Below, piece after piece: positions 1 through 64,000 of a stretch of 64,000 nucleotides of DNA. The notes beneath the pieces were generated by a model. That model was not told the DNA's origin and ran no database searches. It was given only the letters and a program-made list of their open reading frames with translations. The DNA comes from Bacteroidaceae bacterium (GTDB lineage Bacteria; Bacteroidota; Bacteroidia; Bacteroidales; Bacteroidaceae). The stretch covers positions 1 to 64,000 of the forward strand of contig JAFYNL010000032.1 of the NCBI GenBank assembly GCA_017548075.1, in the 5' to 3' direction. A program made the translations under genes and the position numbers. The first letter of the stretch is position 1, and each line of letters opens with the position of its first letter.

Positions 1-3000
1 GATGAATATGCCGACCTTCCTGCTTGTGCAGAAGTTTATCTGCGACTGGCCAGCCTGTCAGGAAAAGAAACTCAGGAAAGATATGACTTGCTGGAAGCGG
101 CTTTGAAGCGTTATCCCAAGTGTAGGCAGGCAAACCAGATAAGGAACCGCCTCTTATCATTGCGTTATCCTCAATTGTCCTGCAGGTTCCACGAGGTAAT
201 CTATCCCAATAAGGACTACAACATCCCACTCAAAATCAAGAATATGCAGACGGGAAACATCATGGTTTATCGTTTGCCTCTTGATTTCGAATTTAGTGAT
301 GAAGAAAAGGCTGGTACGGAGTTGGAACAAATTCGTCGTAGTGGCACACTCCTCGAAACTATGCCCATCAACATGACTGGCGTGGAGGCTCTTAAGGTAA
401 AGAATGATACGCTGAAGTGGCATTCTCCGAGTTTTGGCCGTTATGCCTTTGTTGTTGACGGCACGACAAAGGAGAAACTGGAGGACTACGAACCTCGAAT
501 CACCCTGTTTACCGTGTCGGCACTCACTTTTATGTCAGTCGCTTTGCCAGACAACAGGCAGCGTATCATGGTAACCGATGCTATAAGTGGCGAACCGCAG
601 CAGGGCGTCAAAGTCGCCTTCTATAAACGAGAGAGGCAAGAATACACGCTGCTCGAGGAAAAGACGACAGACAGCCGAGGCATCGCAGAGATAGTCTTTG
701 ATGGGAACAGGAGTTATCTTTATGTGGAGTTATCTAGAGGCGAGGACAATGCTTTCGAGAAGGAAGGCATTGGATGGCGTTCTTATTATGATAAAAACGA
801 CAAGCTCGCACACCATCTCAAAATCTATACCGACCGAAGCATCTATCGTCCAGGACAAATGGTCTATGTTGGTGGTATCGCTTACACCCAAAGTCATGAC
901 CAGGCTCCGCAGGTTGAGGCAGGTGCGGAGTTTGAGCTTGTGCTTTATGATGCCAATAGTCAGGAGGTCGTGAAACACAAGTTGAAGACCGACGAGTTTG
1001 GCACTTTGCAGGACAGCCTGCAGCTTCCGAAGTCGGGTTTGCCTGGTCAATATCAGATTCATGTTGGGAATGAGTACCACGATATCCGTGTTGAGGAGTA
1101 TCGCAGACCCACCTTCCAAGTGGAATTTGACGAGGCTCCTGCCATCTCTTTGCCTGTCGATAGCATCACTCTCACAGGTCGTGCTTTGACTTACAGCCAG
1201 TGGCCTGTCGCGAATGCCCGCGTTACGGGCACTTACCGTTGGCAGCAAAGTTGGTGGTATAAGCGTAATAGTTTAAGCGAGACGCACAGCATCGATACTC
1301 TCTATACTGACGAAGAAGGCAAGTTCAGTATTCGTATTCCTGTCTCGAAAGAGCTTTCGAAGGAAGACTTGCGATGGGGACAGACGCTTCGGCTCTCGGT
1401 TGATGTACTCAGTCCTGAAGGTGAGACGCAGCAGGGCAGCAGTCGTGTAACGCTTTGTAGCACGCCGCTTCGCATGAGAGGCGATGTGCCGGAGCAAGAG
1501 AACCGCGAGTCTCTCAAGCCTTGGCGCTTTGACCTCTATTCAAGTAACGACAAGCCTGTTCAGGGCGATGTGCTTTGTATGCTCACACAAAACGGCAAAG
1601 AAGTCAAGAACTTCCTCGTTCCAGCAAATCGAGACACGATTCCCGAAGTGCTTCGTACCCTGCCGTCTGGTAAGTATGACCTTTATGCAAAGGCCAACGT
1701 CAAAGGCGATACGGCATCTTTCAAAGCGTCGTTTACCATCTTCTCTATTACCGACAAGCGTCTCATAGGCAAGCACGAGTTGTGGCTCTACACGCCTTGC
1801 GATACCATTTCGGTTGATCGTCCTGCCCGTTTCCAAGTGGGAACGACGTTGCCAGAGGCTTGGATATATTGCATCATGGCAGGCGAAGAGGGTATGGTTC
1901 GCGATACGATTCTGCATCTTTCGGACGAGGCAATGCTCTTTGAGGTGCCTTACGAAGAGCGATTCCGTCATCATCTTCAAGTCACGCTGATGCTTATAAA
2001 CGAAGGCAGATGCTGGGATAGTTCATTGGACTTCAAGTTGGAGCAACCCGACACACGACTCAGGATGCGTTGGGACACGTTCCGCGACCAGTTGCAACCC
2101 GGGCAGAAAGAGACTTGGAAACTCACTTTGACGCGACCTGACGGCAAACCCGCTTCGGCTAATGTCATGCTTGGAATGTTCGATGCTTCGCTCGATGCAC
2201 TCGCCTATTATGGCATGGGTTTATATGTTGACCGCACATGCTACCGCACTTGGTCGCTTCTTGTTCACAGCTACGAGTGGTTTAATGCGTCTAGTTATGC
2301 AGGACTTAGCCTGAAGCCTCACTTCCTTCCTGTCGAAGACTATGATTTTGGATGTTGGAACGAAGAGTTCTTCTCGGGTGCGCCTGTAACAAGAGGAGTC
2401 AAGAGCACACGTTTGGGAGCCAACAGACTTGAGGAAAGAGTCTATAATATGGTGGCTCCTCCGGCTCGCGAATATGCAGGGGCAGTCCAAAAATTCAACA
2501 TGAAAGATGTGGAGGGACTTGGGTTCGAGTCCGTTGACCAAGCCCTCCAGGGTCGGATAGCAGGGCTTGATATTGCGCAGAACTCAGCTGCTTTGGGCAA
2601 GACAACAATGCGTTTGCGTGGAGTTAGCACTCCGGAAGAAGAGGAAGAAGTGGTTGATGCAGATGAGGCAGCATACGTCCGCTCCAATCTTTCCGAACTT
2701 GCCTTCTTCTATCCGCAGCTTCGAACTGATAACAAGGGACAGACTTCCATTGACTTCACCCTGCCTGAAGGACTTACTTCATGGCATCTCGAGGGTTTGG
2801 CTCACACGAAAGATATGATGACGGCACGTTGGAAAGAGACCATCGTGGCTAAGAAAGAACTGATGGCAGAGCTGACGTTGCCTCGCTTCTTGCGTAATGG
2901 GGACGAAGCCATGCTGATTGCTTCTATCCGAAATGCCTCGGATAAGCGTCAGAAAGGCGAAGCCATCTTGGATGTTTATTGTGCTGAAGATAAGTGGGGA

Positions 3001-4899
3001 GTCAAGCGAATGAAGGTGAATTTCGACATCGAACCGGGCAAAGAGGCTGTCTATGAGATGCCTTTAACTGCGACGCTCGACCATCCTGTCCTTGCCGTTC
3101 AATGGATTGCGAAAGCCAAAGACAGTAGTGACGGCGAAGTGCGTTACTTGCCTGTCCTCTCTGACATGCAGAATGTAACTGAGACAAAGACTTATATGCT
3201 CAAGGGAGATACAACACTTACTCTCAATCTTTCTAATCTCTTTGCTAATGGTAATCCGAAGGCTGTCAATAGAACTCTGACGATTGAGCATGTTTCGGAA
3301 CCCATCACGCTTGCTTTGCAGGCTTTGCCTTCCTTGACGGCTCCAACTCGAAATGACGTTCTTTCGGTTGCTTCGGCCTATTATGGAGGAAGTGTTGCCT
3401 ACCATCTTGCCCACAAATATACAGGTTTGCGAACCGTTATTGAATGTTGGGCAAATGAAGAGAACTCGCAGGCTTTGGAGAGTCCGCTTGTCAAAAACCA
3501 GCAGTTGGCAGACATCTTGCTCAACGAAACGCCGTGGATGGTGGAAGCGAAGCAGCAGAAAGCCAGTCGCCAACGACTTTTGACGCTCTTCGACGAAATG
3601 GAGCAAGAGCAAAGACGAATGACTATGCTTTTGGCTCTCTCTGCCCGTCAGCAGTCTGATGGCTCGTTTGGTTGGTTCCCAGGCATGAGAGGAAATGTTT
3701 GGATGACGAGTGAAGTTGCCACACTTCTTGTCCGCCTCAATGCTATTAAGGATGGCGTCCTCTCAACTCCAGAACGCCAGATTCTCGATAAAGCCATGGG
3801 TTATCTTGAGAAGGAGATGCACGAATCGGTTGAAAACCTTCGCAAAGAGAAGAAGCCAACCTTGTCTCTCTACCAACTTCGATACCTATATATATATATA
3901 ATGTATGGAGGAAAGGGTAACGACGACACGAAATATCTGCTCTCGCTCCTGAAGAAACAGGCCGAAGACCTTGATAGAGAGCCTCGAGCACTTGCGGCTA
4001 TCGTCCTGCAAAAGGCTGACGAACCACAGAAGGCACAGGCTTTGATGCCTCGAATTCATGAGTTGCTCCGCCATTCAGACGGAATGTATCTGGCTTATCC
4101 GAGTGGTAGTTTTACCAGTATAGACAGGAAGGTTCAGACGCATGTCAACTTGATGGAGGCCGTAAGAACTGTCGAGCCGAAGGAAACAGACTTGCTTGCC
4201 AAGATGGCAGAATGGCTTATCCAGCAAAAGAGAACTCAGGAATGGGAGCAACCCATCCAGTCGGCTGATGCCATTTATGCTTTGCTTCAGAGCGATTTCC
4301 ATAGTGAAGGCGGCAATTGGAGCGGGAAAGTCATCTATGATAACCAGACTCGCAAGTTGCAGAAACCTGAAGTTGACTACGGATACATTTGCGAACAGTT
4401 CGAAAACATCGGTAAGGCAAAGGAATTTACTCTCGATCAAAAGGCCGATGGAACTTGTCTTTCTTGGGGAGCCGTCTATGCTCAATACCAATTGCCTGCT
4501 TCTGAGGCTGAGGCCAATCGAGAAGGAATGACCATCCGACGCGAGACAAATCAGCAAGGCCGACTGCGAGAGGGAGACAGAGTTCATGTTCGCTATACCA
4601 TTACTGCCGATAAGGATTACGAATATGTCTGTCTTCGTGCTCCTCGTCCAGCTGCAGCCGAACCCGCTCAACAATTGTCGGGCTATCATTGGCAAAGCGG
4701 TCTTGGATATTATCAGGCCATGCATGATGCCAGCACAGAGTACTTTATGGACCGCTTGCCTCGAGGAACTTATGTCATCGAGGAAGATTGGATCTTGGCT
4801 CGTGACGGCTCGTTCCTGCTGCCTCCAGCTCGTCTGACTTGCCTTTATGCACCCGAATTCCAGTCGCAAACTGCGGGTGAAAAGTTCAAGGTAAAGTAG
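1..4899 (+). CDS. Alpha-2-macroglobulin family protein (5'-truncated by window)
   Basis: The frame is open from base 1, so the start lies upstream; about 1632 residues are visible. An MG2-like segment (YTDRSIYRPGQMVYVGG, near base 826) and the A2M-domain signature (TLPEGLTSWHLEGLAHT, near base 2757) identify the family: large periplasmic or surface proteins that trap proteases or protect the envelope. The thioester motif CGEQ is not seen in the C-terminal helical part, so this would be a thioester-less member. Between the macroglobulin parts, bases 2520-2630 encode a stretch resembling a TonB-receptor plug (SVDQALQGRIAGLDI, then LRG), seen in some Bacteroidetes A2M proteins. A (TA)n run at 3888-3901 lies inside the coding sequence. 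The gene is followed within 14 bp by a 22-bp-pitch repeat array. Family assignment is firm; exact role is inferred. Confidence 0.9.
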   Translation, partial: DEYADLPACAEVYLRLASLSGKETQERYDLLEAALKRYPKCRQANQIRNRLLSLRYPQLSCRFHEVIYPNKDYNIPLKIKNMQTGNIMVYRLPLDFEFSDEEKAGTELEQIRRSGTLLETMPINMTGVEALKVKNDTLKWHSPSFGRYAFVVDGTTKEKLEDYEPRITLFTVSALTFMSVALPDNRQRIMVTDAISGEPQQGVKVAFYKRERQEYTLLEEKTTDSRGIAEIVFDGNRSYLYVELSRGEDNAFEKEGIGWRSYYDKNDKLAHHLKIYTDRSIYRPGQMVYVGGIAYTQSHDQAPQVEAGAEFELVLYDANSQEVVKHKLKTDEFGTLQDSLQLPKSGLPGQYQIHVGNEYHDIRVEEYRRPTFQVEFDEAPAISLPVDSITLTGRALTYSQWPVANARVTGTYRWQQSWWYKRNSLSETHSIDTLYTDEEGKFSIRIPVSKELSKEDLRWGQTLRLSVDVLSPEGETQQGSSRVTLCSTPLRMRGDVPEQENRESLKPWRFDLYSSNDKPVQGDVLCMLTQNGKEVKNFLVPANRDTIPEVLRTLPSGKYDLYAKANVKGDTASFKASFTIFSITDKRLIGKHELWLYTPCDTISVDRPARFQVGTTLPEAWIYCIMAGEEGMVRDTILHLSDEAMLFEVPYEERFRHHLQVTLMLINEGRCWDSSLDFKLEQPDTRLRMRWDTFRDQLQPGQKETWKLTLTRPDGKPASANVMLGMFDASLDALAYYGMGLYVDRTCYRTWSLLVHSYEWFNASSYAGLSLKPHFLPVEDYDFGCWNEEFFSGAPVTRGVKSTRLGANRLEERVYNMVAPPAREYAGAVQKFNMKDVEGLGFESVDQALQGRIAGLDIAQNSAALGKTTMRLRGVSTPEEEEEVVDADEAAYVRSNLSELAFFYPQLRTDNKGQTSIDFTLPEGLTSWHLEGLAHTKDMMTARWKETIVAKKELMAELTLPRFLRNGDEAMLIASIRNASDKRQKGEAILDVYCAEDKWGVKRMKVNFDIEPGKEAVYEMPLTATLDHPVLAVQWIAKAKDSSDGEVRYLPVLSDMQNVTETKTYMLKGDTTLTLNLSNLFANGNPKAVNRTLTIEHVSEPITLALQALPSLTAPTRNDVLSVASAYYGGSVAYHLAHKYTGLRTVIECWANEENSQALESPLVKNQQLADILLNETPWMVEAKQQKASRQRLLTLFDEMEQEQRRMTMLLALSARQQSDGSFGWFPGMRGNVWMTSEVATLLVRLNAIKDGVLSTPERQILDKAMGYLEKEMHESVENLRKEKKPTLSLYQLRYLYIYIMYGGKGNDDTKYLLSLLKKQAEDLDREPRALAAIVLQKADEPQKAQALMPRIHELLRHSDGMYLAYPSGSFTSIDRKVQTHVNLMEAVRTVEPKETDLLAKMAEWLIQQKRTQEWEQPIQSADAIYALLQSDFHSEGGNWSGKVIYDNQTRKLQKPEVDYGYICEQFENIGKAKEFTLDQKADGTCLSWGAVYAQYQLPASEAEANREGMTIRRETNQQGRLREGDRVHVRYTITADKDYEYVCLRAPRPAAAEPAQQLSGYHWQSGLGYYQAMHDASTEYFMDRLPRGTYVIEEDWILARDGSFLLPPARLTCLYAPEFQSQTAGEKFKVK

Positions 4900-4912
4900 T
4901 CGTCTCAAAACA

Positions 4913-4988
4913 ACTGCAGTTACGTTGGCAAACATAACACGTTAAAATGTCAAACGTAACACGTTAACTTTGCGAAGTTAACTGCAGT
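4913..4988. repeat. 22-bp-pitch core array A (4 cores)
   Basis: Ten-base cores begin at 4913 (ACTGCAGTTA), 4935 and 4957 (TAACACGTTA) and 4979 (TAACTGCAGT), exactly 22 bp apart. The two outer cores are inverted copies of one another, so the array is bounded by inverted CTGCAG ends. The array starts 13 bp after the stop at 4899 and is followed by CGTTTG. Same family as the arrays at 11825, 22691, 33130, 37753, 54847 and 58370. Confidence 0.9.
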
Positions 4989-5050
4989 CGTTTGAAAACG
5001 TCTCCAGCCATTATTCTGAAGAAATGCTTGCATATTACGGAAAATTGTAT

Positions 5051-5058
5051 TATCTTTG
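5051..5058 (+). promoter_or_regulatory. Bacteroidetes -7 box for the SGNH hydrolase gene
   Basis: TATCTTTG followed by GCAGCAG, with a TTG at 5028-5030 about 20 bp upstream, matches the sigma-ABfr consensus (-33 TTTG, -7 TAnnTTTG). The expected transcript start is near 5064, leaving a leader of about 30 nt before the ATG at 5095. Confidence 0.75.
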
Positions 5059-5094
5059 CAGCAGATTCAAACAGGATAAACACTATTCAAATTG

Positions 5095-8000
5095 ATGAAA
5101 GCGAGACAGACATTACTGATGCTTGCCCTGCTTGCAAGCGTGCTAAGTGCTGGAGCACAAGTTGTGGAGCGCACTTTCTATGTCGACTTCGGTCAGAACA
5201 ATGTGGCCAATCAGGGCTACAAGACTGTCGGAGCCGACAAGAACGGACACTATTGGAACAATATCTTCGGCAAAGGAACGGCTGCTCCAGATAAAGCTTA
5301 CCCGCAGACGATTAGTCTTGTGACTTCCAGCAATACGACGACTGACTGCAGTTTGCAGCTTTCGTCTCGCTTCTCGACGAATGGTTACACAAATGGCGGC
5401 TTGCAGAATCCGTCGGCTTCCTTGCTTGGCGACCTCGCTATCGAGAGTGCCACTCAGGATTATATCTTCCTGGAAGGCGGTCAGGACTATGGCGTCATTC
5501 ACTTCAAAGGACTCGATCAGAGCAAAGGCTACAGGTTCTATATGTTTGGCTCGCGAACTGCGACAGATACCAGAGCAGCCGATTTCGACCTGACTGGCGA
5601 GAATTGTTGGCGCGAGGAAATGGCGATGTCGGGCTCTGGAATTGGGAATGGAGGCTATAACGGCAACAATAATAATGTCCTGACTTCAGAACTTATCTTC
5701 CCAGACAAGAGCGGAAACATCGACCTCACCATCATCAAGAAGACCTCAGGCATAATGGTCTATCTCAATTGCATGAAGATTGAGGAGGTTTCTGGTGTGG
5801 AGCGGCCAAATCAGGAACTCGCTTTTGTCCAAAAGATGTACTTCGATTTTGGCGAGACAACCAACGGAACTCGAGGTCATCAGACTACTGGAACAGACGC
5901 TAACGGCAACAAATGGAACAATGTCAGCTCGGGTTCGAGCAGTAGTAATGCAGTCGCGGCAAACAAGACTATTTCAGTCAAGAATAGCGAAGGCACTTCT
6001 ACTGGAGCCAGATTCATAGTCGTGGAAAAGACTTATACCAATGGCATTGATGCTGGAGGCAATAATAATCCTACTGCTGAAGACTTGGGAGACCTCGCCA
6101 TCAAGACTGCAACTGAGGATTATGTCTTCATAGATAACGGAGATGTGCGTTCCTTCAAACTCACCAAACTGAATGTCGATCATTGTTATCGCTTCTTCAT
6201 CTATGGCTCGCGAAATATCGACAGTAATCGCGCAACACTTTATACCATAAAGGGACAAAGGACTTGGACTGGCGGACAAACAACTTCTGGCTCCAATATA
6301 GGTGGCGAAGACTATAACGGCAACCTGCGAAACATCTTGCAGACCGATTATATCTATCCCGACAAGAGCGGCAATATCGTCATTACTTACCAGCGAGTCT
6401 TCGGAATGGCACACATTAGTGCGATGAGGATAGAAGAGTTCGAAGGTGGAACTCGCCCAGAAGAACCGCTCGAATTCAGTAGTCTGTCGCTTAGTGGAAA
6501 TGCAGAAGATGTGACGTTCAAATCGCTTGGAAGCAATCTTTACGAAGCCTTTGCCCGTCTCGAAGCAGGCTCTTTCAATCTTTCTGGCATAGTTGATGGC
6601 GAAACAATCAACCTTTCCGATAATGGTGACGGCAGTTTTGGTGTCGAAGGCGAAACGCCATTCTCAGTCGCACAAAACTGTGTGGCTCGCATCACAGTCA
6701 ATACTGGCAACAAAACTGTTACGGTCCTTCCTGTTACAATGAATGTTCGAGGCAATATGGGAGCAGGCAATCCCACTATTCCTTACAAGGCTGATGGAGT
6801 CTTCGAAGGTGAGGTGACGCTTCAAGAGACTGCCTCTCAGCAATGGGTTGACAAGACGATGTACTTCGCCCTCAACAACGACGATGCCCTCGCAATCAAG
6901 CGTCTTCAAGGAGCAGCCACAAGATATGTGCTCGGAGAAGTAGAGAAGGGACAAAGTGTGGAGAACATCTACCAGAACTCAGGCACTTATACCATAACCG
7001 TCAACATGAAGGATATGGTTTACGACATAGCCGCTCCTATCGACGAGAACCGCATATCTGTCTTTGGTTCTTCAGTGGCGAATGGTCAAGGCGCTACCGA
7101 TTACAAGGGCTATCGCTACCTTTATGGTCAGCAACTTATTGCTCGCCATAATGAAGGAAGGAGCGAAAATGCCTTCTACACCTCGAATGTTTCGATTGGA
7201 GGCAATACCACAGTCAATCTCTTGAATCGTTATGATGACCTGATTCGCGACTTTGGCCGTTATGTCATCTTCGGTCTTTCGCTTGGAAACGAAGGCATTC
7301 ATGGAGCAAGCAACCAGCAAAGTGTCTTCAATCAATGGCGCGACAATATGCTCACACTTATTAATAAGGTAAGAGCTGACGGCAAGATTCCGATGGTGAT
7401 GAACAACTATACTCGAGGCGACTACAATGACGATGACTATTATTATGTGAAGCAACTCAACTTGCTCATTCACGAATGGAATGTTCCATCTACCAATGTG
7501 CTCGGAGCTATCGACAAAGGTAATGGGCAATGGGCTGATGGCTATGTTTCCGACACCTATCATCAGAACACAGCCGGCCATGCAGAATTCATGTATGCAA
7601 TGGTTCCTTCGCTCTTCGACGCTATTAAAGCGGGCAAGGCTCAGCCGGTTCGCAATCGGACAAGGAGTATGACAATTGAGGCAGGAAAGAGCCTTTCCTT
7701 CGAACCTGAAGAGACGGTTCACCCCTTTACAATAACTGTTCGCATCAAAGGAACTGAAGGCCAGGTCGTTTCTCTCGCTCAAGCCGTCAACTTGCAGGAA
7801 GCCATAGTTCGAGTCAACGAAGACGGCACAGTCACTTATACTGCTCCTTCAGGCTCTTCGATTACATCCACGAAGACCATCAACGACGGCAATTGGCACT
7901 ATGTCACCCTAACAAGTTACTTTGCTCAGCGCAGAACAATCCTCTATATAGATAAGGTAAAGGTTGGCGAAGTAGGGGAGCGTTTGTCGAAGATTGAAGT

Positions 8001-8865
8001 CGTGAATGTGGGCGACGAAAGCAATAGTCGCGAAGTTAGCGAGTTGTTCTTCTGGCGTTCAGGAATGACGCCTGAAGAGATAAGTGCCGTTTGCGATGGA
8101 CGAATGCTGAAGTCGAGCCTCGAGATTTATGCTCCTCTTGGCGGAGAAACTGATATCGAGAACCTCGCACAAAGCACGAATCGCCTCCATTACGGCAATG
8201 TCAGGACAAAGGAATACGAGCGAGCAAGTGCTGATGTCTTCTTTATTCCTGATGAAGGCTCTGCAGGTTTCAGTTCGAGCGAAAACTATGATAAGATAGT
8301 CGACGACAATACATCCACCAAATGGTGCCTTAATGGGGGCGAAGGCAACGAGGTGTATAACATCTTTCATGCTTCTTTGCCTATCTTTGTGACTGGTTAC
8401 AAGATTACTACAGCCAACGATAATGCCTCCTATACTGGTCGCAATCCGAAGGCTTGGAAGTTCTATGGCTCTACTGCCGACAGCAATCCTGGAGTGGATG
8501 ACAGTTCTTGGGAACTCATCGCTTCTGTCAGTAATGACACGAAACTAAGGGATGTGAACTTCACAACCTATACTTACACCCTTCCTGCAGAGACTCAAAA
8601 GGCCTATCAAAGCTTCAAATGGGTGATTTCGGCTCGCAAAGGTGGAGGCAACGGAGTGATTCAAGTTTCCGAGTTTCGCCCAACATTTAATGATGCTTTG
8701 GTTGAAGTCCCTTTTCTCGACGATGATGATACAGGCATAAACAACCTTTTTGACCTAAATGACCTTAATGACACAATCTACAATCTCGCAGGTCAGCGTC
8801 TTGCAAAGATGCAGAAGGGCTTGAACATCATCGGAGGGAAGAAAATAGTTAATAACAGATGGTAA
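5095..8865 (+). CDS. Secreted multidomain SGNH/GDSL-like hydrolase with T9SS-type tail
   Basis: 1256 residues from the ATG at 5095 (a TTG lies just before it). The N-terminus is a signal peptide ending in SAGAQ. Two tandem repeats of about 200 residues follow, each starting (F)Y(V/F)DFG and containing a WNN motif; these look like galactose-binding or carbohydrate-binding modules. After a beta-rich segment comes an SGNH hydrolase domain (about residues 650-850) with block I FGSSVANG, block II IGGNTTVNL, block III SLGNEG and block V DTYHQNTAGH (Asp/His). Then come a LamG-like domain (about 875-1000, containing GNWHYVTL), an F5/8 type C-like domain (about 1057-1200, DDNTSTKWC) and a C-terminal tail IYNLAGQRLAKMQKGLNIIG typical of T9SS cargo. 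Likely a cell-surface esterase acting on acylated glycans; substrate unknown. Confidence 0.85.
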   Translation: MKARQTLLMLALLASVLSAGAQVVERTFYVDFGQNNVANQGYKTVGADKNGHYWNNIFGKGTAAPDKAYPQTISLVTSSNTTTDCSLQLSSRFSTNGYTNGGLQNPSASLLGDLAIESATQDYIFLEGGQDYGVIHFKGLDQSKGYRFYMFGSRTATDTRAADFDLTGENCWREEMAMSGSGIGNGGYNGNNNNVLTSELIFPDKSGNIDLTIIKKTSGIMVYLNCMKIEEVSGVERPNQELAFVQKMYFDFGETTNGTRGHQTTGTDANGNKWNNVSSGSSSSNAVAANKTISVKNSEGTSTGARFIVVEKTYTNGIDAGGNNNPTAEDLGDLAIKTATEDYVFIDNGDVRSFKLTKLNVDHCYRFFIYGSRNIDSNRATLYTIKGQRTWTGGQTTSGSNIGGEDYNGNLRNILQTDYIYPDKSGNIVITYQRVFGMAHISAMRIEEFEGGTRPEEPLEFSSLSLSGNAEDVTFKSLGSNLYEAFARLEAGSFNLSGIVDGETINLSDNGDGSFGVEGETPFSVAQNCVARITVNTGNKTVTVLPVTMNVRGNMGAGNPTIPYKADGVFEGEVTLQETASQQWVDKTMYFALNNDDALAIKRLQGAATRYVLGEVEKGQSVENIYQNSGTYTITVNMKDMVYDIAAPIDENRISVFGSSVANGQGATDYKGYRYLYGQQLIARHNEGRSENAFYTSNVSIGGNTTVNLLNRYDDLIRDFGRYVIFGLSLGNEGIHGASNQQSVFNQWRDNMLTLINKVRADGKIPMVMNNYTRGDYNDDDYYYVKQLNLLIHEWNVPSTNVLGAIDKGNGQWADGYVSDTYHQNTAGHAEFMYAMVPSLFDAIKAGKAQPVRNRTRSMTIEAGKSLSFEPEETVHPFTITVRIKGTEGQVVSLAQAVNLQEAIVRVNEDGTVTYTAPSGSSITSTKTINDGNWHYVTLTSYFAQRRTILYIDKVKVGEVGERLSKIEVVNVGDESNSREVSELFFWRSGMTPEEISAVCDGRMLKSSLEIYAPLGGETDIENLAQSTNRLHYGNVRTKEYERASADVFFIPDEGSAGFSSSENYDKIVDDNTSTKWCLNGGEGNEVYNIFHASLPIFVTGYKITTANDNASYTGRNPKAWKFYGSTADSNPGVDDSSWELIASVSNDTKLRDVNFTTYTYTLPAETQKAYQSFKWVISARKGGGNGVIQVSEFRPTFNDALVEVPFLDDDDTGINNLFDLNDLNDTIYNLAGQRLAKMQKGLNIIGGKKIVNNRW

Positions 8866-9710
8866 ACGACAAGATGTTCTCTGTTGCTGGCGAGCCAACT
8901 GTAGTAGCTGAAGTTCGCAAGAAAGTTCTCGAGGAGTTCGAGGACCTCGAGTTCTTTGCCGACGGACATCGTTATATCTTGAACGGAAAGTCGTTGCCTT
9001 CTGTTTCAAATGTCGCTCATCGATTCGTAAAAGAGCCTTTCAACGAACAACTGCAGGCTATTCGCTATGCAGAAAAGAAGGGCGAGACTCCTGAATATTG
9101 GATTCAACTATGGCGACAGAACTCTTTCCGAGCAACAAGGCTGGGCACAAAGACGCATGCCTATGCCGAAAGTCTTGGCTATCTTAGGGCAGGAATGCCT
9201 GAGCGCATCTGTCCTTCTATAAAGCCGCAATATATGCATGAGTACAACTTCCTTGCTCCCATCCATCCAAAGGAAGAGGCTGCCCTCAAGTTCATGAATG
9301 ATTTGCCAAGCAGCATGCACTTAGTGCTCAACGAAGCAATGGTGTATAGCGGCAAGAACGCTTGCGAGGAGAGAAATCTCAAGGAGCAGCTGGCAGGAAC
9401 TTTCGATATGCTCTACTATAATGACGGGACGAATGGCAAGCCTGCAGGCTTCATCATTCTCGACTATAAGACTAATGCCAACCTCGCCAACGAAAGCAAT
9501 CGCAGGTATGGACGCATGCTTCTCCCTCCCTTTAATGATTTGACGGAAGAAGACTATTCGCTCTATTCTATTCAGTTGAGCCTTTATGCTCTCATGCTCG
9601 AGGACATCGGCATTCCCATTATGGCTCGATGCATAGTGTGGCTGAGAGACGGTAACTATCAGTTGGTCCCTGTTACGGACCTTTCCGAGAAACTTCGACA
9701 AACGCTATGA
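8859..9710 (+). CDS. RecB-like PD-(D/E)XK nuclease family protein
   Basis: 283 residues. The core shows GTFDMLYY (about residue 180), then a strand ending ILDYKTN (about residue 200), and QLSLYALMLE (about residue 238): the D...(D/E)xK and QxxxY motifs of RecB/Cas4-like nucleases. A GxxxHAYAE motif lies near residue 90 (TRLGTKTHAYAES), as in exonuclease-type PD-(D/E)XK folds. No helicase or Zn/Fe-S cysteine cluster is present, so it is a stand-alone nuclease domain. The ATG at 8859 overlaps the end of the SGNH gene by 7 bp; ATG 8874 is an alternative start. It is followed 23 bp later by the J-domain gene, so the two are probably co-transcribed. The fold call is good; biological role (repair, phage-derived or other) is unknown. 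Confidence 0.75.
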   Translation: MVNDKMFSVAGEPTVVAEVRKKVLEEFEDLEFFADGHRYILNGKSLPSVSNVAHRFVKEPFNEQLQAIRYAEKKGETPEYWIQLWRQNSFRATRLGTKTHAYAESLGYLRAGMPERICPSIKPQYMHEYNFLAPIHPKEEAALKFMNDLPSSMHLVLNEAMVYSGKNACEERNLKEQLAGTFDMLYYNDGTNGKPAGFIILDYKTNANLANESNRRYGRMLLPPFNDLTEEDYSLYSIQLSLYALMLEDIGIPIMARCIVWLRDGNYQLVPVTDLSEKLRQTL

Positions 9711-9733
9711 ACCTACTACCTTGAACTAAAGCT

Positions 9734-10150
9734 ATGTCTTGTCTGATAAGTTATAAATGGATATTTGGCCTGATAGGCCTTTATATAAATGGAGGCAGAG
9801 GCTTCATCTTCGGCTTCCTCATTGGTTGGCTTCTTGATTCTATGTATCGAAGGCCCACCATTCACTTCACTTATCAGCAAGGCTCTGCCGACGATTTCTC
9901 TGGCTATCAGAAGGAAGAAAGGAAATGGCAGCCTTATGTCGACGTAACCCTTCAGGAAGCCTATCGCACTCTTGGCCTTCGCGAAACAGCTACCATCGAA
10001 GAAGTTCGTCAGGCCTATCGAGAGTTGGCTCTTCGTTATCATCCTGACAGAGTTGCTGGAAAAGGAGAGGCTGCTCGAGAAGAAGCAGAGAAAAAGTTTC
10101 GCGAAATAACAGAAGCAAGAGACATTATTATGAGAGCGAGAGGACAATAA
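9734..10150 (+). CDS. Membrane-anchored J-domain protein (DjlA-like, no TerB domain)
   Basis: 138 residues. The N-terminal 37 residues form one glycine-rich membrane segment (FGFLIGWLLDSMY), strongly reminiscent of the DjlA transmembrane anchor with its GxxxG-like pattern. A linker follows, then a C-terminal J domain (about residues 72-135) with the invariant HPD at 103-105 (RYHPDRV). J domains recruit and stimulate DnaK. DjlA proteins normally have a TerB domain between anchor and J domain; here it is missing, so the protein is about half the usual length. It lies 23 bp after the nuclease gene and probably shares its transcript. Confidence 0.85.
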   Translation: MSCLISYKWIFGLIGLYINGGRGFIFGFLIGWLLDSMYRRPTIHFTYQQGSADDFSGYQKEERKWQPYVDVTLQEAYRTLGLRETATIEEVRQAYRELALRYHPDRVAGKGEAAREEAEKKFREITEARDIIMRARGQ

Positions 10151-10291
10151 TATTATAATGTGAAAGGCTAAAGCCTGTCGAATAGCAGCCAAGACGCCAT
10201 TTTTTTACATTTCTCTTCACATTTTGCCAAACTTTTTAAAGAAAAGTGAAAAAAAAAGGTCAAAAAGTTTTGGAGGTTAGGAAAAAAGCAC

Positions 10292-10299
10292 TAAATTTG
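10292..10299 (+). promoter_or_regulatory. -7 box for the cohesin-like operon
   Basis: TAAATTTG with TTTGG at 10269-10273, 18 bp upstream, followed by a leader of about 40 nt to the ATG at 10345. This supports 10345 rather than an upstream in-frame codon as the start, because the upstream candidates precede the promoter. Confidence 0.75.
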
Positions 10300-10344
10300 C
10301 AGCAGAAAACTATAAAAACAACATTAATAACAAAACTAAGTTTT

Positions 10345-11019
10345 ATGAAAAAGAGAATTTTACTTTCACTGATGTCATTCTTCGCAATGACAGCAATGTG
10401 GGCAAACATTACCGGCGCTTACAGCCTCTATCTGAGTGCAGACGCTAATGGTAAGCAAGGCGAAGAAGCCACCCTTACATTGAACCTGAAGAATCGTAAT
10501 GCTATTGCCACTTTTGAGGCTACATTGACTCTTCCCGAAGGCGTTACTTTCGTTGATGGAAGTGCAACCCTTCTTGACGCTCGTGTTCCCGAAGGTGCAG
10601 AACCCGAGTTCTCAGCTACTGTAAATGAAGATGGTACTGTTACTTTCGCATTCGCTCTCGAAGGCGTTGCTTTGACAGGTACTGATGGCGCAGTTGCTAC
10701 CTTCAAGGTTGCAGTTGACATGGCTGCTACTGTTGGTGAGAACACTTTGACCTTGAGCAATCAAAAGATGTACGAGGTTAACAGTGCTGAACACAAATTT
10801 GAGGCTACTGAGTTCAAGTGGACCATCGAAGAAGGCGAAGTTGCTATTCTTGGTGACGTGAATGCTGACGGCGAGGTTACAATTGCTGACTTTGTTGCTG
10901 TTCTGAATGCAATGGCAGGTGCGGAAGTTCCTGGTGAGCCCGATGTAAATGGTGACGGTGACGTTACTATTGCCGATGCTGTAAAAGTTCTGAACATCAT
11001 GGCTGGTGCAACTGAATAA
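10345..11019 (+). CDS. Secreted cohesin-like plus dockerin protein
   Basis: 224 residues with a signal peptide (MKKRILLSLMSFFAMTAMWA). Residues about 24-155 form a cohesin-like beta sandwich (LYLSADANGKQGEEATLTL, TLPEGVTFV, GAVATFKVAVDM), the fold that binds dockerins in cellulosomes. Residues about 170-222 carry two calcium-binding dockerin repeats, DVNADGEVTIAD and DVNGDGDVTIAD, with the Asp/Asn ligands at positions 1, 3, 5 and 12 intact. No catalytic domain is present. The gene is followed 52 bp later by a second cohesin-like gene. Dockerin-type tails also occur on many Prevotella secreted proteins without any proven cellulosome, so the binding function is inferred. Confidence 0.85.
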   Translation: MKKRILLSLMSFFAMTAMWANITGAYSLYLSADANGKQGEEATLTLNLKNRNAIATFEATLTLPEGVTFVDGSATLLDARVPEGAEPEFSATVNEDGTVTFAFALEGVALTGTDGAVATFKVAVDMAATVGENTLTLSNQKMYEVNSAEHKFEATEFKWTIEEGEVAILGDVNADGEVTIADFVAVLNAMAGAEVPGEPDVNGDGDVTIADAVKVLNIMAGATE

Positions 11020-11071
11020 TTCATTAAATAGGAAATAATAAGTATAAACCAATTAATAAATTCAAGCAACA

Positions 11072-11707
11072 ATGAAAAAGATTTACATGACAATGGTTGC
11101 TTTGCTGTGCAGCGCTGCAGCAATGGCACAAATGACTCTCTCTGCAGACAATGTAGCTGCAACTGCTGGTGAGACTGCTTACATTGAGATCAAGTTCGCA
11201 GAAACAGAAGTTGGTGTGATTACCGCTGCTTCTTGCCGCGTAACTCTCCCCGAAGGCTTCACTATTGCTCAGATTTGGGATGATGATGAAGAAGCTTACT
11301 TACCTGATGTTGAATATCCCGCAGCAAAGAAGGCTCACAACTGCGGCATGCTCGTTGTTACCTCTGAGGATGCAGACCCCAACACTTATCAGTTCTCGGC
11401 TGCTCACAATGAATCAACCTTCAAGACATCTACCGATGTAATGTTCAAGATTGGTGTTGCTGTTCCCGAAGGTACTGCAAAGGGCAACTATCCTGTAAAG
11501 GTTACAAAGATTGGTTTCTCTAACGCAGCTGCTGAAGCAACCGCTCAGGACGACTTCTCTTTCGAAATTGAGGTTGGTGGTACTGGTATCAACAGCATCA
11601 ATGCTGACGACAGCAAGGCTCCTGTTTACAACATGGCAGGCCAGCGCGTAGGCAAGGCTCAGCAGGGTGTATTCATCCAGAATGGCAAGAAGGTTGCTGT
11701 TAAGTAA
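11072..11707 (+). CDS. Secreted cohesin-like protein with T9SS-type sorting tail
   Basis: 211 residues. The signal peptide ends AAAMAQ. Residues about 21-165 resemble a cohesin fold (MTLSADNVAATAGETAYIEI, VTLPEGFTI, DVMFKIGVAVPEGTAKG) and are distantly similar to the preceding protein. The last 30 residues (VYNMAGQRVGKAQQGVFIQN) match the tail that directs cargo to the type IX secretion system, so the protein is expected on the cell surface. It lies in one transcription unit with the cohesin-dockerin protein and ends in a strong terminator. It could act as the surface anchor for dockerin-bearing partners; this is inference from architecture. Confidence 0.8.
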   Translation: MKKIYMTMVALLCSAAAMAQMTLSADNVAATAGETAYIEIKFAETEVGVITAASCRVTLPEGFTIAQIWDDDEEAYLPDVEYPAAKKAHNCGMLVVTSEDADPNTYQFSAAHNESTFKTSTDVMFKIGVAVPEGTAKGNYPVKVTKIGFSNAAAEATAQDDFSFEIEVGGTGINSINADDSKAPVYNMAGQRVGKAQQGVFIQNGKKVAVK

Positions 11708-11728
11708 TCTTAGCTGACCAAATAATTT

Positions 11729-11758
11729 AGCCCTCGACATTTGTCGGGGGCTTTTTTG
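11729..11758 (+). terminator. Rho-independent terminator of the cohesin-like operon
   Basis: An 11-bp stem (AGCCCTCGACA / TGTCGGGGGCT, one G-U pair) with a 2-nt loop runs into TTTTTTG. It begins 22 bp after the stop at 11707. Confidence 0.92.
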
Positions 11759-11780
11759 TTGCCAGTCAAATGAATAAAAC

Positions 11781-11812
11781 AGGCACGCCTATTTGTTCAA
11801 TTAGACGTGCCT
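11781..11812 (-). terminator. Hairpin, probable terminator of the minus-strand sugar redox operon
   Basis: AGGCACGCCTA pairs with TAGACGTGCCT with one mismatch across a 10-nt loop. On the minus strand it is followed by GTTTTATTC. It lies beyond array B, so a transcript of the minus operon would carry the array in its 3' UTR. The stem sequence resembles that of the terminator at 33086. Confidence 0.6.
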
Positions 11813-11824
11813 ACTTTGAAAACG

Positions 11825-11944
11825 ACCTTAAGGTAATTCGCAAACTACCTTAAGGTCGTTGGCAAACTTAACGTGTTATGATTGTAAAGTTAACGTGTTA
11901 AGTTGCCCAACTTAACACGTTAACTTTCGCAACAACCCTAGCCG
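11825..11944. repeat. 22-bp-pitch core array B (6 cores)
   Basis: Cores start at 11825 and 11847 (both ACCTTAAGGT, perfect palindromes), 11869 and 11891 (TAACGTGTTA), 11913 (TAACACGTTA) and 11935 (ACCCTAGCCG), exactly 22 bp apart. The first two cores also form a long inverted repeat, ACGACCTTAAGGTA / TACCTTAAGGTCGT, around a 10-bp loop. The array lies between two convergent genes. Confidence 0.9.
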
Positions 11945-11965
11945 TCTTTTGGCTAAGGCCTGCCT

Positions 11966-12871
11966 TTATGCTTCATCCCACTGTTTGCGGAGCAGTTCCA
12001 CAGCTTGTGGAAGAACAATCTTCGGGTCACCTTCGCAGCCACATTCAAAGCTTACGAAACCCTCATAACCAAGTTCCTTAAGAGCGCGGAACCCTTCAAC
12101 ATAGTTGTCCTTCTCGCCGTCTTCGCTTGGAGTCTTTCTGCGTCCACGACTTGCAATATGAACATGTTGCAGATATTCCTTGCCCGCAGCCATAAATGCA
12201 GCATAGTCGGAAGTCTCTTCTTGCATGTGCCAGAAGTCACCCATACACTTCACGCCCTTGCTGTCAGCATCTCGAGCAATAGCCGCAGCATCGGCAACCA
12301 AGCGCATATAGAAGCATTCGCCTCTGTTCAAAGGCTCCAGAATGACAGTAGTTCCGCATTGAAGAGCGAACTCGCCAAGCTCATGAAGCTGCTCGCAAAG
12401 GTAGTTTCTCGTGTCCATAGTATGGGGACGACAAGGGTTTTGCCAGTTGAAAGCAGGAACCATAATGACGCCACAAGAGTTGATCTTGCCGGCAGCCTCG
12501 ATGATTTCACGCATTGTGCGGTCGAAGTCGTCCTTCTGTCCGTCCTCAGCAAGGATGAATCCATCGAAGCCTGCACAGATGGCAGCCATTCGAACTTTAC
12601 GGCCCTTGAGGGCATTGTTTATCTCATCCACTCTGTCGGCCAAGCCTCTTCCGCCTACTTCTAAACCCGTCACACCCAAACTCTCGCAGTAGTCGAGCTT
12701 CTCCTGAAGTGTTTCACCAATAGCGATACCTTCCTGGAAACAGAGATTGAGTGTAGTCTCGGACTTCTTGTCCTTCGGCTTGGGAGCACACGAAGCCAGC
12801 ATTGTGCTTGGGGCCAGCGTTGCAGCCGCTGCACCAGCCACAGAGCCTAATATAAATTTACGACGTTCCAT
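11966..12871 (-). CDS. Tat-exported sugar phosphate isomerase/epimerase-like TIM-barrel lipoprotein
   Basis: 301 residues. The N-terminus has a twin-arginine start (MERRKFILGSVAG) and a lipobox-like LASC, so export and lipid attachment are likely. The rest is an AP-endonuclease-2 (xylose isomerase-like) TIM barrel: GLEVGGRG, VILEPLNRGECF, KCMGDFWHMQEE, HVHIASRGRR and FVSFECGCEG supply Glu, Asp and His residues expected to bind a divalent metal. It is the last gene of a minus-strand unit, 53 bp after the Gfo/Idh/MocA gene; proteins of these two folds often work together in periplasmic sugar oxidation and 3-keto-sugar processing. The substrate cannot be told from sequence. Confidence 0.85.
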   Translation of the reverse strand: MERRKFILGSVAGAAAATLAPSTMLASCAPKPKDKKSETTLNLCFQEGIAIGETLQEKLDYCESLGVTGLEVGGRGLADRVDEINNALKGRKVRMAAICAGFDGFILAEDGQKDDFDRTMREIIEAAGKINSCGVIMVPAFNWQNPCRPHTMDTRNYLCEQLHELGEFALQCGTTVILEPLNRGECFYMRLVADAAAIARDADSKGVKCMGDFWHMQEETSDYAAFMAAGKEYLQHVHIASRGRRKTPSEDGEKDNYVEGFRALKELGYEGFVSFECGCEGDPKIVLPQAVELLRKQWDEA

Positions 12872-12924
12872 AGTTTTATCTGATTATTCTGATTTGTTCT
12901 GAATACTCTGAATGCTTGGAACTT

Positions 12925-14274
12925 TTATTGGCCGCTTCCTGGCACAGGAACTGTCATAGAAGCCAAGTCGAGCGGACCAAGTTCGAGTTTCTCTGGCAGG
13001 TAGTCTATCGGCGACTGTGTCATCTCATCCCAAGTAACGGTTTGTCCAGTATAAGCAGCCTCGCGTCCCATGATGCCTGCCATGCAGGATGCAGCACAAT
13101 CGGTTGCTTCTTCGTGGGCAGTTCCCTTGCGGATGTGGTTCACCCAATCCACATGCTCCAATGTGTAGGGGTCGAACTGCTGGAACTCTTCGCGAAGTTT
13201 CTCCTCGTCGTACTTCCAGATAACATTGCCTTCGAGGTCTTTAATCTCGTTTGTTTCGCTGTCCCAGCTACCCTTGCTGCCTTGGATGAACTCGCTCACC
13301 TTGCTGCTGCAACCGTCAATCTGGCGGCACATAGAGTGCATGTGAATGCCGTTCTCCATTGTGAAGTCTGTGCTGAAGAAATCGTACTGGTCGCCAGTCA
13401 CGCGACGTTGACGTGAGCCGAATGCCGTTGCAGAAACAGGCTTCAGACCGCTCATCCAGAGGAATACGTCGATGTTGTGAACATGTTGCTCAATGATATG
13501 GTCGCCTGAGAGCCACTTCCAGTTCACCCAGTCGCGGATGTTCCACTCCATATCTGTCCATCCAGCTTCGCGTTGGCGATACCACAACATTCCCTGATTC
13601 CAGTAAACATTGCCGCCAGTAATCTCACCAATAAGGCCTGCTTGAATCTGTTTGTTAGCTTCAACATAGCGACGTTCATGGTGACGCTGGGTGCCAACCA
13701 CAACGCTCAAACCCTTTGCCTGAGCCTGCTTGGCAGTTGCCATAACGGAACGATAGCCCTTGGGGTCAACACAAATAGGTTTCTCGAGGAAGGAGTGGAC
13801 GCCCTTCTCTGTAGCGTACTTGAACATCTCGGGACGGAAGACTGGAGGAGTGGTGAGGATAACCATATCTACACCCGAGTCGATTACCTGCTTGTAGGCA
13901 TCGAAACCAACGAAGCAGTTCTCCTGAGGCACTTCCTGTCCTCGTTCGTTGATGAGACGATTGCGAACGTCGTTCAAACGGTCTTCAAAAACGTCGCCGA
14001 GAGCAGTCACTTTAATGCCGTCGGCAGCATCAAGCAAGTTGATGATAGCGCCACTTCCACGTCCACCACAACCGATGAGACCAACCTTCAGTTCGCGGCC
14101 TTCGATGGCTTTGTCGGGGAGTTCTGGAACATAGTATTCGCCTTCCTTCTTGAGAGGCGTAAGTTTGCCTTTGCCAGAACAGCTGGCAAGCAATGCAGGA
14201 GCAGCCACGGCAGCGGCTCCGACAGTAGCAGCGCCGGTTAGGAAGCTGCGTCTGCTCATTCCTTCTTTTTTCAT
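12925..14274 (-). CDS. Tat-exported Gfo/Idh/MocA family oxidoreductase
   Basis: 449 residues. MSRRSFLTGAATVGAAAVAA is a Tat signal and LLASC a lipobox. A Rossmann domain follows (VGLIGCGGRGSG, then LGDVFEDRL), then EKPICVDPKG, the usual Lys-containing EKP motif, and the C-terminal domain with HIIEQHVHNIDVFLW carrying the conserved histidines. The family uses NAD(P) tightly bound as a recycled cofactor when outside the cytoplasm. It lies 38 bp downstream of a multiheme cytochrome gene and 53 bp upstream of the TIM-barrel gene, suggesting that electrons removed from a sugar could pass to the quinone pool. GH109-type glycosidases share this fold and are an alternative. Confidence 0.88.
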   Translation of the reverse strand: MKKEGMSRRSFLTGAATVGAAAVAAPALLASCSGKGKLTPLKKEGEYYVPELPDKAIEGRELKVGLIGCGGRGSGAIINLLDAADGIKVTALGDVFEDRLNDVRNRLINERGQEVPQENCFVGFDAYKQVIDSGVDMVILTTPPVFRPEMFKYATEKGVHSFLEKPICVDPKGYRSVMATAKQAQAKGLSVVVGTQRHHERRYVEANKQIQAGLIGEITGGNVYWNQGMLWYRQREAGWTDMEWNIRDWVNWKWLSGDHIIEQHVHNIDVFLWMSGLKPVSATAFGSRQRRVTGDQYDFFSTDFTMENGIHMHSMCRQIDGCSSKVSEFIQGSKGSWDSETNEIKDLEGNVIWKYDEEKLREEFQQFDPYTLEHVDWVNHIRKGTAHEEATDCAASCMAGIMGREAAYTGQTVTWDEMTQSPIDYLPEKLELGPLDLASMTVPVPGSGQ

Positions 14275-14312
14275 AATGGATTTAATTTAGGAGTTTATGA
14301 TTTGTTAGTATT

Positions 14313-15821
14313 TTATTTCTCTACATCGCAAACGACTCTAAAGCCAATGCCTTTCATATCGCTTAACCACCAAATGCTCTTCGGGTTTTGTGGGTCGGTC
14401 TTGAGCCAAGCCTCATAGTCGCTATGACGTCGGGCTGCACATCGCAACTCGCTTGCATCATCATGATAGCAGCCTCCGCGAACCACATAGTCTGTGCCCG
14501 TTGCAGGTCCTTTCGGGTCAACGGCGTTCGAGCCAGCCTTTTCGTAAGCATCCTCAGCATACCAATCCTGGCAATATTCCATTACATTGCCCAGCATATT
14601 GCGAAGACCAAACGGATTGGCGGCAACTCGCGAAGGCTCTTGTGTACGGTTCTTACTGTTGAGGGCATATATCGCGTAGCGATTGATGGTTGTCGTATCT
14701 GTTCCGAAGATGCTGTTCCAAAGGCCTTCGCTCGAGTAGGAAGAGGGCTTTCCTTCGAAAAAGTAAGGCGTATCTGTGCCGCCTCTAGCTGCATATTCCC
14801 ATTCCGCTTCCGTAGGCAAACGATAGTGTCTGCCCGTCTTCAGGCTGAGCCATTGGCAGAAGGTTTCAGCTGCATAATGCGTCATAGTGATGGCTGGACG
14901 ATTTCCCATGCCCCAACCTTGATCGGGCATACCAAAAGGTGGGGTAGGGCCAGAGACTGCATCTACATCAGGACGGCTGTTGTTGGCATAAATGACCTCA
15001 GGTTTTGTGCGTCCTTCCGACATCGTCTCCACATAAAAAGCCCAGTATTGATTCCAAGTTACCTCAACCTCGGCCATGAAGAAAGGCGAGATGGTGACTT
15101 CGTGAGCCGGGTATTCATCGGGCCTGCTGAACTTGTCGCCTTTCTTGCTACCCATAGTGAACTTGCCACCAGGAACGGCTACCATGTTGATGGAGGCTCG
15201 AGTTCCTGGAATTGTCTCGACGAAATTCGCGAAACTTGTTACTGATGCGGGCTCCGTATAAACTGGTCCTGTTGTATCGATGGGAGCCGAAGTCATCTTT
15301 TCATGCTTGTAGCCTTGAATGAAATGGCCTGCATCCAAGTGACAGCTAACACATTGCAAGCCGAGTTTTTCCTCGTTTTCCTCGTAATAAAGATGTGCTG
15401 CCACACCATCGTCTGTGATTTCCTGAGGGAAGAGGTTTGCGTGGCATTTCTTACAAGAACTGTTGTAAACGATCTTCGGAGCATATTCTTCTGTCCGCTT
15501 CGACTCGAAATCGAAGTCCTCTTTGTCGTGAGTGAGGTACATCCAAACATCTCGCAAACCAGTTGTAACCTTTGCCCAATAGTGATGAGCCGTTCCTTCT
15601 GGGGGAAGATGGCAGGCCGCGCAATCCGTCTGCACACCGCTTTTGTTGAGGAAGTGGGTGCTCTGTTTCCAACTTGTCTCAGCTTCGGGATGCACATGAC
15701 AAGCCATACAGGACTCGTTTGTCGAGGTTGCTTTGCTCGTATAGAAAGCTGCCAGCACTAGGATTATGCCGAAGCAAGTGCCAGCCAAAGCTGTGAGGAA
15801 GTATTTTTTGCGAGTCTTCAT
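14313..15821 (-). CDS. Tetraheme NapC/NrfH-like cytochrome fused to SUMF1 domain
   Basis: 502 residues. A single N-terminal membrane anchor (about residues 8-28) is followed by four CxxCH heme sites: CMACH (38-42), CAACH (67-71), CKKCH (123-127) and CVSCH (157-161). This is the layout of NapC/NirT/NrfH quinol dehydrogenases. From about residue 205 to the end runs a formylglycine-generating-enzyme/SUMF1 domain (MVAVPGGKFTMGSKKGD, RLPTEAEWEYAARGG, GNVMEYCQDWY, VVRGGCYHDD). The start overlaps the upstream gene by 4 bp (ATGA), and the oxidoreductase gene follows 38 bp downstream. Whether the SUMF1 part is catalytic or structural (as in GldK/GldJ-like proteins) is unclear. Confidence 0.9.
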   Translation of the reverse strand: MKTRKKYFLTALAGTCFGIILVLAAFYTSKATSTNESCMACHVHPEAETSWKQSTHFLNKSGVQTDCAACHLPPEGTAHHYWAKVTTGLRDVWMYLTHDKEDFDFESKRTEEYAPKIVYNSSCKKCHANLFPQEITDDGVAAHLYYEENEEKLGLQCVSCHLDAGHFIQGYKHEKMTSAPIDTTGPVYTEPASVTSFANFVETIPGTRASINMVAVPGGKFTMGSKKGDKFSRPDEYPAHEVTISPFFMAEVEVTWNQYWAFYVETMSEGRTKPEVIYANNSRPDVDAVSGPTPPFGMPDQGWGMGNRPAITMTHYAAETFCQWLSLKTGRHYRLPTEAEWEYAARGGTDTPYFFEGKPSSYSSEGLWNSIFGTDTTTINRYAIYALNSKNRTQEPSRVAANPFGLRNMLGNVMEYCQDWYAEDAYEKAGSNAVDPKGPATGTDYVVRGGCYHDDASELRCAARRHSDYEAWLKTDPQNPKSIWWLSDMKGIGFRVVCDVEK

Positions 15822-16267
15822 TTCTTGCGTATCATTTTCATCTCCGACGGAATCTTGACCAACTTCTTGCCATCGGCTCGCTTCACAGCGTTGTAGCCAA
15901 GGAATTTCAGCTGATAGGTGGAATCGGAGTTCTGTGTTAAAGTCAGCTTCTGATCCTCACTTCCCAAGTCGTTGGCTATAGTGATGGTGGCGTGTTTGTC
16001 GTCCTTGATGTCGAAACCCACCACATACCAAACGCCATAGATGTTGCCGTCGAGGTAGCCGTTCATCGGCCCAAAAGCCTCCAATCCAGGCACCTCGATG
16101 CTTTCTTCATAGAGGTCGAGATGCAAGTCGATTTTCTCTTCAGGGCAATGCAGTTGGAACTTCCAGGGTTGTTGCGCAACGACTGCAGTTAAGATTGCAA
16201 ACATCACTGCAGTTGTTGCCAAACGACGCCAGTGTTGTTTCGGATTTAAGCCTGTTATGTTTTGCAT
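15818..16267 (-). CDS. Secreted protein of unknown function, first gene of sugar redox operon
   Basis: 149 residues with an N-terminal hydrophobic segment ending AVVAQQ, probably a signal peptide, then a small beta-rich domain without a family I recognise. Its stop overlaps the start of the multiheme gene (ATGA). The signal-peptide codons (16182-16215) contain two inverted ACTGCAGTT motifs and a GATTGCAAACA spacer very like the end units of the intergenic 22-bp arrays, though at 24-bp spacing. A TATCTTTG box at 16302-16295 on the minus strand lies about 28 bp upstream of the start. Confidence 0.7.
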   Translation of the reverse strand: MQNITGLNPKQHWRRLATTAVMFAILTAVVAQQPWKFQLHCPEEKIDLHLDLYEESIEVPGLEAFGPMNGYLDGNIYGVWYVVGFDIKDDKHATITIANDLGSEDQKLTLTQNSDSTYQLKFLGYNAVKRADGKKLVKIPSEMKMIRKK

Positions 16268-16294
16268 TTATGCCTGTTGCGTTTTAATCTCCTA

Positions 16295-16302
16295 CAAAGA
16301 TA
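16295..16302 (-). promoter_or_regulatory. -7 box of the minus-strand sugar redox operon
   Basis: TATCTTTG on the minus strand, 28 bp before the ATG at 16267. It is divergent from the glycogen synthase promoter at 16389. Confidence 0.7.
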
Positions 16303-16388
16303 GTGAAAAAAGTATTATGTTGTAGCGCAAATACATTATTATTAAATATAAAAAGCACAAAAGGTTTCTTTTTTAACATAAATTGTTG

Positions 16389-16396
16389 TACCTTTG
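16389..16396 (+). promoter_or_regulatory. -7 box of glycogen synthase operon; fixes the start
   Basis: TACCTTTG followed by CGCGCG, 30 bp before the ATG at 16426. In-frame codons further upstream (to 16303) precede this box and so are not used as starts from this promoter. Confidence 0.8.
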
Positions 16397-16425
16397 CGCG
16401 CGAAATAAGGAAAAAAGAGTCGTTA

Positions 16426-18081
16426 ATGAGAGAAAAGAGATTGGTACCAGACTTTATTTTTGAGAGCAGCTGGGAAGTTTGCAACAAAATGGGAGGCATC
16501 TATACGGTGCTCTCTACTCGTGCCAAGACTCTTCAGGAGCAATGCCCCGACAAACTCCTGTTCATCGGCCCCGACCTCTGGAAGGACAAAGAGAATCCTC
16601 TCTTCTTGCAGGACGACAAATTATGGCGTCCTTGGGTGAAAGCGGCTAAAGAAGCAGGCCTTCAAGTTCGAGTAGGTCGTTGGAATATTCCAGGCAAACC
16701 TTGTGTTGTGCTTGTCGATTTCCAACCCTATTACGAGATAAAGAACGAACTTTATGCTGAAGCTTGGAACGATTTCCAAGTAGACAGTCTGCATGCTTAC
16801 GGCGATTACGACGAAGCAAGTATGTTCAGCTATGCAGCCGCTATTGTGGTAAAGAGTTTCTATCATTACTATCTCGGCAACAAGAAGAAGGTTGTCTATC
16901 AGGCTCATGAATGGATGACCTGCCTCGGAGCCCTCTACATCAGGAAAAATGTGCCTGAGATAGCAACTGTTTTCACTACTCACGCCACAAGTATAGGACG
17001 TAGTATTGCAGGCAATAACAAGCCTCTCTACGACTATCTTTGGGCTTACAATGGTTCGCAAATGGCCGTTGAACTCAATATGGAGGCAAAGCATAGTGTT
17101 GAAAGGCAAGCGGCTCACAATGTCGATTGCTTTACAACAGTCAGCGAAGTGACAGGAAGAGAGTGCGCGGAACTGCTTGATAAACAGCCGGATGTCATCC
17201 TTCCGAACGGCTTTGAAGCAGACTTTGTTCCAAAAGGAGCAGCTTTTTCGAAGCGTAGAACTGAGGCTCGCAAAAAGATTCTGCAGGTTGCAAACGCTTT
17301 GACTGGAGCCGAATTTACCGACGACACACTCATAGTTGCTACAAGTGGCCGCTATGAATATCGAAACAAAGGTATCGATGTTTTCCTCGAGGCAGCCTAT
17401 AAAAGTCTCTACGACAGCGACTTGCAGCGTCCTGTTCTCATGCTTATTCAAGTTCCGGCTTGGGTGGAAAGCCCTCGAACCGACCTGCAGGAACGCCTCA
17501 GAATGGGCGGAACATACAACGAACCTTTGCAGGATCCCGTCATTACCCACAATTTGCATGAAACTTGGAACGATCCTGTACTCAATTTCCTGCGTTCTCA
17601 TGGCATGAAGAACGATATTCACAGTCGAGTGAAGGTCATCTTTGTTCCTTGTTATCTTGATGGAAACGACGGAATCTTCCAGATGCCTTACTACGACCTC
17701 CTTATCGGAGATGACCTCGCGGCCTATCCCTCTTACTATGAACCTTGGGGTTATACGCCGTTGGAGGCAGTCGCTTTCCATGTTCCCTGCATCACCACTT
17801 CTCTAAGCGGCTTTGGTGTTTGGGCTAGCACAAGTATTGGTCGCGACAGTAAACTTGAGGACGGAGTTGAAGTCATCTCTCGAAATGACTACAATGCTCA
17901 GGAGGTAGCAGAAGAACTCAGTGCCAACATTGCACTCTATTCCACTTTCGACAAGAAGACAATCGACAAAGTTCGCCGCAATGCAGCCAAGCTTGCAGAG
18001 AAGGCACTTTGGAAAAACTTTATAAGATACTACTACGATGCTTACGACTTCGCCTTGCGAAATGCCAAAGCACGACAATAA
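16426..18081 (+). CDS. Glycogen synthase (eukaryote-like GT3 type)
   Basis: 551 residues. The N-terminus (FIFESSWEVCNKMGGIYTVL) has the KxGG nucleotide-sugar-binding signature, and the body has HEWMTCLGALYI, TTHATSIGRSIAG and, near the C-terminus, YPSYYEPWGYTPLEAVAFHV, the E...E retaining-glycosyltransferase motif. The sequence is of the Gys/GT3 kind typical of Bacteroidetes rather than GlgA (GT5). It transfers glucose from UDP- or ADP-glucose to the end of the glycogen chain. Start chosen from the promoter at 16389. It is followed 41 bp later by glycogen phosphorylase, so synthesis and breakdown enzymes share a unit. Confidence 0.92.
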   Translation: MREKRLVPDFIFESSWEVCNKMGGIYTVLSTRAKTLQEQCPDKLLFIGPDLWKDKENPLFLQDDKLWRPWVKAAKEAGLQVRVGRWNIPGKPCVVLVDFQPYYEIKNELYAEAWNDFQVDSLHAYGDYDEASMFSYAAAIVVKSFYHYYLGNKKKVVYQAHEWMTCLGALYIRKNVPEIATVFTTHATSIGRSIAGNNKPLYDYLWAYNGSQMAVELNMEAKHSVERQAAHNVDCFTTVSEVTGRECAELLDKQPDVILPNGFEADFVPKGAAFSKRRTEARKKILQVANALTGAEFTDDTLIVATSGRYEYRNKGIDVFLEAAYKSLYDSDLQRPVLMLIQVPAWVESPRTDLQERLRMGGTYNEPLQDPVITHNLHETWNDPVLNFLRSHGMKNDIHSRVKVIFVPCYLDGNDGIFQMPYYDLLIGDDLAAYPSYYEPWGYTPLEAVAFHVPCITTSLSGFGVWASTSIGRDSKLEDGVEVISRNDYNAQEVAEELSANIALYSTFDKKTIDKVRRNAAKLAEKALWKNFIRYYYDAYDFALRNAKARQ

Positions 18082-18122
18082 ACTCATTAAACGCAGATAA
18101 CTCATAAACTCAATATACAATT

Positions 18123-20687
18123 ATGAAGATTAAAGCAAGTAATGCAAACGAACCCTGCTGGAAACCTGTTATTGTTAAAGGCAACGTTCCTGCTGAACTC
18201 AGCAAACTCGATGAATTAGCTCACAATATGTGGTGGGTGTGGAATTACGAGGCTCGCGATTTGTTCCGCGACCTTGATCCTGACCTCTATCGCTATGCTA
18301 AACACAATCCTATAGTACTTTTGGATCGTCTGAGCTTCAGCCGTAAAGAAGAGATTGTTAAGGATAAGAAACTGATGAAACGTATCAACGATGTTTATGC
18401 GTTGTTCCGCAATTATATGGATGTAGAGCCTGATCGCAATCGTCCGTCTGTAGCTTACTTCTGTATGGAGTATGGCATCCACTCTGCCCTGAAGATTTAT
18501 AGTGGTGGTTTGGGAATGCTGGCTGGCGACTATGTTAAGGAAGCATCCGACTCTAACGTCGATATGTGCGCTGTTGGCTTCCTTTATCGTTATGGCTACT
18601 TTACCCAGAGTCTTGCAATGGATGGGCAACAGATTGCCAACTACGAGGCTCAGAACTTCGGCTCATTGCCTATCGAGCAACAACTCAACGAGGATGGCAC
18701 GCCGATGATTATTGACGTTCCTTATATGAACTATCATGTTCACGCTTATGTATGGCGCGTTAATGTTGGTCGTGTGAAGTTGTATCTCCTCGATACCGAC
18801 AACGAAATGAATTCGGAGTTCGACAAGCCCATTACTCACGCCCTTTATGGTGGCGATTGGGAAAACCGCCTGAAGCAAGAGATTCTTCTTGGTATCGGTG
18901 GTATGCTGCTGCTCAAGAAGCTTGGCATCAAGAAAGATGTTTACCATTGCAATGAAGGTCATGCCGCTCTTTGCAATCTACAACGCCTTTGTGACTACAT
19001 TCGCGAAGGTCTGACATTCAACCAGGCACTTGAAATCGTTCGTGCTTCTTCCCTCTATACAGTTCATACTCCTGTGCCTGCAGGTCACGATTATTTCGAC
19101 GAAGAACTCTTCGGCAAGTATATGAGCGGCTATCCTCAGATGCTTGGCATCAGTTGGGATGAGTTCATTGGCATGGGTCGTACGAATCCAGACGACCATA
19201 GCGAGAAGTTCTGTATGAGTACATTTGCTTGCAACACTTGTCAGGAAGTCAATGGCGTAAGCTGGTTGCATGGCGAGGTCAGCAAGAAGATGTTCAACAA
19301 CATTTGGAACGGCTATTATCCTGAAGAGAGTCATGTTGGTTATGTTACCAATGGCGTACATTTCCCAACTTGGTGTGCTACAGAATGGCGGCAGGTTTAT
19401 GCTAAGTACTTTGATGCAAAGCATCTTAGCGACCAATCGAACGAGGAAATCTGGCACGGCATCTATAATTGTCCGGATGAAGAGATTTGGGCTACTCGAC
19501 AGGCTTTGAAGAAGAAACTCTTCAAGTATGTCAGCGAGCAATACAAGGAAACATGGCTGAAGAACCAAGGCGATCCACAGAGAGTGGTCAAACTTATTGA
19601 GAGCTTCAACCCCAATGCTTTGGTTATCGGCTTCTGTCGTCGCTTTGCTACCTACAAGCGTGCTCATCTTCTCTTCACAGACTTAGAGCGTCTTAGCAAG
19701 ATTGTGAATAATCCTGAGCGCCCCGTCATCTTCTTGTTTGCCGGTAAGGCTCATCCTGCCGACGGAGCTGGTCAGGGACTTATCAAGAAGATTTACGAGA
19801 TCAGTCAGCGTCCTGAGTTCCAGGCAAAGATTATCTTCGTGGAAGACTACGATTTCCTGCTGGCTCGCCGTCTCGTTAGTGGTGTGGACATCTGGATGAA
19901 CACACCTACTCGTCCGATGGAAGCCAGCGGTACTTCTGGCGAGAAGGCCGAGATGAATGGTGTCGTTAACCTCAGCGTAAAAGACGGTTGGTGGCTTGAG
20001 GGCTACCGCGAAGGTGCTGGATGGGCTCTAACCGAACAGAGAACCTACGAAAACCAAGAGTACCAGGATCGCCTTGATGCCGCAACCATATATTCTCTTC
20101 TGGAGAACGAGATTATACCTTTATATTATAATAAGGACAAGAATGGTCTCTCGAAGGGCTGGGTTAAGGTCATCAAGAACTCTATCGCTCAAATCGCTCC
20201 TCATTACACTATGAAGCGCCAACTCGATGATTACTACAGCAAGTTCTACAACAAACTTCGTGATCGCTCTAAGAAGTTGCAGGCCAATGACTATCAGCTT
20301 GCCAAGGAGATTGCTCTTTGGAAGGAAACCGTTGCTGAGCGTTGGGATGCCATCAATGTGGTAAGCATCAATAAGAGTGAAGATATTGTCAATACTGGCA
20401 TAGAGGCTGGCAGGAAATATAACATTGAGGTTGTCGTTGATGAGGCAGGATTGGACGATGCCATAGGTGTGGAGCTTGTGACGATTGGGACTGATAAAGA
20501 CGGCCAGGACCACATTTATAATGTATATCCTTTCACCTTGAAGGGGCGCGAAGGTAACAGATACACCTTCACTGCCACTAACAGTATGGATGATGCAGGC
20601 AGTTTCAAGGTTTGCTATCGTTTGTATCCTAAGAACGAGAACTTGCCGCATCGTCAAGACTTCTGCTATGTGAAGTGGTTCGCGTAA
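18123..20687 (+). CDS. glgP: Alpha-glucan (glycogen) phosphorylase
   Basis: 854 residues. The N-terminal DUF3417-type segment ([16 protein letters not shown]) precedes the phosphorylase body ([51 protein letters not shown]). The PLP-binding region reads [18 protein letters not shown], with the lysine expected to hold pyridoxal phosphate. It releases glucose-1-phosphate from glycogen or maltodextrin. The glycogen synthase gene lies 41 bp upstream; the MATE transporter gene overlaps its 3' end by 13 bp. Confidence 0.95.
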
Positions 20688-22021
20688 AGGCATCACATTA
20701 TACAGATCTGTTGCGCATCGGCGTGCCAATCATGATGGGCCAAATGAGCACCATTGTGATGGGGCTCGCCGATACGCTTATGGTAGGGCATTACGGCACG
20801 AACGAACTCGCAGCAGCAGGTTTCGTGAATAATATCCTAGGACTGCTTGTCATTGGTGGTATGGGCTTTTCCTATGGCATTACTCCTGTGGTTGGAGCCT
20901 TGCTGGGAGAGGGAAGATTGCATGATATCGCAGGCAAACTCAAGAACGGGATCTTTGCTTGTTCTGGAGTGGGACTGCTGATGATGTTGTTGGCTGGCTT
21001 GCTTTTGGCGACACTTCCTTGGCTTGGTTTGCCTCAAGAGCTTTTGCCTTTGGTGCGACCATATCTGTTGATGTTGTTGCTAAGTCTGTTGCCTTTGATG
21101 GCTTTCAATGCCTACAAGCAGTTCAGCGACGGCATTCAGGACACTTCGATGCCAATGTGGATTATTCTTGTGGCCAACATCTTCAACATCTTCGGCAATT
21201 GGGTACTTATCTTCGGACATTGTGGCTTGCCTGAGTTGGGCCTTTTCGGAGCAGGATTAGCGACGTTAATGAGCCGTTTGTTGCAATTGGTTTTGATGGC
21301 AAGCGTGTTCCATCTTACCAAACGTTACGAGCTTTATCGCAAGGACTTTCCTGAGAGCAGAATAAACAAAACCGACCAAGGAGAGTTGCATAGGATGGGT
21401 TGGCCTGTTGCCTTGCAGCTTGGAATGGAAGCCGCTTCGTTCAGTTTCAGCGCTATCTATGTAGGTTGGCTTGGAGCAACGGCTTTGGCGGCACATCAAA
21501 TCATGATAACTATCAGCCAACTTTTCTTCATGCTCTACTATGGAATGTCGGCTGCAGTTGCGGTTCAAGTGAGTTATTATAGAGGGGCAAACGAGATGGA
21601 GCAGACGCGAAAGGTTGCTGCTTCTGGCCTTCATCTGTGCTGGCTTATCGCACTAATCGAGGGTATTCCTTTGTTATTATTGCGCAACAAAGTTGGAATG
21701 CTCTTTACAAACAACACAGAAGTCGTTGCTTTGGTGGCGTTGATAACAGTTCCTTTCCTTATCTTCCAGTTTGGTGATGCCTTGCAAAGCACTTATTCCA
21801 ACGCACTTAGAGGTATTGCTCGAGTGAAAGCAATGATATGGATTGCCTTTGTGGCCTACATTGTAATCTCGTTGCCGCTTGGCTACATCTTCGGTTTTGT
21901 CTGCGATTGGGGGCTTGTCGGCATTTGGATGGCGTTTCCTTTCGGCTTGACTACAGCAGGATTACTTTACTATAAAGAGTTCAGAAATGGAAGTAAAACC
22001 TATTGCACACATAGAGACTGA
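20675..22021 (+). CDS. MATE family efflux transporter
   Basis: 448 residues with about 12 membrane helices in two repeats ([20 protein letters not shown] and, in the second half, [20 protein letters not shown]). These are the MatE signatures of Na+ or H+ coupled multidrug exporters. The best start is a GTG at 20675 that overlaps the glgP end by 13 bp; the first ATG codons lie inside helix 1. The 3' end overlaps trmO by 35 bp, so the four genes from glycogen synthase to trmO form one tightly packed unit. Confidence 0.9.
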
Positions 22022-22664
22022 CTTTCCTTCGAAGTTTGGAGTTCCTCGTCAAAGCGGCCTTGTGAAGGGGCTGAAAGGCAGGATTGTGTTCGAAGAGGAG
22101 TATCGCGATCCTGAGGCTTTGCGAGGTCTGGAAGGCTTTAGCCACATTTGGCTGCTTTGGGACTTTAGCGAGGCAAGACGAGAGAACGAAGGTTGGCGAC
22201 CAACAGTTCGTCCTCCTCGACTTGGAGGCAATCGTCGAATGGGTGTCTTTGCTACGCGAAGTCCGTTCAGACCTAACAATATAGGACTCTCTTCGGTTCG
22301 CATAATTGGCATTGATTTGCACACTTCCAAAGGTCCTGTAATAGAGGTCGAAGGTGCGGATCTTATGGATGGAACGCCCATCTTCGACATCAAACCTTAT
22401 CTGCCCTTTACCGACAGTCATCCAGATGCTCTTGCAGGCTTCACAGAAGAGACTTCCGCCAATCAAATTTCGACTGTCCGATTCTCGCAAGAACTCTTGT
22501 CAGCCTTTGATGAGGAACACATCGAAGTCCTTCGCGAAGTACTCCTTTCCGACCCTCGGCCCCATTATCACGACGATTCGGAACGCATCTATGCAATGGA
22601 GTTCGCAGGTAAAGAGGTGAAGTTCTGCGTCAAAGAAGAGAGCATAGAAGCTTGGGTAGAATAA
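21987..22664 (+). CDS. trmO: tRNA (m6t6A37) methyltransferase TrmO
   Basis: 225 residues. RQSGLVKGLKGRIVFEEEY, GFSHIWLLWDF and FATRSPFRPNNIGLSSVRI are signature TrmO/TsaA motifs; the protein N6-methylates t6A37 in tRNA-Thr using SAM. The C-terminal DPRPHYHDDSERIYAMEF segment is also typical of the family. The start overlaps the MATE gene by 35 bp, indicating translational coupling. Array C follows 26 bp after the stop. Confidence 0.93.
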   Translation: MEVKPIAHIETDFPSKFGVPRQSGLVKGLKGRIVFEEEYRDPEALRGLEGFSHIWLLWDFSEARRENEGWRPTVRPPRLGGNRRMGVFATRSPFRPNNIGLSSVRIIGIDLHTSKGPVIEVEGADLMDGTPIFDIKPYLPFTDSHPDALAGFTEETSANQISTVRFSQELLSAFDEEHIEVLREVLLSDPRPHYHDDSERIYAMEFAGKEVKFCVKEESIEAWVE

Positions 22665-22690
22665 AACGCTCCAGCCTTAGTCTTTCAACT

Positions 22691-22788
22691 TGCCTAGTGT
22701 CGTTGGCAAACGTAACACGTTAACTTTGCCAACTTAACACGTTACGTTTGCAATCATAACACGTTAACTTTAGTAACGTAACTGCAGT
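22691..22788. repeat. 22-bp-pitch core array C (5 cores)
   Basis: Cores at 22691 (TGCCTAGTGT), 22713, 22735 and 22757 (TAACACGTTA) and 22779 (TAACTGCAGT), each exactly 22 bp apart. It fills the gap between the convergent trmO and pyruvyl transferase genes. No separate U-tract terminator is visible here. Confidence 0.9.
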
Positions 22789-22825
22789 TGTTTTCCAATG
22801 ACTGCTTTCGTGCTTGCAGAAGGGG

Positions 22826-23935
22826 TTAGGAACGCAAGGCTTTCAGGAGGAAATCGATGCTCTCTTTTCGCTTGACTTCAAGGATTTCTTCAACGGATTC
22901 CCAATCGATAGGCTTGCTTATGATGTCGCTATAAGTTGCTCGTTCAGAGAGAGTTCTCTCTTCGAGGTGCAAGTCTTGAAGCAAGTCTGTAATACGATTA
23001 TTTGCTTTCGCATAGGTCCCTTTCAACGGAACATAAACGAAAGGAGTGTGCATGATGAGGCAGAAAGCTATGCCGTGAAAGGAAGTTGTTACAACCAAAT
23101 CCGAGGACATAATCTGCGAAATCCACTCTTCTGGCGTAGCATACAAGTAGGAAACCTCTTTCCCGAATAGCTCCGCACTCTCGTTGTAGCCCGCTGCTGG
23201 CGTAACAATCACAGAACTTTCGCTGGTCATCTCTCGCAATTCCTGCCATCGAATATCATCGGAACTCTCGATGTTGAGACTGTAAATAAATGTAGAATGC
23301 TTTTTCTCAGCATTCAAATTGAGGGCAGACAAATAGTCGCCTTTTGTGAGGAGAAGAGTGGGGTCGATGGCTTTCTCTGCCTTCACGCCAACCTCCTTGC
23401 AGATGTCGATGCCGGAGTATTCTCGGCAAGAGATTGCATTGAAACGTCGAAGCAGTTCTCCCAACTTTTTCTGATGTTCTTCAGGATATTTCTCCATTCC
23501 GAAACTGGCTGCATAAGAAATGCGTTTCGTCTTATCATCTCCGAAATCGAGGAAGTAGGCTCGTTGCTGAGGATTGTCCAACGATTGCATCCAAATCTGG
23601 TCGGAACCTGCGATGTAGGCTTCTGCCTTAGGTGGTTTCTGCTGGATTTGGGAGAGGGAAGTGTAGAGGGAACTCATCTGGAAATGCTCTTTCCTGAAGG
23701 TCTCGAACTGGCGTAATCTGTCGATTTTGCTGGGCTTTGCACACAAGAAAGGCAGGCAAGATTTGACGAACTTCCTGAACTTGCTTTCGCCATAACCAAT
23801 GAAGCGAATCAAGTAGGGATTGTAACCTTGCTTCTTCAGAAAGTGTTGAAGGGCAAAGCATTGCAGAATCTGACCATAGTTGGAATTCCCATACCAAAAG
23901 GTCAGAACGCCTATCTTGTTGCCGAGCTTGTCCAT
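22826..23935 (-). CDS. Polysaccharide pyruvyl transferase family protein
   Basis: 369 residues. GVLTFWYGNSNYGQILQCFA at the N-terminus, YIAGSDQIWMQSLDNPQQ in the middle and DLVVTTSFHGIAFCLIMHTP near the C-terminus are the classic motifs of this family, which adds ketal pyruvate to sugars of cell-surface polysaccharides. There is no signal peptide or membrane helix, so it acts in the cytoplasm. No other polysaccharide-synthesis genes adjoin it; the GH92 gene ends 10 bp upstream of its start on the same strand and could share a transcript. Confidence 0.9.
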   Translation of the reverse strand: MDKLGNKIGVLTFWYGNSNYGQILQCFALQHFLKKQGYNPYLIRFIGYGESKFRKFVKSCLPFLCAKPSKIDRLRQFETFRKEHFQMSSLYTSLSQIQQKPPKAEAYIAGSDQIWMQSLDNPQQRAYFLDFGDDKTKRISYAASFGMEKYPEEHQKKLGELLRRFNAISCREYSGIDICKEVGVKAEKAIDPTLLLTKGDYLSALNLNAEKKHSTFIYSLNIESSDDIRWQELREMTSESSVIVTPAAGYNESAELFGKEVSYLYATPEEWISQIMSSDLVVTTSFHGIAFCLIMHTPFVYVPLKGTYAKANNRITDLLQDLHLEERTLSERATYSDIISKPIDWESVEEILEVKRKESIDFLLKALRS

Positions 23936-23945
23936 ATTGATTCTC

Positions 23946-26156
23946 TTAATCGTTTACGTCGGTCAACGGAGCAGCTTCTGGTGCAGAACCCCATTCCTTA
24001 TTGGGTTTCGGCCCCATCGTGAACTCCAGTATTCCACCATTCATAAGTTGTTCGTGAGTGAACCAAGGTTTATTGAGTTCTTTGCCGTTGAGTCGTGCTT
24101 TCTGGATGAATTTGTTCTCCTTCGAAAGGCCTTTTGCCTTCACAGTAAACGTCTTTCCATTAGGCAGATTGAGTGTCGCTTTCTCGAAGAACGGGCTTCC
24201 GATGGCATAATTCGTCGTTCCAGGTGTAACAGGGAAGAATCCCATCATCGAGAACACCACGAAAGCCGACATTCCGCCACCATCTTCGTCGCCAGGCATA
24301 CCCAGATAACTGTCGATGAAGTAAGTGTCGATCAGGCTATGGAGGTACTTTTGAGTCTTCCAAGGCGAACCCACATAATCGTAAAGATAAGGGATGTGGA
24401 AGCTGGGTTCGTTGCCCATCTGGAACATTCCCATCAGTCCTGTTGCATCAGGTAACACATTGTAAAAGCGGAACTTAGCAGTTCCAACGCCCATGTGAAA
24501 AAGTTCGTCCAACTTGGCTTCCGCTTTCTCTCTTCCACCCATCAAAGCAATCAGGCCTTTGAGGTCGTGTTTCACATCCCAATTGAAGATGTAGGCATTG
24601 TTTTCAGTAAAGTAAGCGCGACCATCATGAAGAGGGTTAAACGGCTCCACCCACTCGCCGTTTGCATCCTTGGGCCACATGATTCCTCGGTCTGTGCGGA
24701 AGACATTGCGGTAATTCGTTGCACGCTTTCGGAAGAGTTGTTCGTCGTTAGTCTTTCCCAACATCTGGGCAATCTTGGCAATACACCAGTCGGAATAACT
24801 GTTGACGGTAGTGAGGGAAACCGCTTGACGACGTTCCCAATTGGTATCAACCTCAGGTATCGTCTCAGGTTCACCAGGTCGTAGAGCAGGGAAGTAGCCG
24901 TGTTCTGTGTAGAAGGAATCAAGAGGAGTAGCAGAGCCACTATACCAAGGGAGCAGACTTCGCTCGAGTGAGTTGCGACGGAAACCTTCGTAAGCCGTCT
25001 CCATATCGAATCGCAAGCCTTTCTGCCAAGCATCCCACATCCAGACAGCCACAAAGTTGCCGGTCATTCCTGCCCATTCTCCTGAGGTGAGAGCAAAGCG
25101 AGGCATTACGCCGCTCTCTTTGAACATCTCGATGAAAGAGTTGATTTTCTGCACTTCCATCTTGGGATTGAGGATGGTATGGAGAGGCTCGAGAGCGATA
25201 TGAGTGTCCCAAACCCAATTATCAACATAGAAAGGTTCGTCGCTTTCATGCACTTTGCGGTCCCAAGCACTAAAGAATCTACCATATTCATTGATGTCAA
25301 CCATTCGCTCGGAACAGCGATAAAGAGCCGTATAGAAAGTGCGTTTGTGCGCTTCAGTGCCGCCATCGACCTCGATCTGTGCAAGTCGTTTCTCCCATGT
25401 CTTCTGTGCATCAGCCTTCACTCGATCAAAGTCGAAAGCAGGAATCTCTCTCATCATATTGTCTCGAGCCTGCTCTTTGCTGATGTAGGAAATGCCGTAA
25501 CGCATCTGCACAACTCGGGAATTGTCGGCAGTAAGCATTATATGTTTGGTGTCTTCGCCAGGATAGTGGATGTTGTGCATGTCCTGATCGAACTCGGCAT
25601 AAAGGTATGCCGTCATGTATTCCTTGCATTCGAAGGGTCCGAAGTCTGCAGTTCCTGTGACGACGCGATTGCCTTCGTGGTCGTAGAAGCCGATGGGTGT
25701 GCGACTGCGGAACCGCATTTGGTGCTCGCCTTCGCCATCGAAAGTCATCCTGATGATGCCGCTCTTCTTCGAAGGAGCAAATTCGAATGTCACGCCATCA
25801 AGTTGAGCAGAGTAGTAGTAGGGACGCGTCTCCTCGTTACTTATCACGCCTGGTGCTGACCAAACGCTTTCCGGATCGGGTGTGCAGAAAGGCATAAAGC
25901 CGAAAACCCAGTGTCTTCGGTGGTTAGGCATCTGCAGGGCGAAGTCCTCGATCCAGTCGTCGAGCATACTGCTTCTAAGTGGTACGAAACGCAACATCTC
26001 ATTTGGCAGATGCATTGTTTGGCGGGTTGTTTCGAGCAGGACACTAACTCCGCCTATCGTCGGATCTGCATAATTGGCCAATGATTTCTTGTCATTCTTG
26101 CCGTAAGAAGCAAGGCAAAGGCTTGCAAGGAGCAAGAGGGAGAGTGCTTTTCTCAT
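23946..26156 (-). CDS. GH92 family alpha-mannosidase, secreted
   Basis: 736 residues with a signal peptide (MRKALSLLLLASLCLASYG). YADPTIGG at the start, GNEPSFHIPYLYDY and MPGDEDGGGMSAF near the C-terminus are GH92 signatures: calcium-dependent, inverting exo-alpha-mannosidases that trim N-glycans or mannan. MGFFPVTPGTTNYAIGSP is the expected C-terminal block. It lies 3 bp downstream of the nucleoside hydrolase gene, also exported, so the two are probably co-transcribed. Confidence 0.95.
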   Translation of the reverse strand: MRKALSLLLLASLCLASYGKNDKKSLANYADPTIGGVSVLLETTRQTMHLPNEMLRFVPLRSSMLDDWIEDFALQMPNHRRHWVFGFMPFCTPDPESVWSAPGVISNEETRPYYYSAQLDGVTFEFAPSKKSGIIRMTFDGEGEHQMRFRSRTPIGFYDHEGNRVVTGTADFGPFECKEYMTAYLYAEFDQDMHNIHYPGEDTKHIMLTADNSRVVQMRYGISYISKEQARDNMMREIPAFDFDRVKADAQKTWEKRLAQIEVDGGTEAHKRTFYTALYRCSERMVDINEYGRFFSAWDRKVHESDEPFYVDNWVWDTHIALEPLHTILNPKMEVQKINSFIEMFKESGVMPRFALTSGEWAGMTGNFVAVWMWDAWQKGLRFDMETAYEGFRRNSLERSLLPWYSGSATPLDSFYTEHGYFPALRPGEPETIPEVDTNWERRQAVSLTTVNSYSDWCIAKIAQMLGKTNDEQLFRKRATNYRNVFRTDRGIMWPKDANGEWVEPFNPLHDGRAYFTENNAYIFNWDVKHDLKGLIALMGGREKAEAKLDELFHMGVGTAKFRFYNVLPDATGLMGMFQMGNEPSFHIPYLYDYVGSPWKTQKYLHSLIDTYFIDSYLGMPGDEDGGGMSAFVVFSMMGFFPVTPGTTNYAIGSPFFEKATLNLPNGKTFTVKAKGLSKENKFIQKARLNGKELNKPWFTHEQLMNGGILEFTMGPKPNKEWGSAPEAAPLTDVND

Positions 26157-26159
26157 GGG

Positions 26160-27152
26160 TTAAGGTTTCTTTGTTATAGTTGTTACGAAGTAGTCGAGGA
26201 TGCGTCGAGCTTGTTCTGGCGTGACAGATAAATAATAATGCGAACCGTCGGTTTGCGGTTTGAAGAGTGTAGAGCCTTCATCTGTAACGGTAATCAGTCC
26301 AGGAGCAGACAGCGTGAAGAAGTCCTGAGGGTTGATGGCATAGAGGACAGCCGTGAGATCCCAAGTTGGACGGTCTTCAATCTGGGGCAAGTAAGCCTTG
26401 TAGGAGTCCACAATAGGGTGGTGAGGTGCCCAGCCGAAGTCATTTTCAATGCTACTTGCAGGATATTTGATTTGTGCTCCCAACTCGAAAGGAGAGGTGA
26501 TGATGGGCGTTGGCCAATCGCGATAGACCTTTTGGCAAGCTTGGATGTCGTTGACAACATTGTACTCGTGATGATTCGGATTGCCGATGTTTCCTGCCAT
26601 CGTGACCAATCGCTCCACCTTCTTCTCTACCAGTTCGCGCCCTGAAAGCGGCGAGTATTCATCGGCTTTGGAGTCGAGCAGCATAGCAAGATTAGTGCTA
26701 AAACCAACCGAGACAATCGTCACAGAATGGTCCTTCGCCTTTGCCAACAGCTTGCGGTAGAGTTTGGGAGCAGGAAGCAACTTGCTGTAATCCTTGATGG
26801 AGCGCTTGTAGAGCGGCTTTCCCTGCTCGTTGGTCTCTTCGCAAACTGCTTGCGTATAGTTGGTGCCTGCCACGATGCTCTTGTCGGATCGGCCTGAAAC
26901 GCCAATAGGGATGCGCTTCCTGCCGTACCAAGTGTTCAGCAAGTCGATGTAGCGAGGAGGAAACTCGCCTTCCTTGTTCAGCATGACAGCCATGAGCTTT
27001 ATTTGTTTCTGGCGGTCGAACTTATAGAGCATATCAATGGCGAGGGCATCATCGACGTCGTTTCCCATGTCCGTCTCGAAGATGACGTTCTGCCGTTGTG
27101 CTTGCACTATTAGCGTGCATAGAAGGGCAAAGAAGAAAAGAACTTTTCTCAT
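26160..27152 (-). CDS. Exported nucleoside hydrolase-like protein
   Basis: 330 residues. A signal peptide (ending VQA) precedes FETDMGNDVDDALAI, the DxxxDxDD calcium site of inosine-uridine-type nucleoside hydrolases. SVGFSTNLAMLL and VTMAGN are the next conserved blocks. Enzymes of this family split the N-glycosidic bond of nucleosides; here it would act in the periplasm and scavenge ribose or bases. The GH92 gene follows after 3 bp and the glnN gene ends 13 bp upstream. Confidence 0.88.
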   Translation of the reverse strand: MRKVLFFFALLCTLIVQAQRQNVIFETDMGNDVDDALAIDMLYKFDRQKQIKLMAVMLNKEGEFPPRYIDLLNTWYGRKRIPIGVSGRSDKSIVAGTNYTQAVCEETNEQGKPLYKRSIKDYSKLLPAPKLYRKLLAKAKDHSVTIVSVGFSTNLAMLLDSKADEYSPLSGRELVEKKVERLVTMAGNIGNPNHHEYNVVNDIQACQKVYRDWPTPIITSPFELGAQIKYPASSIENDFGWAPHHPIVDSYKAYLPQIEDRPTWDLTAVLYAINPQDFFTLSAPGLITVTDEGSTLFKPQTDGSHYYLSVTPEQARRILDYFVTTITKKP

Positions 27153-27165
27153 GGGTGGCTTTGCA

Positions 27166-29358
27166 TCAATGGATGAACAGCATTTCTCTGTACTTAGGTA
27201 GAGGCCAAAGCTCGTCGTCTACGATGAGTTCGAGGTGGTCTACATGATAACGAATCTCCTCAATTAGAGGCGCAACGGTGTCGTGATAGGCAATGGCGCG
27301 TTCTCTGCCGTCCTTGATGCGATTGGCCACTCGACGAGCCTCAATGAGTCGTTCCACATTTTCAATAATGAAAGTGTTGTGCTCGCCCATTTGCTTGATG
27401 AGGCTCAGGTTGGTGCTATTCAGAGGATCTGCAACATCGGCAGGGAAGATTTGCTTCATTCTGTGCACATTGTCAATGAGTTGTGTCTGGTAGCGAGTCG
27501 CAACAGGAATAATGTGATTCATGCAGATATCGCCGAAGATGCGAGCCTCAATCTGTACCTTCTTGATGTAAGTGTCGAGCTTAATCTCGTTGCGAGCCTC
27601 CAGTTCGGCTTTCGTGAGGACGTTCATCCTGCTGAACATCTCGACTGTTTCCGGCTTGAGATACTGGTCGAGAATGATGGGAGCGCTCGTTTCTGTGTCG
27701 AGTCCTCTTCTGGCAGCCTCTTGTTTCCAAGCCTCGCTGTATCCGTTTCCGTCGAAGTGGATTGGCTTGCAAGCCTTGATGTCCTCGCGAACGATGCGAA
27801 GGATGGCTTTCATGGGCTCAATTCCTTCTGCAATCAAAGCATCCACGCGAACCCTGAAGTCGGTCAAAGCCTCTGCCATAGCGGTATTCAGAACAATCAT
27901 CGCTGAGGCACAGTTCTGCTGACTTCCTACAGCTCGGAACTCGAATCTGTTGCCTGTAAAAGCAAATGGCGAAGTACGATTGCGGTCAGTATTGTCCTGC
28001 GTTAACTCTGGAATCTGTGGAATATCGAGGCTGAGCGTCTGTTTGCCTGAGAGTTGAATAAGTTCATCGTCTGTGCTGGTCTCCAAATGTTCGAGCAAGT
28101 CGCTCAATTGCTTGCCGAGGAAACTCGATACAATGGCTGGTGGGGCTTCCGATGCTCCAAGTCGATGCACATTGGTTGCGCTGATGATAGAAGCCTTGAG
28201 CAAGCCATTATGGCGATAGACTGCCATCAACGACTCCACGATGAAAGTGACAAAACGCAAGTTGTCGAGTGGCGTTTTGCCTGGTCCATGCAGCAAGATG
28301 CCGTTGTTTGTCGAGAGACTCCAGTTGCAATGTTTGCCGCTTCCGTTGATGCCGGCAAAGGGTTTTTCGTGCAAGAGGCAACGGAAACCATGTTTGCGAG
28401 CAACCTTCTTCATCAGGCTCATGATGAGCATATTGTGGTCAACCGCAAGGTTCGTCTCCTCGAAGATGGGAGCAAGCTCGAACTGATTGGGCGCCACCTC
28501 ATTATGTCGCGTTTTGCAAGGGATGCCCAACTCAAGTGCCTTTATCTCAAGGTCTTTCATAAAAGCGGCAACTCGCATAGGAATGGAGCCGAAGTAGTGG
28601 TCGTCCATCTGCTGATTCTTCGCGCTGTCGTGACCAAGAAGGGTGCGGCCTGTCATCAGCAAATCAGGTCGAGCTGCATAAAGACCCTCGTCGACGAGGA
28701 AGTATTCCTGTTCCCAACCGAGATTGCTGACGACGCGATTAACATCGGGATAAAAGTAACGTGCGACGGCTGTAGCAGCTTCGTCAACGGCTTTAAGCGA
28801 CTTCTTGAGTGGAGCCTTGTAGTCGAGAGCCTCGCCAGTATAGGAGATGAAGATAGTAGGAATCATCAAGGTGTCGCCAAAGACGAAGACAGGACTCGTC
28901 GGATCCCAAGCCGAGTAGCCTCGAGCCTCGAATGTGGAGCGGATTCCACCACTGGGGAACGAGCTTGCATCGGGCTCTTGCTGAACAAGTTGCTTGCCCG
29001 TGAACTCTTCAATCATGCCGCCTTTACCATCGTGCTCAACAAAGCCGTCGTGCTTCTCGGCTGTGCCTTCAGTCAATGGTTGGAACCAATGCGTGCAATG
29101 TGTTGCTCCGAGCTCCATCGCCCACTTCTTCATGCCTGCAGCCACAGCATCGGCAGTTGCCATATCGAGGGCAGCGCCACCATCGATGACGTCACACATC
29201 TTCTTATAAACATTCGAGGGCAGATAGTGCTGCATCTTCTGTCGGTTGAAGACATACTTTGCAAAGAACTCGCTTGGACGCTCTTTGCGATTGGGCACTT
29301 CGACGGGCCTTTTCTTGAATGCCTCGCCTACAATCTGAAACCTAAGTGTACTGGACAT
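27166..29358 (-). CDS. glnN: Glutamine synthetase type III
   Basis: 730 residues, the normal size of GSIII. Motifs include CTHWFQPLTEGTAEKHDGF, GGIRSTFEARGYSAWDP, NEVAPNQFELAPIFEE and KPFAGINGSGKHCNWS, the ATP and glutamate site blocks of the glutamine synthetase superfamily in GSIII arrangement. It makes glutamine from glutamate, ammonia and ATP and is the common assimilation enzyme in Bacteroidetes. It lies 5 bp downstream of aguB, an enzyme that releases ammonia, which makes functional coupling plausible. Confidence 0.96.
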   Translation of the reverse strand: MSSTLRFQIVGEAFKKRPVEVPNRKERPSEFFAKYVFNRQKMQHYLPSNVYKKMCDVIDGGAALDMATADAVAAGMKKWAMELGATHCTHWFQPLTEGTAEKHDGFVEHDGKGGMIEEFTGKQLVQQEPDASSFPSGGIRSTFEARGYSAWDPTSPVFVFGDTLMIPTIFISYTGEALDYKAPLKKSLKAVDEAATAVARYFYPDVNRVVSNLGWEQEYFLVDEGLYAARPDLLMTGRTLLGHDSAKNQQMDDHYFGSIPMRVAAFMKDLEIKALELGIPCKTRHNEVAPNQFELAPIFEETNLAVDHNMLIMSLMKKVARKHGFRCLLHEKPFAGINGSGKHCNWSLSTNNGILLHGPGKTPLDNLRFVTFIVESLMAVYRHNGLLKASIISATNVHRLGASEAPPAIVSSFLGKQLSDLLEHLETSTDDELIQLSGKQTLSLDIPQIPELTQDNTDRNRTSPFAFTGNRFEFRAVGSQQNCASAMIVLNTAMAEALTDFRVRVDALIAEGIEPMKAILRIVREDIKACKPIHFDGNGYSEAWKQEAARRGLDTETSAPIILDQYLKPETVEMFSRMNVLTKAELEARNEIKLDTYIKKVQIEARIFGDICMNHIIPVATRYQTQLIDNVHRMKQIFPADVADPLNSTNLSLIKQMGEHNTFIIENVERLIEARRVANRIKDGRERAIAYHDTVAPLIEEIRYHVDHLELIVDDELWPLPKYREMLFIH

Positions 29359-29363
29359 ATTTC

Positions 29364-30257
29364 TTATTTTCTTAATTTCTTATTCTCAATAAACCTATGA
29401 ACGAGGTCTTTATAGGCATCGATGCGGCGGTCACGCAGGAAGGGCCACCATTGACGGACAGTTTCTGTGCGTTTCAGGTCAACATCTACCACGACAGCCT
29501 CTTGCTTCGTTTCGCTTGCCTGATAGAGCAGTTCGCCTTGCTGACCAGCCACAAAACTGCTTCCCCAGAACTTGATGCCCTTAGTTGCACCACTTGGATC
29601 GGGCTCAAGACCAACACGATTGACGGCCACAACAGGAATACCGTTCGCAATAGCATGACTGCGCTGAATGGTCATCCAGGCCTCGCGTTGACGCTTCTGC
29701 TCCTCCTTTGTGTCCGAACTCTCGTAACCGATGGCAGTAGGGTAGATGAGGAGGTCGGCTCCCTGCAGAGCCATGAGTCGTGCTCCTTCAGGATACCATT
29801 GGTCCCAACAAACCTGAACACCCAACTTGCCTACACTCGTCTTGATGGGATGGAAGCCAAGGTCGCCTGGAGTGAAGTAGAACTTCTCGTAGTAAGCAGG
29901 GTCATCTGGAATGTGCATCTTTCTGTGCATCCCAGCTATGCTGCCGTCCTTATCGAATACGACTGCTGTGTTGTGATAAAGCCCTGCAGCTCGCTTCTCA
30001 AAGAGACTTGTGACGAGCACAACTTGGCTTTCCTTTGCCACCTTCGAATAGAAGTCTGTTGCTTCTCCAGGGATGGGCAGAGCAAAGCGGAAGTTGTTCG
30101 TATCTTCCGTCTGACAGAAGTAAAGACTGTCGTGCAACTCTTGAAGAACGACGAGTTCAGCACCTTCTTTCGCCAACTTAGTGATGCTTTTAGCAAGTTT
30201 CTTGCGATTCTCTTCGACGCTGGCAGAGCAGTTTTGTTGTATGATACCTATTTTCAT
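29364..30257 (-). CDS. aguB: N-carbamoylputrescine amidase
   Basis: 297 residues from the ATG at 30257, which overlaps the aguA stop by 4 bp (ATGA). The nitrilase-fold catalytic triad is visible: Glu in ELVVLQELHDS, Lys in GMHRKMHIPDDP and Cys in GVQVCWDQWYPE. WGSSFVAGQQGELL completes the family signature. It hydrolyses N-carbamoylputrescine to putrescine, CO2 and ammonia, the second step after AguA. An in-frame start further upstream would lie inside aguA and is unlikely. Confidence 0.94.
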   Translation of the reverse strand: MKIGIIQQNCSASVEENRKKLAKSITKLAKEGAELVVLQELHDSLYFCQTEDTNNFRFALPIPGEATDFYSKVAKESQVVLVTSLFEKRAAGLYHNTAVVFDKDGSIAGMHRKMHIPDDPAYYEKFYFTPGDLGFHPIKTSVGKLGVQVCWDQWYPEGARLMALQGADLLIYPTAIGYESSDTKEEQKRQREAWMTIQRSHAIANGIPVVAVNRVGLEPDPSGATKGIKFWGSSFVAGQQGELLYQASETKQEAVVVDVDLKRTETVRQWWPFLRDRRIDAYKDLVHRFIENKKLRK

Positions 30258-31294
30258 AACGTTTCTTTTGGGTATTGCATAGTGCAGCAATGCAGGCTGC
30301 CGTGTTGGGTGATAAGTGGTTGGCAATCAATGCCTATGATGTCGTATTGAGGGAAGGCTTTGCGGAGTTGTTCCTCAGCCTTGAGGTCTGTATCCTGATC
30401 ACCATAAGTGGGCATCAGGACAGCTCCGTTTGTGATGAGGAAGTTCGCGTATGTGGCAGGCAGTCGAGTGCCATCTTCGTCGTAAACAGCCTTTGCCATC
30501 GGCAATGGGATGAGTCGATAAGGCTTGCCATCTATTGTGCGGAACTCCTTCAGTTGAGCTTCCATTCGTTGCAACTCAGCATAATGCTCATCGCTATCAT
30601 CGAGGCATTGAACGTAAGCAATCGTATTGTCAGGACAGAAGCGAGCCAGCGTGTCGATATGACTATCTGTATCGTCTCCGGCAAGATAGCCGTAGTCGAG
30701 CCAAAGGATGCGCTCAGCATGAAGCGAAGCAAGCAGTCGAGCCTCGATCTGTTCCTTTGTCAGAGGCTGGTTGCGATGAGGGGCAAGCAAGCATTTGCTT
30801 GTGGTTAGGATGGTTCCCTTGCCGTCGCTCTCGATGCTCCCACCTTCCAGCACAAAGTCCAGATGATCTTCGTATTGCCCCTGCAAGATGCCTTGCTCCA
30901 TCATCCTTCGATTGATTTGATTGTCGAGGTCGGCAGGGAACTTTTCTCCCCAGCCGTTGAAGCAGAAATCGAGCAGATGCAGACCATCTGGAGCGAGCAA
31001 AGTGATGAACCCATGATCGCGAGCCCAAGTGTCGTTTGTAGGCGCTTTGCAGAAGGAGATGCGGGAAAGTTCCCTCGTCGTCAGAGCCTCTTCGAGCATC
31101 TTGCGAACATGAGCAGGTTCAGGCGTTACTATTATAATATGTACGCGCGTAGAGAGAGCCTTTGCCATATCAAGGTAGCAACGGTTCACAGCCTCCAGAA
31201 TTGTGCACCAGTCAGTCGCGCTATGCGGCCAAGTAAGCTGCACGGCACTCTGTTCGTGCCACTCTGCTGGAAGGAATATCTTACTGCTTTGCAT
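30254..31294 (-). CDS. aguA: Agmatine deiminase
   Basis: 346 residues from the ATG at 31294. NDTWARDHGFITLL, EGGSIESDGKGTILTT, GDDTDSHIDTLARF and, at the end, HGSLHCCTMQYP supply the Asp/Glu/His/Cys residues of the guanidine-modifying superfamily. It turns agmatine into N-carbamoylputrescine and ammonia. An upstream TTG (31321) lies inside the promoter box at 31319-31326, so it is rejected as start. Together with aguB this gives arginine-derived polyamine synthesis. Confidence 0.95.
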   Translation of the reverse strand: MQSSKIFLPAEWHEQSAVQLTWPHSATDWCTILEAVNRCYLDMAKALSTRVHIIIVTPEPAHVRKMLEEALTTRELSRISFCKAPTNDTWARDHGFITLLAPDGLHLLDFCFNGWGEKFPADLDNQINRRMMEQGILQGQYEDHLDFVLEGGSIESDGKGTILTTSKCLLAPHRNQPLTKEQIEARLLASLHAERILWLDYGYLAGDDTDSHIDTLARFCPDNTIAYVQCLDDSDEHYAELQRMEAQLKEFRTIDGKPYRLIPLPMAKAVYDEDGTRLPATYANFLITNGAVLMPTYGDQDTDLKAEEQLRKAFPQYDIIGIDCQPLITQHGSLHCCTMQYPKETL

Positions 31295-31318
31295 CGGTTT
31301 ATGCTCTCTTTTAAAATG

Positions 31319-31326
31319 CAAAGGTA
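31319..31326 (-). promoter_or_regulatory. -7 box of the aguA-aguB unit
   Basis: TACCTTTG on the minus strand, 25 bp upstream of the aguA ATG at 31294. It is divergent from the Nif3-like promoter at 31380. Confidence 0.8.
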
Positions 31327-31356
31327 CAAATAAAATAAGAATTAATGCAAATAAAT

Positions 31357-31387
31357 TTGGTTTTTATCTTGGAAAGCCGTACCTTTG
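31357..31387 (+). promoter_or_regulatory. Full -33/-7 promoter of the Nif3-like gene
   Basis: TTGG at 31357-31360 and TACCTTTG at 31380-31387, separated by 19 bp, followed by CGCACG. This is a textbook Bacteroidetes promoter. It sets the coding start at 31410; in-frame codons upstream precede the promoter. Confidence 0.85.
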
Positions 31388-31409
31388 CGCACGAAAACAT
31401 ACAATTCGT

Positions 31410-32225
31410 ATGAGCGTAAGAGTTCAAGACGTTATCGACGCCCTTGAAGATTTCGCGCCTCTGCCTCTGCAGGAAAGTTACGATAATGCTGGCTTGCAGG
31501 TTGGATTGACAGAAGCGGAAGTATCAGGGGCTTTATTGTGCCTAGACGTTACCGAAGGCGTGATAAAGGAGGCAATGGAGTTGGGATGCAATATGATTGT
31601 GTCGCATCATCCTCTCATTTTCCATAGCCTGAAACATCTGACGGATGCCGATCCTGTTCAGCGTTGTGTCCGAATGGCTTTGCAGAACGACATTGCCATC
31701 TATTCGGCTCATACCAATCTGGATGCTGCTGTGGATGGCGTCAACTACATGATGGCAGAGCGATTGGGGCTTGTTGATGTGGTACTTATGCAACCTCGTC
31801 AGGTGTCTGTCGGCATAGGTTCGAGTGCCCATACAGTTCAGGCAGGTTCAGGTGTGATAGGTTATCTGCCTGAGGGTGAGGATTCGTTGGCTTTTCTGCA
31901 AAGAGTGAAGCAGGCTTTCGGAGTTGAGTGTCTGATGCACAATGAGTTGCTGGCTCGTCCGGTAGAAAGTGTCGCTATCTGTGGAGGAGCTGGAGATTTC
32001 CTTCTGGATGAGGCTTTGCGAGCTGGAGCAGACGCTTTCCTGACAGGCGAGATGCACTATCATCAGTACTTCGGCTATGAAGGAAAGATACAGATTGGCG
32101 TGCTTGGTCATTACCAAAGTGAACAGTATACAATGGACATATTCAATTCAATAATAGGCGAGAGGTGCCCTAAGTTGCCGCTCTTCAAGACGCAACTTTG
32201 CACCAATCCCATCAAATATCTATAA
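31410..32225 (+). CDS. Nif3-like dinuclear metal-centre protein
   Basis: 271 residues. SYDNAGLQVG near the start, MIVSHHPLIFHSL, SAHTNLDAAVDGVN and, near the end, DAFLTGEMHYHQ and GHYQSEQYTM provide the histidine, aspartate and glutamate ligands of the NIF3/YqfO family, which forms hexamers. The family is called GTP cyclohydrolase I type 2-like, but its cellular role is not settled. It is short compared with Gram-positive members because the middle PII-like insert is absent. The zinc-ribbon gene follows after 6 bp, a pairing conserved in many bacteria. Confidence 0.92.
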   Translation: MSVRVQDVIDALEDFAPLPLQESYDNAGLQVGLTEAEVSGALLCLDVTEGVIKEAMELGCNMIVSHHPLIFHSLKHLTDADPVQRCVRMALQNDIAIYSAHTNLDAAVDGVNYMMAERLGLVDVVLMQPRQVSVGIGSSAHTVQAGSGVIGYLPEGEDSLAFLQRVKQAFGVECLMHNELLARPVESVAICGGAGDFLLDEALRAGADAFLTGEMHYHQYFGYEGKIQIGVLGHYQSEQYTMDIFNSIIGERCPKLPLFKTQLCTNPIKYL

Positions 32226-32231
32226 ACAATT

Positions 32232-33059
32232 ATGGCTAGAGAAAAAGCAAAGAAAGACCCCGCTGATTACAGCGTTGAGGAGAAACTCAAGAACCTTTAT
32301 GCCCTTCAGAGCATGCTTTCTGAGATTGACAGCATCAAGACCCTTCGTGGCGAGCTTCCTCTCGAAGTTCAGGACCTCGAGGACGAGATTGAAGGTATGA
32401 CCACTCGCATTGAGAAGATCAACAACGACATTGCTGAGTTGAAGAAGGAAATCAACGAACGCAACGGTAAGATCACGGAAAACAAGGCTAACATCGAGCG
32501 TTACAACACTCAGATGGATAGTGTCCGCAACAATCGCGAGTACGATAGTTTGACCAAGCAGGTTGAGTATGCTGAACTCGACAATCAGCTTCATGAGAAG
32601 AAGATCCGCGAGGCTAAGGAAATTGTTGAGGCTAAGACTGCTGAGATGACTCGCTGCAACCTCGATGTTAACGACCGTAGAGTGCTTCTCGAGACTAAGA
32701 AAGAGGAGTTGGAGGAGATTGTTAGCGAGACTAAGGCTGAGGAGGAAAAGCTCCGCGAACGTGCTAAGAATCTGGAGATTACAATCGAACCTCGTCTCTT
32801 GAACGCTTTCAAGCGTATCCGTCGCAACAGTCGTAACGGTTTGGGTATTGTTTCCGTTCAGAGAGATGCTTGCTGTGGTTGCTTCAACAAGATTCCACCT
32901 CAGCGTCAACTCGACATCAGAAGCCGCAAGAAGATTATCGTTTGCGAGTATTGTGGTCGCATCATGATTGACCGCGAACTGGCCGGACTTCCCTCTGAAA
33001 ATCAGGAAGGTACGAAGAAAGGCACTCGTAAACGCGCTTCGAAGAAGAAGGAAGAATAA
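32232..33059 (+). CDS. Coiled-coil protein with C4 zinc ribbon
   Basis: 275 residues. Residues about 15-195 are a long, highly charged coiled coil; residues about 213-245 form a zinc ribbon (CCGCFNKIPP then VCEYCGRIMI), and the tail is lysine-rich. This is the C4-type zinc-ribbon family (COG1579, related to chlamydial CT398) and not a DksA, since the DxxDxA coiled-coil tip is absent. Its conserved place next to Nif3-like genes suggests a linked but unknown function. A terminator follows 26 bp after the stop. Confidence 0.88.
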   Translation: MAREKAKKDPADYSVEEKLKNLYALQSMLSEIDSIKTLRGELPLEVQDLEDEIEGMTTRIEKINNDIAELKKEINERNGKITENKANIERYNTQMDSVRNNREYDSLTKQVEYAELDNQLHEKKIREAKEIVEAKTAEMTRCNLDVNDRRVLLETKKEELEEIVSETKAEEEKLRERAKNLEITIEPRLLNAFKRIRRNSRNGLGIVSVQRDACCGCFNKIPPQRQLDIRSRKKIIVCEYCGRIMIDRELAGLPSENQEGTKKGTRKRASKKKEE

Positions 33060-33085
33060 GCCGATTCTTTCGAAAAGAACAAGAG

Positions 33086-33126
33086 AGGCGTGCTTCTGCG
33101 AAAACAGAGGCACGCCTTTGTTTTTG
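33086..33126 (+). terminator. Terminator of the Nif3/zinc-ribbon unit
   Basis: AGGCGTGCTTCTG pairs with CAGAGGCACGCCT (one G-U pair) around CGAAAA, followed by TTGTTTTT. Array D begins 4 bp after the U-tract. The stem may also work for the opposing HsdR_N gene. Confidence 0.88.
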
Positions 33127-33129
33127 AGT

Positions 33130-33249
33130 TAACGAGGGTTGTTCGAAAAGTTAACGTGGTTAAATTGAAAACTTAACGTGTTAAGTTGGCAAAGTTAACG
33201 TGTTACGTTTGCGATCTTAACGTGTTATGTTTGCCAACGTAACTGCAGT
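33130..33249. repeat. 22-bp-pitch core array D (6 cores)
   Basis: Cores begin at 33130 (TAACGAGGGT), 33152 (TAACGTGGTTA, 11 bp), 33174, 33196 and 33218 (TAACGTGTTA) and 33240 (TAACTGCAGT), each exactly 22 bp apart even where one core is a base longer (its spacer is a base shorter). It lies between the terminator at 33086 and the convergent HsdR_N gene. Confidence 0.92.
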
Positions 33250-33294
33250 CGTTTGGAATCGCTCCTGCCTTCGTCGGAAAAGATGCCTGAATCT

Positions 33295-33753
33295 CTATGT
33301 TTCTTTGATGTTGTTATAGGCAGGAATCTCCTCTACAAACTGATAGGTTCCGCTCTCGTAATCGATCTTGCAACAATAGTGCTGAAGTCCGTTACTTACG
33401 ATAAGCCATTTCACTCGAAGTTTTATGTTGTATCGGCTTATCTGCTCGAAGACCTGCTGCGTAATCTCTACTTGTGGCGACTTGTATTCCACAATCATAG
33501 TTGGCTGTGCATTTCCATCATAAATGACTGTGTCGCAACGCTTCTTCGTACCATTCAAATTGATTGAGATTTCGTTTCCGATGCACTCTGCAGGATAGCC
33601 TTTCTGCCCAATCAGGAAGTGGACGAACTGCTGACGAACCCATTCTTCGGGTGTCAGAGCCACATATTTCCGCCTCAAAACATCAAAAACATGGAGTTTC
33701 CCATCCTTTGTGATGATTTTAAGGTCTGTTTTTGGAAGGTTCAGTTCCTGCAT
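33295..33753 (-). CDS. HsdR N-terminal-like PD-(D/E)XK protein
   Basis: 152 residues. KRCDTVIYDG followed by PTMIVEYKSPQ gives the D...ExK nuclease core of the type I restriction enzyme R protein N-terminal domain (HSDR_N). No helicase or other Hsd subunit is present, so this is the small stand-alone version common in Bacteroidetes, usually found beside holA-type genes. It is not evidence for a restriction system. It is transcribed divergently from AMP nucleosidase with interlocked promoters. Confidence 0.88.
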   Translation of the reverse strand: MQELNLPKTDLKIITKDGKLHVFDVLRRKYVALTPEEWVRQQFVHFLIGQKGYPAECIGNEISINLNGTKKRCDTVIYDGNAQPTMIVEYKSPQVEITQQVFEQISRYNIKLRVKWLIVSNGLQHYCCKIDYESGTYQFVEEIPAYNNIKET

Positions 33754-33767
33754 ATCGTTTTTTTTCG

Positions 33768-33786
33768 TATATTTGCTGCAAAATTA
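33768..33786. promoter_or_regulatory. Interlocked divergent -7 boxes (HsdR_N / AMP nucleosidase)
   Basis: TATATTTG at 33768-33775 reads to the right (towards 33795) and TAATTTTG at 33786-33779 reads to the left (towards 33753). The two boxes are only 3 bp apart, so each promoter covers the other's start region. Confidence 0.7.
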
Positions 33787-33794
33787 CATAAAAG

Positions 33795-34571
33795 ATGAAA
33801 ACTAAGCAAGAAATCGTAGAGAATTGGTTGCCAAGATACACGCAAATTCCACTTGAGGAGTTCGGAAATTACATTCTACTCACGAACTTCAACAACTATG
33901 TGGACATCTTCTGCGAACAGTTTGGCATAGAAAAGCCCGCATACACCTCGAATATGAGGTGCGCAACTGCAGACGGAATCACCATCATCAACTTTGGTAT
34001 GGGCAGCCCTAACGCTGCGATTATCATGGACTTACTGAGTGCCATCAAGCCGAAAGCCTGCCTGTTTTTGGGCAAATGCGGAGGTATCTCGTCGAAGACG
34101 CAAAGGGGCGACCTCGTTCTTCCCATTGCAGGCATTCGAGGAGAGGGTACGAGCAACGACTACTTCCCACCTGAAGTGCCTGCTCTACCTGCGTTCATGC
34201 TGCAACGCGCCGTCAGTAGTACGATTCGCGACTTAGGCTTCGACTATTGGACAGGAACGGTTTATACGACGAACCGTCGAGTTTGGGAGCATGATGACCG
34301 CTTCAAGGAATACCTTCGCACCACTCGAGCAATGGCTGTGGATATGGAGACGGCAACGCTTTTCACTTGTGGCTTCGCCAATCACATCCCGACTGGAGCC
34401 CTGCTTTTGGTCAGCGATAACCCCATGACGCCAGAAGGTGTGAAGACAAGCGAAAGCGATAAGCAAGTGACTGAAAACTATGTACTTAATCATGTTCAGA
34501 TAGGCATCCAGGCTCTCGAAATGATTAAACAGGACAAGAAGACAGTCAAACACCTGAAGTTCGACTATTAA
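33795..34571 (+). CDS. amn: AMP nucleosidase
   Basis: 258 residues, the short Bacteroidetes form without the N-terminal regulatory domain of the E. coli enzyme. IINFGMGSPNAAIIMDLL, FLGKCGGISSKTQRGD, IAGIRGEGTSNDY and AVDMETATLFTCGF are the phosphorylase-fold motifs, with the Glu of DMET at the ribose. It splits AMP into adenine and ribose-5-phosphate. HolA starts 2 bp after its stop, so the two are co-transcribed. Confidence 0.92.
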   Translation: MKTKQEIVENWLPRYTQIPLEEFGNYILLTNFNNYVDIFCEQFGIEKPAYTSNMRCATADGITIINFGMGSPNAAIIMDLLSAIKPKACLFLGKCGGISSKTQRGDLVLPIAGIRGEGTSNDYFPPEVPALPAFMLQRAVSSTIRDLGFDYWTGTVYTTNRRVWEHDDRFKEYLRTTRAMAVDMETATLFTCGFANHIPTGALLLVSDNPMTPEGVKTSESDKQVTENYVLNHVQIGIQALEMIKQDKKTVKHLKFDY

Positions 34572-34573
34572 AT

Positions 34574-35590
34574 ATGGCTGCGAAAGGCATCACATTCGAC
34601 GATATAATGCGCGACCTCAAGGCGCAAAAGGTTGCTCCCGTCTATTATCTGATGGGTGAGGAGGACTATTATATTGATAAGTTGAGTGATGCAATCGTGG
34701 ATGCTGTATTGACGGAAGATGAGAAGGATTTCAATCTCGACATCGTCTATGGCGCTGAAACTGAGATAGATAAAGTAATAGAACTGGCTCATGCCTATCC
34801 GATGATGGCTGAGAGGCGAGTGGTTCTTGTTCGTGAGGCCCAGGCTTTGCGCACTCTGGAAGGTCTCGAAACTTATCTCGAGCACCTTACACCCACAACA
34901 GTCCTCGTCTTTTGCCACAAACATGGAAAGCTTGATGCTCGCAAAGCCGCTGCCAAAGCCATTCAAGAAGTGGGCGTACTCTTCGAGAGCAAGCGGCTCT
35001 ACGACAATCAACTGGCACCTTTCATCTCACAATATCTTCATAAACATAATGTAGATATTGAGCCCCAAGCCATTCAGATGCTTGCAGGTCATGTTGGTTC
35101 CGACCTGAGTCGACTCACTACGGAAATGGACAAACTGCTTCTCGCTTTGAACGGGAATAGGGTAGTGGGGGCCGCACTTGTGGAAGAGCAGACTGGAATG
35201 AGCAAAGACTTCAACGACTATGAACTGCAGGCTGCCCTTGCTCAACGAAACATCTTTCGTGCCAATCAAATTGTAAAATACTATCAAGGCAACCCTCGCA
35301 GTTTCTTCATTGGCAGAACTCTTACCAATTTATTTACATTTTTTTCTGACGTTATGCTTGCATATTATGCTCCTGACAAAAGTGATGCGGGTATAGCAGC
35401 CTGGTTAGGTAAGATGGAATGGAAGGTCAGACAGGATATCGGACCTGCTCGAAGAAACTACTCTGGAGTGAAGGTAATGCAAATTTTGGCTGAAATTCGC
35501 AAAACTGACGCCCACAGTAAGGGGGTAGGGGGCGTTAGAACACCTCATGAAGAGCTTTTGCAGGACCTAATCTTCTTTATTTTACATTAA
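34574..35590 (+). CDS. holA: DNA polymerase III subunit delta
   Basis: 338 residues. KVAPVYYLMGEEDYYIDKL at the N-terminus is the delta-subunit AAA+-like start, and QMLAGHVGSDLSRLTTEMDKL and the C-terminal collar region with FFIGRTLTNLFTFFSDVMLA fit the family. Delta opens the sliding clamp during loading. It starts 2 bp after AMP nucleosidase. A DNA-replication gene tied to a nucleotide-salvage gene is the usual arrangement in this group. Confidence 0.93.
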   Translation: MAAKGITFDDIMRDLKAQKVAPVYYLMGEEDYYIDKLSDAIVDAVLTEDEKDFNLDIVYGAETEIDKVIELAHAYPMMAERRVVLVREAQALRTLEGLETYLEHLTPTTVLVFCHKHGKLDARKAAAKAIQEVGVLFESKRLYDNQLAPFISQYLHKHNVDIEPQAIQMLAGHVGSDLSRLTTEMDKLLLALNGNRVVGAALVEEQTGMSKDFNDYELQAALAQRNIFRANQIVKYYQGNPRSFFIGRTLTNLFTFFSDVMLAYYAPDKSDAGIAAWLGKMEWKVRQDIGPARRNYSGVKVMQILAEIRKTDAHSKGVGGVRTPHEELLQDLIFFILH

Positions 35591-36294
35591 TTTTCATCAA
35601 AACGATCTTGCTCCGCGAAGCAAGATTTTGGGGCTTATCCGCTGAAATAAAAGGGTTTATATAGGATTTGTACTCTCTGAGAATCGCGTAGAATTTCGCA
35701 AACTTACCCTCGTGTCGAAAGAAGGGCAAAAACGCCAATTTTCGCGAATTTTGCCGTTTTTCCATGTTTTTATGCTGTTTTGATTTGGAAATTAAAAGAA
35801 CACCAGTTCTGTACAAAACAAAATATCCGAGGTGGTCCGATATACAAAAATGCTTATTGTACCACATCAAAGTTTGATTTTGTAAATTACGACTTCAAAA
35901 GCATAACCAAGCACTTTGCATAACGAAACGAAAACTTATGCACAAGAAATTTTGAGTTATATTGTATTGAAAACCAGTAAATAAGACAATTTCATTAAAT
36001 TATAATGATGACGCAATTGCACAAAGTTGGGCGTTTGTGCTGCTTTTCTTCAAATAAGCTCTAATTAGAAATCTACGATGCACCATTACACATTAAAAAC
36101 CAAAGAATTATATGATTTTGTGAAAGTTATTTACTTTAAGTCGATTTTTCTGCATGTTTGATTTGTTGAACTGTATTTAGTCAATCTTTGACTTTTTGAA
36201 TTTCGTTTTGCAAAATACAGTTTTGTAAATTGTTTAACAAAAGACTTTGATAAATTTCTAAAGCAAAAGTTTTGTTGTTTGAAAGAAGTTTTGT
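35591..36294. other. Long AT-rich intergenic region without a credible gene
   Basis: About 700 bp, clearly more AT-rich than its neighbours. Short open frames on the minus strand (for example 35577-35870 and 36131-36319) have poor composition and no recognisable motif. No tRNA-like cloverleaf, strong terminator or 22-bp array was seen. It may hold regulatory sequence for the XRE gene or the remains of a lost gene. Confidence 0.6.
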
Positions 36295-36302
36295 ATCTTT
36301 GC
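36271..36302 (+). promoter_or_regulatory. -33/-7 promoter of the XRE regulator
   Basis: TTTTG at 36271-36275 and TATCTTTG at 36295-36302, 19 bp apart, about 50 bp before the ATG at 36352. Confidence 0.75.
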
Positions 36303-36351
36303 AAACGATTTGAGAACATAAACAGGCAGTAAAACCAGTAATCGCACCAAT

Positions 36352-36804
36352 ATGAAGGACCGAATTAGAGCTCTCATGAACCACATGGGAATGTCGCAAA
36401 AGGATTTTGCTAACGAGATTTGTATTTCGGCAGGAACACTTTCGAGTATTTTTAGTGGCAGAAATAAACCAACCCTTAATACATTAAATAATATTCATGA
36501 ACGTTTCCCTGAGGTAAATATGGATTGGTTGATGAATGGAAAAGACGAAATGTTTGTTACTTCAACTCCAGATTCGTCACAATTGGATGCAAATGGAGTA
36601 AGTCCGTCAACTGTTTCGTCCCCTATCTCAGGTCTTCCCATCCAACCTGAGTTCATGAATCAGCTTTCAGGCTCTCAACAGATGCCCCCTCAAACATCGA
36701 ATTTTACGCAAGAAGGAAAAATATTTGACAAACCTTCGCGAAAAATAGCAGAAATAAGAGTCTTTTATGACGATGGAACGTTCGAAACATTCTCTGCTAA
36801 GTAA
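36352..36804 (+). CDS. XRE family helix-turn-helix regulator
   Basis: 150 residues. Residues about 1-65 form a Cro/CI-type helix-turn-helix (MGMSQKDFANEICISAGTLS, then SIFSGRNKPTLNTL). NMDWLMNGKDEMF after it is common in this Bacteroidetes subgroup. The middle is Ser/Pro/Gln-rich and probably disordered, and the last 25 residues (IAEIRVFYDDGTFETF) look like a small conserved beta hairpin. It has its own promoter and terminator, so it is monocistronic. Targets are unknown. Confidence 0.88.
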   Translation: MKDRIRALMNHMGMSQKDFANEICISAGTLSSIFSGRNKPTLNTLNNIHERFPEVNMDWLMNGKDEMFVTSTPDSSQLDANGVSPSTVSSPISGLPIQPEFMNQLSGSQQMPPQTSNFTQEGKIFDKPSRKIAEIRVFYDDGTFETFSAK

Positions 36805-36813
36805 TGAAAAATG

Positions 36814-36846
36814 TCGGAACATAGTTTTATGTTCCGATTTTTTTGA
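36814..36846 (+). terminator. Terminator of the XRE regulator gene
   Basis: A perfect 10-bp stem (TCGGAACATA / TATGTTCCGA) around GTTT, followed by a run of T. Confidence 0.93.
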
Positions 36847-36933
36847 CCCATAACTTTGTTGTCCCTTTAGTACGCTTGGGTATAATACGCTACTTTTTTA
36901 GTTATTTTGCTTGTATATCTCTTGCTATTGTCG

Positions 36934-36941
36934 TAACTTTG
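36934..36941 (+). promoter_or_regulatory. -7 box of pyrK
   Basis: TAACTTTG followed by CAGCGCG, with TTG at 36911-36913 about 20 bp upstream. The start codons at 36961 and 36967 follow within 30 bp. Confidence 0.75.
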
Positions 36942-36960
36942 CAGCGCGTTATATATAATA

Positions 36961-37740
36961 ATGTATATGAGGAAGTACTTTTTGGACCTTCGAGTCACCT
37001 CTGTGGAGCAGTTAAGTGAGCGATATCTTTTGCTTACTGCGACCAATCCTTCTGGCCCTCTCCCCGAAATGCATCCTGGACAGTTTGCCCAGCTGCGTAT
37101 CGACGAGAGCAAAGAGACCTTCCTTCGTCGCCCAATCAGCCTGCATTGTGTTGATTATCAGCGAAATGAGGTGGGATTTCTGATACAGAAAGTGGGCAAA
37201 GGTACTGCTTCGCTTTGGGAGAAACGACCGGGTTCAACTTTGAATGCGATTCTTCCTTTGGGCAAGGGCTTCACGATGCCTAAGTCGTTGGAACAGAAAG
37301 TCTTGCTCGTTGGTGGCGGAGTCGGAATTGCTCCTCTCCTCTTTATGGGGACTGAGATGCAGAAGATGGGAGCCAAGCCGACTTTCTTGCTGGGAGCTCG
37401 CAGCAAATCGGACTTGCTCAGGCTCGATGCCTATCGGGCTTGTGGCGATGTTTATGTGACCACGGAAGACGGTTCGGAAGGCGAGAAAGGCTTCGTTACG
37501 CAACACAGTATCTTGCAGCGAGAGAAGTTCGAAAACATCGCTGTATGCGGGCCTAAGCCTATGATGTTGGCAATGGCTTCCTATGCAAAACAGGCTGGAA
37601 TTCCGTGTGAAGTCAGCTTGGAAAACATGATGGCTTGCGGCTTGGGTGCTTGCCTTTGCTGCGTTGAAGACACGAAAGACGGAAATGTCTGCGTCTGCAA
37701 GGAAGGGCCCGTGTTTAATGTGGAGAAACTAAAATGGTAG
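36961..37740 (+). CDS. pyrK: Dihydroorotate dehydrogenase electron transfer subunit
   Basis: 259 residues (257 if ATG 36967 is used). The FAD site FLRRPISLH, the NAD-binding GGGVGIAPLLF, and the C-terminal 2Fe-2S cysteine cluster CGLGACLCC...CVC identify PyrK. It passes electrons from PyrD (type 1B) to NAD+. PyrD follows, but 143 bp separate them and this gap holds array E, which is unusual for a two-subunit enzyme. Confidence 0.93.
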   Translation: MYMRKYFLDLRVTSVEQLSERYLLLTATNPSGPLPEMHPGQFAQLRIDESKETFLRRPISLHCVDYQRNEVGFLIQKVGKGTASLWEKRPGSTLNAILPLGKGFTMPKSLEQKVLLVGGGVGIAPLLFMGTEMQKMGAKPTFLLGARSKSDLLRLDAYRACGDVYVTTEDGSEGEKGFVTQHSILQREKFENIAVCGPKPMMLAMASYAKQAGIPCEVSLENMMACGLGACLCCVEDTKDGNVCVCKEGPVFNVEKLKW

Positions 37741-37752
37741 CGACTCAAAACA

Positions 37753-37850
37753 TAACACAGTTAAAATTCAAACGTAACGTGTTACGTTGGCAAAGTTAAC
37801 GTGTTACGATGGCAAACATAACGAGTTAAGTTCGGCAACGACACTAGGGT
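37753..37850. repeat. 22-bp-pitch core array E (5 cores), inside the pyrK-pyrD gap
   Basis: Cores start at 37753 (TAACACAGTTA), 37775 and 37797 (TAACGTGTTA), 37819 (TAACGAGTTA) and 37841 (ACACTAGGGT), exactly 22 bp apart. It starts 13 bp after the pyrK stop and ends 33 bp before the pyrD start, so it is likely transcribed between two subunit genes. Confidence 0.9.
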
Positions 37851-37883
37851 AGTTGAAAAAGACACAATAAGAGAACGAAAAAG

Positions 37884-38792
37884 ATGGCAGATTTGCGAGT
37901 AGATATAGCTGGTTTGAAACTCCAGAATCCTGTGCTTACAGCAAGCGGAACCTTTGGCTATGGCGTAGAGTATCAGGACTTTATCGACCTGAGCGGGCTG
38001 GGAGGAATCATCGTGAAAGGCACTACCCTCGAACCTCGCGAAGGCAATCCCTATCCCAGAATGGCTGAGACGGCACAGGGAATGCTTAATTGTGTCGGAC
38101 TTCAGAACAAGGGTGTGGACTACTTTTGCAAGCAAATCTATCCTCAGATAAAGGACATCAAGACCAACATGATTGTGAATGTCTCCGGTAACAGCCCTGA
38201 GGATTACGCCGAGTGTGCAGCCCGTATCAATGAACTCGATTGCATTCCAGCGATAGAGCTCAACATCTCTTGTCCGAACGTCAAACACGGAGGCATGGCT
38301 TTCGGAACGTCTACCGAGGGTGCGACAAGTGTTGTGAAGGCCGTCCGAGAGGCTTATAAGAAGACGCTCATCGTGAAACTTTCTCCGAATGTGACAAGCA
38401 TAACGGACATTGCTCTTGCCGTTCAAGATGCTGGAGCTGATGCAGTTAGCCTCATAAATACTTTGATGGGAATGGCCATCGATATTGAGAAACGCAAACG
38501 CATCCTGAGTATCGGAACGGGAGGACTGAGCGGTCCTTGCATCAAGCCAGTTGCTTTGCGAATGGTTTACCAAGTTGCTCATGCAATTAAGGTGCCTGTT
38601 ATCGGTCTTGGAGGCATTAGCAATGCGAAGGATGCAATAGAGTTCCTTCTCGCTGGAGCTAGTGCGATAGAGATAGGAACAGCCAATTTCCTCGACCCAA
38701 CCGTTAGTGTGAAGGTCGTGAAAGGCATCGACGAATACCTCGAGAAACATGGTTTCATGAGTGTGAAAGAGATAGTGGGATTGTGTGAATAA
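37884..38792 (+). CDS. pyrD: Dihydroorotate dehydrogenase, class 1B catalytic subunit
   Basis: 302 residues. [46 protein letters not shown] (with the catalytic-site region), [15 protein letters not shown] and [20 protein letters not shown] are FMN and substrate-site blocks of DHODH 1B. It oxidises dihydroorotate to orotate in pyrimidine synthesis together with PyrK. TrmD follows 12 bp later. Confidence 0.95.
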
Positions 38793-38804
38793 GTGTCGTA
38801 GAAA

Positions 38805-39521
38805 ATGCGAATAGACATCATAACCGTATTACCCGAACTGATTGAGGGCTTCATGCAGGAATCCATCGTCGGAAGGGCACAAAGAAAGGGATTGGTGGAA
38901 ATACATATCCATAATCTGCGCGACTATACTTTGGATAAGTGGAGGCGTGTGGATGACTATCCTTTTGGCGGTTTTGCCGGTATGGTTATGCAATGCGAAC
39001 CGATAGACCGATGCATCTCGGCTCTGACTGCCGAGCGTCATTACGACCAAATCATCTTTACAACTCCAGACGGCGAGCAGTTCGACCAACCGATGGCCAA
39101 CAGTCTTTCGCTTTGCGAGAACATAATTATCCTTTGCGGACACTATAAAGGAGTCGACTATCGCATTCGCGAACACCTTATAACTAAGGAAGTTAGCATA
39201 GGTGACTATGTCCTGACGGGAGGAGAACTTGCGGCTGCGGTAATGGCGGATGCAATCGTCCGAATCCTTCCAGGAGCAATAGGCGACGAGCAAAGCGCGC
39301 TCTCCGACTCCTTTCAGGACAATCTTTTGGCCGCTCCGGTCTATACTCGTCCTGCCGAATACAAGGGTTGGAAGGTGCCCGAGGTCCTGCTTTCGGGCAA
39401 CGAGCGCTTGATAAAGGAATGGGAACTGCAGCAGAGTTTGGAGCGGACACAAAGACTACGTCCCGATTTGCTTACCGAAGAGACTGCGAAAAGTCTGCAA
39501 AAAAGGAAGTCGAAAAAGTAG
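38805..39521 (+). CDS. trmD: tRNA (guanine-N1-)-methyltransferase
   Basis: 238 residues, normal length. [42 protein letters not shown] and [14 protein letters not shown] (trefoil-knot SAM site) are all present, as is the C-terminal [14 protein letters not shown]. It methylates G37 of tRNAs and prevents frameshifting. It sits away from the usual rpsP-rimM-rplS cluster, as is normal in Bacteroidetes. Confidence 0.96.
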
Positions 39522-39554
39522 AAATAGATTGCATTCATATAATGTAAAAGCTAT

Positions 39555-40163
39555 ATGGAAAAGAAGAAAATGAACCTTTACATCATTGCAGGCTGTAATG
39601 GCGCAGGCAAGACGACTGCCTCGTTCACGGTCTTGCCCGAGATGTTGGGTTGCAGAGAGTTTGTCAATGCCGACGAAATAGCAGCCGGTCTTTCTCCTTT
39701 CAATCCGGAAGGAGTAGCTATTCAGGCAGGCCGATTGATGATTGACCGCATCATTTATCTGCTGAAAGAAGGCGAGACCTTTGCTTTCGAGACGACTTTG
39801 GCCACTCGTTCTTATGTGAAACTAATCAAGCAAGCTCAAAAGCGAGGCTATTTCGTGACGTTGCTTTTCTTCTTGCTGAGTACCCCGGAACAGGCCATAG
39901 CTCGTGTCGCAAAGCGTGTAGCAATGGGCGGTCATAACATTCCGACCGACGTTATTTTACGTCGTTACGAGGCAGGCCTGAGCAACCTCTTCCAGCTTTA
40001 TATTCCTGTGGTGGACAGCTGGTCGCTCTATGACAATAGCGATTGCCCGGCTCTTCATATCGCTTCGGGTTTAGGCGGGGACAAGGTTGCAGTTTACGAC
40101 GAGAAGGCTTATCAGGAGCTTCAGGAAAAATACAATCAGCCGGAGGAGGGCGAGAAGGCATGA
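39555..40163 (+). CDS. Zeta-toxin-like P-loop kinase (COG4185 type)
   Basis: 202 residues. Walker A IIAGCNGAGKTTASF, then FVNADEIAAGLSPFNPE and FAFETTLATRSY, match the predicted ABC-type ATPase/zeta-toxin fold of COG4185. YFVTLLFFLLSTPEQAIARV is the following core strand and lid region. Zeta toxins phosphorylate UDP-GlcNAc, but many chromosomal COG4185 members have no shown toxicity. The stop overlaps the start of a 69-residue partner gene (ATGA), which suggests a stoichiometric pair. Confidence 0.82.
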   Translation: MEKKKMNLYIIAGCNGAGKTTASFTVLPEMLGCREFVNADEIAAGLSPFNPEGVAIQAGRLMIDRIIYLLKEGETFAFETTLATRSYVKLIKQAQKRGYFVTLLFFLLSTPEQAIARVAKRVAMGGHNIPTDVILRRYEAGLSNLFQLYIPVVDSWSLYDNSDCPALHIASGLGGDKVAVYDEKAYQELQEKYNQPEEGEKA

Positions 40164-40369
40164 AAGAGCATGAGATTCTAGAGATGCAACGCCTTATAGA
40201 TGAGGGTGTTCGCAAGGCCCAATACCGCCTTTTGCAACGTGCTTGTGCTGCAAATCAGGCTCTCGTTGTTTGTAGGAACGGAAAGATTCTCGAGATGGTA
40301 CCGGAGATGGGACAGAGTTTCCAAGATGGTAGTGCCGGAGATCCTCTGGCTCGAAGAAAGGATAGATAA
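40160..40369 (+). CDS. Small partner protein of the zeta-like kinase
   Basis: 69 residues. The start ATG at 40160 overlaps the kinase stop by 4 bp. The N-terminal half is a charged helix (MKEHEILEMQRLIDEGVRKA), the middle ALVVCRNGKILEMVPE looks like a short beta hairpin. Longer in-frame readings upstream would overlap the kinase gene and are not needed. No named family is recognised; an antitoxin-like or specificity role is a guess from position only. Confidence 0.7.
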   Translation: MKEHEILEMQRLIDEGVRKAQYRLLQRACAANQALVVCRNGKILEMVPEMGQSFQDGSAGDPLARRKDR

Positions 40370-40385
40370 GAATCATTAAAAGAAT

Positions 40386-40417
40386 AAGGGCCCGGACAAT
40401 TGAATGTTCGGGCCCTT
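40386..40417. terminator. Hairpin between convergent genes
   Basis: AAGGGCCCGGACA pairs with TGTTCGGGCCCTT around 6 nt. The GC-rich stem is strong but the U-tracts on both sides are weak; it likely serves both the kinase pair and the opposing OMP gene. Confidence 0.75.
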
Positions 40418-40439
40418 AATGTTTGTATTCAGGAAGGAT

Positions 40440-41090
40440 TTAGAAGCAATAACCCAACTGCATGCCGCACTCTCGAACGCCTGGATATTTACTTGAATCG
40501 CGGAAATCACGAGAGTAGCTGACACCAAGGAAATAGCGATTCAAATAGAAGCGAACGCCTGTCTGCCACGACACTTGGAAGTGATGCCAGTCGTAGGGGT
40601 TGCCAATCAGACAAGTGCTTTCAGGTCCTGTATGTTCACGAGCCATTGCAATAGCTCGAATCGAGGCTCCGGCATAAGGCGCTATGGCATGGTCCTTGTC
40701 CTTCCAGGGATACCATTTGTAGATCACGTTTATGGGAATTCGGAAGGTCAGGACACGGGCTTTTAGCACGCTGGTTTCCCAAGAGAATTTCATGTTCGCA
40801 CCGGCTTCCACGAAGTAGGGCAAATCCTCCACGACCTCGATGCTACGGAAATAGCCGACCGTCATTTCGTTGAATTTCACGCGGTCATCCTCGTTCACCT
40901 TGTATCGGGCTGGCGAGTACTGCAGGTAGAAAGCGTTATTGTATTTTTTGTGTTGAGGTTTTGGAGCTACTTCTTCCTCGTCGTCGAGACTCCATTCTTC
41001 CAACTCGTATTCATCGTCGAACTGCGCTTGTGCGTTCAATCCGAAGCACAGCACGGCAAGCAGAGCCATTTTTATGCGGGTGGTGGACAT
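40440..41090 (-). CDS. Small outer-membrane beta-barrel-like protein
   Basis: 216 residues. A signal peptide (ending GLNAQAQ) is followed by an acidic stretch (DDEYELEEWSLDDEEEVAP) and then alternating beta strands ending in an aromatic residue (GMQLGYCF), as in outer-membrane barrels that fold through BAM. No named family is recognised. Internal ATG 41069 would also leave the signal peptide intact. It lies opposite the kinase pair and is followed by a bidirectional hairpin. Confidence 0.72.
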   Translation of the reverse strand: MSTTRIKMALLAVLCFGLNAQAQFDDEYELEEWSLDDEEEVAPKPQHKKYNNAFYLQYSPARYKVNEDDRVKFNEMTVGYFRSIEVVEDLPYFVEAGANMKFSWETSVLKARVLTFRIPINVIYKWYPWKDKDHAIAPYAGASIRAIAMAREHTGPESTCLIGNPYDWHHFQVSWQTGVRFYLNRYFLGVSYSRDFRDSSKYPGVRECGMQLGYCF

Positions 41091-41173
41091 GGCTGAAAAT
41101 GTTTTTAGATTGAATTTAGGGCGAAGTCGAGTAGGAGAGTGTTCACTTCGCTCGTGGTCGATAGGGTGTGTGC

Positions 41174-41341
41174 TCAGTTTCGTTTCGTGATGTAGATGTG
41201 TACCACGATGCCGATAACAATGAGGAGCAGAGCGCCGAAATTGTAGAAATTATAGTCCTCAAGACTAAGGACATAGCTCAGGATGAGCAGCACAGCGCCG
41301 AGCACGATAAGGATGATTCCCAAGTTCAGTTTCCAGTTCAT
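41174..41341 (-). CDS. 55-residue two-helix membrane protein
   Basis: Starts MNWKLNLGIILIVLGAVLLI and ends HIYITKRN. Two hydrophobic helices (about residues 6-26 and 35-50) are joined by the loop LEDYNFYN. A -7 box TATATTTG lies at 41389-41382 on the minus strand, about 40 bp before the ATG. The frame on the other strand has a start and stop at similar places but lacks a promoter and has poor protein composition. Such short membrane proteins are frequent in Bacteroidales; function unknown. Confidence 0.75.
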   Translation of the reverse strand: MNWKLNLGIILIVLGAVLLILSYVLSLEDYNFYNFGALLLIVIGIVVHIYITKRN

Positions 41342-41381
41342 AATATGTAAGTTTATGAGTTATTTATACTAGTTCGACTTG

Positions 41382-41389
41382 CAAATATA
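41382..41389 (-). promoter_or_regulatory. -7 box of the 55-residue membrane protein gene
   Basis: TATATTTG on the minus strand, followed by CAAGTCG, about 40 bp upstream of the ATG at 41341. Confidence 0.7.
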
Positions 41390-41449
41390 CGAAAAAGTTT
41401 AAAGTTTAGAGCCCAGAGATTGGAGTTTTTTTCTTTTAAAGAGGTTTTT

Positions 41450-41869
41450 TCAGAACTGCCACCATTTCTTTTTGTGCTCCGGCTCTACCATTGAGAGTCG
41501 TTCCATCATGATGCGTTCGTAGGTTTTCTTTTCGGTGATTATCTGATAAATAGTGCCCCAATCGGGCAGTCCGCCCAGGTTTCGGTCGTCAATCCAGACA
41601 TCGGCCTTGATTTTCCGACTGAAGCTCTGGTTTCTATGTTCCACCTCTTCGGGGAAGTCTTTGTTCACGGCGTAGAACTCCACGCCTCTTTGGCGGCACC
41701 ATTCCACGGCGTCGTCCAGCAGTTTGCCTTCGCGCACGCTCCAGAGAATCAGTTTGTGGCGGTCTTCAATGAGCATTCTGAGTGTTTGAGTGGCGAAAGG
41801 CAACTCCTTTCCTATTTCGGGATAGCGGTGTTCCACTATGGTTCCGTCGAAGTCAACAGCGATAGTCAT
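41450..41869 (-). CDS. Small HAD-like hydrolase
   Basis: 139 residues from the ATG at 41869. MTIAVDFDGTIVEHRYPEIG carries the HAD motif I (DFDGT), LILWSVREGK motif II and VWIDDRNLGG the acidic motif IV; there is no large cap domain. This is the short Bacteroidetes family of unknown substrate. A TTG 30 bp upstream (41899) falls inside the promoter box at 41897-41904 and is not a credible start. Confidence 0.85.
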   Translation of the reverse strand: MTIAVDFDGTIVEHRYPEIGKELPFATQTLRMLIEDRHKLILWSVREGKLLDDAVEWCRQRGVEFYAVNKDFPEEVEHRNQSFSRKIKADVWIDDRNLGGLPDWGTIYQIITEKKTYERIMMERLSMVEPEHKKKWWQF

Positions 41870-41896
41870 CTTGATTTTCGTATTTGTTTTGCTCTG

Positions 41897-41904
41897 CAAA
41901 GATA
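41897..41904 (-). promoter_or_regulatory. -7 box of the HAD-like gene
   Basis: TATCTTTG on the minus strand, 28 bp before the ATG at 41869. Confidence 0.7.
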
Positions 41905-41957
41905 GTAAATTTTTGGCAAAAACGCGCGAAAAAACGAAAAAAACGAGGCTTGCCGAC

Positions 41958-41986
41958 TTGTTTCTCGTTAAAAAGCACTAAATTTG
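41958..41986 (+). promoter_or_regulatory. -33/-7 promoter of the Wza-like gene
   Basis: TTG at 41958-41960 and TAAATTTG at 41979-41986, 18 bp apart. It places the start at ATG 42011. Confidence 0.75.
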
Positions 41987-42010
41987 CGCAGCAAAATAAA
42001 CCGATTAGAT

Positions 42011-42826
42011 ATGAAAAAGTCAACAACCCTCTTGCTCGCGCTCATGGGTGTGCTCATGATGTCGAGCTGTGTTTCAACCAAGAAGATTGTCTATTTCCAG
42101 GACCCCAACAAGGTGTTCGAACAAGGTCAGCAAATCATTCAGCAGTACGAGATGCGCCTTAAGTGTGCCGACCAGCTGCTCGTCAAAGTGACTTGCAGCG
42201 AGCCTGAACTCCTAACCATTTTCGCTCAGGACGTCACAATGGGTTCGCAAGGCAACAATTCCAACATTGGTACTAGTGGCGGTTCTTCTATGAGCAACGT
42301 ATATGGCTTTACTGTCAGCAACGACGGTAAAATTACGCTTCCGGCTGTGGGAGCCGTCGAGGTGGCAGGGCTCACAACCGACGAGGCAGCCCGTCGCATC
42401 GAGCAGTGCATCATCAACGCCAACCTCATTAAAGATCCCGAGGTGACCGTTCGTCTGCTCAATGCCCGTGTGGCAGTGCTCGGAGCCGTCAAGAGCCCCC
42501 ATGTCGTCAGCCTGACCAGCGAACGCAACACCATTCTCGACATCCTCGCCCAGTGTGGCGACATAGCCGACACAGGCCTTCGCCAGAAACTCACACTTTA
42601 TCGCGACGAAGACGGCGTGCTCAAGAAGTACCCTATCGACCTCACGACCACCGAAATCTTCCAGAACCCCGCCTACTACGTGCAGCAGAACGACCTCATC
42701 TACGTCGAGCCCAACAAGAGCCAGACCGTCAAGAGCAGCGCCTTCTACACTTTCCTCAGTGCGGGAGCCAGCATTGTGGGCGTTATAGCATCCGTAGTCG
42801 CACTCGTGTTTGCTTTGAAGAAATAA
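42011..42826 (+). CDS. Polysaccharide export (Wza/BexD-like) outer-membrane lipoprotein
   Basis: 271 residues. The signal peptide ends in the lipobox MMSSCVSTKK. A Poly_export domain follows (YEMRLKCADQLLVKVTCSEP) and an SLBB-like domain (VRLLNARVAVLGAVKSPHVV). The last 25 residues form one membrane helix (GASIVGVIASVVALVFALKK). It forms the outer-membrane channel for capsule or exopolysaccharide. No Wzc-type partner lies nearby. GC content is higher than in most of the window. Its stop abuts the stop of the convergent DUF6359-like gene with no gap. Confidence 0.92.
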   Translation: MKKSTTLLLALMGVLMMSSCVSTKKIVYFQDPNKVFEQGQQIIQQYEMRLKCADQLLVKVTCSEPELLTIFAQDVTMGSQGNNSNIGTSGGSSMSNVYGFTVSNDGKITLPAVGAVEVAGLTTDEAARRIEQCIINANLIKDPEVTVRLLNARVAVLGAVKSPHVVSLTSERNTILDILAQCGDIADTGLRQKLTLYRDEDGVLKKYPIDLTTTEIFQNPAYYVQQNDLIYVEPNKSQTVKSSAFYTFLSAGASIVGVIASVVALVFALKK

Positions 42827-43372
42827 CTAAATCTGAATCGTGCCCCAGTTTAGGGGCGCTACGGACGCGATGTCGAATCCGTCCAACCACAGGCCTGTCG
42901 AGACACCTCGCAGGCCTTTTCTGTTCAGATAGACCGACGGTCTTCCCTTCACCAACAAAGGCTGACGGAAGTGCGCCCTGTTCGTGGGTATTGAGAAGCT
43001 CGACCTTGCCTTCTCGCTCTGGAGCTCTACCGGGATGCAGTCGTCCGTGCTTTCGCAAAGCGAGTCTGGCGAGAGCAAGATGTTCGACTGGTTCTCCGTC
43101 TCGGGGCTGAACACCGCGTTGCCCATCGATTGTCTGGCTGTGCCCACCACATAACCAATCACCCACACCGGCTCGTCGGTTGGCAGCGCCGCGTCCATCA
43201 CATCCGCCACCGTATAGGGGCAGGACATCGAGCCCAAGCCCGTGCCCACGATAGCTACAGATTGTACCGTCGTCTCAGCCACCTCAGCTGGCTCGGCATC
43301 CAGATCAGCCTTCTGGCAGCAGATAAAGAGAAGGCAAAGAATCGCCAGGCTATTCCTCTTCAGTAAAAGCAT
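42827..43372 (-). CDS. DUF6359-like lipoprotein
   Basis: 181 residues. The start has basic and hydrophobic residues (MLLLKRNSLAILCLLFICC) and the cysteines at its end could be lipidated. CPYTVADVMDAALPTDEPVW then VIGYVVGTARQSMGNA is the pattern of the OB-fold-like DUF6359 domain found in Bacteroidetes surface proteins. Its first 23 bases overlap the end of a small membrane-protein gene in another frame, which suggests coupled translation. Confidence 0.75.
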   Translation of the reverse strand: MLLLKRNSLAILCLLFICCQKADLDAEPAEVAETTVQSVAIVGTGLGSMSCPYTVADVMDAALPTDEPVWVIGYVVGTARQSMGNAVFSPETENQSNILLSPDSLCESTDDCIPVELQSEKARSSFSIPTNRAHFRQPLLVKGRPSVYLNRKGLRGVSTGLWLDGFDIASVAPLNWGTIQI

Positions 43373-43496
43373 CGAGCACCTTACGGCAGAGTTTAGGGAT
43401 ATTATGTTTGTAGTAGATATAGTCTCCCCACAGAACCAAATAAATCAGGGCCACCAGAATGCCCCAAATGATAAGGAAAAGAAACGTCAGACTCAT
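43350..43496 (-). CDS. 48-residue single-pass membrane protein
   Basis: Starts MSLTFLFLIIWGILVALIYL and ends VLDAFTEEE. One N-terminal hydrophobic helix (residues 3-23) is followed by GDYIYYKHN and a short charged tail. A TAATTTTG box on the minus strand at 43534-43527 lies about 30 bp upstream. It overlaps the start of the DUF6359-like gene by 23 bp. No named family is recognised. Confidence 0.72.
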   Translation of the reverse strand: MSLTFLFLIIWGILVALIYLVLWGDYIYYKHNIPKLCRKVLDAFTEEE

Positions 43497-43526
43497 ACCA
43501 AAGAGAAAAAGTAGTATTATTTATCG

Positions 43527-43534
43527 CAAAATTA
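43527..43534 (-). promoter_or_regulatory. -7 box of the small membrane protein/DUF6359 unit
   Basis: TAATTTTG on the minus strand, followed by CGATAAAT; about 30 bp before the ATG at 43496. Confidence 0.65.
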
Positions 43535-43568
43535 CAAATAATAAATTGAATAAAGAAGAAATAATCGT

Positions 43569-43576
43569 TAAATTTG
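43569..43576 (+). promoter_or_regulatory. -7 box of the FimB/Mfa2-like gene
   Basis: TAAATTTG followed by CAGAG, 28 bp before the ATG at 43605. Divergent from the box at 43534. Confidence 0.7.
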
Positions 43577-43604
43577 CAGAGAAAAACCAATAAAAATCAC
43601 AAAA

Positions 43605-44549
43605 ATGCACTTTCAACATCGTTCCCAGAGCCTTTTTCTGATCCATGCTCTATGTTTCTTGTCCTTTCTTGTGTCCTGTCAGTCTGGGCCTGACGAATCT
43701 ACCACTCCAGAAGGACAATGTACTGTTACCTTCTCTGTCAGCAACTATAGACAAATTAGTTTTGACGACCTTTCGAGTTTGGGAATGAGTAGGGCAACCA
43801 TAAGTATGACTCTTGCCAACCTGTCACTCACAATCTTTAATGCAGAAACGAATGAACAGGTTTCTCCAGCAATCCTTCATAAAAGTACGGATTATGATAG
43901 TGATGCCGAGACGGCCAAGACTTTTCCGAAGTTCTCTGTTAGTTTGCCTTATGGTCGCTATCGTGTTCTTGTATTGGGGTATAATGGTTCGCGAGAATGT
44001 AATATTGCTTCACTCAATCATATCTCATGGGTAGAGGATTATGTGCCTAATACGTTCCTCTATTGCGAAGAGCTTTTGCTCAATGAAGGAACCAGCCTTA
44101 GCAAGGAAATTACGCTTAAACATGTTGTGTCGGCATTCCGCGTGACGGCAGAAGATGCAATTCCTGTAGAACTTAAGAAGATGCGGTTTATTAGTACTGC
44201 AGGTGGAACCGTGCTCGATGCAATGACAGGCTTCGCTCCGCAGAGCACAGGAAGGACGTCGGAAATAGATGTGCCTGCCAGCTATGCAGGTAAGGAGGGT
44301 GTGGATTTTACTGTTTATCTCTTCTTACCTGAAGAACAGACAACTGGCAACTATACCGTTCAAGCTCTTGGACAAAATGATGTTGTACTTTGCCAGAAGC
44401 AATTTTATGATGTACCGCTTCGCATCAATTACTTGACTGTATGGCAAGGAAAGGCGTTCGAGCAAGGAGATATTGATACACCTGATGCCCAAAGTAACTT
44501 TGAAATCAAATGGAATATGGATTGGGCGGGAACGATTCCCATCCCCTAG
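43605..44549 (+). CDS. FimB/Mfa2-like fimbrial lipoprotein
   Basis: 314 residues. The signal peptide ends in LVSCQSGPDE, a lipobox. The body is beta-rich and follows the Mfa2/FimB (fimbrillin anchor) pattern: VTFSVSNYRQISFDD, KFSVSLPYGRYRVLVLGY (the usual PxGxYxx(V/L)xxG motif), LKHVVSAFRVTAED and a C-terminal INYLTVWQG strand. Such proteins anchor or regulate fimbriae on the surface. No major fimbrillin gene is nearby. It has lower GC than its neighbours. The stop overlaps that of the convergent TonB receptor by 4 bp. Confidence 0.82.
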   Translation: MHFQHRSQSLFLIHALCFLSFLVSCQSGPDESTTPEGQCTVTFSVSNYRQISFDDLSSLGMSRATISMTLANLSLTIFNAETNEQVSPAILHKSTDYDSDAETAKTFPKFSVSLPYGRYRVLVLGYNGSRECNIASLNHISWVEDYVPNTFLYCEELLLNEGTSLSKEITLKHVVSAFRVTAEDAIPVELKKMRFISTAGGTVLDAMTGFAPQSTGRTSEIDVPASYAGKEGVDFTVYLFLPEEQTTGNYTVQALGQNDVVLCQKQFYDVPLRINYLTVWQGKAFEQGDIDTPDAQSNFEIKWNMDWAGTIPIP

Positions 44550-46921
44550 AGCTTTACCCTTAAATCTAGTCCTATTTGTAGTGGGGTGCCGCGTTGGGAA
44601 TAGATCTGTCCGCGGGTTACGAAGCTGAAGGCGTCGTAGCGGGTTTGCGTGAGGTTGTTGCCCCAAAGCGAGAGTTGTAGCCCTTCGTGCTGCACGGTGA
44701 GACGGGCGTCGAGCAGGGCGTAGAAGTCTTGACAGATGTCGTTCTCGCGTGTCCAATAAATCTTTCCGTTGCCGCGCGTTCCGGCTCCCAACGTGATGTG
44801 CTGCAGCCAACCACGGGTGTGCCACGTGTATTGCGCTCCGAGCGAGAGGGTGTGCTGCGGTGCAAAAGGTACGAAGTAGTCGCTCTGATGCTCTTCGGTG
44901 CCGCTGTGACGCAGGGTGGCGTGGGTGTAGCCATAGGCAGCATTGAGAAGCAGAGCCGAGGTGAGGGCTGCCTGAAGCGAGGCTTCCATGCCCAGACTGC
45001 GACTTTGGTCGGCATTGACCGTGATGCGCCCCATTCCGCTCTCCGACATCTGGCTGAGTTGCAGGTTGCGTGTCTCGATCCAGAAGGCTGCTAGATCGGC
45101 TTTGAGCCGTCCGTCGAACAGATTGAGGTGGCTGCCCAGCTCGTAGTTCCAAGCTGTCTCGGGCTTGTAGTAGGCCTCGCTATTGACGTCGGGCGACTGC
45201 ACAGCGGGCATTCCGGAACGAATGCGCCCCATAATCATATCGACATGTCCCGGAGGTACAGGCATTCCGGCAAAGAGGTTCGTGAGGTAGGCTTCGGTGC
45301 CGGCATCGATGCTCTGCATCATCTTGACGCTCATCTCTTGCTGGAGCAAGTCGCTGAACATCTGGGGGTTATAGCCTCCGGAGCGCAAACCGCGACTGAC
45401 TGCGAGATAGAGGTTGCCAGTCCGCCCGAGGTCGTACTGGAGGGCTGCCTTGGGGAGGCAGTGGAAGTTGTCCTTGCTGGTCTGTCCGAGGAAGCTGGGC
45501 ACGGCATTGAGGTCGTAGAGATAGACACTGTTGCGCGGATTGGAGCCTTGCAGAGCGAAGTCGAAATCGACGCTGCCCGGGGCGTTGTAGTCCATGCGGC
45601 TGTGCTCGTAGTTGAAGCGAACGCCCAGACTGGCAGTCAGTCGGTCGGTCAGTCTATAGGATGACTGGTGGAAGAATCCGGCATTGAGCGAGGGTGTCTG
45701 GAACCGACCTCCCATGGGCAGGATGGTGTTCTTGAGCGTGACGGACATGGGGCCGAGGCCTTGGGCAGTGAGGTCGGGCAGGCTCCGATTGATGAGCGAA
45801 GAGAGCCAGTCGACGCCTTCGTGATAGAAAGTGACGGGCGCGTCGGTGCGCAACCACTGGTACTGGAAGTTGATGCCGGAAGTCCATTGCCAACGTCGGT
45901 CGGTCTTGGAGCGGAGTGCAATCTCCTCGCTGACGACCTTGCTGAGCTGTTTTTGCTGGAGGGAGTAGAGGTCGGCTCGGGAGAAGTCCTGATCCATGAA
46001 CATGTCGTCGCGGAGGAACTGGAATCCCGTGATGCTGCTCAGCACAATATTGTCGAGGTCGTGCTCGGCCTTGAGTCCTGCGGAAAGCTGGTTGCGCAGA
46101 TAGCTGGACTCGCGATTGTAGGCCACGTGTCCGGCGTCCGGGCCACTCTGAGCGGCATAGGGATAGCCGCCTTGCTTGGTCCACTGATAGCGCAAAGAGA
46201 GGTCGAGCCGAACGCGCTCGGACGGGCGATAGATGCCACGCCAACGGGCTGCGAGGTCGTCGCCCCAGTCCACTCGCTTGCCTCCGAGTGCCTCGTTCTT
46301 ATAGAAACCTCCGAGGTGCTCGTAGCTGACACCGGCACTGAAAGCCACCTTGTCGGTGGGGCGATGGTAGTGGGTGACGCGCGCACGTATATTATGATAT
46401 GAGGCAGCTCCGAGAAAGAGGTCGGTGCCCTGATAGTTCATGGGATTCTTGGTGTAGACGCGAATGAGTCCGCCAATCGTATTTCGGCCGTACAGGGTTC
46501 CCTGCGGGCCTCGCAAGACATCGATGCGGTCGGCGTCGCTGAGGTCTTGATCCATGGCGCTCATATTGGCCAGAGGGATGTCGTCGACATACATGCCAAT
46601 GGCTGGCGTGCCCATGCGGCTACCCACGCCTCGCAGATAGACGCTGCTCGTCAAACGGCTTCCGTAGGTGGGGATGAAAAGCCCCGGGATGTGTGCGGAA
46701 AGGTCTTTTATGCCGTCGATTTTGCGGGATTGGAGCTGGTCGCCCGAGAGCGAGGTGGACGAAAGTGGCTGGTTGCGCAGTGAGGTATGCTCTTTAGCGG
46801 TGCTGACTACCACGATCTCGTCCATGTCGCGAACAAGAAGTGTGTCGGTTTGTGCATAAAGAAGAGAGCCTCCAATCCCATTTGACGAGAGGAGGGAAAG
46901 AGCGAAGAATATTTTTTTCAT
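44546..46921 (-). CDS. TonB-dependent outer-membrane receptor
   Basis: 791 residues from ATG 46921. Signal peptide, then the TonB box region (DMDEIVVVSTAKE), a plug (IPGLFIPTYGSRLTSSVYLR, MYVDDIPLANM, VLRGPQGTLYGRNTIGG) and a 22-strand barrel ending LQIGLDLRVKL. The absence of an N-terminal carboxypeptidase-like domain and of a SusD partner argues for a siderophore, heme, cobalamin or similar small ligand rather than a glycan. It lies downstream of a regulator gene (70 bp gap). GC content is markedly higher than the window average. The start is set by the -7 box at 46951-46958. Confidence 0.93.
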   Translation of the reverse strand: MKKIFFALSLLSSNGIGGSLLYAQTDTLLVRDMDEIVVVSTAKEHTSLRNQPLSSTSLSGDQLQSRKIDGIKDLSAHIPGLFIPTYGSRLTSSVYLRGVGSRMGTPAIGMYVDDIPLANMSAMDQDLSDADRIDVLRGPQGTLYGRNTIGGLIRVYTKNPMNYQGTDLFLGAASYHNIRARVTHYHRPTDKVAFSAGVSYEHLGGFYKNEALGGKRVDWGDDLAARWRGIYRPSERVRLDLSLRYQWTKQGGYPYAAQSGPDAGHVAYNRESSYLRNQLSAGLKAEHDLDNIVLSSITGFQFLRDDMFMDQDFSRADLYSLQQKQLSKVVSEEIALRSKTDRRWQWTSGINFQYQWLRTDAPVTFYHEGVDWLSSLINRSLPDLTAQGLGPMSVTLKNTILPMGGRFQTPSLNAGFFHQSSYRLTDRLTASLGVRFNYEHSRMDYNAPGSVDFDFALQGSNPRNSVYLYDLNAVPSFLGQTSKDNFHCLPKAALQYDLGRTGNLYLAVSRGLRSGGYNPQMFSDLLQQEMSVKMMQSIDAGTEAYLTNLFAGMPVPPGHVDMIMGRIRSGMPAVQSPDVNSEAYYKPETAWNYELGSHLNLFDGRLKADLAAFWIETRNLQLSQMSESGMGRITVNADQSRSLGMEASLQAALTSALLLNAAYGYTHATLRHSGTEEHQSDYFVPFAPQHTLSLGAQYTWHTRGWLQHITLGAGTRGNGKIYWTRENDICQDFYALLDARLTVQHEGLQLSLWGNNLTQTRYDAFSFVTRGQIYSQRGTPLQIGLDLRVKL

Positions 46922-46950
46922 TGATGTATAGCTTTGTTTGTTTTCGGCCA

Positions 46951-46958
46951 CAAAGGTA
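46951..46958 (-). promoter_or_regulatory. -7 box of the TonB receptor gene
   Basis: TACCTTTG on the minus strand, 30 bp before the ATG at 46921. Confidence 0.8.
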
Positions 46959-46991
46959 CGGCAAGTTTTCGGATTTTACCTTAAGATTGCC

Positions 46992-47708
46992 TTAAGATTC
47001 CGTGTTTTCCATCGGAATAGTGAGCTCGACACCCATAAGTTGCCCCTCCTCGGTGGTCTTGTTGCCCATGCGAATGGGAATGCCTAGAAAGGCAGCCTGC
47101 TGTCTGGCTGATTGCAACTGGCCAAAATCGGGACAAGAGCCTGTGGAAGTTAAGGTAAGAGTGTAGTCGCGAAGTGTCAGTTGCGAGGAAATCTCCCATC
47201 TGGCACCACTGGGAGCATATTGCAGGAAGAGGGAAAAAACGGCCGAGAATATCTGTCGCAAAATGCTTTCGTCTATCAGAATCTCATAGACAAAAGGTGT
47301 GAGGCGAAGATAGCAGCGGATATCCTTCTTTCGTAGTGCATCCTCGTGGCACATAAGTATTTCGCGAAGAAAGGCGTCGATTTTTACGACTTCCGATGCA
47401 GGCGCTTCGTGAGGCAGGATGAGCCCCACGCCCCGAATGGCTCGCACAGGACCTTCCTTCGTCCAGCCGAGTTTGTGGCGGAGCGAAGAAAGATGTACGT
47501 CCAGCGTGCCCGTGTCGTAAAGGAATCGCTCGCTCCAAACACCCTCAATGATATCGCCTCGCCGACACACAACTCCTTGGTGTTTAAGTAAATAGACGAG
47601 CAAACGATACTCGGTTTCGGTGAGCATTACGACCTTGCCCGATTGGAAAGTTTGGTGTGTAGTCGTATCGACAAGGATGTCGGCGTAGAGGATGGAATTA
47701 GGGCTCAA
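46992..47708 (-). CDS. Winged-helix regulator with a C-terminal HATPase-like domain
   Basis: 238 residues. Residues about 1-100 form an OmpR/PhoB-type winged helix (LTETEYRLLVYLLKHQGVVC, GTLDVHLSSLRHKLGW, RAIRGVGLIL). There is no receiver domain. Residues about 110-235 (LIDESILRQIFSAVFSLFLQ, then MGVELTIPM at the end) resemble a degenerate GHKL ATPase of histidine kinases: the N-box helix is recognisable in outline but the usual DNxxK and DxGxG motifs are lacking. The start overlaps the stop of the upstream lipoprotein gene by 4 bp (ATGA). It lies 70 bp upstream of the TonB receptor, its likely target. Confidence 0.72.
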   Translation of the reverse strand: MSPNSILYADILVDTTTHQTFQSGKVVMLTETEYRLLVYLLKHQGVVCRRGDIIEGVWSERFLYDTGTLDVHLSSLRHKLGWTKEGPVRAIRGVGLILPHEAPASEVVKIDAFLREILMCHEDALRKKDIRCYLRLTPFVYEILIDESILRQIFSAVFSLFLQYAPSGARWEISSQLTLRDYTLTLTSTGSCPDFGQLQSARQQAAFLGIPIRMGNKTTEEGQLMGVELTIPMENTES

Positions 47709-48106
47709 TAGTCTTCCTCGGTAAAAGTGAGTTCGAAGAGCGTTTTGCCCGTCGAGATGCTGCGATAGGCGTAGTGGAACGCGATGCCTTCGTCCTTGTA
47801 GGGCTTGAGTGGCAGGCTGCCTTTCAGGCCTTTCAGGATGTCGGCACGGAAGGTAGAGGTCATGTCCTCGTTCTCGAAAATGGTCTCGTTGTCGAGGTCG
47901 TCCTGCACTGAATAGAAATAGCAGAGCGTGTGGCTCGGGATGTCGTAGACGGCACTATCGAGCCGGGTGCATCGATCTACAAAGACCGGACACTCGTTCT
48001 GTGTGAATTTCTGGAACTCTCGCTGGAACCTCTCGTCCTTCGTCTCTCGCTTGCAGCCTCCAAAGAGAAGCGCTCCGAAGCAAAGAATCGCTAATACCTT
48101 ATTCAT
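47705..48106 (-). CDS. Small lipoprotein of unknown function, coupled to regulator
   Basis: 133 residues from ATG 48106. The signal peptide MNKVLAILCFGALLFGGCKR has a clear lipobox (FGGC). The mature part begins with charged helix (DERFQREFQKFTQNE) and then beta strands (SHTLCYFYSVQDD, TLFELTF). No named family is recognised. Its end overlaps the winged-helix gene by 4 bp, so the two are made together, which would fit an envelope sensor or modulator. A TATCTTTG box lies at 48152-48145. Confidence 0.75.
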   Translation of the reverse strand: MNKVLAILCFGALLFGGCKRETKDERFQREFQKFTQNECPVFVDRCTRLDSAVYDIPSHTLCYFYSVQDDLDNETIFENEDMTSTFRADILKGLKGSLPLKPYKDEGIAFHYAYRSISTGKTLFELTFTEEDY

Positions 48107-48144
48107 ATCTGTTGTCTGTTGTTTGTTGTCCTTTTTCGGACTCG

Positions 48145-48152
48145 CAAAGATA
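48145..48152 (-). promoter_or_regulatory. -7 box of the lipoprotein-regulator unit
   Basis: TATCTTTG on the minus strand, followed by CGAGTCC, about 39 bp before the ATG at 48106. Confidence 0.75.
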
Positions 48153-48258
48153 TACTTTTTTCTGAGATATAAGTTCAGGAGTGCTTGATAAATATCAAAA
48201 ATGTGTCGGAAAACATAAAAATAAGGTCGAAATGCTTTGCAAATTACAGAAATTGCCG

Positions 48259-48266
48259 TAACTTTG
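48259..48266 (+). promoter_or_regulatory. -7 box of the DUF2582 gene
   Basis: TAACTTTG followed by CACCCG, about 61 bp before the ATG at 48328. Confidence 0.75.
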
Positions 48267-48327
48267 CACCCGAAAATAAGAGAGAAAAGATTGATAAAGG
48301 TATAACCAACAAAAATCATTTACAATT

Positions 48328-48528
48328 ATGACAGCATTAGTTGGAACATTGGCAGGTGCAATTTGGAATGCACTCAATGAGAATGGTGCTCTGAACACAA
48401 AGGACCTCAAGAAAGCCGCTAAGGTTAAGACCGATAAGGATCTGTACCTGGCTCTTGGTTGGTTGCTCCGCGAGGATAAGGTGGTAGTAACTGAGGCTGA
48501 GAAGGTTGTGACCGTAGCCCTGAAGTAA
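48328..48528 (+). CDS. DUF2582 winged-helix protein
   Basis: 66 residues. GTLAGAIWNALNENGALNTK, then DLYLALGWLLREDKVVV, is the compact winged helix-turn-helix of the DUF2582 family, found mostly in Bacteroidetes and some anaerobes. No other domain is present. It has its own promoter (48259) and a terminator downstream, so it is monocistronic. Strong codon bias suggests good expression. The role is unknown; a small abundant DNA-binding protein is plausible. Confidence 0.88.
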   Translation: MTALVGTLAGAIWNALNENGALNTKDLKKAAKVKTDKDLYLALGWLLREDKVVVTEAEKVVTVALK

Positions 48529-48566
48529 GAAAGCACCCCTCCGAAAGGAGATTTCAAGGAAAAAGA

Positions 48567-48606
48567 TTGCCCTCCGAAGGTTTCGACTTTCAGAGGGCAA
48601 TTTGTT
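48567..48606 (+). terminator. Terminator of the DUF2582 gene
   Basis: TTGCCCTC pairs with GAGGGCAA across about 18 nt, followed by TTTGTTTG. Confidence 0.72.
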
Positions 48607-48668
48607 TGTCGCCGAGGGTTTGCCATTAAATTCCTTTGCAGGAATTTTGGGTTCTCGGATTTTCTTTG

Positions 48669-48676
48669 TATCTTTG
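48669..48676 (+). promoter_or_regulatory. -7 box of the YqiA-like gene, only 5 bp from the start codon
   Basis: TATCTTTG followed by CACCC and then GTG (48682). The expected transcript start falls at or within a base or two of the start codon. Confidence 0.75.
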
Positions 48677-48681
48677 CACCC

Positions 48682-49299
48682 GTGAAAAAGGTGCTCTACA
48701 TACACGGGTTCGCCTCGGCAGGCAGTACTGGAACCGCCATACAAATGCGTAACCACCTCTATCCCAAAGGAGTACAGGTGGTAAGTCCCGATGTTCCCGT
48801 AGATCCGCTCGAGGCCATTTCTTTCCTGAAAGACCTCTTGGACAAGGAGCAACCCGACCTGATTGTGGCAACCAGCATGGGGGCGCTCTATGCCGAACAG
48901 CTAAAAGGCAAGATACGCATACTCGTAAACCCCTCGTTCCATATGGCCAGACTCTTAACCTTTCGAGGTCTGGGACGCCGTGAGTTCCGCAATAAACGTC
49001 AAGACGGTGCAACGGATTTCAAGGTTGATAAGACCATGATTCATGCTTTCCAGCAAGTGGAAAAAGAGAGTTTCAAAGGCATTACGAACGAGGAAAAATC
49101 GCTGGTTTGGGGACTCTTTGGCACGCAGGACAAGCTGGTTAATTGCCAGTCGGACTTCCTGAAGCACTACGGCAAGGAGCAAATGCAACTGTTTGAAGGC
49201 GAGCATTTCCTGAACGACAAGGTGCTGAGCCACACGGTAATGCCACAGGTCGAGACAAAACTCGAAATTCAAAATAAGTCAATTCAAAATTCGAAATAG
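48682..49299 (+). CDS. YqiA-like alpha/beta-hydrolase esterase
   Basis: 205 residues from GTG 48682. KKVLYIHGFASAG is the oxyanion-hole HGF motif, VATSMGALYAEQL the nucleophile elbow (TSMG), and the C-terminal EGEHFLND the catalytic histidine. The YqiA family has esterase activity on short-chain esters. A later ATG would remove the HGF motif, so the GTG start is needed. The last 12 residues (LEIQNKSIQNSK) are encoded by an AT-rich repetitive stretch of the TTCAAAAT type. Ffh starts immediately after the stop. Confidence 0.85.
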   Translation: MKKVLYIHGFASAGSTGTAIQMRNHLYPKGVQVVSPDVPVDPLEAISFLKDLLDKEQPDLIVATSMGALYAEQLKGKIRILVNPSFHMARLLTFRGLGRREFRNKRQDGATDFKVDKTMIHAFQQVEKESFKGITNEEKSLVWGLFGTQDKLVNCQSDFLKHYGKEQMQLFEGEHFLNDKVLSHTVMPQVETKLEIQNKSIQNSK

Positions 49300-50640
49300 A
49301 TGTTTGAAAATCTAAGCGAACGGCTAGAGAGGTCGTTCAAAATCCTGAAAGGTGAAGGCAGAATTACCGAGATTAACGTTGCAGAGACGCTAAAGGATGT
49401 GCGTCGTGCTCTTCTCGACGCCGATGTCAACTATAAGGTGGCAAAGACTTTCACTGATACAGTCAAGCAAAAAGCACTCGGACAGAATGTGCTGACCGCC
49501 ATCAAGCCACAGCAATTGATGGTAAAAATCGTGCACGACGAACTGGCCGAACTTATGGGTGGCGAAACCACCGACATGAACCTGAAAGGACATCCCGCAA
49601 TCATCCTGATGGCTGGCTTAAATGGCGCTGGTAAGACGACTATGAGCGGTAAGTTGGCAAAGCTTCTCCATGAAAAGCGAGGCAAAAATCCTTTGCTCGC
49701 AGCTTGCGACACATTCCGCCCCGCAGCCATGGAACAGCTCCGAGTTCTAGGCGAACAGATAGGTGTTCCTGTCTATCTGGAAGAAGGTGCAACTGACCCT
49801 GTTCTCGTCGCAAAGAATGCCATTCAGCACGCAAAGGCCAAAGGACACGATGTGCTTATCATCGATACGGCAGGTCGTCAGGCAGTGGACGAGGAACTCA
49901 TGCAGCAAATTCAGGATATTCGCGATGCCGTTCAACCCGACGAGATTCTTTTCGTGGTCGACGCCATGACGGGCCAAGACGCGGTTAACACGGCAAAGGA
50001 ATTTAATGATAGGCTCGACTATACTGGCGTCATTCTCACGAAACTGGATGGCGATACCCGTGGTGGTGCTGCCCTAAGTATTCGGAGCGTCGTAAATAAG
50101 CCCATCAAGTTTGTCGGAACAGGCGAAAAGATGGAGGCTCTCGATCCCTTTCATCCTAGTCGAATGGCCGATAGAATCCTTGGTATGGGCGATATCGTTT
50201 CGCTCGTTGAGAGGGCTCAGGAACAGTATGACGAAGAAGAAGCCCGTCGTCTTGAAAGAAAAATCCAAAAGAATCAATTCGACTTTAACGACTTCTACAA
50301 ACAGATTCAGCAAATCAAGAAGATGGGCAACGTAAAGGACTTGGTCGGCATGATTCCTGGCGTTGGTAAGGCTGTCAAGGATTTGGACATCGACGACAAT
50401 GCTTTCAAGAACATCGAGGCCATTATCCTGAGCATGACACCCAAGGAGAGAACCCATCCCGAATGCCTCAATACGAGTCGCAGAATGCGATTGGCAAAAG
50501 GATCAGGCACGAACATTCAGGAAGTAAACAAGCTCATCAAGCAGTTCGACCAGACTCGCAAAATGATGAAAATGGTTACGGACAAGAGTAAAATGCAGCA
50601 AATGGCCGCCATGATGAAAGGCCGAATGCCAGGGATTTAG
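49300..50640 (+). CDS. ffh: Signal recognition particle protein Ffh
   Basis: 446 residues. The N domain (LSERLERSFKILKGEGRITE) is followed by the G domain (GLNGAGKTTMSGKLAKLLHE, LIIDTAGRQAVDE, TKLDGDTRGGAALS, FVGTGEKMEALDPFHP) and the methionine-rich M domain ending KSKMQQMAAMMKGRMPG, which binds 4.5S RNA and signal peptides. The gene starts directly after the YqiA-like stop (no gap), and folD follows after 36 bp of short direct repeats. Confidence 0.97.
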   Translation: MFENLSERLERSFKILKGEGRITEINVAETLKDVRRALLDADVNYKVAKTFTDTVKQKALGQNVLTAIKPQQLMVKIVHDELAELMGGETTDMNLKGHPAIILMAGLNGAGKTTMSGKLAKLLHEKRGKNPLLAACDTFRPAAMEQLRVLGEQIGVPVYLEEGATDPVLVAKNAIQHAKAKGHDVLIIDTAGRQAVDEELMQQIQDIRDAVQPDEILFVVDAMTGQDAVNTAKEFNDRLDYTGVILTKLDGDTRGGAALSIRSVVNKPIKFVGTGEKMEALDPFHPSRMADRILGMGDIVSLVERAQEQYDEEEARRLERKIQKNQFDFNDFYKQIQQIKKMGNVKDLVGMIPGVGKAVKDLDIDDNAFKNIEAIILSMTPKERTHPECLNTSRRMRLAKGSGTNIQEVNKLIKQFDQTRKMMKMVTDKSKMQQMAAMMKGRMPGI

Positions 50641-50676
50641 AAGTCATTGAACATTGAATATTGAAAATTGAGCATT
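50641..50676 (+). repeat. Short ATTGAA-type direct repeats before folD
   Basis: The gap between ffh and folD contains repeated units ATTGAACATTGAATATTGAA of 9 bp on average. A similar stretch (ACATTGAACACTGAACATTG) precedes the transporter gene at 55916. Both lie within 30 bp of a start codon. Confidence 0.6.
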
Positions 50677-51555
50677 ATGCAACTGATAGACGGAAAACAA
50701 ACGGCTGCCACCATTAAGGCAGAGATTAAGCAGGAAGTAGAAGACATTGTTGCCAAGGGCGGAAAACGACCTCATTTGGCAGCGATCTTAGTAGGTCACG
50801 ATGGTGGAAGCGAGACTTATGTCCGCAATAAAGTGCTCGCATGCGAGGCTTGTGGTTTCCAGAGCACTTTGCTTCGCTTTGAGGACGATATAACCGAAGA
50901 ACAACTCCTTCAGGAAGTAGAGAAACTCAATCAGGATAAGTCGGTAGACGGTTTCATTGTTCAGCTCCCATTACCCAAGCATATCAGCGAACAGAAGGTC
51001 ATAGAAGCCATCGACTACAAGAAGGATGTAGACGGTTTCCATCCCATAAATGTGGGTAGAATGGCAATCGGACTTCCTTGCTATATTAGCGCCACTCCAA
51101 AGGGAATCCTCGAGTTGTTGCGTCGTTACGAGATACCGACTAGCGGAAAGAAGTGCGTCATTCTTGGTCGCAGTAATATTGTGGGCAAGCCTATGGCACA
51201 ACTCATGATGCAAAAGCAGTATGGCGATAGTACGGTAACCGTTTGCCATAGTCGCTCAAAGACGCTCAAAGAAGAATGCCAACAGGCAGATATCATTATC
51301 GCTGCCATCGGCCAACCGGGTTTCTTGAAGGCAGATATGGTAAAAGAGGGCGTAGTGGTCATTGACGTTGGTACGACTCGCGTTCCCGATGCAACGAAAA
51401 AGAGTGGCTTCCGTCTTTCGGGAGATGTTGATTTTGAGCACGTTGCACCTCTTTGCTCCTATATTACTCCCGTTCCTGGAGGCGTAGGACCAATGACGAT
51501 TTGCATGCTCATGCTCAATACCCTCGCTGCAGGTAAGCATCTTTATTACGCTTAA
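50677..51555 (+). CDS. folD: Bifunctional methylenetetrahydrofolate dehydrogenase/cyclohydrolase
   Basis: 292 residues from ATG 50677. [16 protein letters not shown] (active-site Tyr/Lys region), [42 protein letters not shown] (NADP-binding) and [19 protein letters not shown] are all family signatures. It interconverts methylene-, methenyl- and formyl-tetrahydrofolate. The patatin-like gene follows after 4 bp. Confidence 0.97.
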
Positions 51556-51559
51556 TAAA

Positions 51560-53833
51560 ATGCATAAAAAACTTTGGTTGCTTGTCGTTGCAGTCCTTTT
51601 GTGCTGCAATGTTTGGGCCCAGCAGGACAGTGTCCCTGAGGTCAGAAAGGACAGCGTTCTTGAAGTCGTAAAGGATAGTCTGCCTGAAGCTGGGAGGAAA
51701 AAGGTTGGTGTCGTCCTTAGTGGTGGCGGCGCAAAGGGAATGGCACATATCGGCGTTCTGAAAGTTTTGGAACGAGCTGGCATTCCTGTCGATTATATTA
51801 CTGGCACATCGATGGGTAGCATTATTGGCGGCCTGTATGCCATAGGATATAATGCCAACTCGCTCGATTCGTTAGTGCGCAAACAAGATTGGGCTTATCT
51901 CATTTCCGACAAGGAAGACCTTAGCAACCAAGGGCTTAGCGACCGACGCAAGCAAAATACCTATGCTTTTACTTCGGGTTTGAACTTTAACAAGAATGCT
52001 TTTACCGAAGGGGGAATCATAAACGGACATAACCTCTCGGAGCGTTTCCAGAAACTTTGTGTCGGTTATACCGACTCGCTCGATTTCTCGTCGGATTTGC
52101 CGATACCGTTTGCTTGTGTAGCGACAAACATTATCGACAATAGCGAAGTGGTTTTCCATAGTGGCCAGTTGCCGGTAGCAATGCGTGCCTCGATGGCCAT
52201 TCCTGCGGCCTTTTCTCCTGTAAGGCTTGGCAATATGGTTTTGACGGATGGCGGCATGAAGAACAATTATCCCGCCGACATCGCCAAAGAAATGGGAGCA
52301 GACATTATCATTGGTGTTACCGTTCAGGGAGCTCCAAAGACTGCCGACGAGATAAGGGGAACGATGGCTGTCCTAAACCAGATTATTGATATAAACTGCA
52401 AGAACAAACTCGAGGAAAATATTGCCATGACCGACTTGCATATGCGAGTCAATACGACGGGCTATAATACTGCGAGTTTCTCTGCAACTGCCGTCGATAC
52501 GCTAATTCGTCGAGGTGAGGAAGAAGCTATGCGTCATTGGGATGAGTTGATGGCTTTGAAGAAACTTATCGACATCGACGAGTCGTCCATTCCTGCCCCA
52601 CACCAACCTTTGCATCCAAATATAATGGCTGAGCGGCAACGTGTTGTTGGCTTCACATTCAATAATATGACGCCGCAAGATGAACGTTTCTTGCGTCAGA
52701 AATTCCACTTGCATAAGACAGATAGCATAGATGCTAATTTAGAGCAACAGCTCACAACCTCTATGCGCATGGACCTCTTCTACAAGACCGCCGAATGTCG
52801 ATTGAAGTCGGAAAATGATGGCGTTCGAGTCATCCTAACAGCAGGCGAACGCAAGGCGGCACAAGTCTATGCAGGTTTGCGTTTTGACTCAGAAGAATAT
52901 GCTGCCCTGTTGTTAGGAATCGATATTCCTTTGAAGGCCTCAGTGCCGATGAACACAGAACTTACAGTTCGACTGGGAAAGCGTATTATGGCTCGTGGCG
53001 ATTTTACTGTACACCCTCGCAGTTTTACCAGTCCCACATTGAGCTACACTTTCCGCAGAAACGATGTCGATATCTATTCAGGTGGAAGTAGAGCCTACAA
53101 TGTTCTATACAACCAGTTCCAATTGGAGGCAACGCCTATCAATTTCGACTATCGTCATTTCGGTTTCCAGGTAGGTTTGCGTTGGGACTATTTGCATTAT
53201 CACAGTAAACTCGAGTCATCGCATTCCGAGGAGATTCAATTCAAGAATAGACATTACCTCAGTTATCGTGCTCGTCTTGAATACAACATCGAGGACGACT
53301 GGTATTTCCCGACTCGAGGAGCCCGATTTAAGGCAGAATATGCCTATTTGACTGACAACTTTGTCAAGCTTGAGGGCAATGCCGGTCTGAACATAATAAG
53401 TGCGGATTGGCGCAAGTCGTTTACCTTTGGTCAGCGTTTCACCCTTCAACCAATGGTTTATGGCCGTTTCCTTTTGGGTAAGGCAGTCCCATCTATTTTT
53501 GCCAATACTATTGGTGGAGAGTGGTTTGGCCATTACTTGGAGCAACAGATGCCTTTTGCCGGCGTAGGCAATATGGAGTTTGTAGGCGACCAATTCCTGG
53601 CAGCACAACTTCAAGGACAGCTTCGCATTGCTTCAAACAACTATGTGCTCCTTCGTTGGGCTATGGCTCAGCAGTCTGAAAAGTTAAAGGAACTCTTCGA
53701 CCACAAGATGCTTTACGGCATTCAGGCTGCCTACTATTATAAAACTATGTTTGGCCCTCTTGGAGCGACCTTAGGTTATAGCAACCGCACGAAAAAGCCT
53801 TACTTCTTCCTGAACCTTGGGTATGAGTTCTAA
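51560..53833 (+). CDS. Patatin-like phospholipase fused to outer-membrane barrel
   Basis: 757 residues. A signal peptide (ending VWAQQ) is followed by the patatin domain: VLSGGGAKGMAHIGVLKVLE (oxyanion loop), DYITGTSMGSIIGGLYA (GxSxG nucleophile) and VLTDGGMKNNYP (DGG, the Ser-Asp dyad partner). From about residue 340 to the end runs a POTRA-like segment and a BamA-like 16-strand barrel (final LGYSNRTKKPYFFLNLGYEF). This is the PlpD class of type V-like phospholipases but tied to Bacteroidetes, where the protein stays at the outer membrane. The DUF4421 gene overlaps its end by 11 bp. Confidence 0.93.
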   Translation: MHKKLWLLVVAVLLCCNVWAQQDSVPEVRKDSVLEVVKDSLPEAGRKKVGVVLSGGGAKGMAHIGVLKVLERAGIPVDYITGTSMGSIIGGLYAIGYNANSLDSLVRKQDWAYLISDKEDLSNQGLSDRRKQNTYAFTSGLNFNKNAFTEGGIINGHNLSERFQKLCVGYTDSLDFSSDLPIPFACVATNIIDNSEVVFHSGQLPVAMRASMAIPAAFSPVRLGNMVLTDGGMKNNYPADIAKEMGADIIIGVTVQGAPKTADEIRGTMAVLNQIIDINCKNKLEENIAMTDLHMRVNTTGYNTASFSATAVDTLIRRGEEEAMRHWDELMALKKLIDIDESSIPAPHQPLHPNIMAERQRVVGFTFNNMTPQDERFLRQKFHLHKTDSIDANLEQQLTTSMRMDLFYKTAECRLKSENDGVRVILTAGERKAAQVYAGLRFDSEEYAALLLGIDIPLKASVPMNTELTVRLGKRIMARGDFTVHPRSFTSPTLSYTFRRNDVDIYSGGSRAYNVLYNQFQLEATPINFDYRHFGFQVGLRWDYLHYHSKLESSHSEEIQFKNRHYLSYRARLEYNIEDDWYFPTRGARFKAEYAYLTDNFVKLEGNAGLNIISADWRKSFTFGQRFTLQPMVYGRFLLGKAVPSIFANTIGGEWFGHYLEQQMPFAGVGNMEFVGDQFLAAQLQGQLRIASNNYVLLRWAMAQQSEKLKELFDHKMLYGIQAAYYYKTMFGPLGATLGYSNRTKKPYFFLNLGYEF

Positions 53834-54839
53834 GAAACGCATATTATTATTGTTGATTCTTCACTCTTTACTCTTCGCTTTTCATTCGACTGCGCAGAGC
53901 CGCTTTAAGAGGTTCTTGACGAAAGCCGACAGCATACTAACGGATCGCTATTATCATACGTCTTACGACACAAATTATGTGGTCAGACCTGAAGGGAAAT
54001 TGACCTTGAAACTCAAGGGAGACCAAACAGGCAACGGCATTCGAGCTAAAGGAACAGTACACGACCTCAACTTCAAGTCCCATTTGAGCACAAGCTACAA
54101 GACGACTATCTCTATTGCGGGAACTTATCGAGGTCTTTCAGCTTCCTATTCCATCAATCCTGCTAAACTTGCAGGTTTCTACGAAGACTATGAGTTGAAC
54201 ATCAATTACTATGCAAGCCGTTTCTGTATTGATGCCAGCTATCAGCGCTCTTCCTCACTTTCGGGCAACATGACACTTGGAGAAAATTCGTTTCGGATGG
54301 AGTCGGGAGAAGCAGACATGAAGGTCTTTAATATCACGGGTTATTATGTCTTCAACCATCGTCGCTACTCAGTTTCAGCCGCCTACAATCAGAGCTACAT
54401 CCAGCGTCGCTCGGCTGGTTCGTGGCTTGCGGGGTTGAGCTATCAAGGTGGAAGCATCAAAACGAGTGACGAACGGAAAGAGCAGAAACCAGACAGCCCC
54501 GATGTACGTATCGGAGTAGGGCATATAGGTATCGGAGGCGGCTATGGCTATAACCTCGTTCTCGGCAAGAAATGGCTCCTCAATCTTACTTTGCTTCCCA
54601 CTTTCGTGGTCTATAATCGAAACAAACTGACCATAAACGACGAGAGTCGACACGCAGGACGAATGAAGTTCAACATGCTCTTCAACGAGCGAGCCGCCGT
54701 CGTTTATAACTTCTCTTCACGTTATTTTGTCGGACTTACTGCAGTAGCAAACAACTCTGTTTTTGTAGATGATGCCGTTAAGGTTCATCAAAACAAATGG
54801 GTTGCCCATGCCTTTGTTGGAGTACGACTTTGGGAGTAA
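53823..54839 (+). CDS. DUF4421 outer-membrane protein
   Basis: 338 residues from ATG 53823. A signal peptide (ending FHSTAQ) is followed by KFVVRPEG-like and beta-barrel strands (NYYASRFCIDASYQ, GIGGGYGYNLVLGKKWLLNL) ending HAFVGVRLWE. The DUF4421 family occurs in Bacteroidetes, often near patatin-type genes. The start overlaps the patatin gene by 11 bp. The last 18 codons are present again at 58309-58362, and array F follows 7 bp after the stop. Confidence 0.82.
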   Translation: MSSKKRILLLLILHSLLFAFHSTAQSRFKRFLTKADSILTDRYYHTSYDTNYVVRPEGKLTLKLKGDQTGNGIRAKGTVHDLNFKSHLSTSYKTTISIAGTYRGLSASYSINPAKLAGFYEDYELNINYYASRFCIDASYQRSSSLSGNMTLGENSFRMESGEADMKVFNITGYYVFNHRRYSVSAAYNQSYIQRRSAGSWLAGLSYQGGSIKTSDERKEQKPDSPDVRIGVGHIGIGGGYGYNLVLGKKWLLNLTLLPTFVVYNRNKLTINDESRHAGRMKFNMLFNERAAVVYNFSSRYFVGLTAVANNSVFVDDAVKVHQNKWVAHAFVGVRLWE

Positions 54840-54853
54840 GAAAACATAACGTG
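54786..54853 (+). repeat. 68-bp direct repeat, copy 1 (3' end of the DUF4421 gene plus array start)
   Basis: From CATCAAAACAAATGGGTTGC to AACATAACGTG. Copy 2 lies at 58309-58376 with 65 of 68 bases identical; the three differences are synonymous (His, Arg and Glu codons). The homology ends within the first core of the adjoining arrays. Confidence 0.92.
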
Positions 54854-54944
54854 GTTAAAATCCAAACTTAACGTGTTACGTTGACGATTTTAACGTGTGT
54901 CGTTGGCAAAGTTAACGTGTTATGATTGCAAACATAGCTGGCGT
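54847..54944. repeat. 22-bp-pitch core array F (5 cores)
   Basis: Cores begin at 54847 (TAACGTGGTTA), 54869 (TAACGTGTTA), 54891 (TAACGTGTGT), 54913 (TAACGTGTTA) and 54935 (TAGCTGGCGT), exactly 22 bp apart. It starts 7 bp after the DUF4421 stop and lies upstream of the kduD promoter. Confidence 0.9.
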
Positions 54945-55022
54945 CGTTCTCCTCCATCTCGTTTTTGCGCTAAAAAAGTATTAAATGTAATCTGTTATGC
55001 GACGGATTTGGCAAAAAATTCT

Positions 55023-55030
55023 TATATTTG
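55023..55030 (+). promoter_or_regulatory. -7 box of the kdu cassette
   Basis: TATATTTG followed by TAGCTGG, about 54 bp upstream of the kduD ATG at 55084. No clear -33 element at the usual spacing. Confidence 0.6.
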
Positions 55031-55083
55031 TAGCTGGAAACTTTTAAATGGCCATAAACGACACAAATTAAACATTAGAATAA

Positions 55084-55884
55084 ATGGCAAACATCTTTTC
55101 ATTAGAAGGCAAAAATGCTTGGGTTACGGGGGCTTGCTACGGCATCGGCTTCAACATTGCGAAGGCTTTTGTGGAGGCTGGCATCAAGAACATCATCTTC
55201 AACTGCCGCAGCGAAGAGGCTTTGCAACGCGGATACGACAACTATCGAGAGGCAGGCATCAGCAACGCAAAAGGCTACGTCTGCGACGTCACTGACGAAC
55301 AGGCCGTAAAAGCACTTGTGGAGAGGATTCACGAGGAAGTGGGACAGATTGACATTCTGGTAAACAACGCAGGAATCATCAAACGCATTCCCATGCACGA
55401 GATGAAGCGCGAGGAGTTCCAGCAGGTTATCGACATCGACCTCGTAGGTCCCTTCATCTGCTCTTCTGCCGTTCTGCCAGAGATGATGGAGCGTCGAGAA
55501 GGTAAGATTATCAACGTCTGCTCGATGATGTCGGAACTGGGCCGCGAGACGGTAAGTGCTTACGCTGCTGCCAAAGGCGGACTGAAGATGCTGACACGCA
55601 ACATCTGCTCGGAATATGGCGAGTATAACATCCAATGCAACGGCATCGGTCCGGGCTATGTCGCCACGCCTCAGACCGCTCCTCTACGAGAGCGTCAGCC
55701 AGATGGAAGCCGTCATCCTTTCGACAGTTTCATCTGTGCCAAAACTCCTGCAGGTCGTTGGCTCGAACCCGAGGAAGTGGGCGGTCCTGCAGTATTCCTG
55801 GCTTCTCACGCTTCGGATGCCGTCAACGGGCACATCCTGTATGTAGATGGAGGCATTCTGGCTTACATTGGGAAACAACCTTAA
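55084..55884 (+). CDS. kduD: KduD/gluconate 5-dehydrogenase-like SDR
   Basis: 266 residues. VTGACYGIGFNIAKAF is the TGxxxGxG dinucleotide site, VNNAGIIKRIPMHEM the NNAG motif, and NVCSMMSELGRETVSAYAAA(K) the Ser-Tyr-Lys catalytic set. HILYVDGGILAYIG is the normal SDR end. KduD reduces 2,5-diketo-3-deoxygluconate to KDG, the last step before KDG kinase. The adjoining kduI gene supports this over gluconate 5-dehydrogenase, which is the closest alternative. Confidence 0.88.
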   Translation: MANIFSLEGKNAWVTGACYGIGFNIAKAFVEAGIKNIIFNCRSEEALQRGYDNYREAGISNAKGYVCDVTDEQAVKALVERIHEEVGQIDILVNNAGIIKRIPMHEMKREEFQQVIDIDLVGPFICSSAVLPEMMERREGKIINVCSMMSELGRETVSAYAAAKGGLKMLTRNICSEYGEYNIQCNGIGPGYVATPQTAPLRERQPDGSRHPFDSFICAKTPAGRWLEPEEVGGPAVFLASHASDAVNGHILYVDGGILAYIGKQP

Positions 55885-55915
55885 AATATTAAACATTGAA
55901 CACTGAACATTGAAA

Positions 55916-57286
55916 ATGGAGCAGGTTTTCAGTTATATCATCAGTTTGGGAGCTTCGGTGATGATGCCGATTCTGTTTACCATTATTGGGCTTTGCATCG
56001 GACTGAAGTTCGGAAAGTCTTTGAAGTCAGGACTTTATGTGGGTGTGGGATTCGTAGGTCTTGGCATCGTGACAGCCTTGTTGACGAATAACTTCGGTGG
56101 GCCGCTGAGTGATATTTCACGCCTGTACGACCTTCAGCTTGGCGTTTTCGATATGGGATGGCCCGCAGCCGCTGCAGTAGCCTACAACACAGCCGTCGGG
56201 GCTTTAATTATTCCCATCTGTCTGGGTGTAAACTTCCTGATGCTCCTCACCAAAACTACGCGAACTATCAACATAGACCTCTGGAACTATTGGCACTTTG
56301 CTTTCATCGGAGCTGTGGCTTATTTTGTGATGGGAGAGAGTCTGGCTTGGGGTTACTTCGCAGCTATCGTGTGCTATATCAATACTTTGGTAATGGCCGA
56401 TCTCACGGCAAACAAGTTCCAGGGCTACTACGAAAATATGGAAGGCATCTCCATTCCGCAGCCTTTCTGCCAGAGCTTCACAGCCTTTGCTATGGGCATC
56501 AACTGGTTGCTTGACAAGATTCCTGGTTTTTCTAAGCTTGATATTGATGCTGAGGGACTGAAGAAGAAGTTCGGAGTGCTTGGAGAACCTTTGGTATTGG
56601 GCGTGATTGTTGGTATGTTGATTGGTGCTTTGGCTCAACTCGATATCAAAAAGATACTGTTCCTGGGCGTTACGATGGGAGCTGTGATGGAACTCATCCC
56701 TCGCATCACCAAGTTGTTTATCGACGGACTGATGCCCATTTCGAAGAAGACTCAGGAGATGGTGAAGAGGAAGTTCAACGGCAAGAAAGTATATATAGGA
56801 ATGTCGCCAGCACTCGTAATCGGACATCCCACCACATTGGTAGTGAGCCTTTTGCTCATTCCTGTAACGCTTGGAATGGCCGTCATCCTGCCGGGCAATG
56901 CGTTCTTGCCTTTGGCTTCGCTGGCAGGAATGTTCTATGTCTTCGTAATGGTGCTCCCCTATACAAAAGGAAACGTAGTGAAGACCTTTGTCGTAGGACT
57001 GATAGCTCTTGCCGTCGGGCTTTACTTTGTGACCGATATGGCTCCAGCATTCACGCAAGCTGCCCATTCTGTCTTCAATCAGACAGGCGACAATGCTGCA
57101 AAGATACCTGAAGGCTTCGAGGCTGGTGCACTCGACTTCGCAAGCTCACTCTTCGGATGGGTTATCTACAAGTGCGTGAACAACTTGCAATGGGTTGGTA
57201 TGGGTGTGCTGACCGTCTTTACTTTGGGCATGATGTGGTGGAACCGCAGACGCATCATTGCCGACGAGGAACAATCAAAACAATAA
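55916..57286 (+). CDS. Orphan EIIC (galactitol/ascorbate-type) sugar transporter
   Basis: 456 residues from ATG 55916, about 11 membrane helices ([40 protein letters not shown], and others). The sequence fits the EIIC-GAT family (GatC/UlaA relatives) of phosphotransferase systems. There is no IIA or IIB domain or gene, nor EI/HPr, in the window, so it probably transports without phosphorylation. Its place between kduD and kduI suggests import of an unsaturated uronate product. ATTGAA-type repeats stand just upstream of the start. Confidence 0.78.
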
Positions 57287-57293
57287 TATAAAT

Positions 57294-58277
57294 ATGAAGA
57301 AACTGTTTTTAAGCTTGTTGGTTATGAGTTCAATAGCTGTATCTGCCCAGCAGACAATGAATTTCCAGACGGCTTGTCATCCTGAAGATGTTAAGCATTA
57401 CGACACACAGACTCTGCGCGACAGATTCGTGATGGAGAAGGTAATGGCTGCCGACGAAATCAATCTGACTTATTCAATGTACGACCGCTTTATCTTTGGC
57501 GGAGCAATGCCTGTTACAAAAGACTTAAAGTTGGAGACGCATCCTCAACTTCGTGCCAACTATTTCATGCGCAATCGAGAACTTGGAATCATCAATACTG
57601 GCGGCGATGGTGTGGTAATCGTCGATGGTCAGGAGTATCCTTTGGGTTATAGCGAGGCTCTTTATGTTGGTCGAGGATGGCTCGGCAAAGACAAGAACGG
57701 AAAGGACATCGACACCAATAAAGAGGTGATATTCCGTTCGAAAGATGCTAAGAACCCCGCTAAGTTCTATCTGAATTCAGCTACTGCCCATCAGCATTAC
57801 AAGACGCAATGGGTTACCCTCGACGGACGAAAGAACGGGAAGGTACAGAGCCTGAAGGCTGTGATTGTGGGTACTAAGGAGAAACCTCTTGGAACAAAGG
57901 CTGAGAGCAACCTGCGCACCATCAACCAATTGATTGTGAACACAGCCCTCGAGGAAGGTCCTTGCCAACTCCAAATGGGTTTAACGCAACTGCAGGAAGG
58001 CTCTGTGTGGAACACGATGCCACCTCACACTCATGGCCGTCGAGTAGAAGCATACTACTACTTCAACGTGCCTGAAGGTCAAACCGTTAGTCACATTATG
58101 GGAGAGCCTCAGGAGAGCCGAGTCGTTTGGTTGCACAACGAACAAGCCATTATGTCGCCAGAGTGGAGCATCCATTGCGCTAGCGCCACATACTACTACA
58201 CCTTTATCTGGGGTATGGCTGGCGAGAACCTCGACTACAACGACAAAGACGTCATCGAGGTAGGTGACTTAAGATAG
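57294..58277 (+). CDS. kduI: KduI isomerase with a signal peptide (periplasmic)
   Basis: 327 residues, about 50 longer than E. coli KduI. The extra part is an N-terminal signal peptide, [20 protein letters not shown]. The core is typical: [41 protein letters not shown] (zinc ligands His, His and Glu) and [14 protein letters not shown] (the fourth His). KduI converts 5-keto-4-deoxyuronate to 2,5-diketo-3-deoxygluconate. The signal peptide places this step in the periplasm, before import by the neighbouring transporter, with KduD acting afterwards in the cytoplasm. The start is 8 bp after the transporter stop. Confidence 0.92.
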
Positions 58278-58308
58278 AATTTATCTTTACATCAGTACTC
58301 TGACTGCC

Positions 58309-58362
58309 CATCAAAACAAATGGGTTGCCCACGCCTTTGTTGGAGTACGCCTTTGGGAATAA
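58309..58362 (+). pseudogene. Remnant: last 17 codons and stop of a DUF4421 gene
   Basis: Encodes HQNKWVAHAFVGVRLWE and a stop, identical in protein to the end of the gene at 53823-54839. No further homology lies upstream of 58309. It belongs to the 68-bp direct repeat (copy 2) and lies 31 bp after the kduI stop. Confidence 0.88.
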
Positions 58363-58376
58363 GAAAACATAACGTG
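58309..58376 (+). repeat. 68-bp direct repeat, copy 2
   Basis: 65 of 68 bases match 54786-54853. Together the copies bracket the kduD-EIIC-kduI cassette (54854-58308). Confidence 0.92.
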
Positions 58377-58445
58377 CCTAGTTTGTCAACTAAGCACGTT
58401 ATGTTTGCGAACGTAACACGTTAAGTTTGCGATTTAACCTAGGTG
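58370..58445. repeat. 22-bp-pitch core array G (4 cores)
   Basis: Cores begin at 58370 (TAACGTGCCT), 58392 (AAGCACGTTA), 58414 (TAACACGTTA) and 58436 (AACCTAGGTG), exactly 22 bp apart. It lies between the DUF4421 remnant and the convergent rho stop at 58453. Confidence 0.88.
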
Positions 58446-58452
58446 TGTTTCC

Positions 58453-60222
58453 TTACGAATTCATGCTGAGAAGGAATTCCTCGTTGCTTTCTGTGTTCTC
58501 GAGACGAGACTTTACTTCGTTCATCGCTTCGATAGGCGTCATGTCGGCAAGGAATTTCCTTAATATCCACATGCGGTCGAGGGTCATCTTGTCCTGAAGC
58601 AGGTCGTCGCGACGAGTGCTACTTGCCACGATGTTGACAGCCGGGAAGATGCGCTTGTTGGAGAGAACGCGGTCGAGCTGCAGTTCCATATTGCCCGTAC
58701 CCTTGAACTCCTCGAAGATGACTTCGTCCATCTTGCTACCAGTATCGATAAGAGCAGTTGCGATGATGGTCAGACTTCCGCCATTCTCGATGTTACGAGC
58801 CGCTCCGAAGAAGCGTTTGGGCTTGTGAAGAGCGTTTGCATCCACACCACCACTCAGCACCTTTCCGCTTGCGGGAGAAACAGTATTATAGGCTCGAGCA
58901 AGACGAGTGATTGAGTCGAGGAAGATGACTACATCGTGTCCGCATTCAACCATTCGCTTTGCTTTCTCGAGCACGATTCCAGCAATCTTTACGTGACGTT
59001 CTGCAGGCTCGTCGAAGGTACTTGCAATCACCTCAGCCTTAACGGTTCTGGCCATATCGGTAACTTCTTCAGGACGCTCGTCAATAAGGAGCATCATGAG
59101 GTAAGCTTCAGGATGATTAGCTGCAATTGCGTTGGCAATGTCTTTCATCAAAAGCGTCTTACCAGTCTTTGGCTGCGCCACAATCAAAGCACGCTGGCCT
59201 TTGCCGATAGGAGCGAAGAGGTCAACCACTCGAGCCGAGAGGGAGTCGCCTTTGCCCTTGCAAAGTTTGAACTTCTCATCTGGGAAGAGCGGAGTAAGGT
59301 TCTCGAAAGGACTGCGATCGCGAACCGTATCGGGATTGCATCCGTTGATGCGTTCAACACGAATCAGGGGGAAGAACTTCTCGCCATGCAGAGGAGGACG
59401 AACAGGACCTTCCACAACGTCACCAGTCTTCAAGCCAAACTGCTTTACCATTTGCTGAGTGACATAAATATCGTCAGGACTGCTCAGGTAGTTATAGTCG
59501 CTGCTACGCAGGAAACCGAAGCCTTCAGGCATTACCTCGAGTACGCCTTCGCCACGAATGTTCTCGCCAAAGTTGTAGGAAGAAGGTGCGGCTCCACGAC
59601 CTCCATCTGTTTCCGTCGATGGAGTGGGAACAAAATTCTCCCCTTTGGAAGATTTAGAGGGGGCTACAGCTATTTCCTTTGCCTGCTCTTCAGCAGATGG
59701 AATGTCCTGAATGATGATGAAGTCGTCGGAAACCTGAGACTCGGAAGTCGTCAGTTCGTCTTCTTCGTTGAGAGCTTCAACATCGAGGGCCTTTGCTTTG
59801 CGCTTTGTGGCAGGCTTCTCTTCTTCGAGAGCCTTTGCCAGTTCTTCAGCAGCCTCTGCTTTGGCTTCTCCGATGCGTTTGCGACGCTTTTTCTCGGGTT
59901 GAGGCTCCGTCACAGGAGTTTCAGCTTGTTGAGTCTGTTCTGCTTGTTTAGCAGCTTCCTCGGCTTCCTTCTCAGCCTTTGACTTACGTCCGCGTTTCTT
60001 CGGCACTTTAACTTCTGTGGGTTCTGTTGTTTCAGTAGCCTCGACAGCCTTAGGTTTACGTCCACGCTTCTTAGGAGCGGGCTCAACAGGAGCCTGCAAA
60101 GATTGAGCATCTAATATGTTGTAAATGAGTGTGGTTTGGTCGTTACTTAACTCCGCACCAAGCTTTCCGGCAAGCGCAGTAAGCTCTGCCAGAGTCATTC
60201 CTTCAAGTTCACTTTTGTGCAT
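58453..60222 (-). CDS. rho: Transcription termination factor Rho with disordered insert
   Basis: 589 residues against about 420 in E. coli. The Rho_N SAP-like start ([20 protein letters not shown]) is followed by about 180 residues of low-complexity, Lys/Glu/Ala-rich sequence with three AT-hook-like basic motifs ([22 protein letters not shown]). The core then has the RNA-binding cold-shock domain ([20 protein letters not shown]), Walker [27 protein letters not shown] and the R-loop [13 protein letters not shown]. In Bacteroides thetaiotaomicron a similar insert has been reported to drive phase separation. Promoter TACCTTTG at 60328-60321. Confidence 0.96.
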
Positions 60223-60320
60223 AATCTACGTATGCTTTAGTAATAATAAATAATGTATAAAAGGGGAAATATCGAACTGCCGAAAACACGATTGGCAGCC
60301 ATTTCTCTAAAATTGTGATG

Positions 60321-60328
60321 CAAAGGTA
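60321..60328 (-). promoter_or_regulatory. -7 box of rho
   Basis: TACCTTTG on the minus strand, about 99 bp before the rho ATG at 60222, giving a long leader that could carry autoregulation, as known for rho in other bacteria (inference). Confidence 0.72.
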
Positions 60329-60392
60329 CGACAAATAATTCAAAATTCAAAATAATTAAATTCAAATTTATGGTTTATTCTTGCTTTTTGTG

Positions 60393-60400
60393 TACTTTTG
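60393..60400 (+). promoter_or_regulatory. -7 box of the ABC-F gene; fixes the start
   Basis: TACTTTTG followed by CAGGG, 13 bp before the ATG at 60414. An upstream in-frame codon (60381) precedes the box. Confidence 0.72.
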
Positions 60401-60413
60401 CAGGGAAAATAGC

Positions 60414-62276
60414 ATGGTTTCATACTTACAGGTACAGAATCTGACGCGAAGTGTGGGGGACAAGACGCTTTTCCGCGACCTCAACTTCAGTATAGGCGAA
60501 GGGCAAAAGGTTGGTCTCATCGCCAAGAACGGTACTGGTAAAAGTACTTTGCTCAACATTCTGAGTGGCAACGATCAAGCCGACGAAGGGCAAGTTGTCT
60601 ATCGTAATGACCTTCGTGTCGGTTACTTGGAACAAACGCCAAACTATCCGCTCGACCTTACTGTTATCGAGGCTTGTTTCTGGCACGGAAACGAGACGAC
60701 CAACCTCATTCGTGAGTACGAGACTTGTATGGCTTCGACAACTCAGGAAGGACTGCAAGACATTCTCGACCGAATGGAGCAACAAAAAGCTTGGGACTAC
60801 GAGAATCGCGCCAAGACTATCCTTTCGCAACTTTTCATCACAGAGTTCGATAAACCTCTTTCGCAGCTTTCTGGTGGTCAACTCAAGCGTGTGGCATTGG
60901 CTAATACGCTTATCATGGAACCAGACTTCCTTATTCTCGATGAGCCGACTAACCATCTTGACCTTCAGATGATAGAGTGGCTCGAGAATTACCTTTCCCG
61001 TTCAAACGTCACTTTGTTGATGGTCACTCACGATCGCTATTTCCTCGACCGCGTTTGTTCCGTTATCCTCGAGCTTGATGAAGAGACCATCTACGCTTAT
61101 CAGGGCAACTATGAGTATTTCCTCGAACATCGTGCTCAACGGCTTGAAGTAGCTCGTGCAGAGGTTGCGAGGGCTACGAACCTTTATCGGACGGAACTCG
61201 ATTGGATGCGACGGATGCCGCAGGCTCGCGGACATAAGGCCAGATATCGCGAGGAAGTCTTTTATGAACTTGAGAAGCAAGCCCATCGTCGGATTGAGGA
61301 GCAGCAGGTCAGACTTGAGATGAAGTCCACCTACATCGGCAGTAAAATCTTTGAGGCAGAATATGTGAGCAAAGCTTATGGCGACCTCGTTCTGCTCAAG
61401 GACTTCTACTACAACTTCTCGCGTTACGAAAAGCTGGGTATTGTCGGCAACAACGGCACAGGCAAGAGCACTTTCGTTAAGATGTTGCTGGGATTGGTAA
61501 AGCCCGATAGCGGTCGCTTCGTTATAGGCGAGACCGTTCGATTCGGCTATTATAGTCAGGAAGGGATGGAGTTCGACGAGCAGATGAAGGTTATCGATGC
61601 CGTTCGCAAAACTGCAGAATACGTCGATTTGGGAGGTGGAAGAAAGCTCTCGGCAATGCAGTTCCTGCAACATTTCATGTTCTCGCCCCAGCAACAACAG
61701 AACTACATCTACAAGCTTTCAGGTGGCGAGAAGCGTCGTCTCTACCTCTGTACTGTGCTCATGCAAAGCCCCAACTTCCTCGTTCTTGATGAGCCTACCA
61801 ACGATCTCGACATCACTTCTTTGCAGATTTTGGAGCAATACTTGCAAGACTTCCGAGGTTGTGTCATCATCATCAGTCACGATCGCTACTTCATGGACAA
61901 AGTCGTCGACCATCTCTTCGTCTTCAAAGGCGACGGCAGAGTAAAGGACTTTCCTGGCAATTATACGCAGTATAGAGAGTGGGAGAAGTTGGAGCCAGAG
62001 CCCAAGAAGACTCAGAGCACTCAGAATACTCCGAAAACTCAGAACTATCAAGGGGAGAGAAAGCGCAAAATGTCTTTCCGCGAGAAACAGGAGTTCGATA
62101 CATTAGGCAAGGAAATAGATGCTTTGGAGCAGGAGAAGAAGGACATCGAAGCTGCCCTCAGTAGCGGCACTCTCAGCACTCAGGAAATCATCGATATGAG
62201 CAAACGCTTGCCCGTCGTGAATGATCTCCTCGACGAAAAATCGATGCGTTGGCTCGAACTCAGCGAGATAGAGTAG
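60414..62276 (+). CDS. uup: ABC-F ATPase, Uup type
   Basis: 620 residues from ATG 60414. Two ABC domains: Walker A GLIAKNGTGKSTLLNIL and GIVGNNGTGKSTFVKML, signatures LSGGQLKRVALAN and LSGGEKRRLYLCT, Walker B FLILDEPTNHLDL and FLVLDEPTNDLDI. The 80-residue linker holds RTELDWMRRMPQARGHKARY, the P-site tRNA interaction motif. The C-terminal coiled coil (KMSFREKQEFDTLGKEIDAL) is the DNA-binding-like domain of Uup. No membrane segment: it acts on the ribosome. Uup over an antibiotic-resistance ABC-F is favoured by the C-terminal domain and linker. Confidence 0.93.
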   Translation: MVSYLQVQNLTRSVGDKTLFRDLNFSIGEGQKVGLIAKNGTGKSTLLNILSGNDQADEGQVVYRNDLRVGYLEQTPNYPLDLTVIEACFWHGNETTNLIREYETCMASTTQEGLQDILDRMEQQKAWDYENRAKTILSQLFITEFDKPLSQLSGGQLKRVALANTLIMEPDFLILDEPTNHLDLQMIEWLENYLSRSNVTLLMVTHDRYFLDRVCSVILELDEETIYAYQGNYEYFLEHRAQRLEVARAEVARATNLYRTELDWMRRMPQARGHKARYREEVFYELEKQAHRRIEEQQVRLEMKSTYIGSKIFEAEYVSKAYGDLVLLKDFYYNFSRYEKLGIVGNNGTGKSTFVKMLLGLVKPDSGRFVIGETVRFGYYSQEGMEFDEQMKVIDAVRKTAEYVDLGGGRKLSAMQFLQHFMFSPQQQQNYIYKLSGGEKRRLYLCTVLMQSPNFLVLDEPTNDLDITSLQILEQYLQDFRGCVIIISHDRYFMDKVVDHLFVFKGDGRVKDFPGNYTQYREWEKLEPEPKKTQSTQNTPKTQNYQGERKRKMSFREKQEFDTLGKEIDALEQEKKDIEAALSSGTLSTQEIIDMSKRLPVVNDLLDEKSMRWLELSEIE

Positions 62277-62312
62277 GAGGGCAGGCGTCTTTTGTAGTGA
62301 GGTAAAAAGAAA

Positions 62313-62344
62313 ATCCCCGAGACACTTAGTTGTGCCTCGGGGAT
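62313..62344. terminator. Bidirectional hairpin after the ABC-F gene
   Basis: ATCCCCGAG and CTCGGGGAT pair, with a further CAC/GTG extension around a short loop. On the minus strand it runs into TTTCTTTTTACC, making it a good terminator for the peptide and secreted-protein genes that converge here. Confidence 0.82.
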
Positions 62345-62366
62345 AGTTGTTATATAGGACTTTGTT

Positions 62367-62516
62367 TTATTCTTCGCCCCAAATGTCCCAATTGTTATCT
62401 TCCTTTGTGAGGGCAGCGCTGCCGTCAACAGGAGTTTCACTTATAGGGAGACTTTCTGCAAGCATCTGAACTGCCTGAGCCTCTTCAATTTTCATTGCTG
62501 GTGCTAAGTATTTCAT
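62367..62516 (-). CDS. 49-residue peptide with Trp/acidic C-terminus
   Basis: Starts MKYLAPAMKIEEAQAVQMLA and ends TKEDNNWDIWGEE. There is no standard signal peptide: the N-terminal half is an amphipathic helix, the middle is Ser/Pro/Gly-rich and the end is two tryptophans among Asp/Glu. I recall similar short proteins in Prevotella genomes but know of no named family. It lies 87 bp downstream of the T9SS-type gene on the same strand and ends just before a terminator. A palindromic element lies between them. Confidence 0.68.
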   Translation of the reverse strand: MKYLAPAMKIEEAQAVQMLAESLPISETPVDGSAALTKEDNNWDIWGEE

Positions 62517-62555
62517 ATTCTTTATAATTATAAGTTAATATTCAAATTATAAGGT

Positions 62556-62592
62556 TTCCCCCAATCCCTCTCCTCGAAAGAGAGGGAAGGGG
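62556..62592. repeat. C-rich/G-rich imperfect palindrome
   Basis: CCCCCAATCCCTCTCCTCGA continued by a complementary half (AGAGAGGGAAGGGG) forms a hairpin. It looks like the CCCC...GGGG intergenic repeats seen in many Bacteroidales, but no second copy is present in this window. Confidence 0.6.
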
Positions 62593-62603
62593 AAAAGAAT
62601 CTC

Positions 62604-64000
62604 TTATTTCAGCACCTTCTTACCGTTGATGATGTTGATGCCCTTAACGGCCTTGCTTACACGCTGACCTGCGAGGTTGTAGATAATTGCATTTTCGTCA
62701 GCAGCGATGCGAGAGATAGCAGTTGCATCGTCCTCGCCGAAAGCATAGAATGGCTTAACAGCTGTCTCAAATACCATATAGCCCTTGCCAGCAGCAATAG
62801 TGCTTCCAGTATTAACCTTGTAGAAGCCTACAACGTCGTCAACCTTAGCGAGAACATACTGAGTACCGTCAGCAGTAACGTCTTCAGTTGAAGCAACGAG
62901 TTCGTTTGTAGCACCGAGAGTTGCGTCTGTAGTCTCATTAACTACATATGTGCCAGCATATTCAGCCTTTACAACAACAGCTGTACCAGCAGGAACAGTT
63001 GTCACAGGAGCGAGCTGAACATATTCGCCATCGAATGTAGCTGCATATGCGCTAACTGCATTGTCTGTGAAGTCAACGTCAACAGGAGCAACGAAGGTTG
63101 CATACTTAGCGGCGGTGACACTTACAGGAGTAATCCATGTGATTTCTGATTCGCGACGTTCGTCAGCACCGTAATAGATGCTCTGAACACCGATTCTCTT
63201 CCAAGCTGTGTAGTCGAAGTCAGCAGGGTTCAGATAGAACCTTATATCACCATCATCCTCGTAGATATCCCAATCATCACCGTATGAATAAGGAACTTCC
63301 ACCATATCTTCTGTTACATATTCATATTCATCAGCGCTTACAACGAACTGCTGTGCTTTGCCGCCGTAGAGTTCATACCAAATAGTGTAGTAGAGCTTCT
63401 CAGCGTTGATGGGGTATCCATCCACATCTTCAGTAGGAACGTTGACCCAGAACTTAGGATAGCTGGTGCCTACAAGTTGTAGACCATTAAATGTAGGAGC
63501 TGCAGGAGTTGCTGCAACTTCAGGAGCCTCCTCAACTGTGACGGTAATTTGGTCAATCTGAGTGTTAGCGCCAATAGTAAAGATCACAGTCTCAGCGCCT
63601 TCAACACCTTCTGCTGGTACCCAAGTTGCAACCTTATTAGTAGCATCGTTTGTAATAGCGCCGGAATCTACAGAAACATTACCTCCATTGTTCTTGCCAC
63701 CCCAGTAACCATTGTGGTAGAACTTAATACCTGTGATGATATAGCCTTTAGGAACAGTGAAGGTCAGCGTGCTGCTGTACATACGGAGCTGAGGACCATT
63801 AGTGGTAGCCCAGAAGCGGTTCGGATTTGATGCACTCTCGGTCTTTGGAGAAATGGCCAGTGTTACGGAGCTTTCTTTCAGTTCTTTGACTTCGAGGATG
63901 TCACCATCGTTACTATTCTCCTCATTGAGATTGTTTGATGTAGCCACATCCATCTCGTTGAAGTTGAAGGTGAAGTCACCAGTAGTGTATTCCTTAATAG
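62604..64000 (-). CDS. Secreted protein with T9SS-type sorting tail (5' end beyond window)
   Basis: The frame stays open to the right edge (visible residues begin IKEYTTGDFTFNFNEMDVAT), so the start is outside the window. The visible part has a beta-rich domain (LTFTVPKGYIITGIKFYHNG, a galactose-binding-like motif), a second domain with YGDDWDIYEDDGDIRFYLNP, and a repetitive segment (VAPVDVDFTDNAVSAYAATF) common in Prevotella surface proteins. The C-terminus IIYNLAGQRVSKAVKGINII, then NGKKVLK, is the T9SS-type tail also seen at 8770-8865 and 11614-11707. Function unknown; no catalytic domain is visible. Confidence 0.82.
   Translation of the reverse strand, partial: IKEYTTGDFTFNFNEMDVATSNNLNEENSNDGDILEVKELKESSVTLAISPKTESASNPNRFWATTNGPQLRMYSSTLTFTVPKGYIITGIKFYHNGYWGGKNNGGNVSVDSGAITNDATNKVATWVPAEGVEGAETVIFTIGANTQIDQITVTVEEAPEVAATPAAPTFNGLQLVGTSYPKFWVNVPTEDVDGYPINAEKLYYTIWYELYGGKAQQFVVSADEYEYVTEDMVEVPYSYGDDWDIYEDDGDIRFYLNPADFDYTAWKRIGVQSIYYGADERRESEITWITPVSVTAAKYATFVAPVDVDFTDNAVSAYAATFDGEYVQLAPVTTVPAGTAVVVKAEYAGTYVVNETTDATLGATNELVASTEDVTADGTQYVLAKVDDVVGFYKVNTGSTIAAGKGYMVFETAVKPFYAFGEDDATAISRIAADENAIIYNLAGQRVSKAVKGINIINGKKVLK

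Follow-up and report, generated by a model that had tools for sequence, protein, structure and literature searches.

Phased repeats in which dimer sites are packed side by side are known from iterons and cooperative operator arrays (met boxes, TnsB/MuA sites and parS), where they occupy few loci and have fixed letters. In the parts of two reports drawn on here, BIMEs are regularly spaced REPs of alternating orientation to which several proteins bind (PMC2817692; PMC3733652). BrickBuilt of Porphyromonas gingivalis, in the sections of its description used here, is a MITE of 23-nt tandem repeats with the unit AGAYCATARTATCCTCTCRTRTG and TIRs, present at 19 loci in ATCC 33277 (PMC4596501). No description of arrays with a 22-bp pitch in the present group was found in the open-access papers searched. 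We analysed such arrays in a 64-kb window (the whole stretch of Bacteroidaceae DNA given above), in its source genome (G000, 88% complete) and in relatives.

Seven arrays share a 22-bp register

All seven arrays that the original prediction placed in the window were found there:

Array A, 4913 to 4988, minus strand: TAACGTGTTA-type cores at 4935 and 4957 with a CTGCAG core at either end, all at 22-bp pitch; 3' of the stop codon of the gene at 88 to 4899 (plus strand).
Array B, 11825 to 11944, plus strand: CCTTAAGG cores at 11825 and 11847, TAAC..GTTA cores at 11869, 11891 and 11913, and a CTAG core as right edge; convergent genes on both sides.
Array C, 22691 to 22788, minus strand: exact cores at 22713, 22735 and 22757, with CTAG and CTGCAG edges; between a trmO-like gene and a convergent minus-strand gene.
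Array D, 33130 to 33249, plus strand: four cores (33152, 33174, 33196, 33218) and edges; between convergent genes, directly beyond a hairpin with a T-run.
Array E, 37753 to 37850, plus strand: four cores in the pyrK–pyrD gap (pyrK is the label used here for the dihydroorotate dehydrogenase electron-transfer subunit gene).
Array F, 54847 to 54944, plus strand: four cores (54847, 54869, 54891, 54913) and a degenerate edge core; a stop codon lies 7 bp before it.
Array G, 58370 to 58445, minus strand: three cores (58370, 58392, 58414) and a AACCTAGG edge; downstream of rho.

The first two cores of array G are mixed half-sites (TAACGTG-CCT and TAACGTG-CTT), and the core at 33152 in array D is an 11-bp core with an 11-bp spacer; the same compensation, by which a longer core keeps the register, is present as claimed at 37753 and 54847. 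The claimed total of 35 cores came out lower on a strict count, which gave 16 cores exactly matching TAACGTGTTA/TAACACGTTA and 23 that keep the register with no more than three mismatches; we take the larger figure to include the in-register outer palindromes of the CTGCAG, CCTTAAGG and CTAG types. Core pairs spaced by 22 bp numbered 14 in the window, whereas none of 10 shuffles that preserved dinucleotides contained any. Every array follows the stop codon of its left-hand gene (7/7), and the four at 11825, 22691, 33130 and 58370 lie between convergent genes as called by a simple gene caller, both as originally described. The arrays were also correctly set apart from CRISPRs, which have identical repeats of more than 20 bp and unrelated spacers, whereas the cores here are 10 bp and the 12-bp spacers are related.

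The source genome holds arrays throughout

Arrays occur about once per 8–9 kb in the source genome, most of them just past a stop codon. In the family as a whole, an array is usually 4–6 unit lengths long. A genome-wide search for core pairs with up to three mismatches returned 267 forward and 256 reverse matches, compared with 0 for a reversed control pattern, and the pattern is thus not confined to the window. Within 464 kb, all 78 core pairs (at most one mismatch) less than 44 bp apart were at exactly 22 bp, with 2 further pairs at 44. The spacers of these 78 pairs carry 224 differences from consensus; if each difference is taken as an independent neutral event, the ratio of indels to substitutions in intergenic DNA of two relatives, G023 and G011, predicts around 22 off-pitch pairs. 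The lag spectrum of the same 464 kb contained 55 segments at lag 22, 25 at lag 44, 3 at lag 21 and none at lags 13–20 or 23. Spacers were less alike within arrays (7.04 of 12 positions) than between arrays (7.90 of 12), and neighbouring spacers alternated, position 4 being the same in 8 of 40 cases against 19 expected, indicating that the arrays of this genome are not recent duplications.

Relatives keep the pitch and exchange the letters

In related genomes, pitch and dyad symmetry are kept but the letters are not, as in the units CAACGTGTTG, CCGCGTGCGG and CTCCGTGGAG, and several unit families often coexist within one genome. Of the 139 genomes in the genus, 115 contained three CGTG words at 22-bp pitch, with up to 552 matches, compared with 0–5 matches in 197 genomes from other parts of the phylum; arrays of the AACGTGT word at this pitch also occur in unrelated taxa. 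The cultured relative Hoylesella marshii DSM 16973 carries 22-bp arrays as well. With cores picked after the arrays had been seen, every pair closer than 44 bp fell at exactly 22 bp in G053 (37/37), G026 (20/20), G134 (19/19), G089 (12/12) and G023 (9/9 and 6/6). These relatives are non-independent samples, and many of the stretches were chosen at probe-match sites. Orthologous arrays keep their place, and the orthologous pyrK–pyrD gaps of related species contain 22-bp arrays with the same or different letters. Between G023 and G011, array interiors had a substitution rate of 0.138, compared with 0.103 in other intergenic DNA, and 4.8 versus 10.2 non-22 indels per kb, a deficit that rests on 5 events; the single longer indel in these arrays was exactly 22 bp. 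The dispersed 22-bp family of the original prediction therefore stands, but its definition by TAACGTGTTA was too narrow, as the letters change across the genus and parts of the family. A repeat of constant pitch and symmetry but changing letters easily escapes similarity searches.

Three simple accounts were set aside. A phage origin was rejected; a search of the entire viral collection for three AACGTGT words at 22-bp pitch matched 4 stretches. Stop codons in all frames (22 being 1 modulo 3) are, on inspection, lacking in the units of G019 (AGGCGTGCCT) and G034 (GACGCGTC), and the promoter-like TAnnTTTGC of the source-genome spacer is missing from the units of other species.

Arrays are intergenic and biased towards gene 3' ends

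None of the 51 arrays in 464 kb of the source genome lies inside a gene called by a simple gene caller, which goes against an equal occurrence of the pattern inside genes. Convergent gaps of at least 60 bp held 18 arrays for 30 gaps, codirectional gaps 24 for 80 and divergent gaps 6 for 34. Across 17 genomes, 1 of 181 arrays fell in a called gene, and codirectional arrays were closer to the upstream stop codon in 72 of 88 cases; arrays in divergent gaps, with no stop codon nearby, accounted for 26 of the 181 and for 6 of the 51 in the source genome. The family is thus supported as dispersed, intergenic and 3'-biased, with a pitch of two helical turns. The 3'-end bias could reflect mere tolerance of insertions there. 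Terminator-like sites were about equally frequent at gene ends with (11/64) and without (15/101) arrays, showing no link to termination.

Units are dyad-symmetric about a free dinucleotide

Units are symmetric about a free central dinucleotide, often as C-GT-G, which places a second dyad 11 bp away. In the 181 arrays, dyad pairs matched at a fraction of 0.606, versus 0.481 with unit columns permuted; 110 arrays exceeded a z of 2, and 71 fell short, with G015, G089 and G011 weak. Outside the source genome, the matched fractions at distances 1 to 5 from the dyad were 0.23, 0.77, 0.64, 0.62 and 0.60, and a C-NN-G centre was present in 178 of 287 units. In the source genome they were 0.30, 0.72, 0.77, 0.71 and 0.63, the strongest pairs being at distances 3 and 9, not 2. 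With its free centre, its lack of G-U tolerance and its unpaired array ends, this symmetry looks like that of double-stranded DNA read by a dimer, and the dyad statistics fit dimers lying side by side, in line with the side-by-side binding of one protein that had been suggested for the arrays.

Explanations for the fixed pitch

The explanation to which we give even chances is that a putative dimeric, helix-phased DNA-binding protein occupies each array as a series of abutting 22-bp sites and forms a boundary at gene ends. One protein family would pack side by side on one face of the DNA at two turns per dimer, with the contact beside the unit centre kept and the arm contacts changing fast. Acting on the level of DNA, the array would mark a boundary where genes end, for instance as a roadblock or a topological insulator between convergent transcription units, and site sets would be retuned as protein specificity drifts while the two-turn packing stays fixed. 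Because pitch and symmetry persist while letters change, a single fixed protein specificity cannot explain all arrays, and the coexistence of several unit families in one genome means that the proposed binder would need paralogues or very loose arm contacts. More tentatively, and at somewhat less than even odds, the arrays form a new class of chromosomal element, spanning the genus and parts of the family, whose geometry is inherited and whose sequence is not. Each array would consist of 4–6 dyad-symmetric units of 22 bp at gene ends, on which a fast-evolving family of DNA-binding proteins forms a filament of two turns per dimer. This filament would insulate or block transcription units, and the hundreds of sites in a genome would be retuned in concert. 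Such a protein platform would point to a previously unknown system that organises the chromosome or sets transcription boundaries in bacteria of the gut and rumen, and would offer a natural experiment on how a protein and its hundreds of sites evolve together.

A selfish REP-like repeat is unlikely but deserves serious attention: a transposase or recombinase would copy or convert arrays between loci, its geometry setting the 22-bp step. That arrays survive at gene 3' ends as the places of least harm is, likewise, a minority possibility. Species-specific letters, hundreds of extragenic copies and quick replacement of core types at orthologous sites fit such a repeat, as do the variable, mirrored end motifs of the CRACYSCAG type that flank many source-genome arrays on both sides. 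The longest exact match between two source-genome arrays is 60 bp, but only 4 of 1,275 array pairs share an exact stretch of at least 40 bp, indicating little recent copying. Orthologous arrays also remain in place, and visual comparison of a few gaps revealed neither a clean empty site nor a target duplication. A Y1 (RAYT-type, PF01797) match was absent from the source genome and from 9 of 15 array-bearing genomes; the 6 with matches, some near the cut-off, include 3 of the 7 near-complete ones, and the other 4 are G053 (97% complete), G361, G398 and G418 (99%). With RAYT missing in 4 and serine recombinase in 1 of these 7, mobility enzymes are not cleanly excluded. A mobile repeat would imply an unknown recombinase with a 22-bp ruler.

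That the arrays are sites for a site-specific recombinase is improbable. The imperfect arms and asymmetric central GT resemble crossover sites, the central dinucleotide is free, and orthologous units can differ in their GT/AC orientation, as judged by eye at the array at 29209 of G023 compared with G011. Serine recombinase (PF00239) is present in 6 of the 7 near-complete array-bearing genomes but absent from 9 of all 15, including the source genome and G053, a weak objection, since none of the remaining genomes that lack it is more than 89% complete. A distance of 22 bp leaves little room for neighbouring sites to synapse, and recombination between direct repeats would delete them.

Neutral tandem-repeat dynamics, in which 22-bp units multiply by slippage and stay palindromic through template switching from one inverted copy to another, are distinctly improbable. 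Identical tandem units in some arrays (G053, G134 and G015), the whole-unit indel between G023 and G011 and the fact that some lag-22 segments are low-complexity or 11-bp repeats are in keeping with slippage, but arrays with unrelated letters have period 22 in common, and 358 kb of DNA from the order's other families contained 2 lag-22 segments, both within one stretch.

An RNA element, whether 3' UTR hairpins or a terminator or stability element, is the account in which we place least credence: arrays lie 3' of genes, array RNA is moderately self-complementary (mean z of −3.1 and −2.7 for the two strands) and, on inspection, some units of other species could fold as a stem with a CGUG loop, but the sense strand had 186 G-T against 245 A-C mismatches (three codirectional arrays of G400 gave 1 G-T and 11 A-C), array ends lack covariation, with edges pairing no better than shuffled partners, bases flanking exact source-genome cores do not covary, the strongest pair outside the source genome would sit in a loop, orientation to transcription was 13 to 11, and some arrays lie beyond a terminator-like hairpin. 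The RNA 3'-end alternative of the original prediction is accordingly not supported. The unpaired edges, wobble tests and similar frequencies of terminator-like sites also disfavour a long hairpin or terminator, and an Rfam search of the window at gathering score gave 0 matches.

Comparison with known systems

Judged from the parts of the reports drawn on here, the arrays resemble REPs and BIMEs in being extragenic, palindromic, present in hundreds per genome, near gene 3' ends and species-specific in their letters, but their units, inspected by eye, lack the common GTAG/CGTC tag and the 20–40-bp hairpin. They also differ in holding a 22-bp pitch while letters are exchanged and in lacking RAYT in 9 of 15 array-bearing genomes. 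With BrickBuilt, as far as the sections of its description used here go, they share tandem units of similar length between genes of a Bacteroidales species; the period is 23 rather than 22, however, and by eye its unit is unlike those reported here. Unlike iterons and cooperative operator arrays, they occur at hundreds of loci with letters that vary between species.

Palindromic arrays at a fixed 22-bp pitch throughout the genome

All seven arrays predicted for the window were present as described. The predicted total of 35 cores was approached rather than reached: we counted 16 cores that match exactly and 23 that keep the register at ≤3 mismatches, and outer palindromes of CTGCAG, CCTTAAGG and CTAG type, which carry the register on, raise the total towards 35. 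Core pairs at 22-bp spacing numbered 14, versus 0 in each of 10 dinucleotide shuffles, and the window had no Rfam match. Convergent gaps hold four of the arrays, and the other three follow the upstream gene's stop in codirectional gaps, as proposed. The seventh array adjoins the 3′ end of a Rho gene (58453–60222, minus strand); residues 2–587 of its 589-aa product align to a profile HMM of only 413 positions, indicating that a long stretch is inserted ahead of the conserved core.

The pattern was also found elsewhere in the genome (2.66 Mb, 66 contigs, 88% complete), where a TAACGTGTTA-type core pair at 22-bp spacing had 267 forward and 256 reverse matches at ≤3 mismatches and the reversed control pattern had none. 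We examined 464 kb in total: the window plus 20 more stretches of 20 kb along four contigs with listed matches. These held 51 core-seeded arrays, which extrapolates to about 300 per genome. Self-matching segments numbered 55 at lag 22, 25 at 44, 3 at 21 and 0 at 13–20 and 23, and all 78 pairs of cores (≤1 mismatch) lying less than 44 bp apart were separated by 22 bp, with two further pairs at 44.

Inner cores were almost invariant, and the 12-bp spacers form a loose palindrome of GTTkGCAAAC type. Edge cores often kept the inward half-site while the outer half was changed, mirrored at both array ends. Inner spacers were less similar within an array than between arrays, and adjacent spacers alternated between two flavours, GTTGGC and GWTTGC (position 4 identical in 8 of 40, 19 expected; 464 kb), so recent tandem duplication did not produce these arrays. 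The alternation hints at a 44-bp super-period or at selection against identical neighbours. The longest exact stretch common to two arrays was 60 bp, and stretches of at least 40 bp were shared in 4 of 1,275 pairs.

Arrays lie at gene ends

The original prediction depended on the arrays not being equally frequent inside genes, and none of the 51 fell within a called gene (simple codon-usage caller, coding fraction 0.92). Codirectional, convergent and divergent gaps held 24, 18 and 6 arrays, with 3 at stretch ends; gaps of at least 60 bp comprised 80 codirectional, 30 convergent and 34 divergent. Across 17 genomes, 181 lag-22 arrays were examined (88 codirectional, 53 convergent, 26 divergent, 13 at ends and 1 in a called gene), and 141 of the 167 placed intergenic arrays adjoined at least one gene end (26 adjoined none). 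For codirectional arrays in this set, the median distance was 51 bp to the preceding stop and 144 bp to the following start, and 72 of 88 were closer to the stop. This placement suggests that the arrays may act as a boundary at gene ends. Orientation relative to transcription was balanced (13 to 11), terminator-like sites were about equally frequent at gene ends with (11 of 64) and without (15 of 101) arrays, and some arrays were situated past such a site.

Pitch is kept while letters change

Within the genus, 18 of 61 genomes contained the TAACGTGTTA pair. Three CGTG motifs at 22-bp pitch matched in 115 of 139 genus genomes, up to 552 times (245 + 307 in G134), and the surrounding letters were species-specific among the matches listed. 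The reversed CGTG control is not neutral here: it picks up 22-bp arrays too, which raised its matches above chance level in many of these genomes. In a family sample 74 of 151 genomes matched, other genera having units of their own, and 22 of 197 genomes from the rest of the phylum had 1 to 5 matches. One array from another genus of the family (G480, contig C187, 30742–30987) has at least 12 CGTGGGAGGAAAACTCCCAAGG units, above the usual length.

Lag analysis detected lag-22 segments in 13 of 18 genus genomes sampled at 11–20 kb each, and none in the samples from G004, G008, G030, G032 and G036. With at least 100 kb each, 22 or its multiple 44 was the leading lag in G134 and G141, whose stretches were not picked at probe hits, in G026, G053, G015, G052 and G089, whose stretches were, and in G035. 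For G145 and G146 the leading lags were 14 and 21, multiples of 7 bp, with 2 and 3 lag-22 segments; there, runs of 7-bp repeats (lags 14, 21 and 28; TTAACCA or TTGAACA type) were seen at L257–L259 and L248–L250, respectively. Units across the sampled genomes include CAACGTGTTG, CCGCGTGCGG, CTCCACGGAG, TACATGTA with AGCAATTGCT, and TTCCATGATGATGGAA; a few of the listed lag-22 segments were low-complexity or non-palindromic. Other families of the order yielded two lag-22 segments in 358 kb, both within one stretch.

With a probe of three AACGTGT motifs, which has the 22-bp pitch built in, the majority of the named matches listed came from MAGs of rumen and gut origin assigned to Bacteroidaceae, Bacteroidales or Prevotellaceae; the matches also include the cultured Hoylesella marshii, Prevotella disiens, Bacteroides caecigallinarum and Phocaeicola abscessus, as well as Ferroacidibacillus, a Chloroflexi MAG, Contendobacter and a Ralstonia. 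The window's own genus is probably Prevotella-like. The Chloroflexi contig (JAIOAU010000003.1; L083, L101) carries two 22-bp-pitch arrays with a GTTTGCAAAC palindrome and with ACACGTTT units; their resemblance to the window's spacer is striking for an unrelated phylum.

A search with the PyrK protein gave 30 loci; read by eye, the gap after pyrK held an array in 8 of them:

Window's genome (G000), G005, G026 and G035: arrays with TAAC or TCAC arms
G019: AGGCGTGCCT with a similar spacer
G034: GACGCGTC
G023 and G011: TTAACGTGTTTGGCAATAATGC and similar units

In the other 22 loci none was seen by eye in the 200 bases inspected, and genes abut in many.

G023 and G011 were compared in aligned blocks over 160 kb (86–96%, the largest 91%), where 14 of 17 G023 arrays could be aligned. 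Array interiors had 0.138 substitutions per site, other intergenic DNA 0.103 and coding DNA 0.077, whereas indels that were not multiples of 22 occurred at 4.8 per kb in arrays (5 events) versus 10.2 per kb in other intergenic DNA (150 events); one array indel was exactly 22. Relative to the DNA around them, arrays thus change their letters more quickly and, apparently, their length more slowly. Pairs changed on both sides numbered 15 versus 6.9 expected, and initially paired ones were still paired in 7 of 9. Both genomes also carry a second 22-bp-pitch family of GGTTAACC type (AATAATGGTTAACCTTTTCGGC), whose arrays are scattered among TAACGTGTTA-type arrays along the contig (G023 C10, L165 and L263–L269; G011 C19).

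Dyad symmetry points to double-stranded DNA

At the best dyad, 0.606 of pairs matched across the 181 arrays, compared with 0.481 with permuted columns; z exceeded 2 in 110 arrays, with G015, G089 and G011 weak, and the dyad mostly fell between two bases. Numbering pairs outwards from the centre (d1 to d9), the central pair outside the window's genome was random (0.23) and the next strongest (0.77), followed by 0.64, 0.62 and 0.60; matching then drops at d6, with another block across d7–d9. In the window's genome the series was 0.30, 0.72, 0.77, 0.71 and 0.63, with a maximum of 0.81 at d9. Values for d2–d9 are inflated, as the phase was picked on them. In eight G400 arrays (all those found in 71 kb of hit-guided stretches), each with four cores, pairing reached 1.0 at d3, 0.97 at d8 and 0.84 at d9, positions free of the search that set d1 and d2, and d4–d7 came from several words.

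In a hairpin with a loop of four bases, d2 would be free; its strength rather suggests double-stranded DNA read by a dimer. Nor were sense-strand G-T pairs commoner than A-C pairs (186 versus 245 in the 17-genome arrays; 1 versus 11 in three G400 arrays), so it is not RNA pairing that has been conserved, and an RNA element is improbable. With orientation between the two dyads picked without d2, unit centres outside the window's genome (arrays with z above 2) were C-NN-G in 178 of 287 and C-GT-G in 120; in G134, sampled regardless of hits, the counts were 47 and 32 of 62.

A proposed dimeric binding protein and comparison with known systems

Period 22 with a dyad implies a second dyad 11 bp on, and hence symmetric sites on one helix face per array. 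A dimeric protein packing every two turns would account for the pitch, the dyad and the usual array size (243 of 312 segments, some from overlapping loci, span 4–6 unit lengths), and letter turnover at fixed pitch would reflect drift of its specificity. The high frequency of C-GT-G centres is in line with one protein family, although in other genera this centre is probe-selected and is missing from some units (the CATATATG units in G361 and G446). We infer that one family of binders exists; several unit types per genome would then require paralogues or flexible arm contacts.

The main rival is a selfish repeat moved by a putative recombinase. Serine recombinases are absent from 9 of 15 array-bearing genomes, yet present in 6 of 7 near-complete ones, which leaves them a candidate. 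Arrays were rare on viral contigs, with four matching stretches.

In the parts of the open-access literature available to us, we found no description of 22-bp-pitch arrays in this group, and BrickBuilt differs in both unit and period. No common tag or hairpin of the REP kind was seen in the arrays. Although a RAYT-type transposase is absent from the window's genome and from 9 of 15 array-bearing genomes, including 4 of 7 near-complete ones, REP/BIME is the nearest known system in behaviour.
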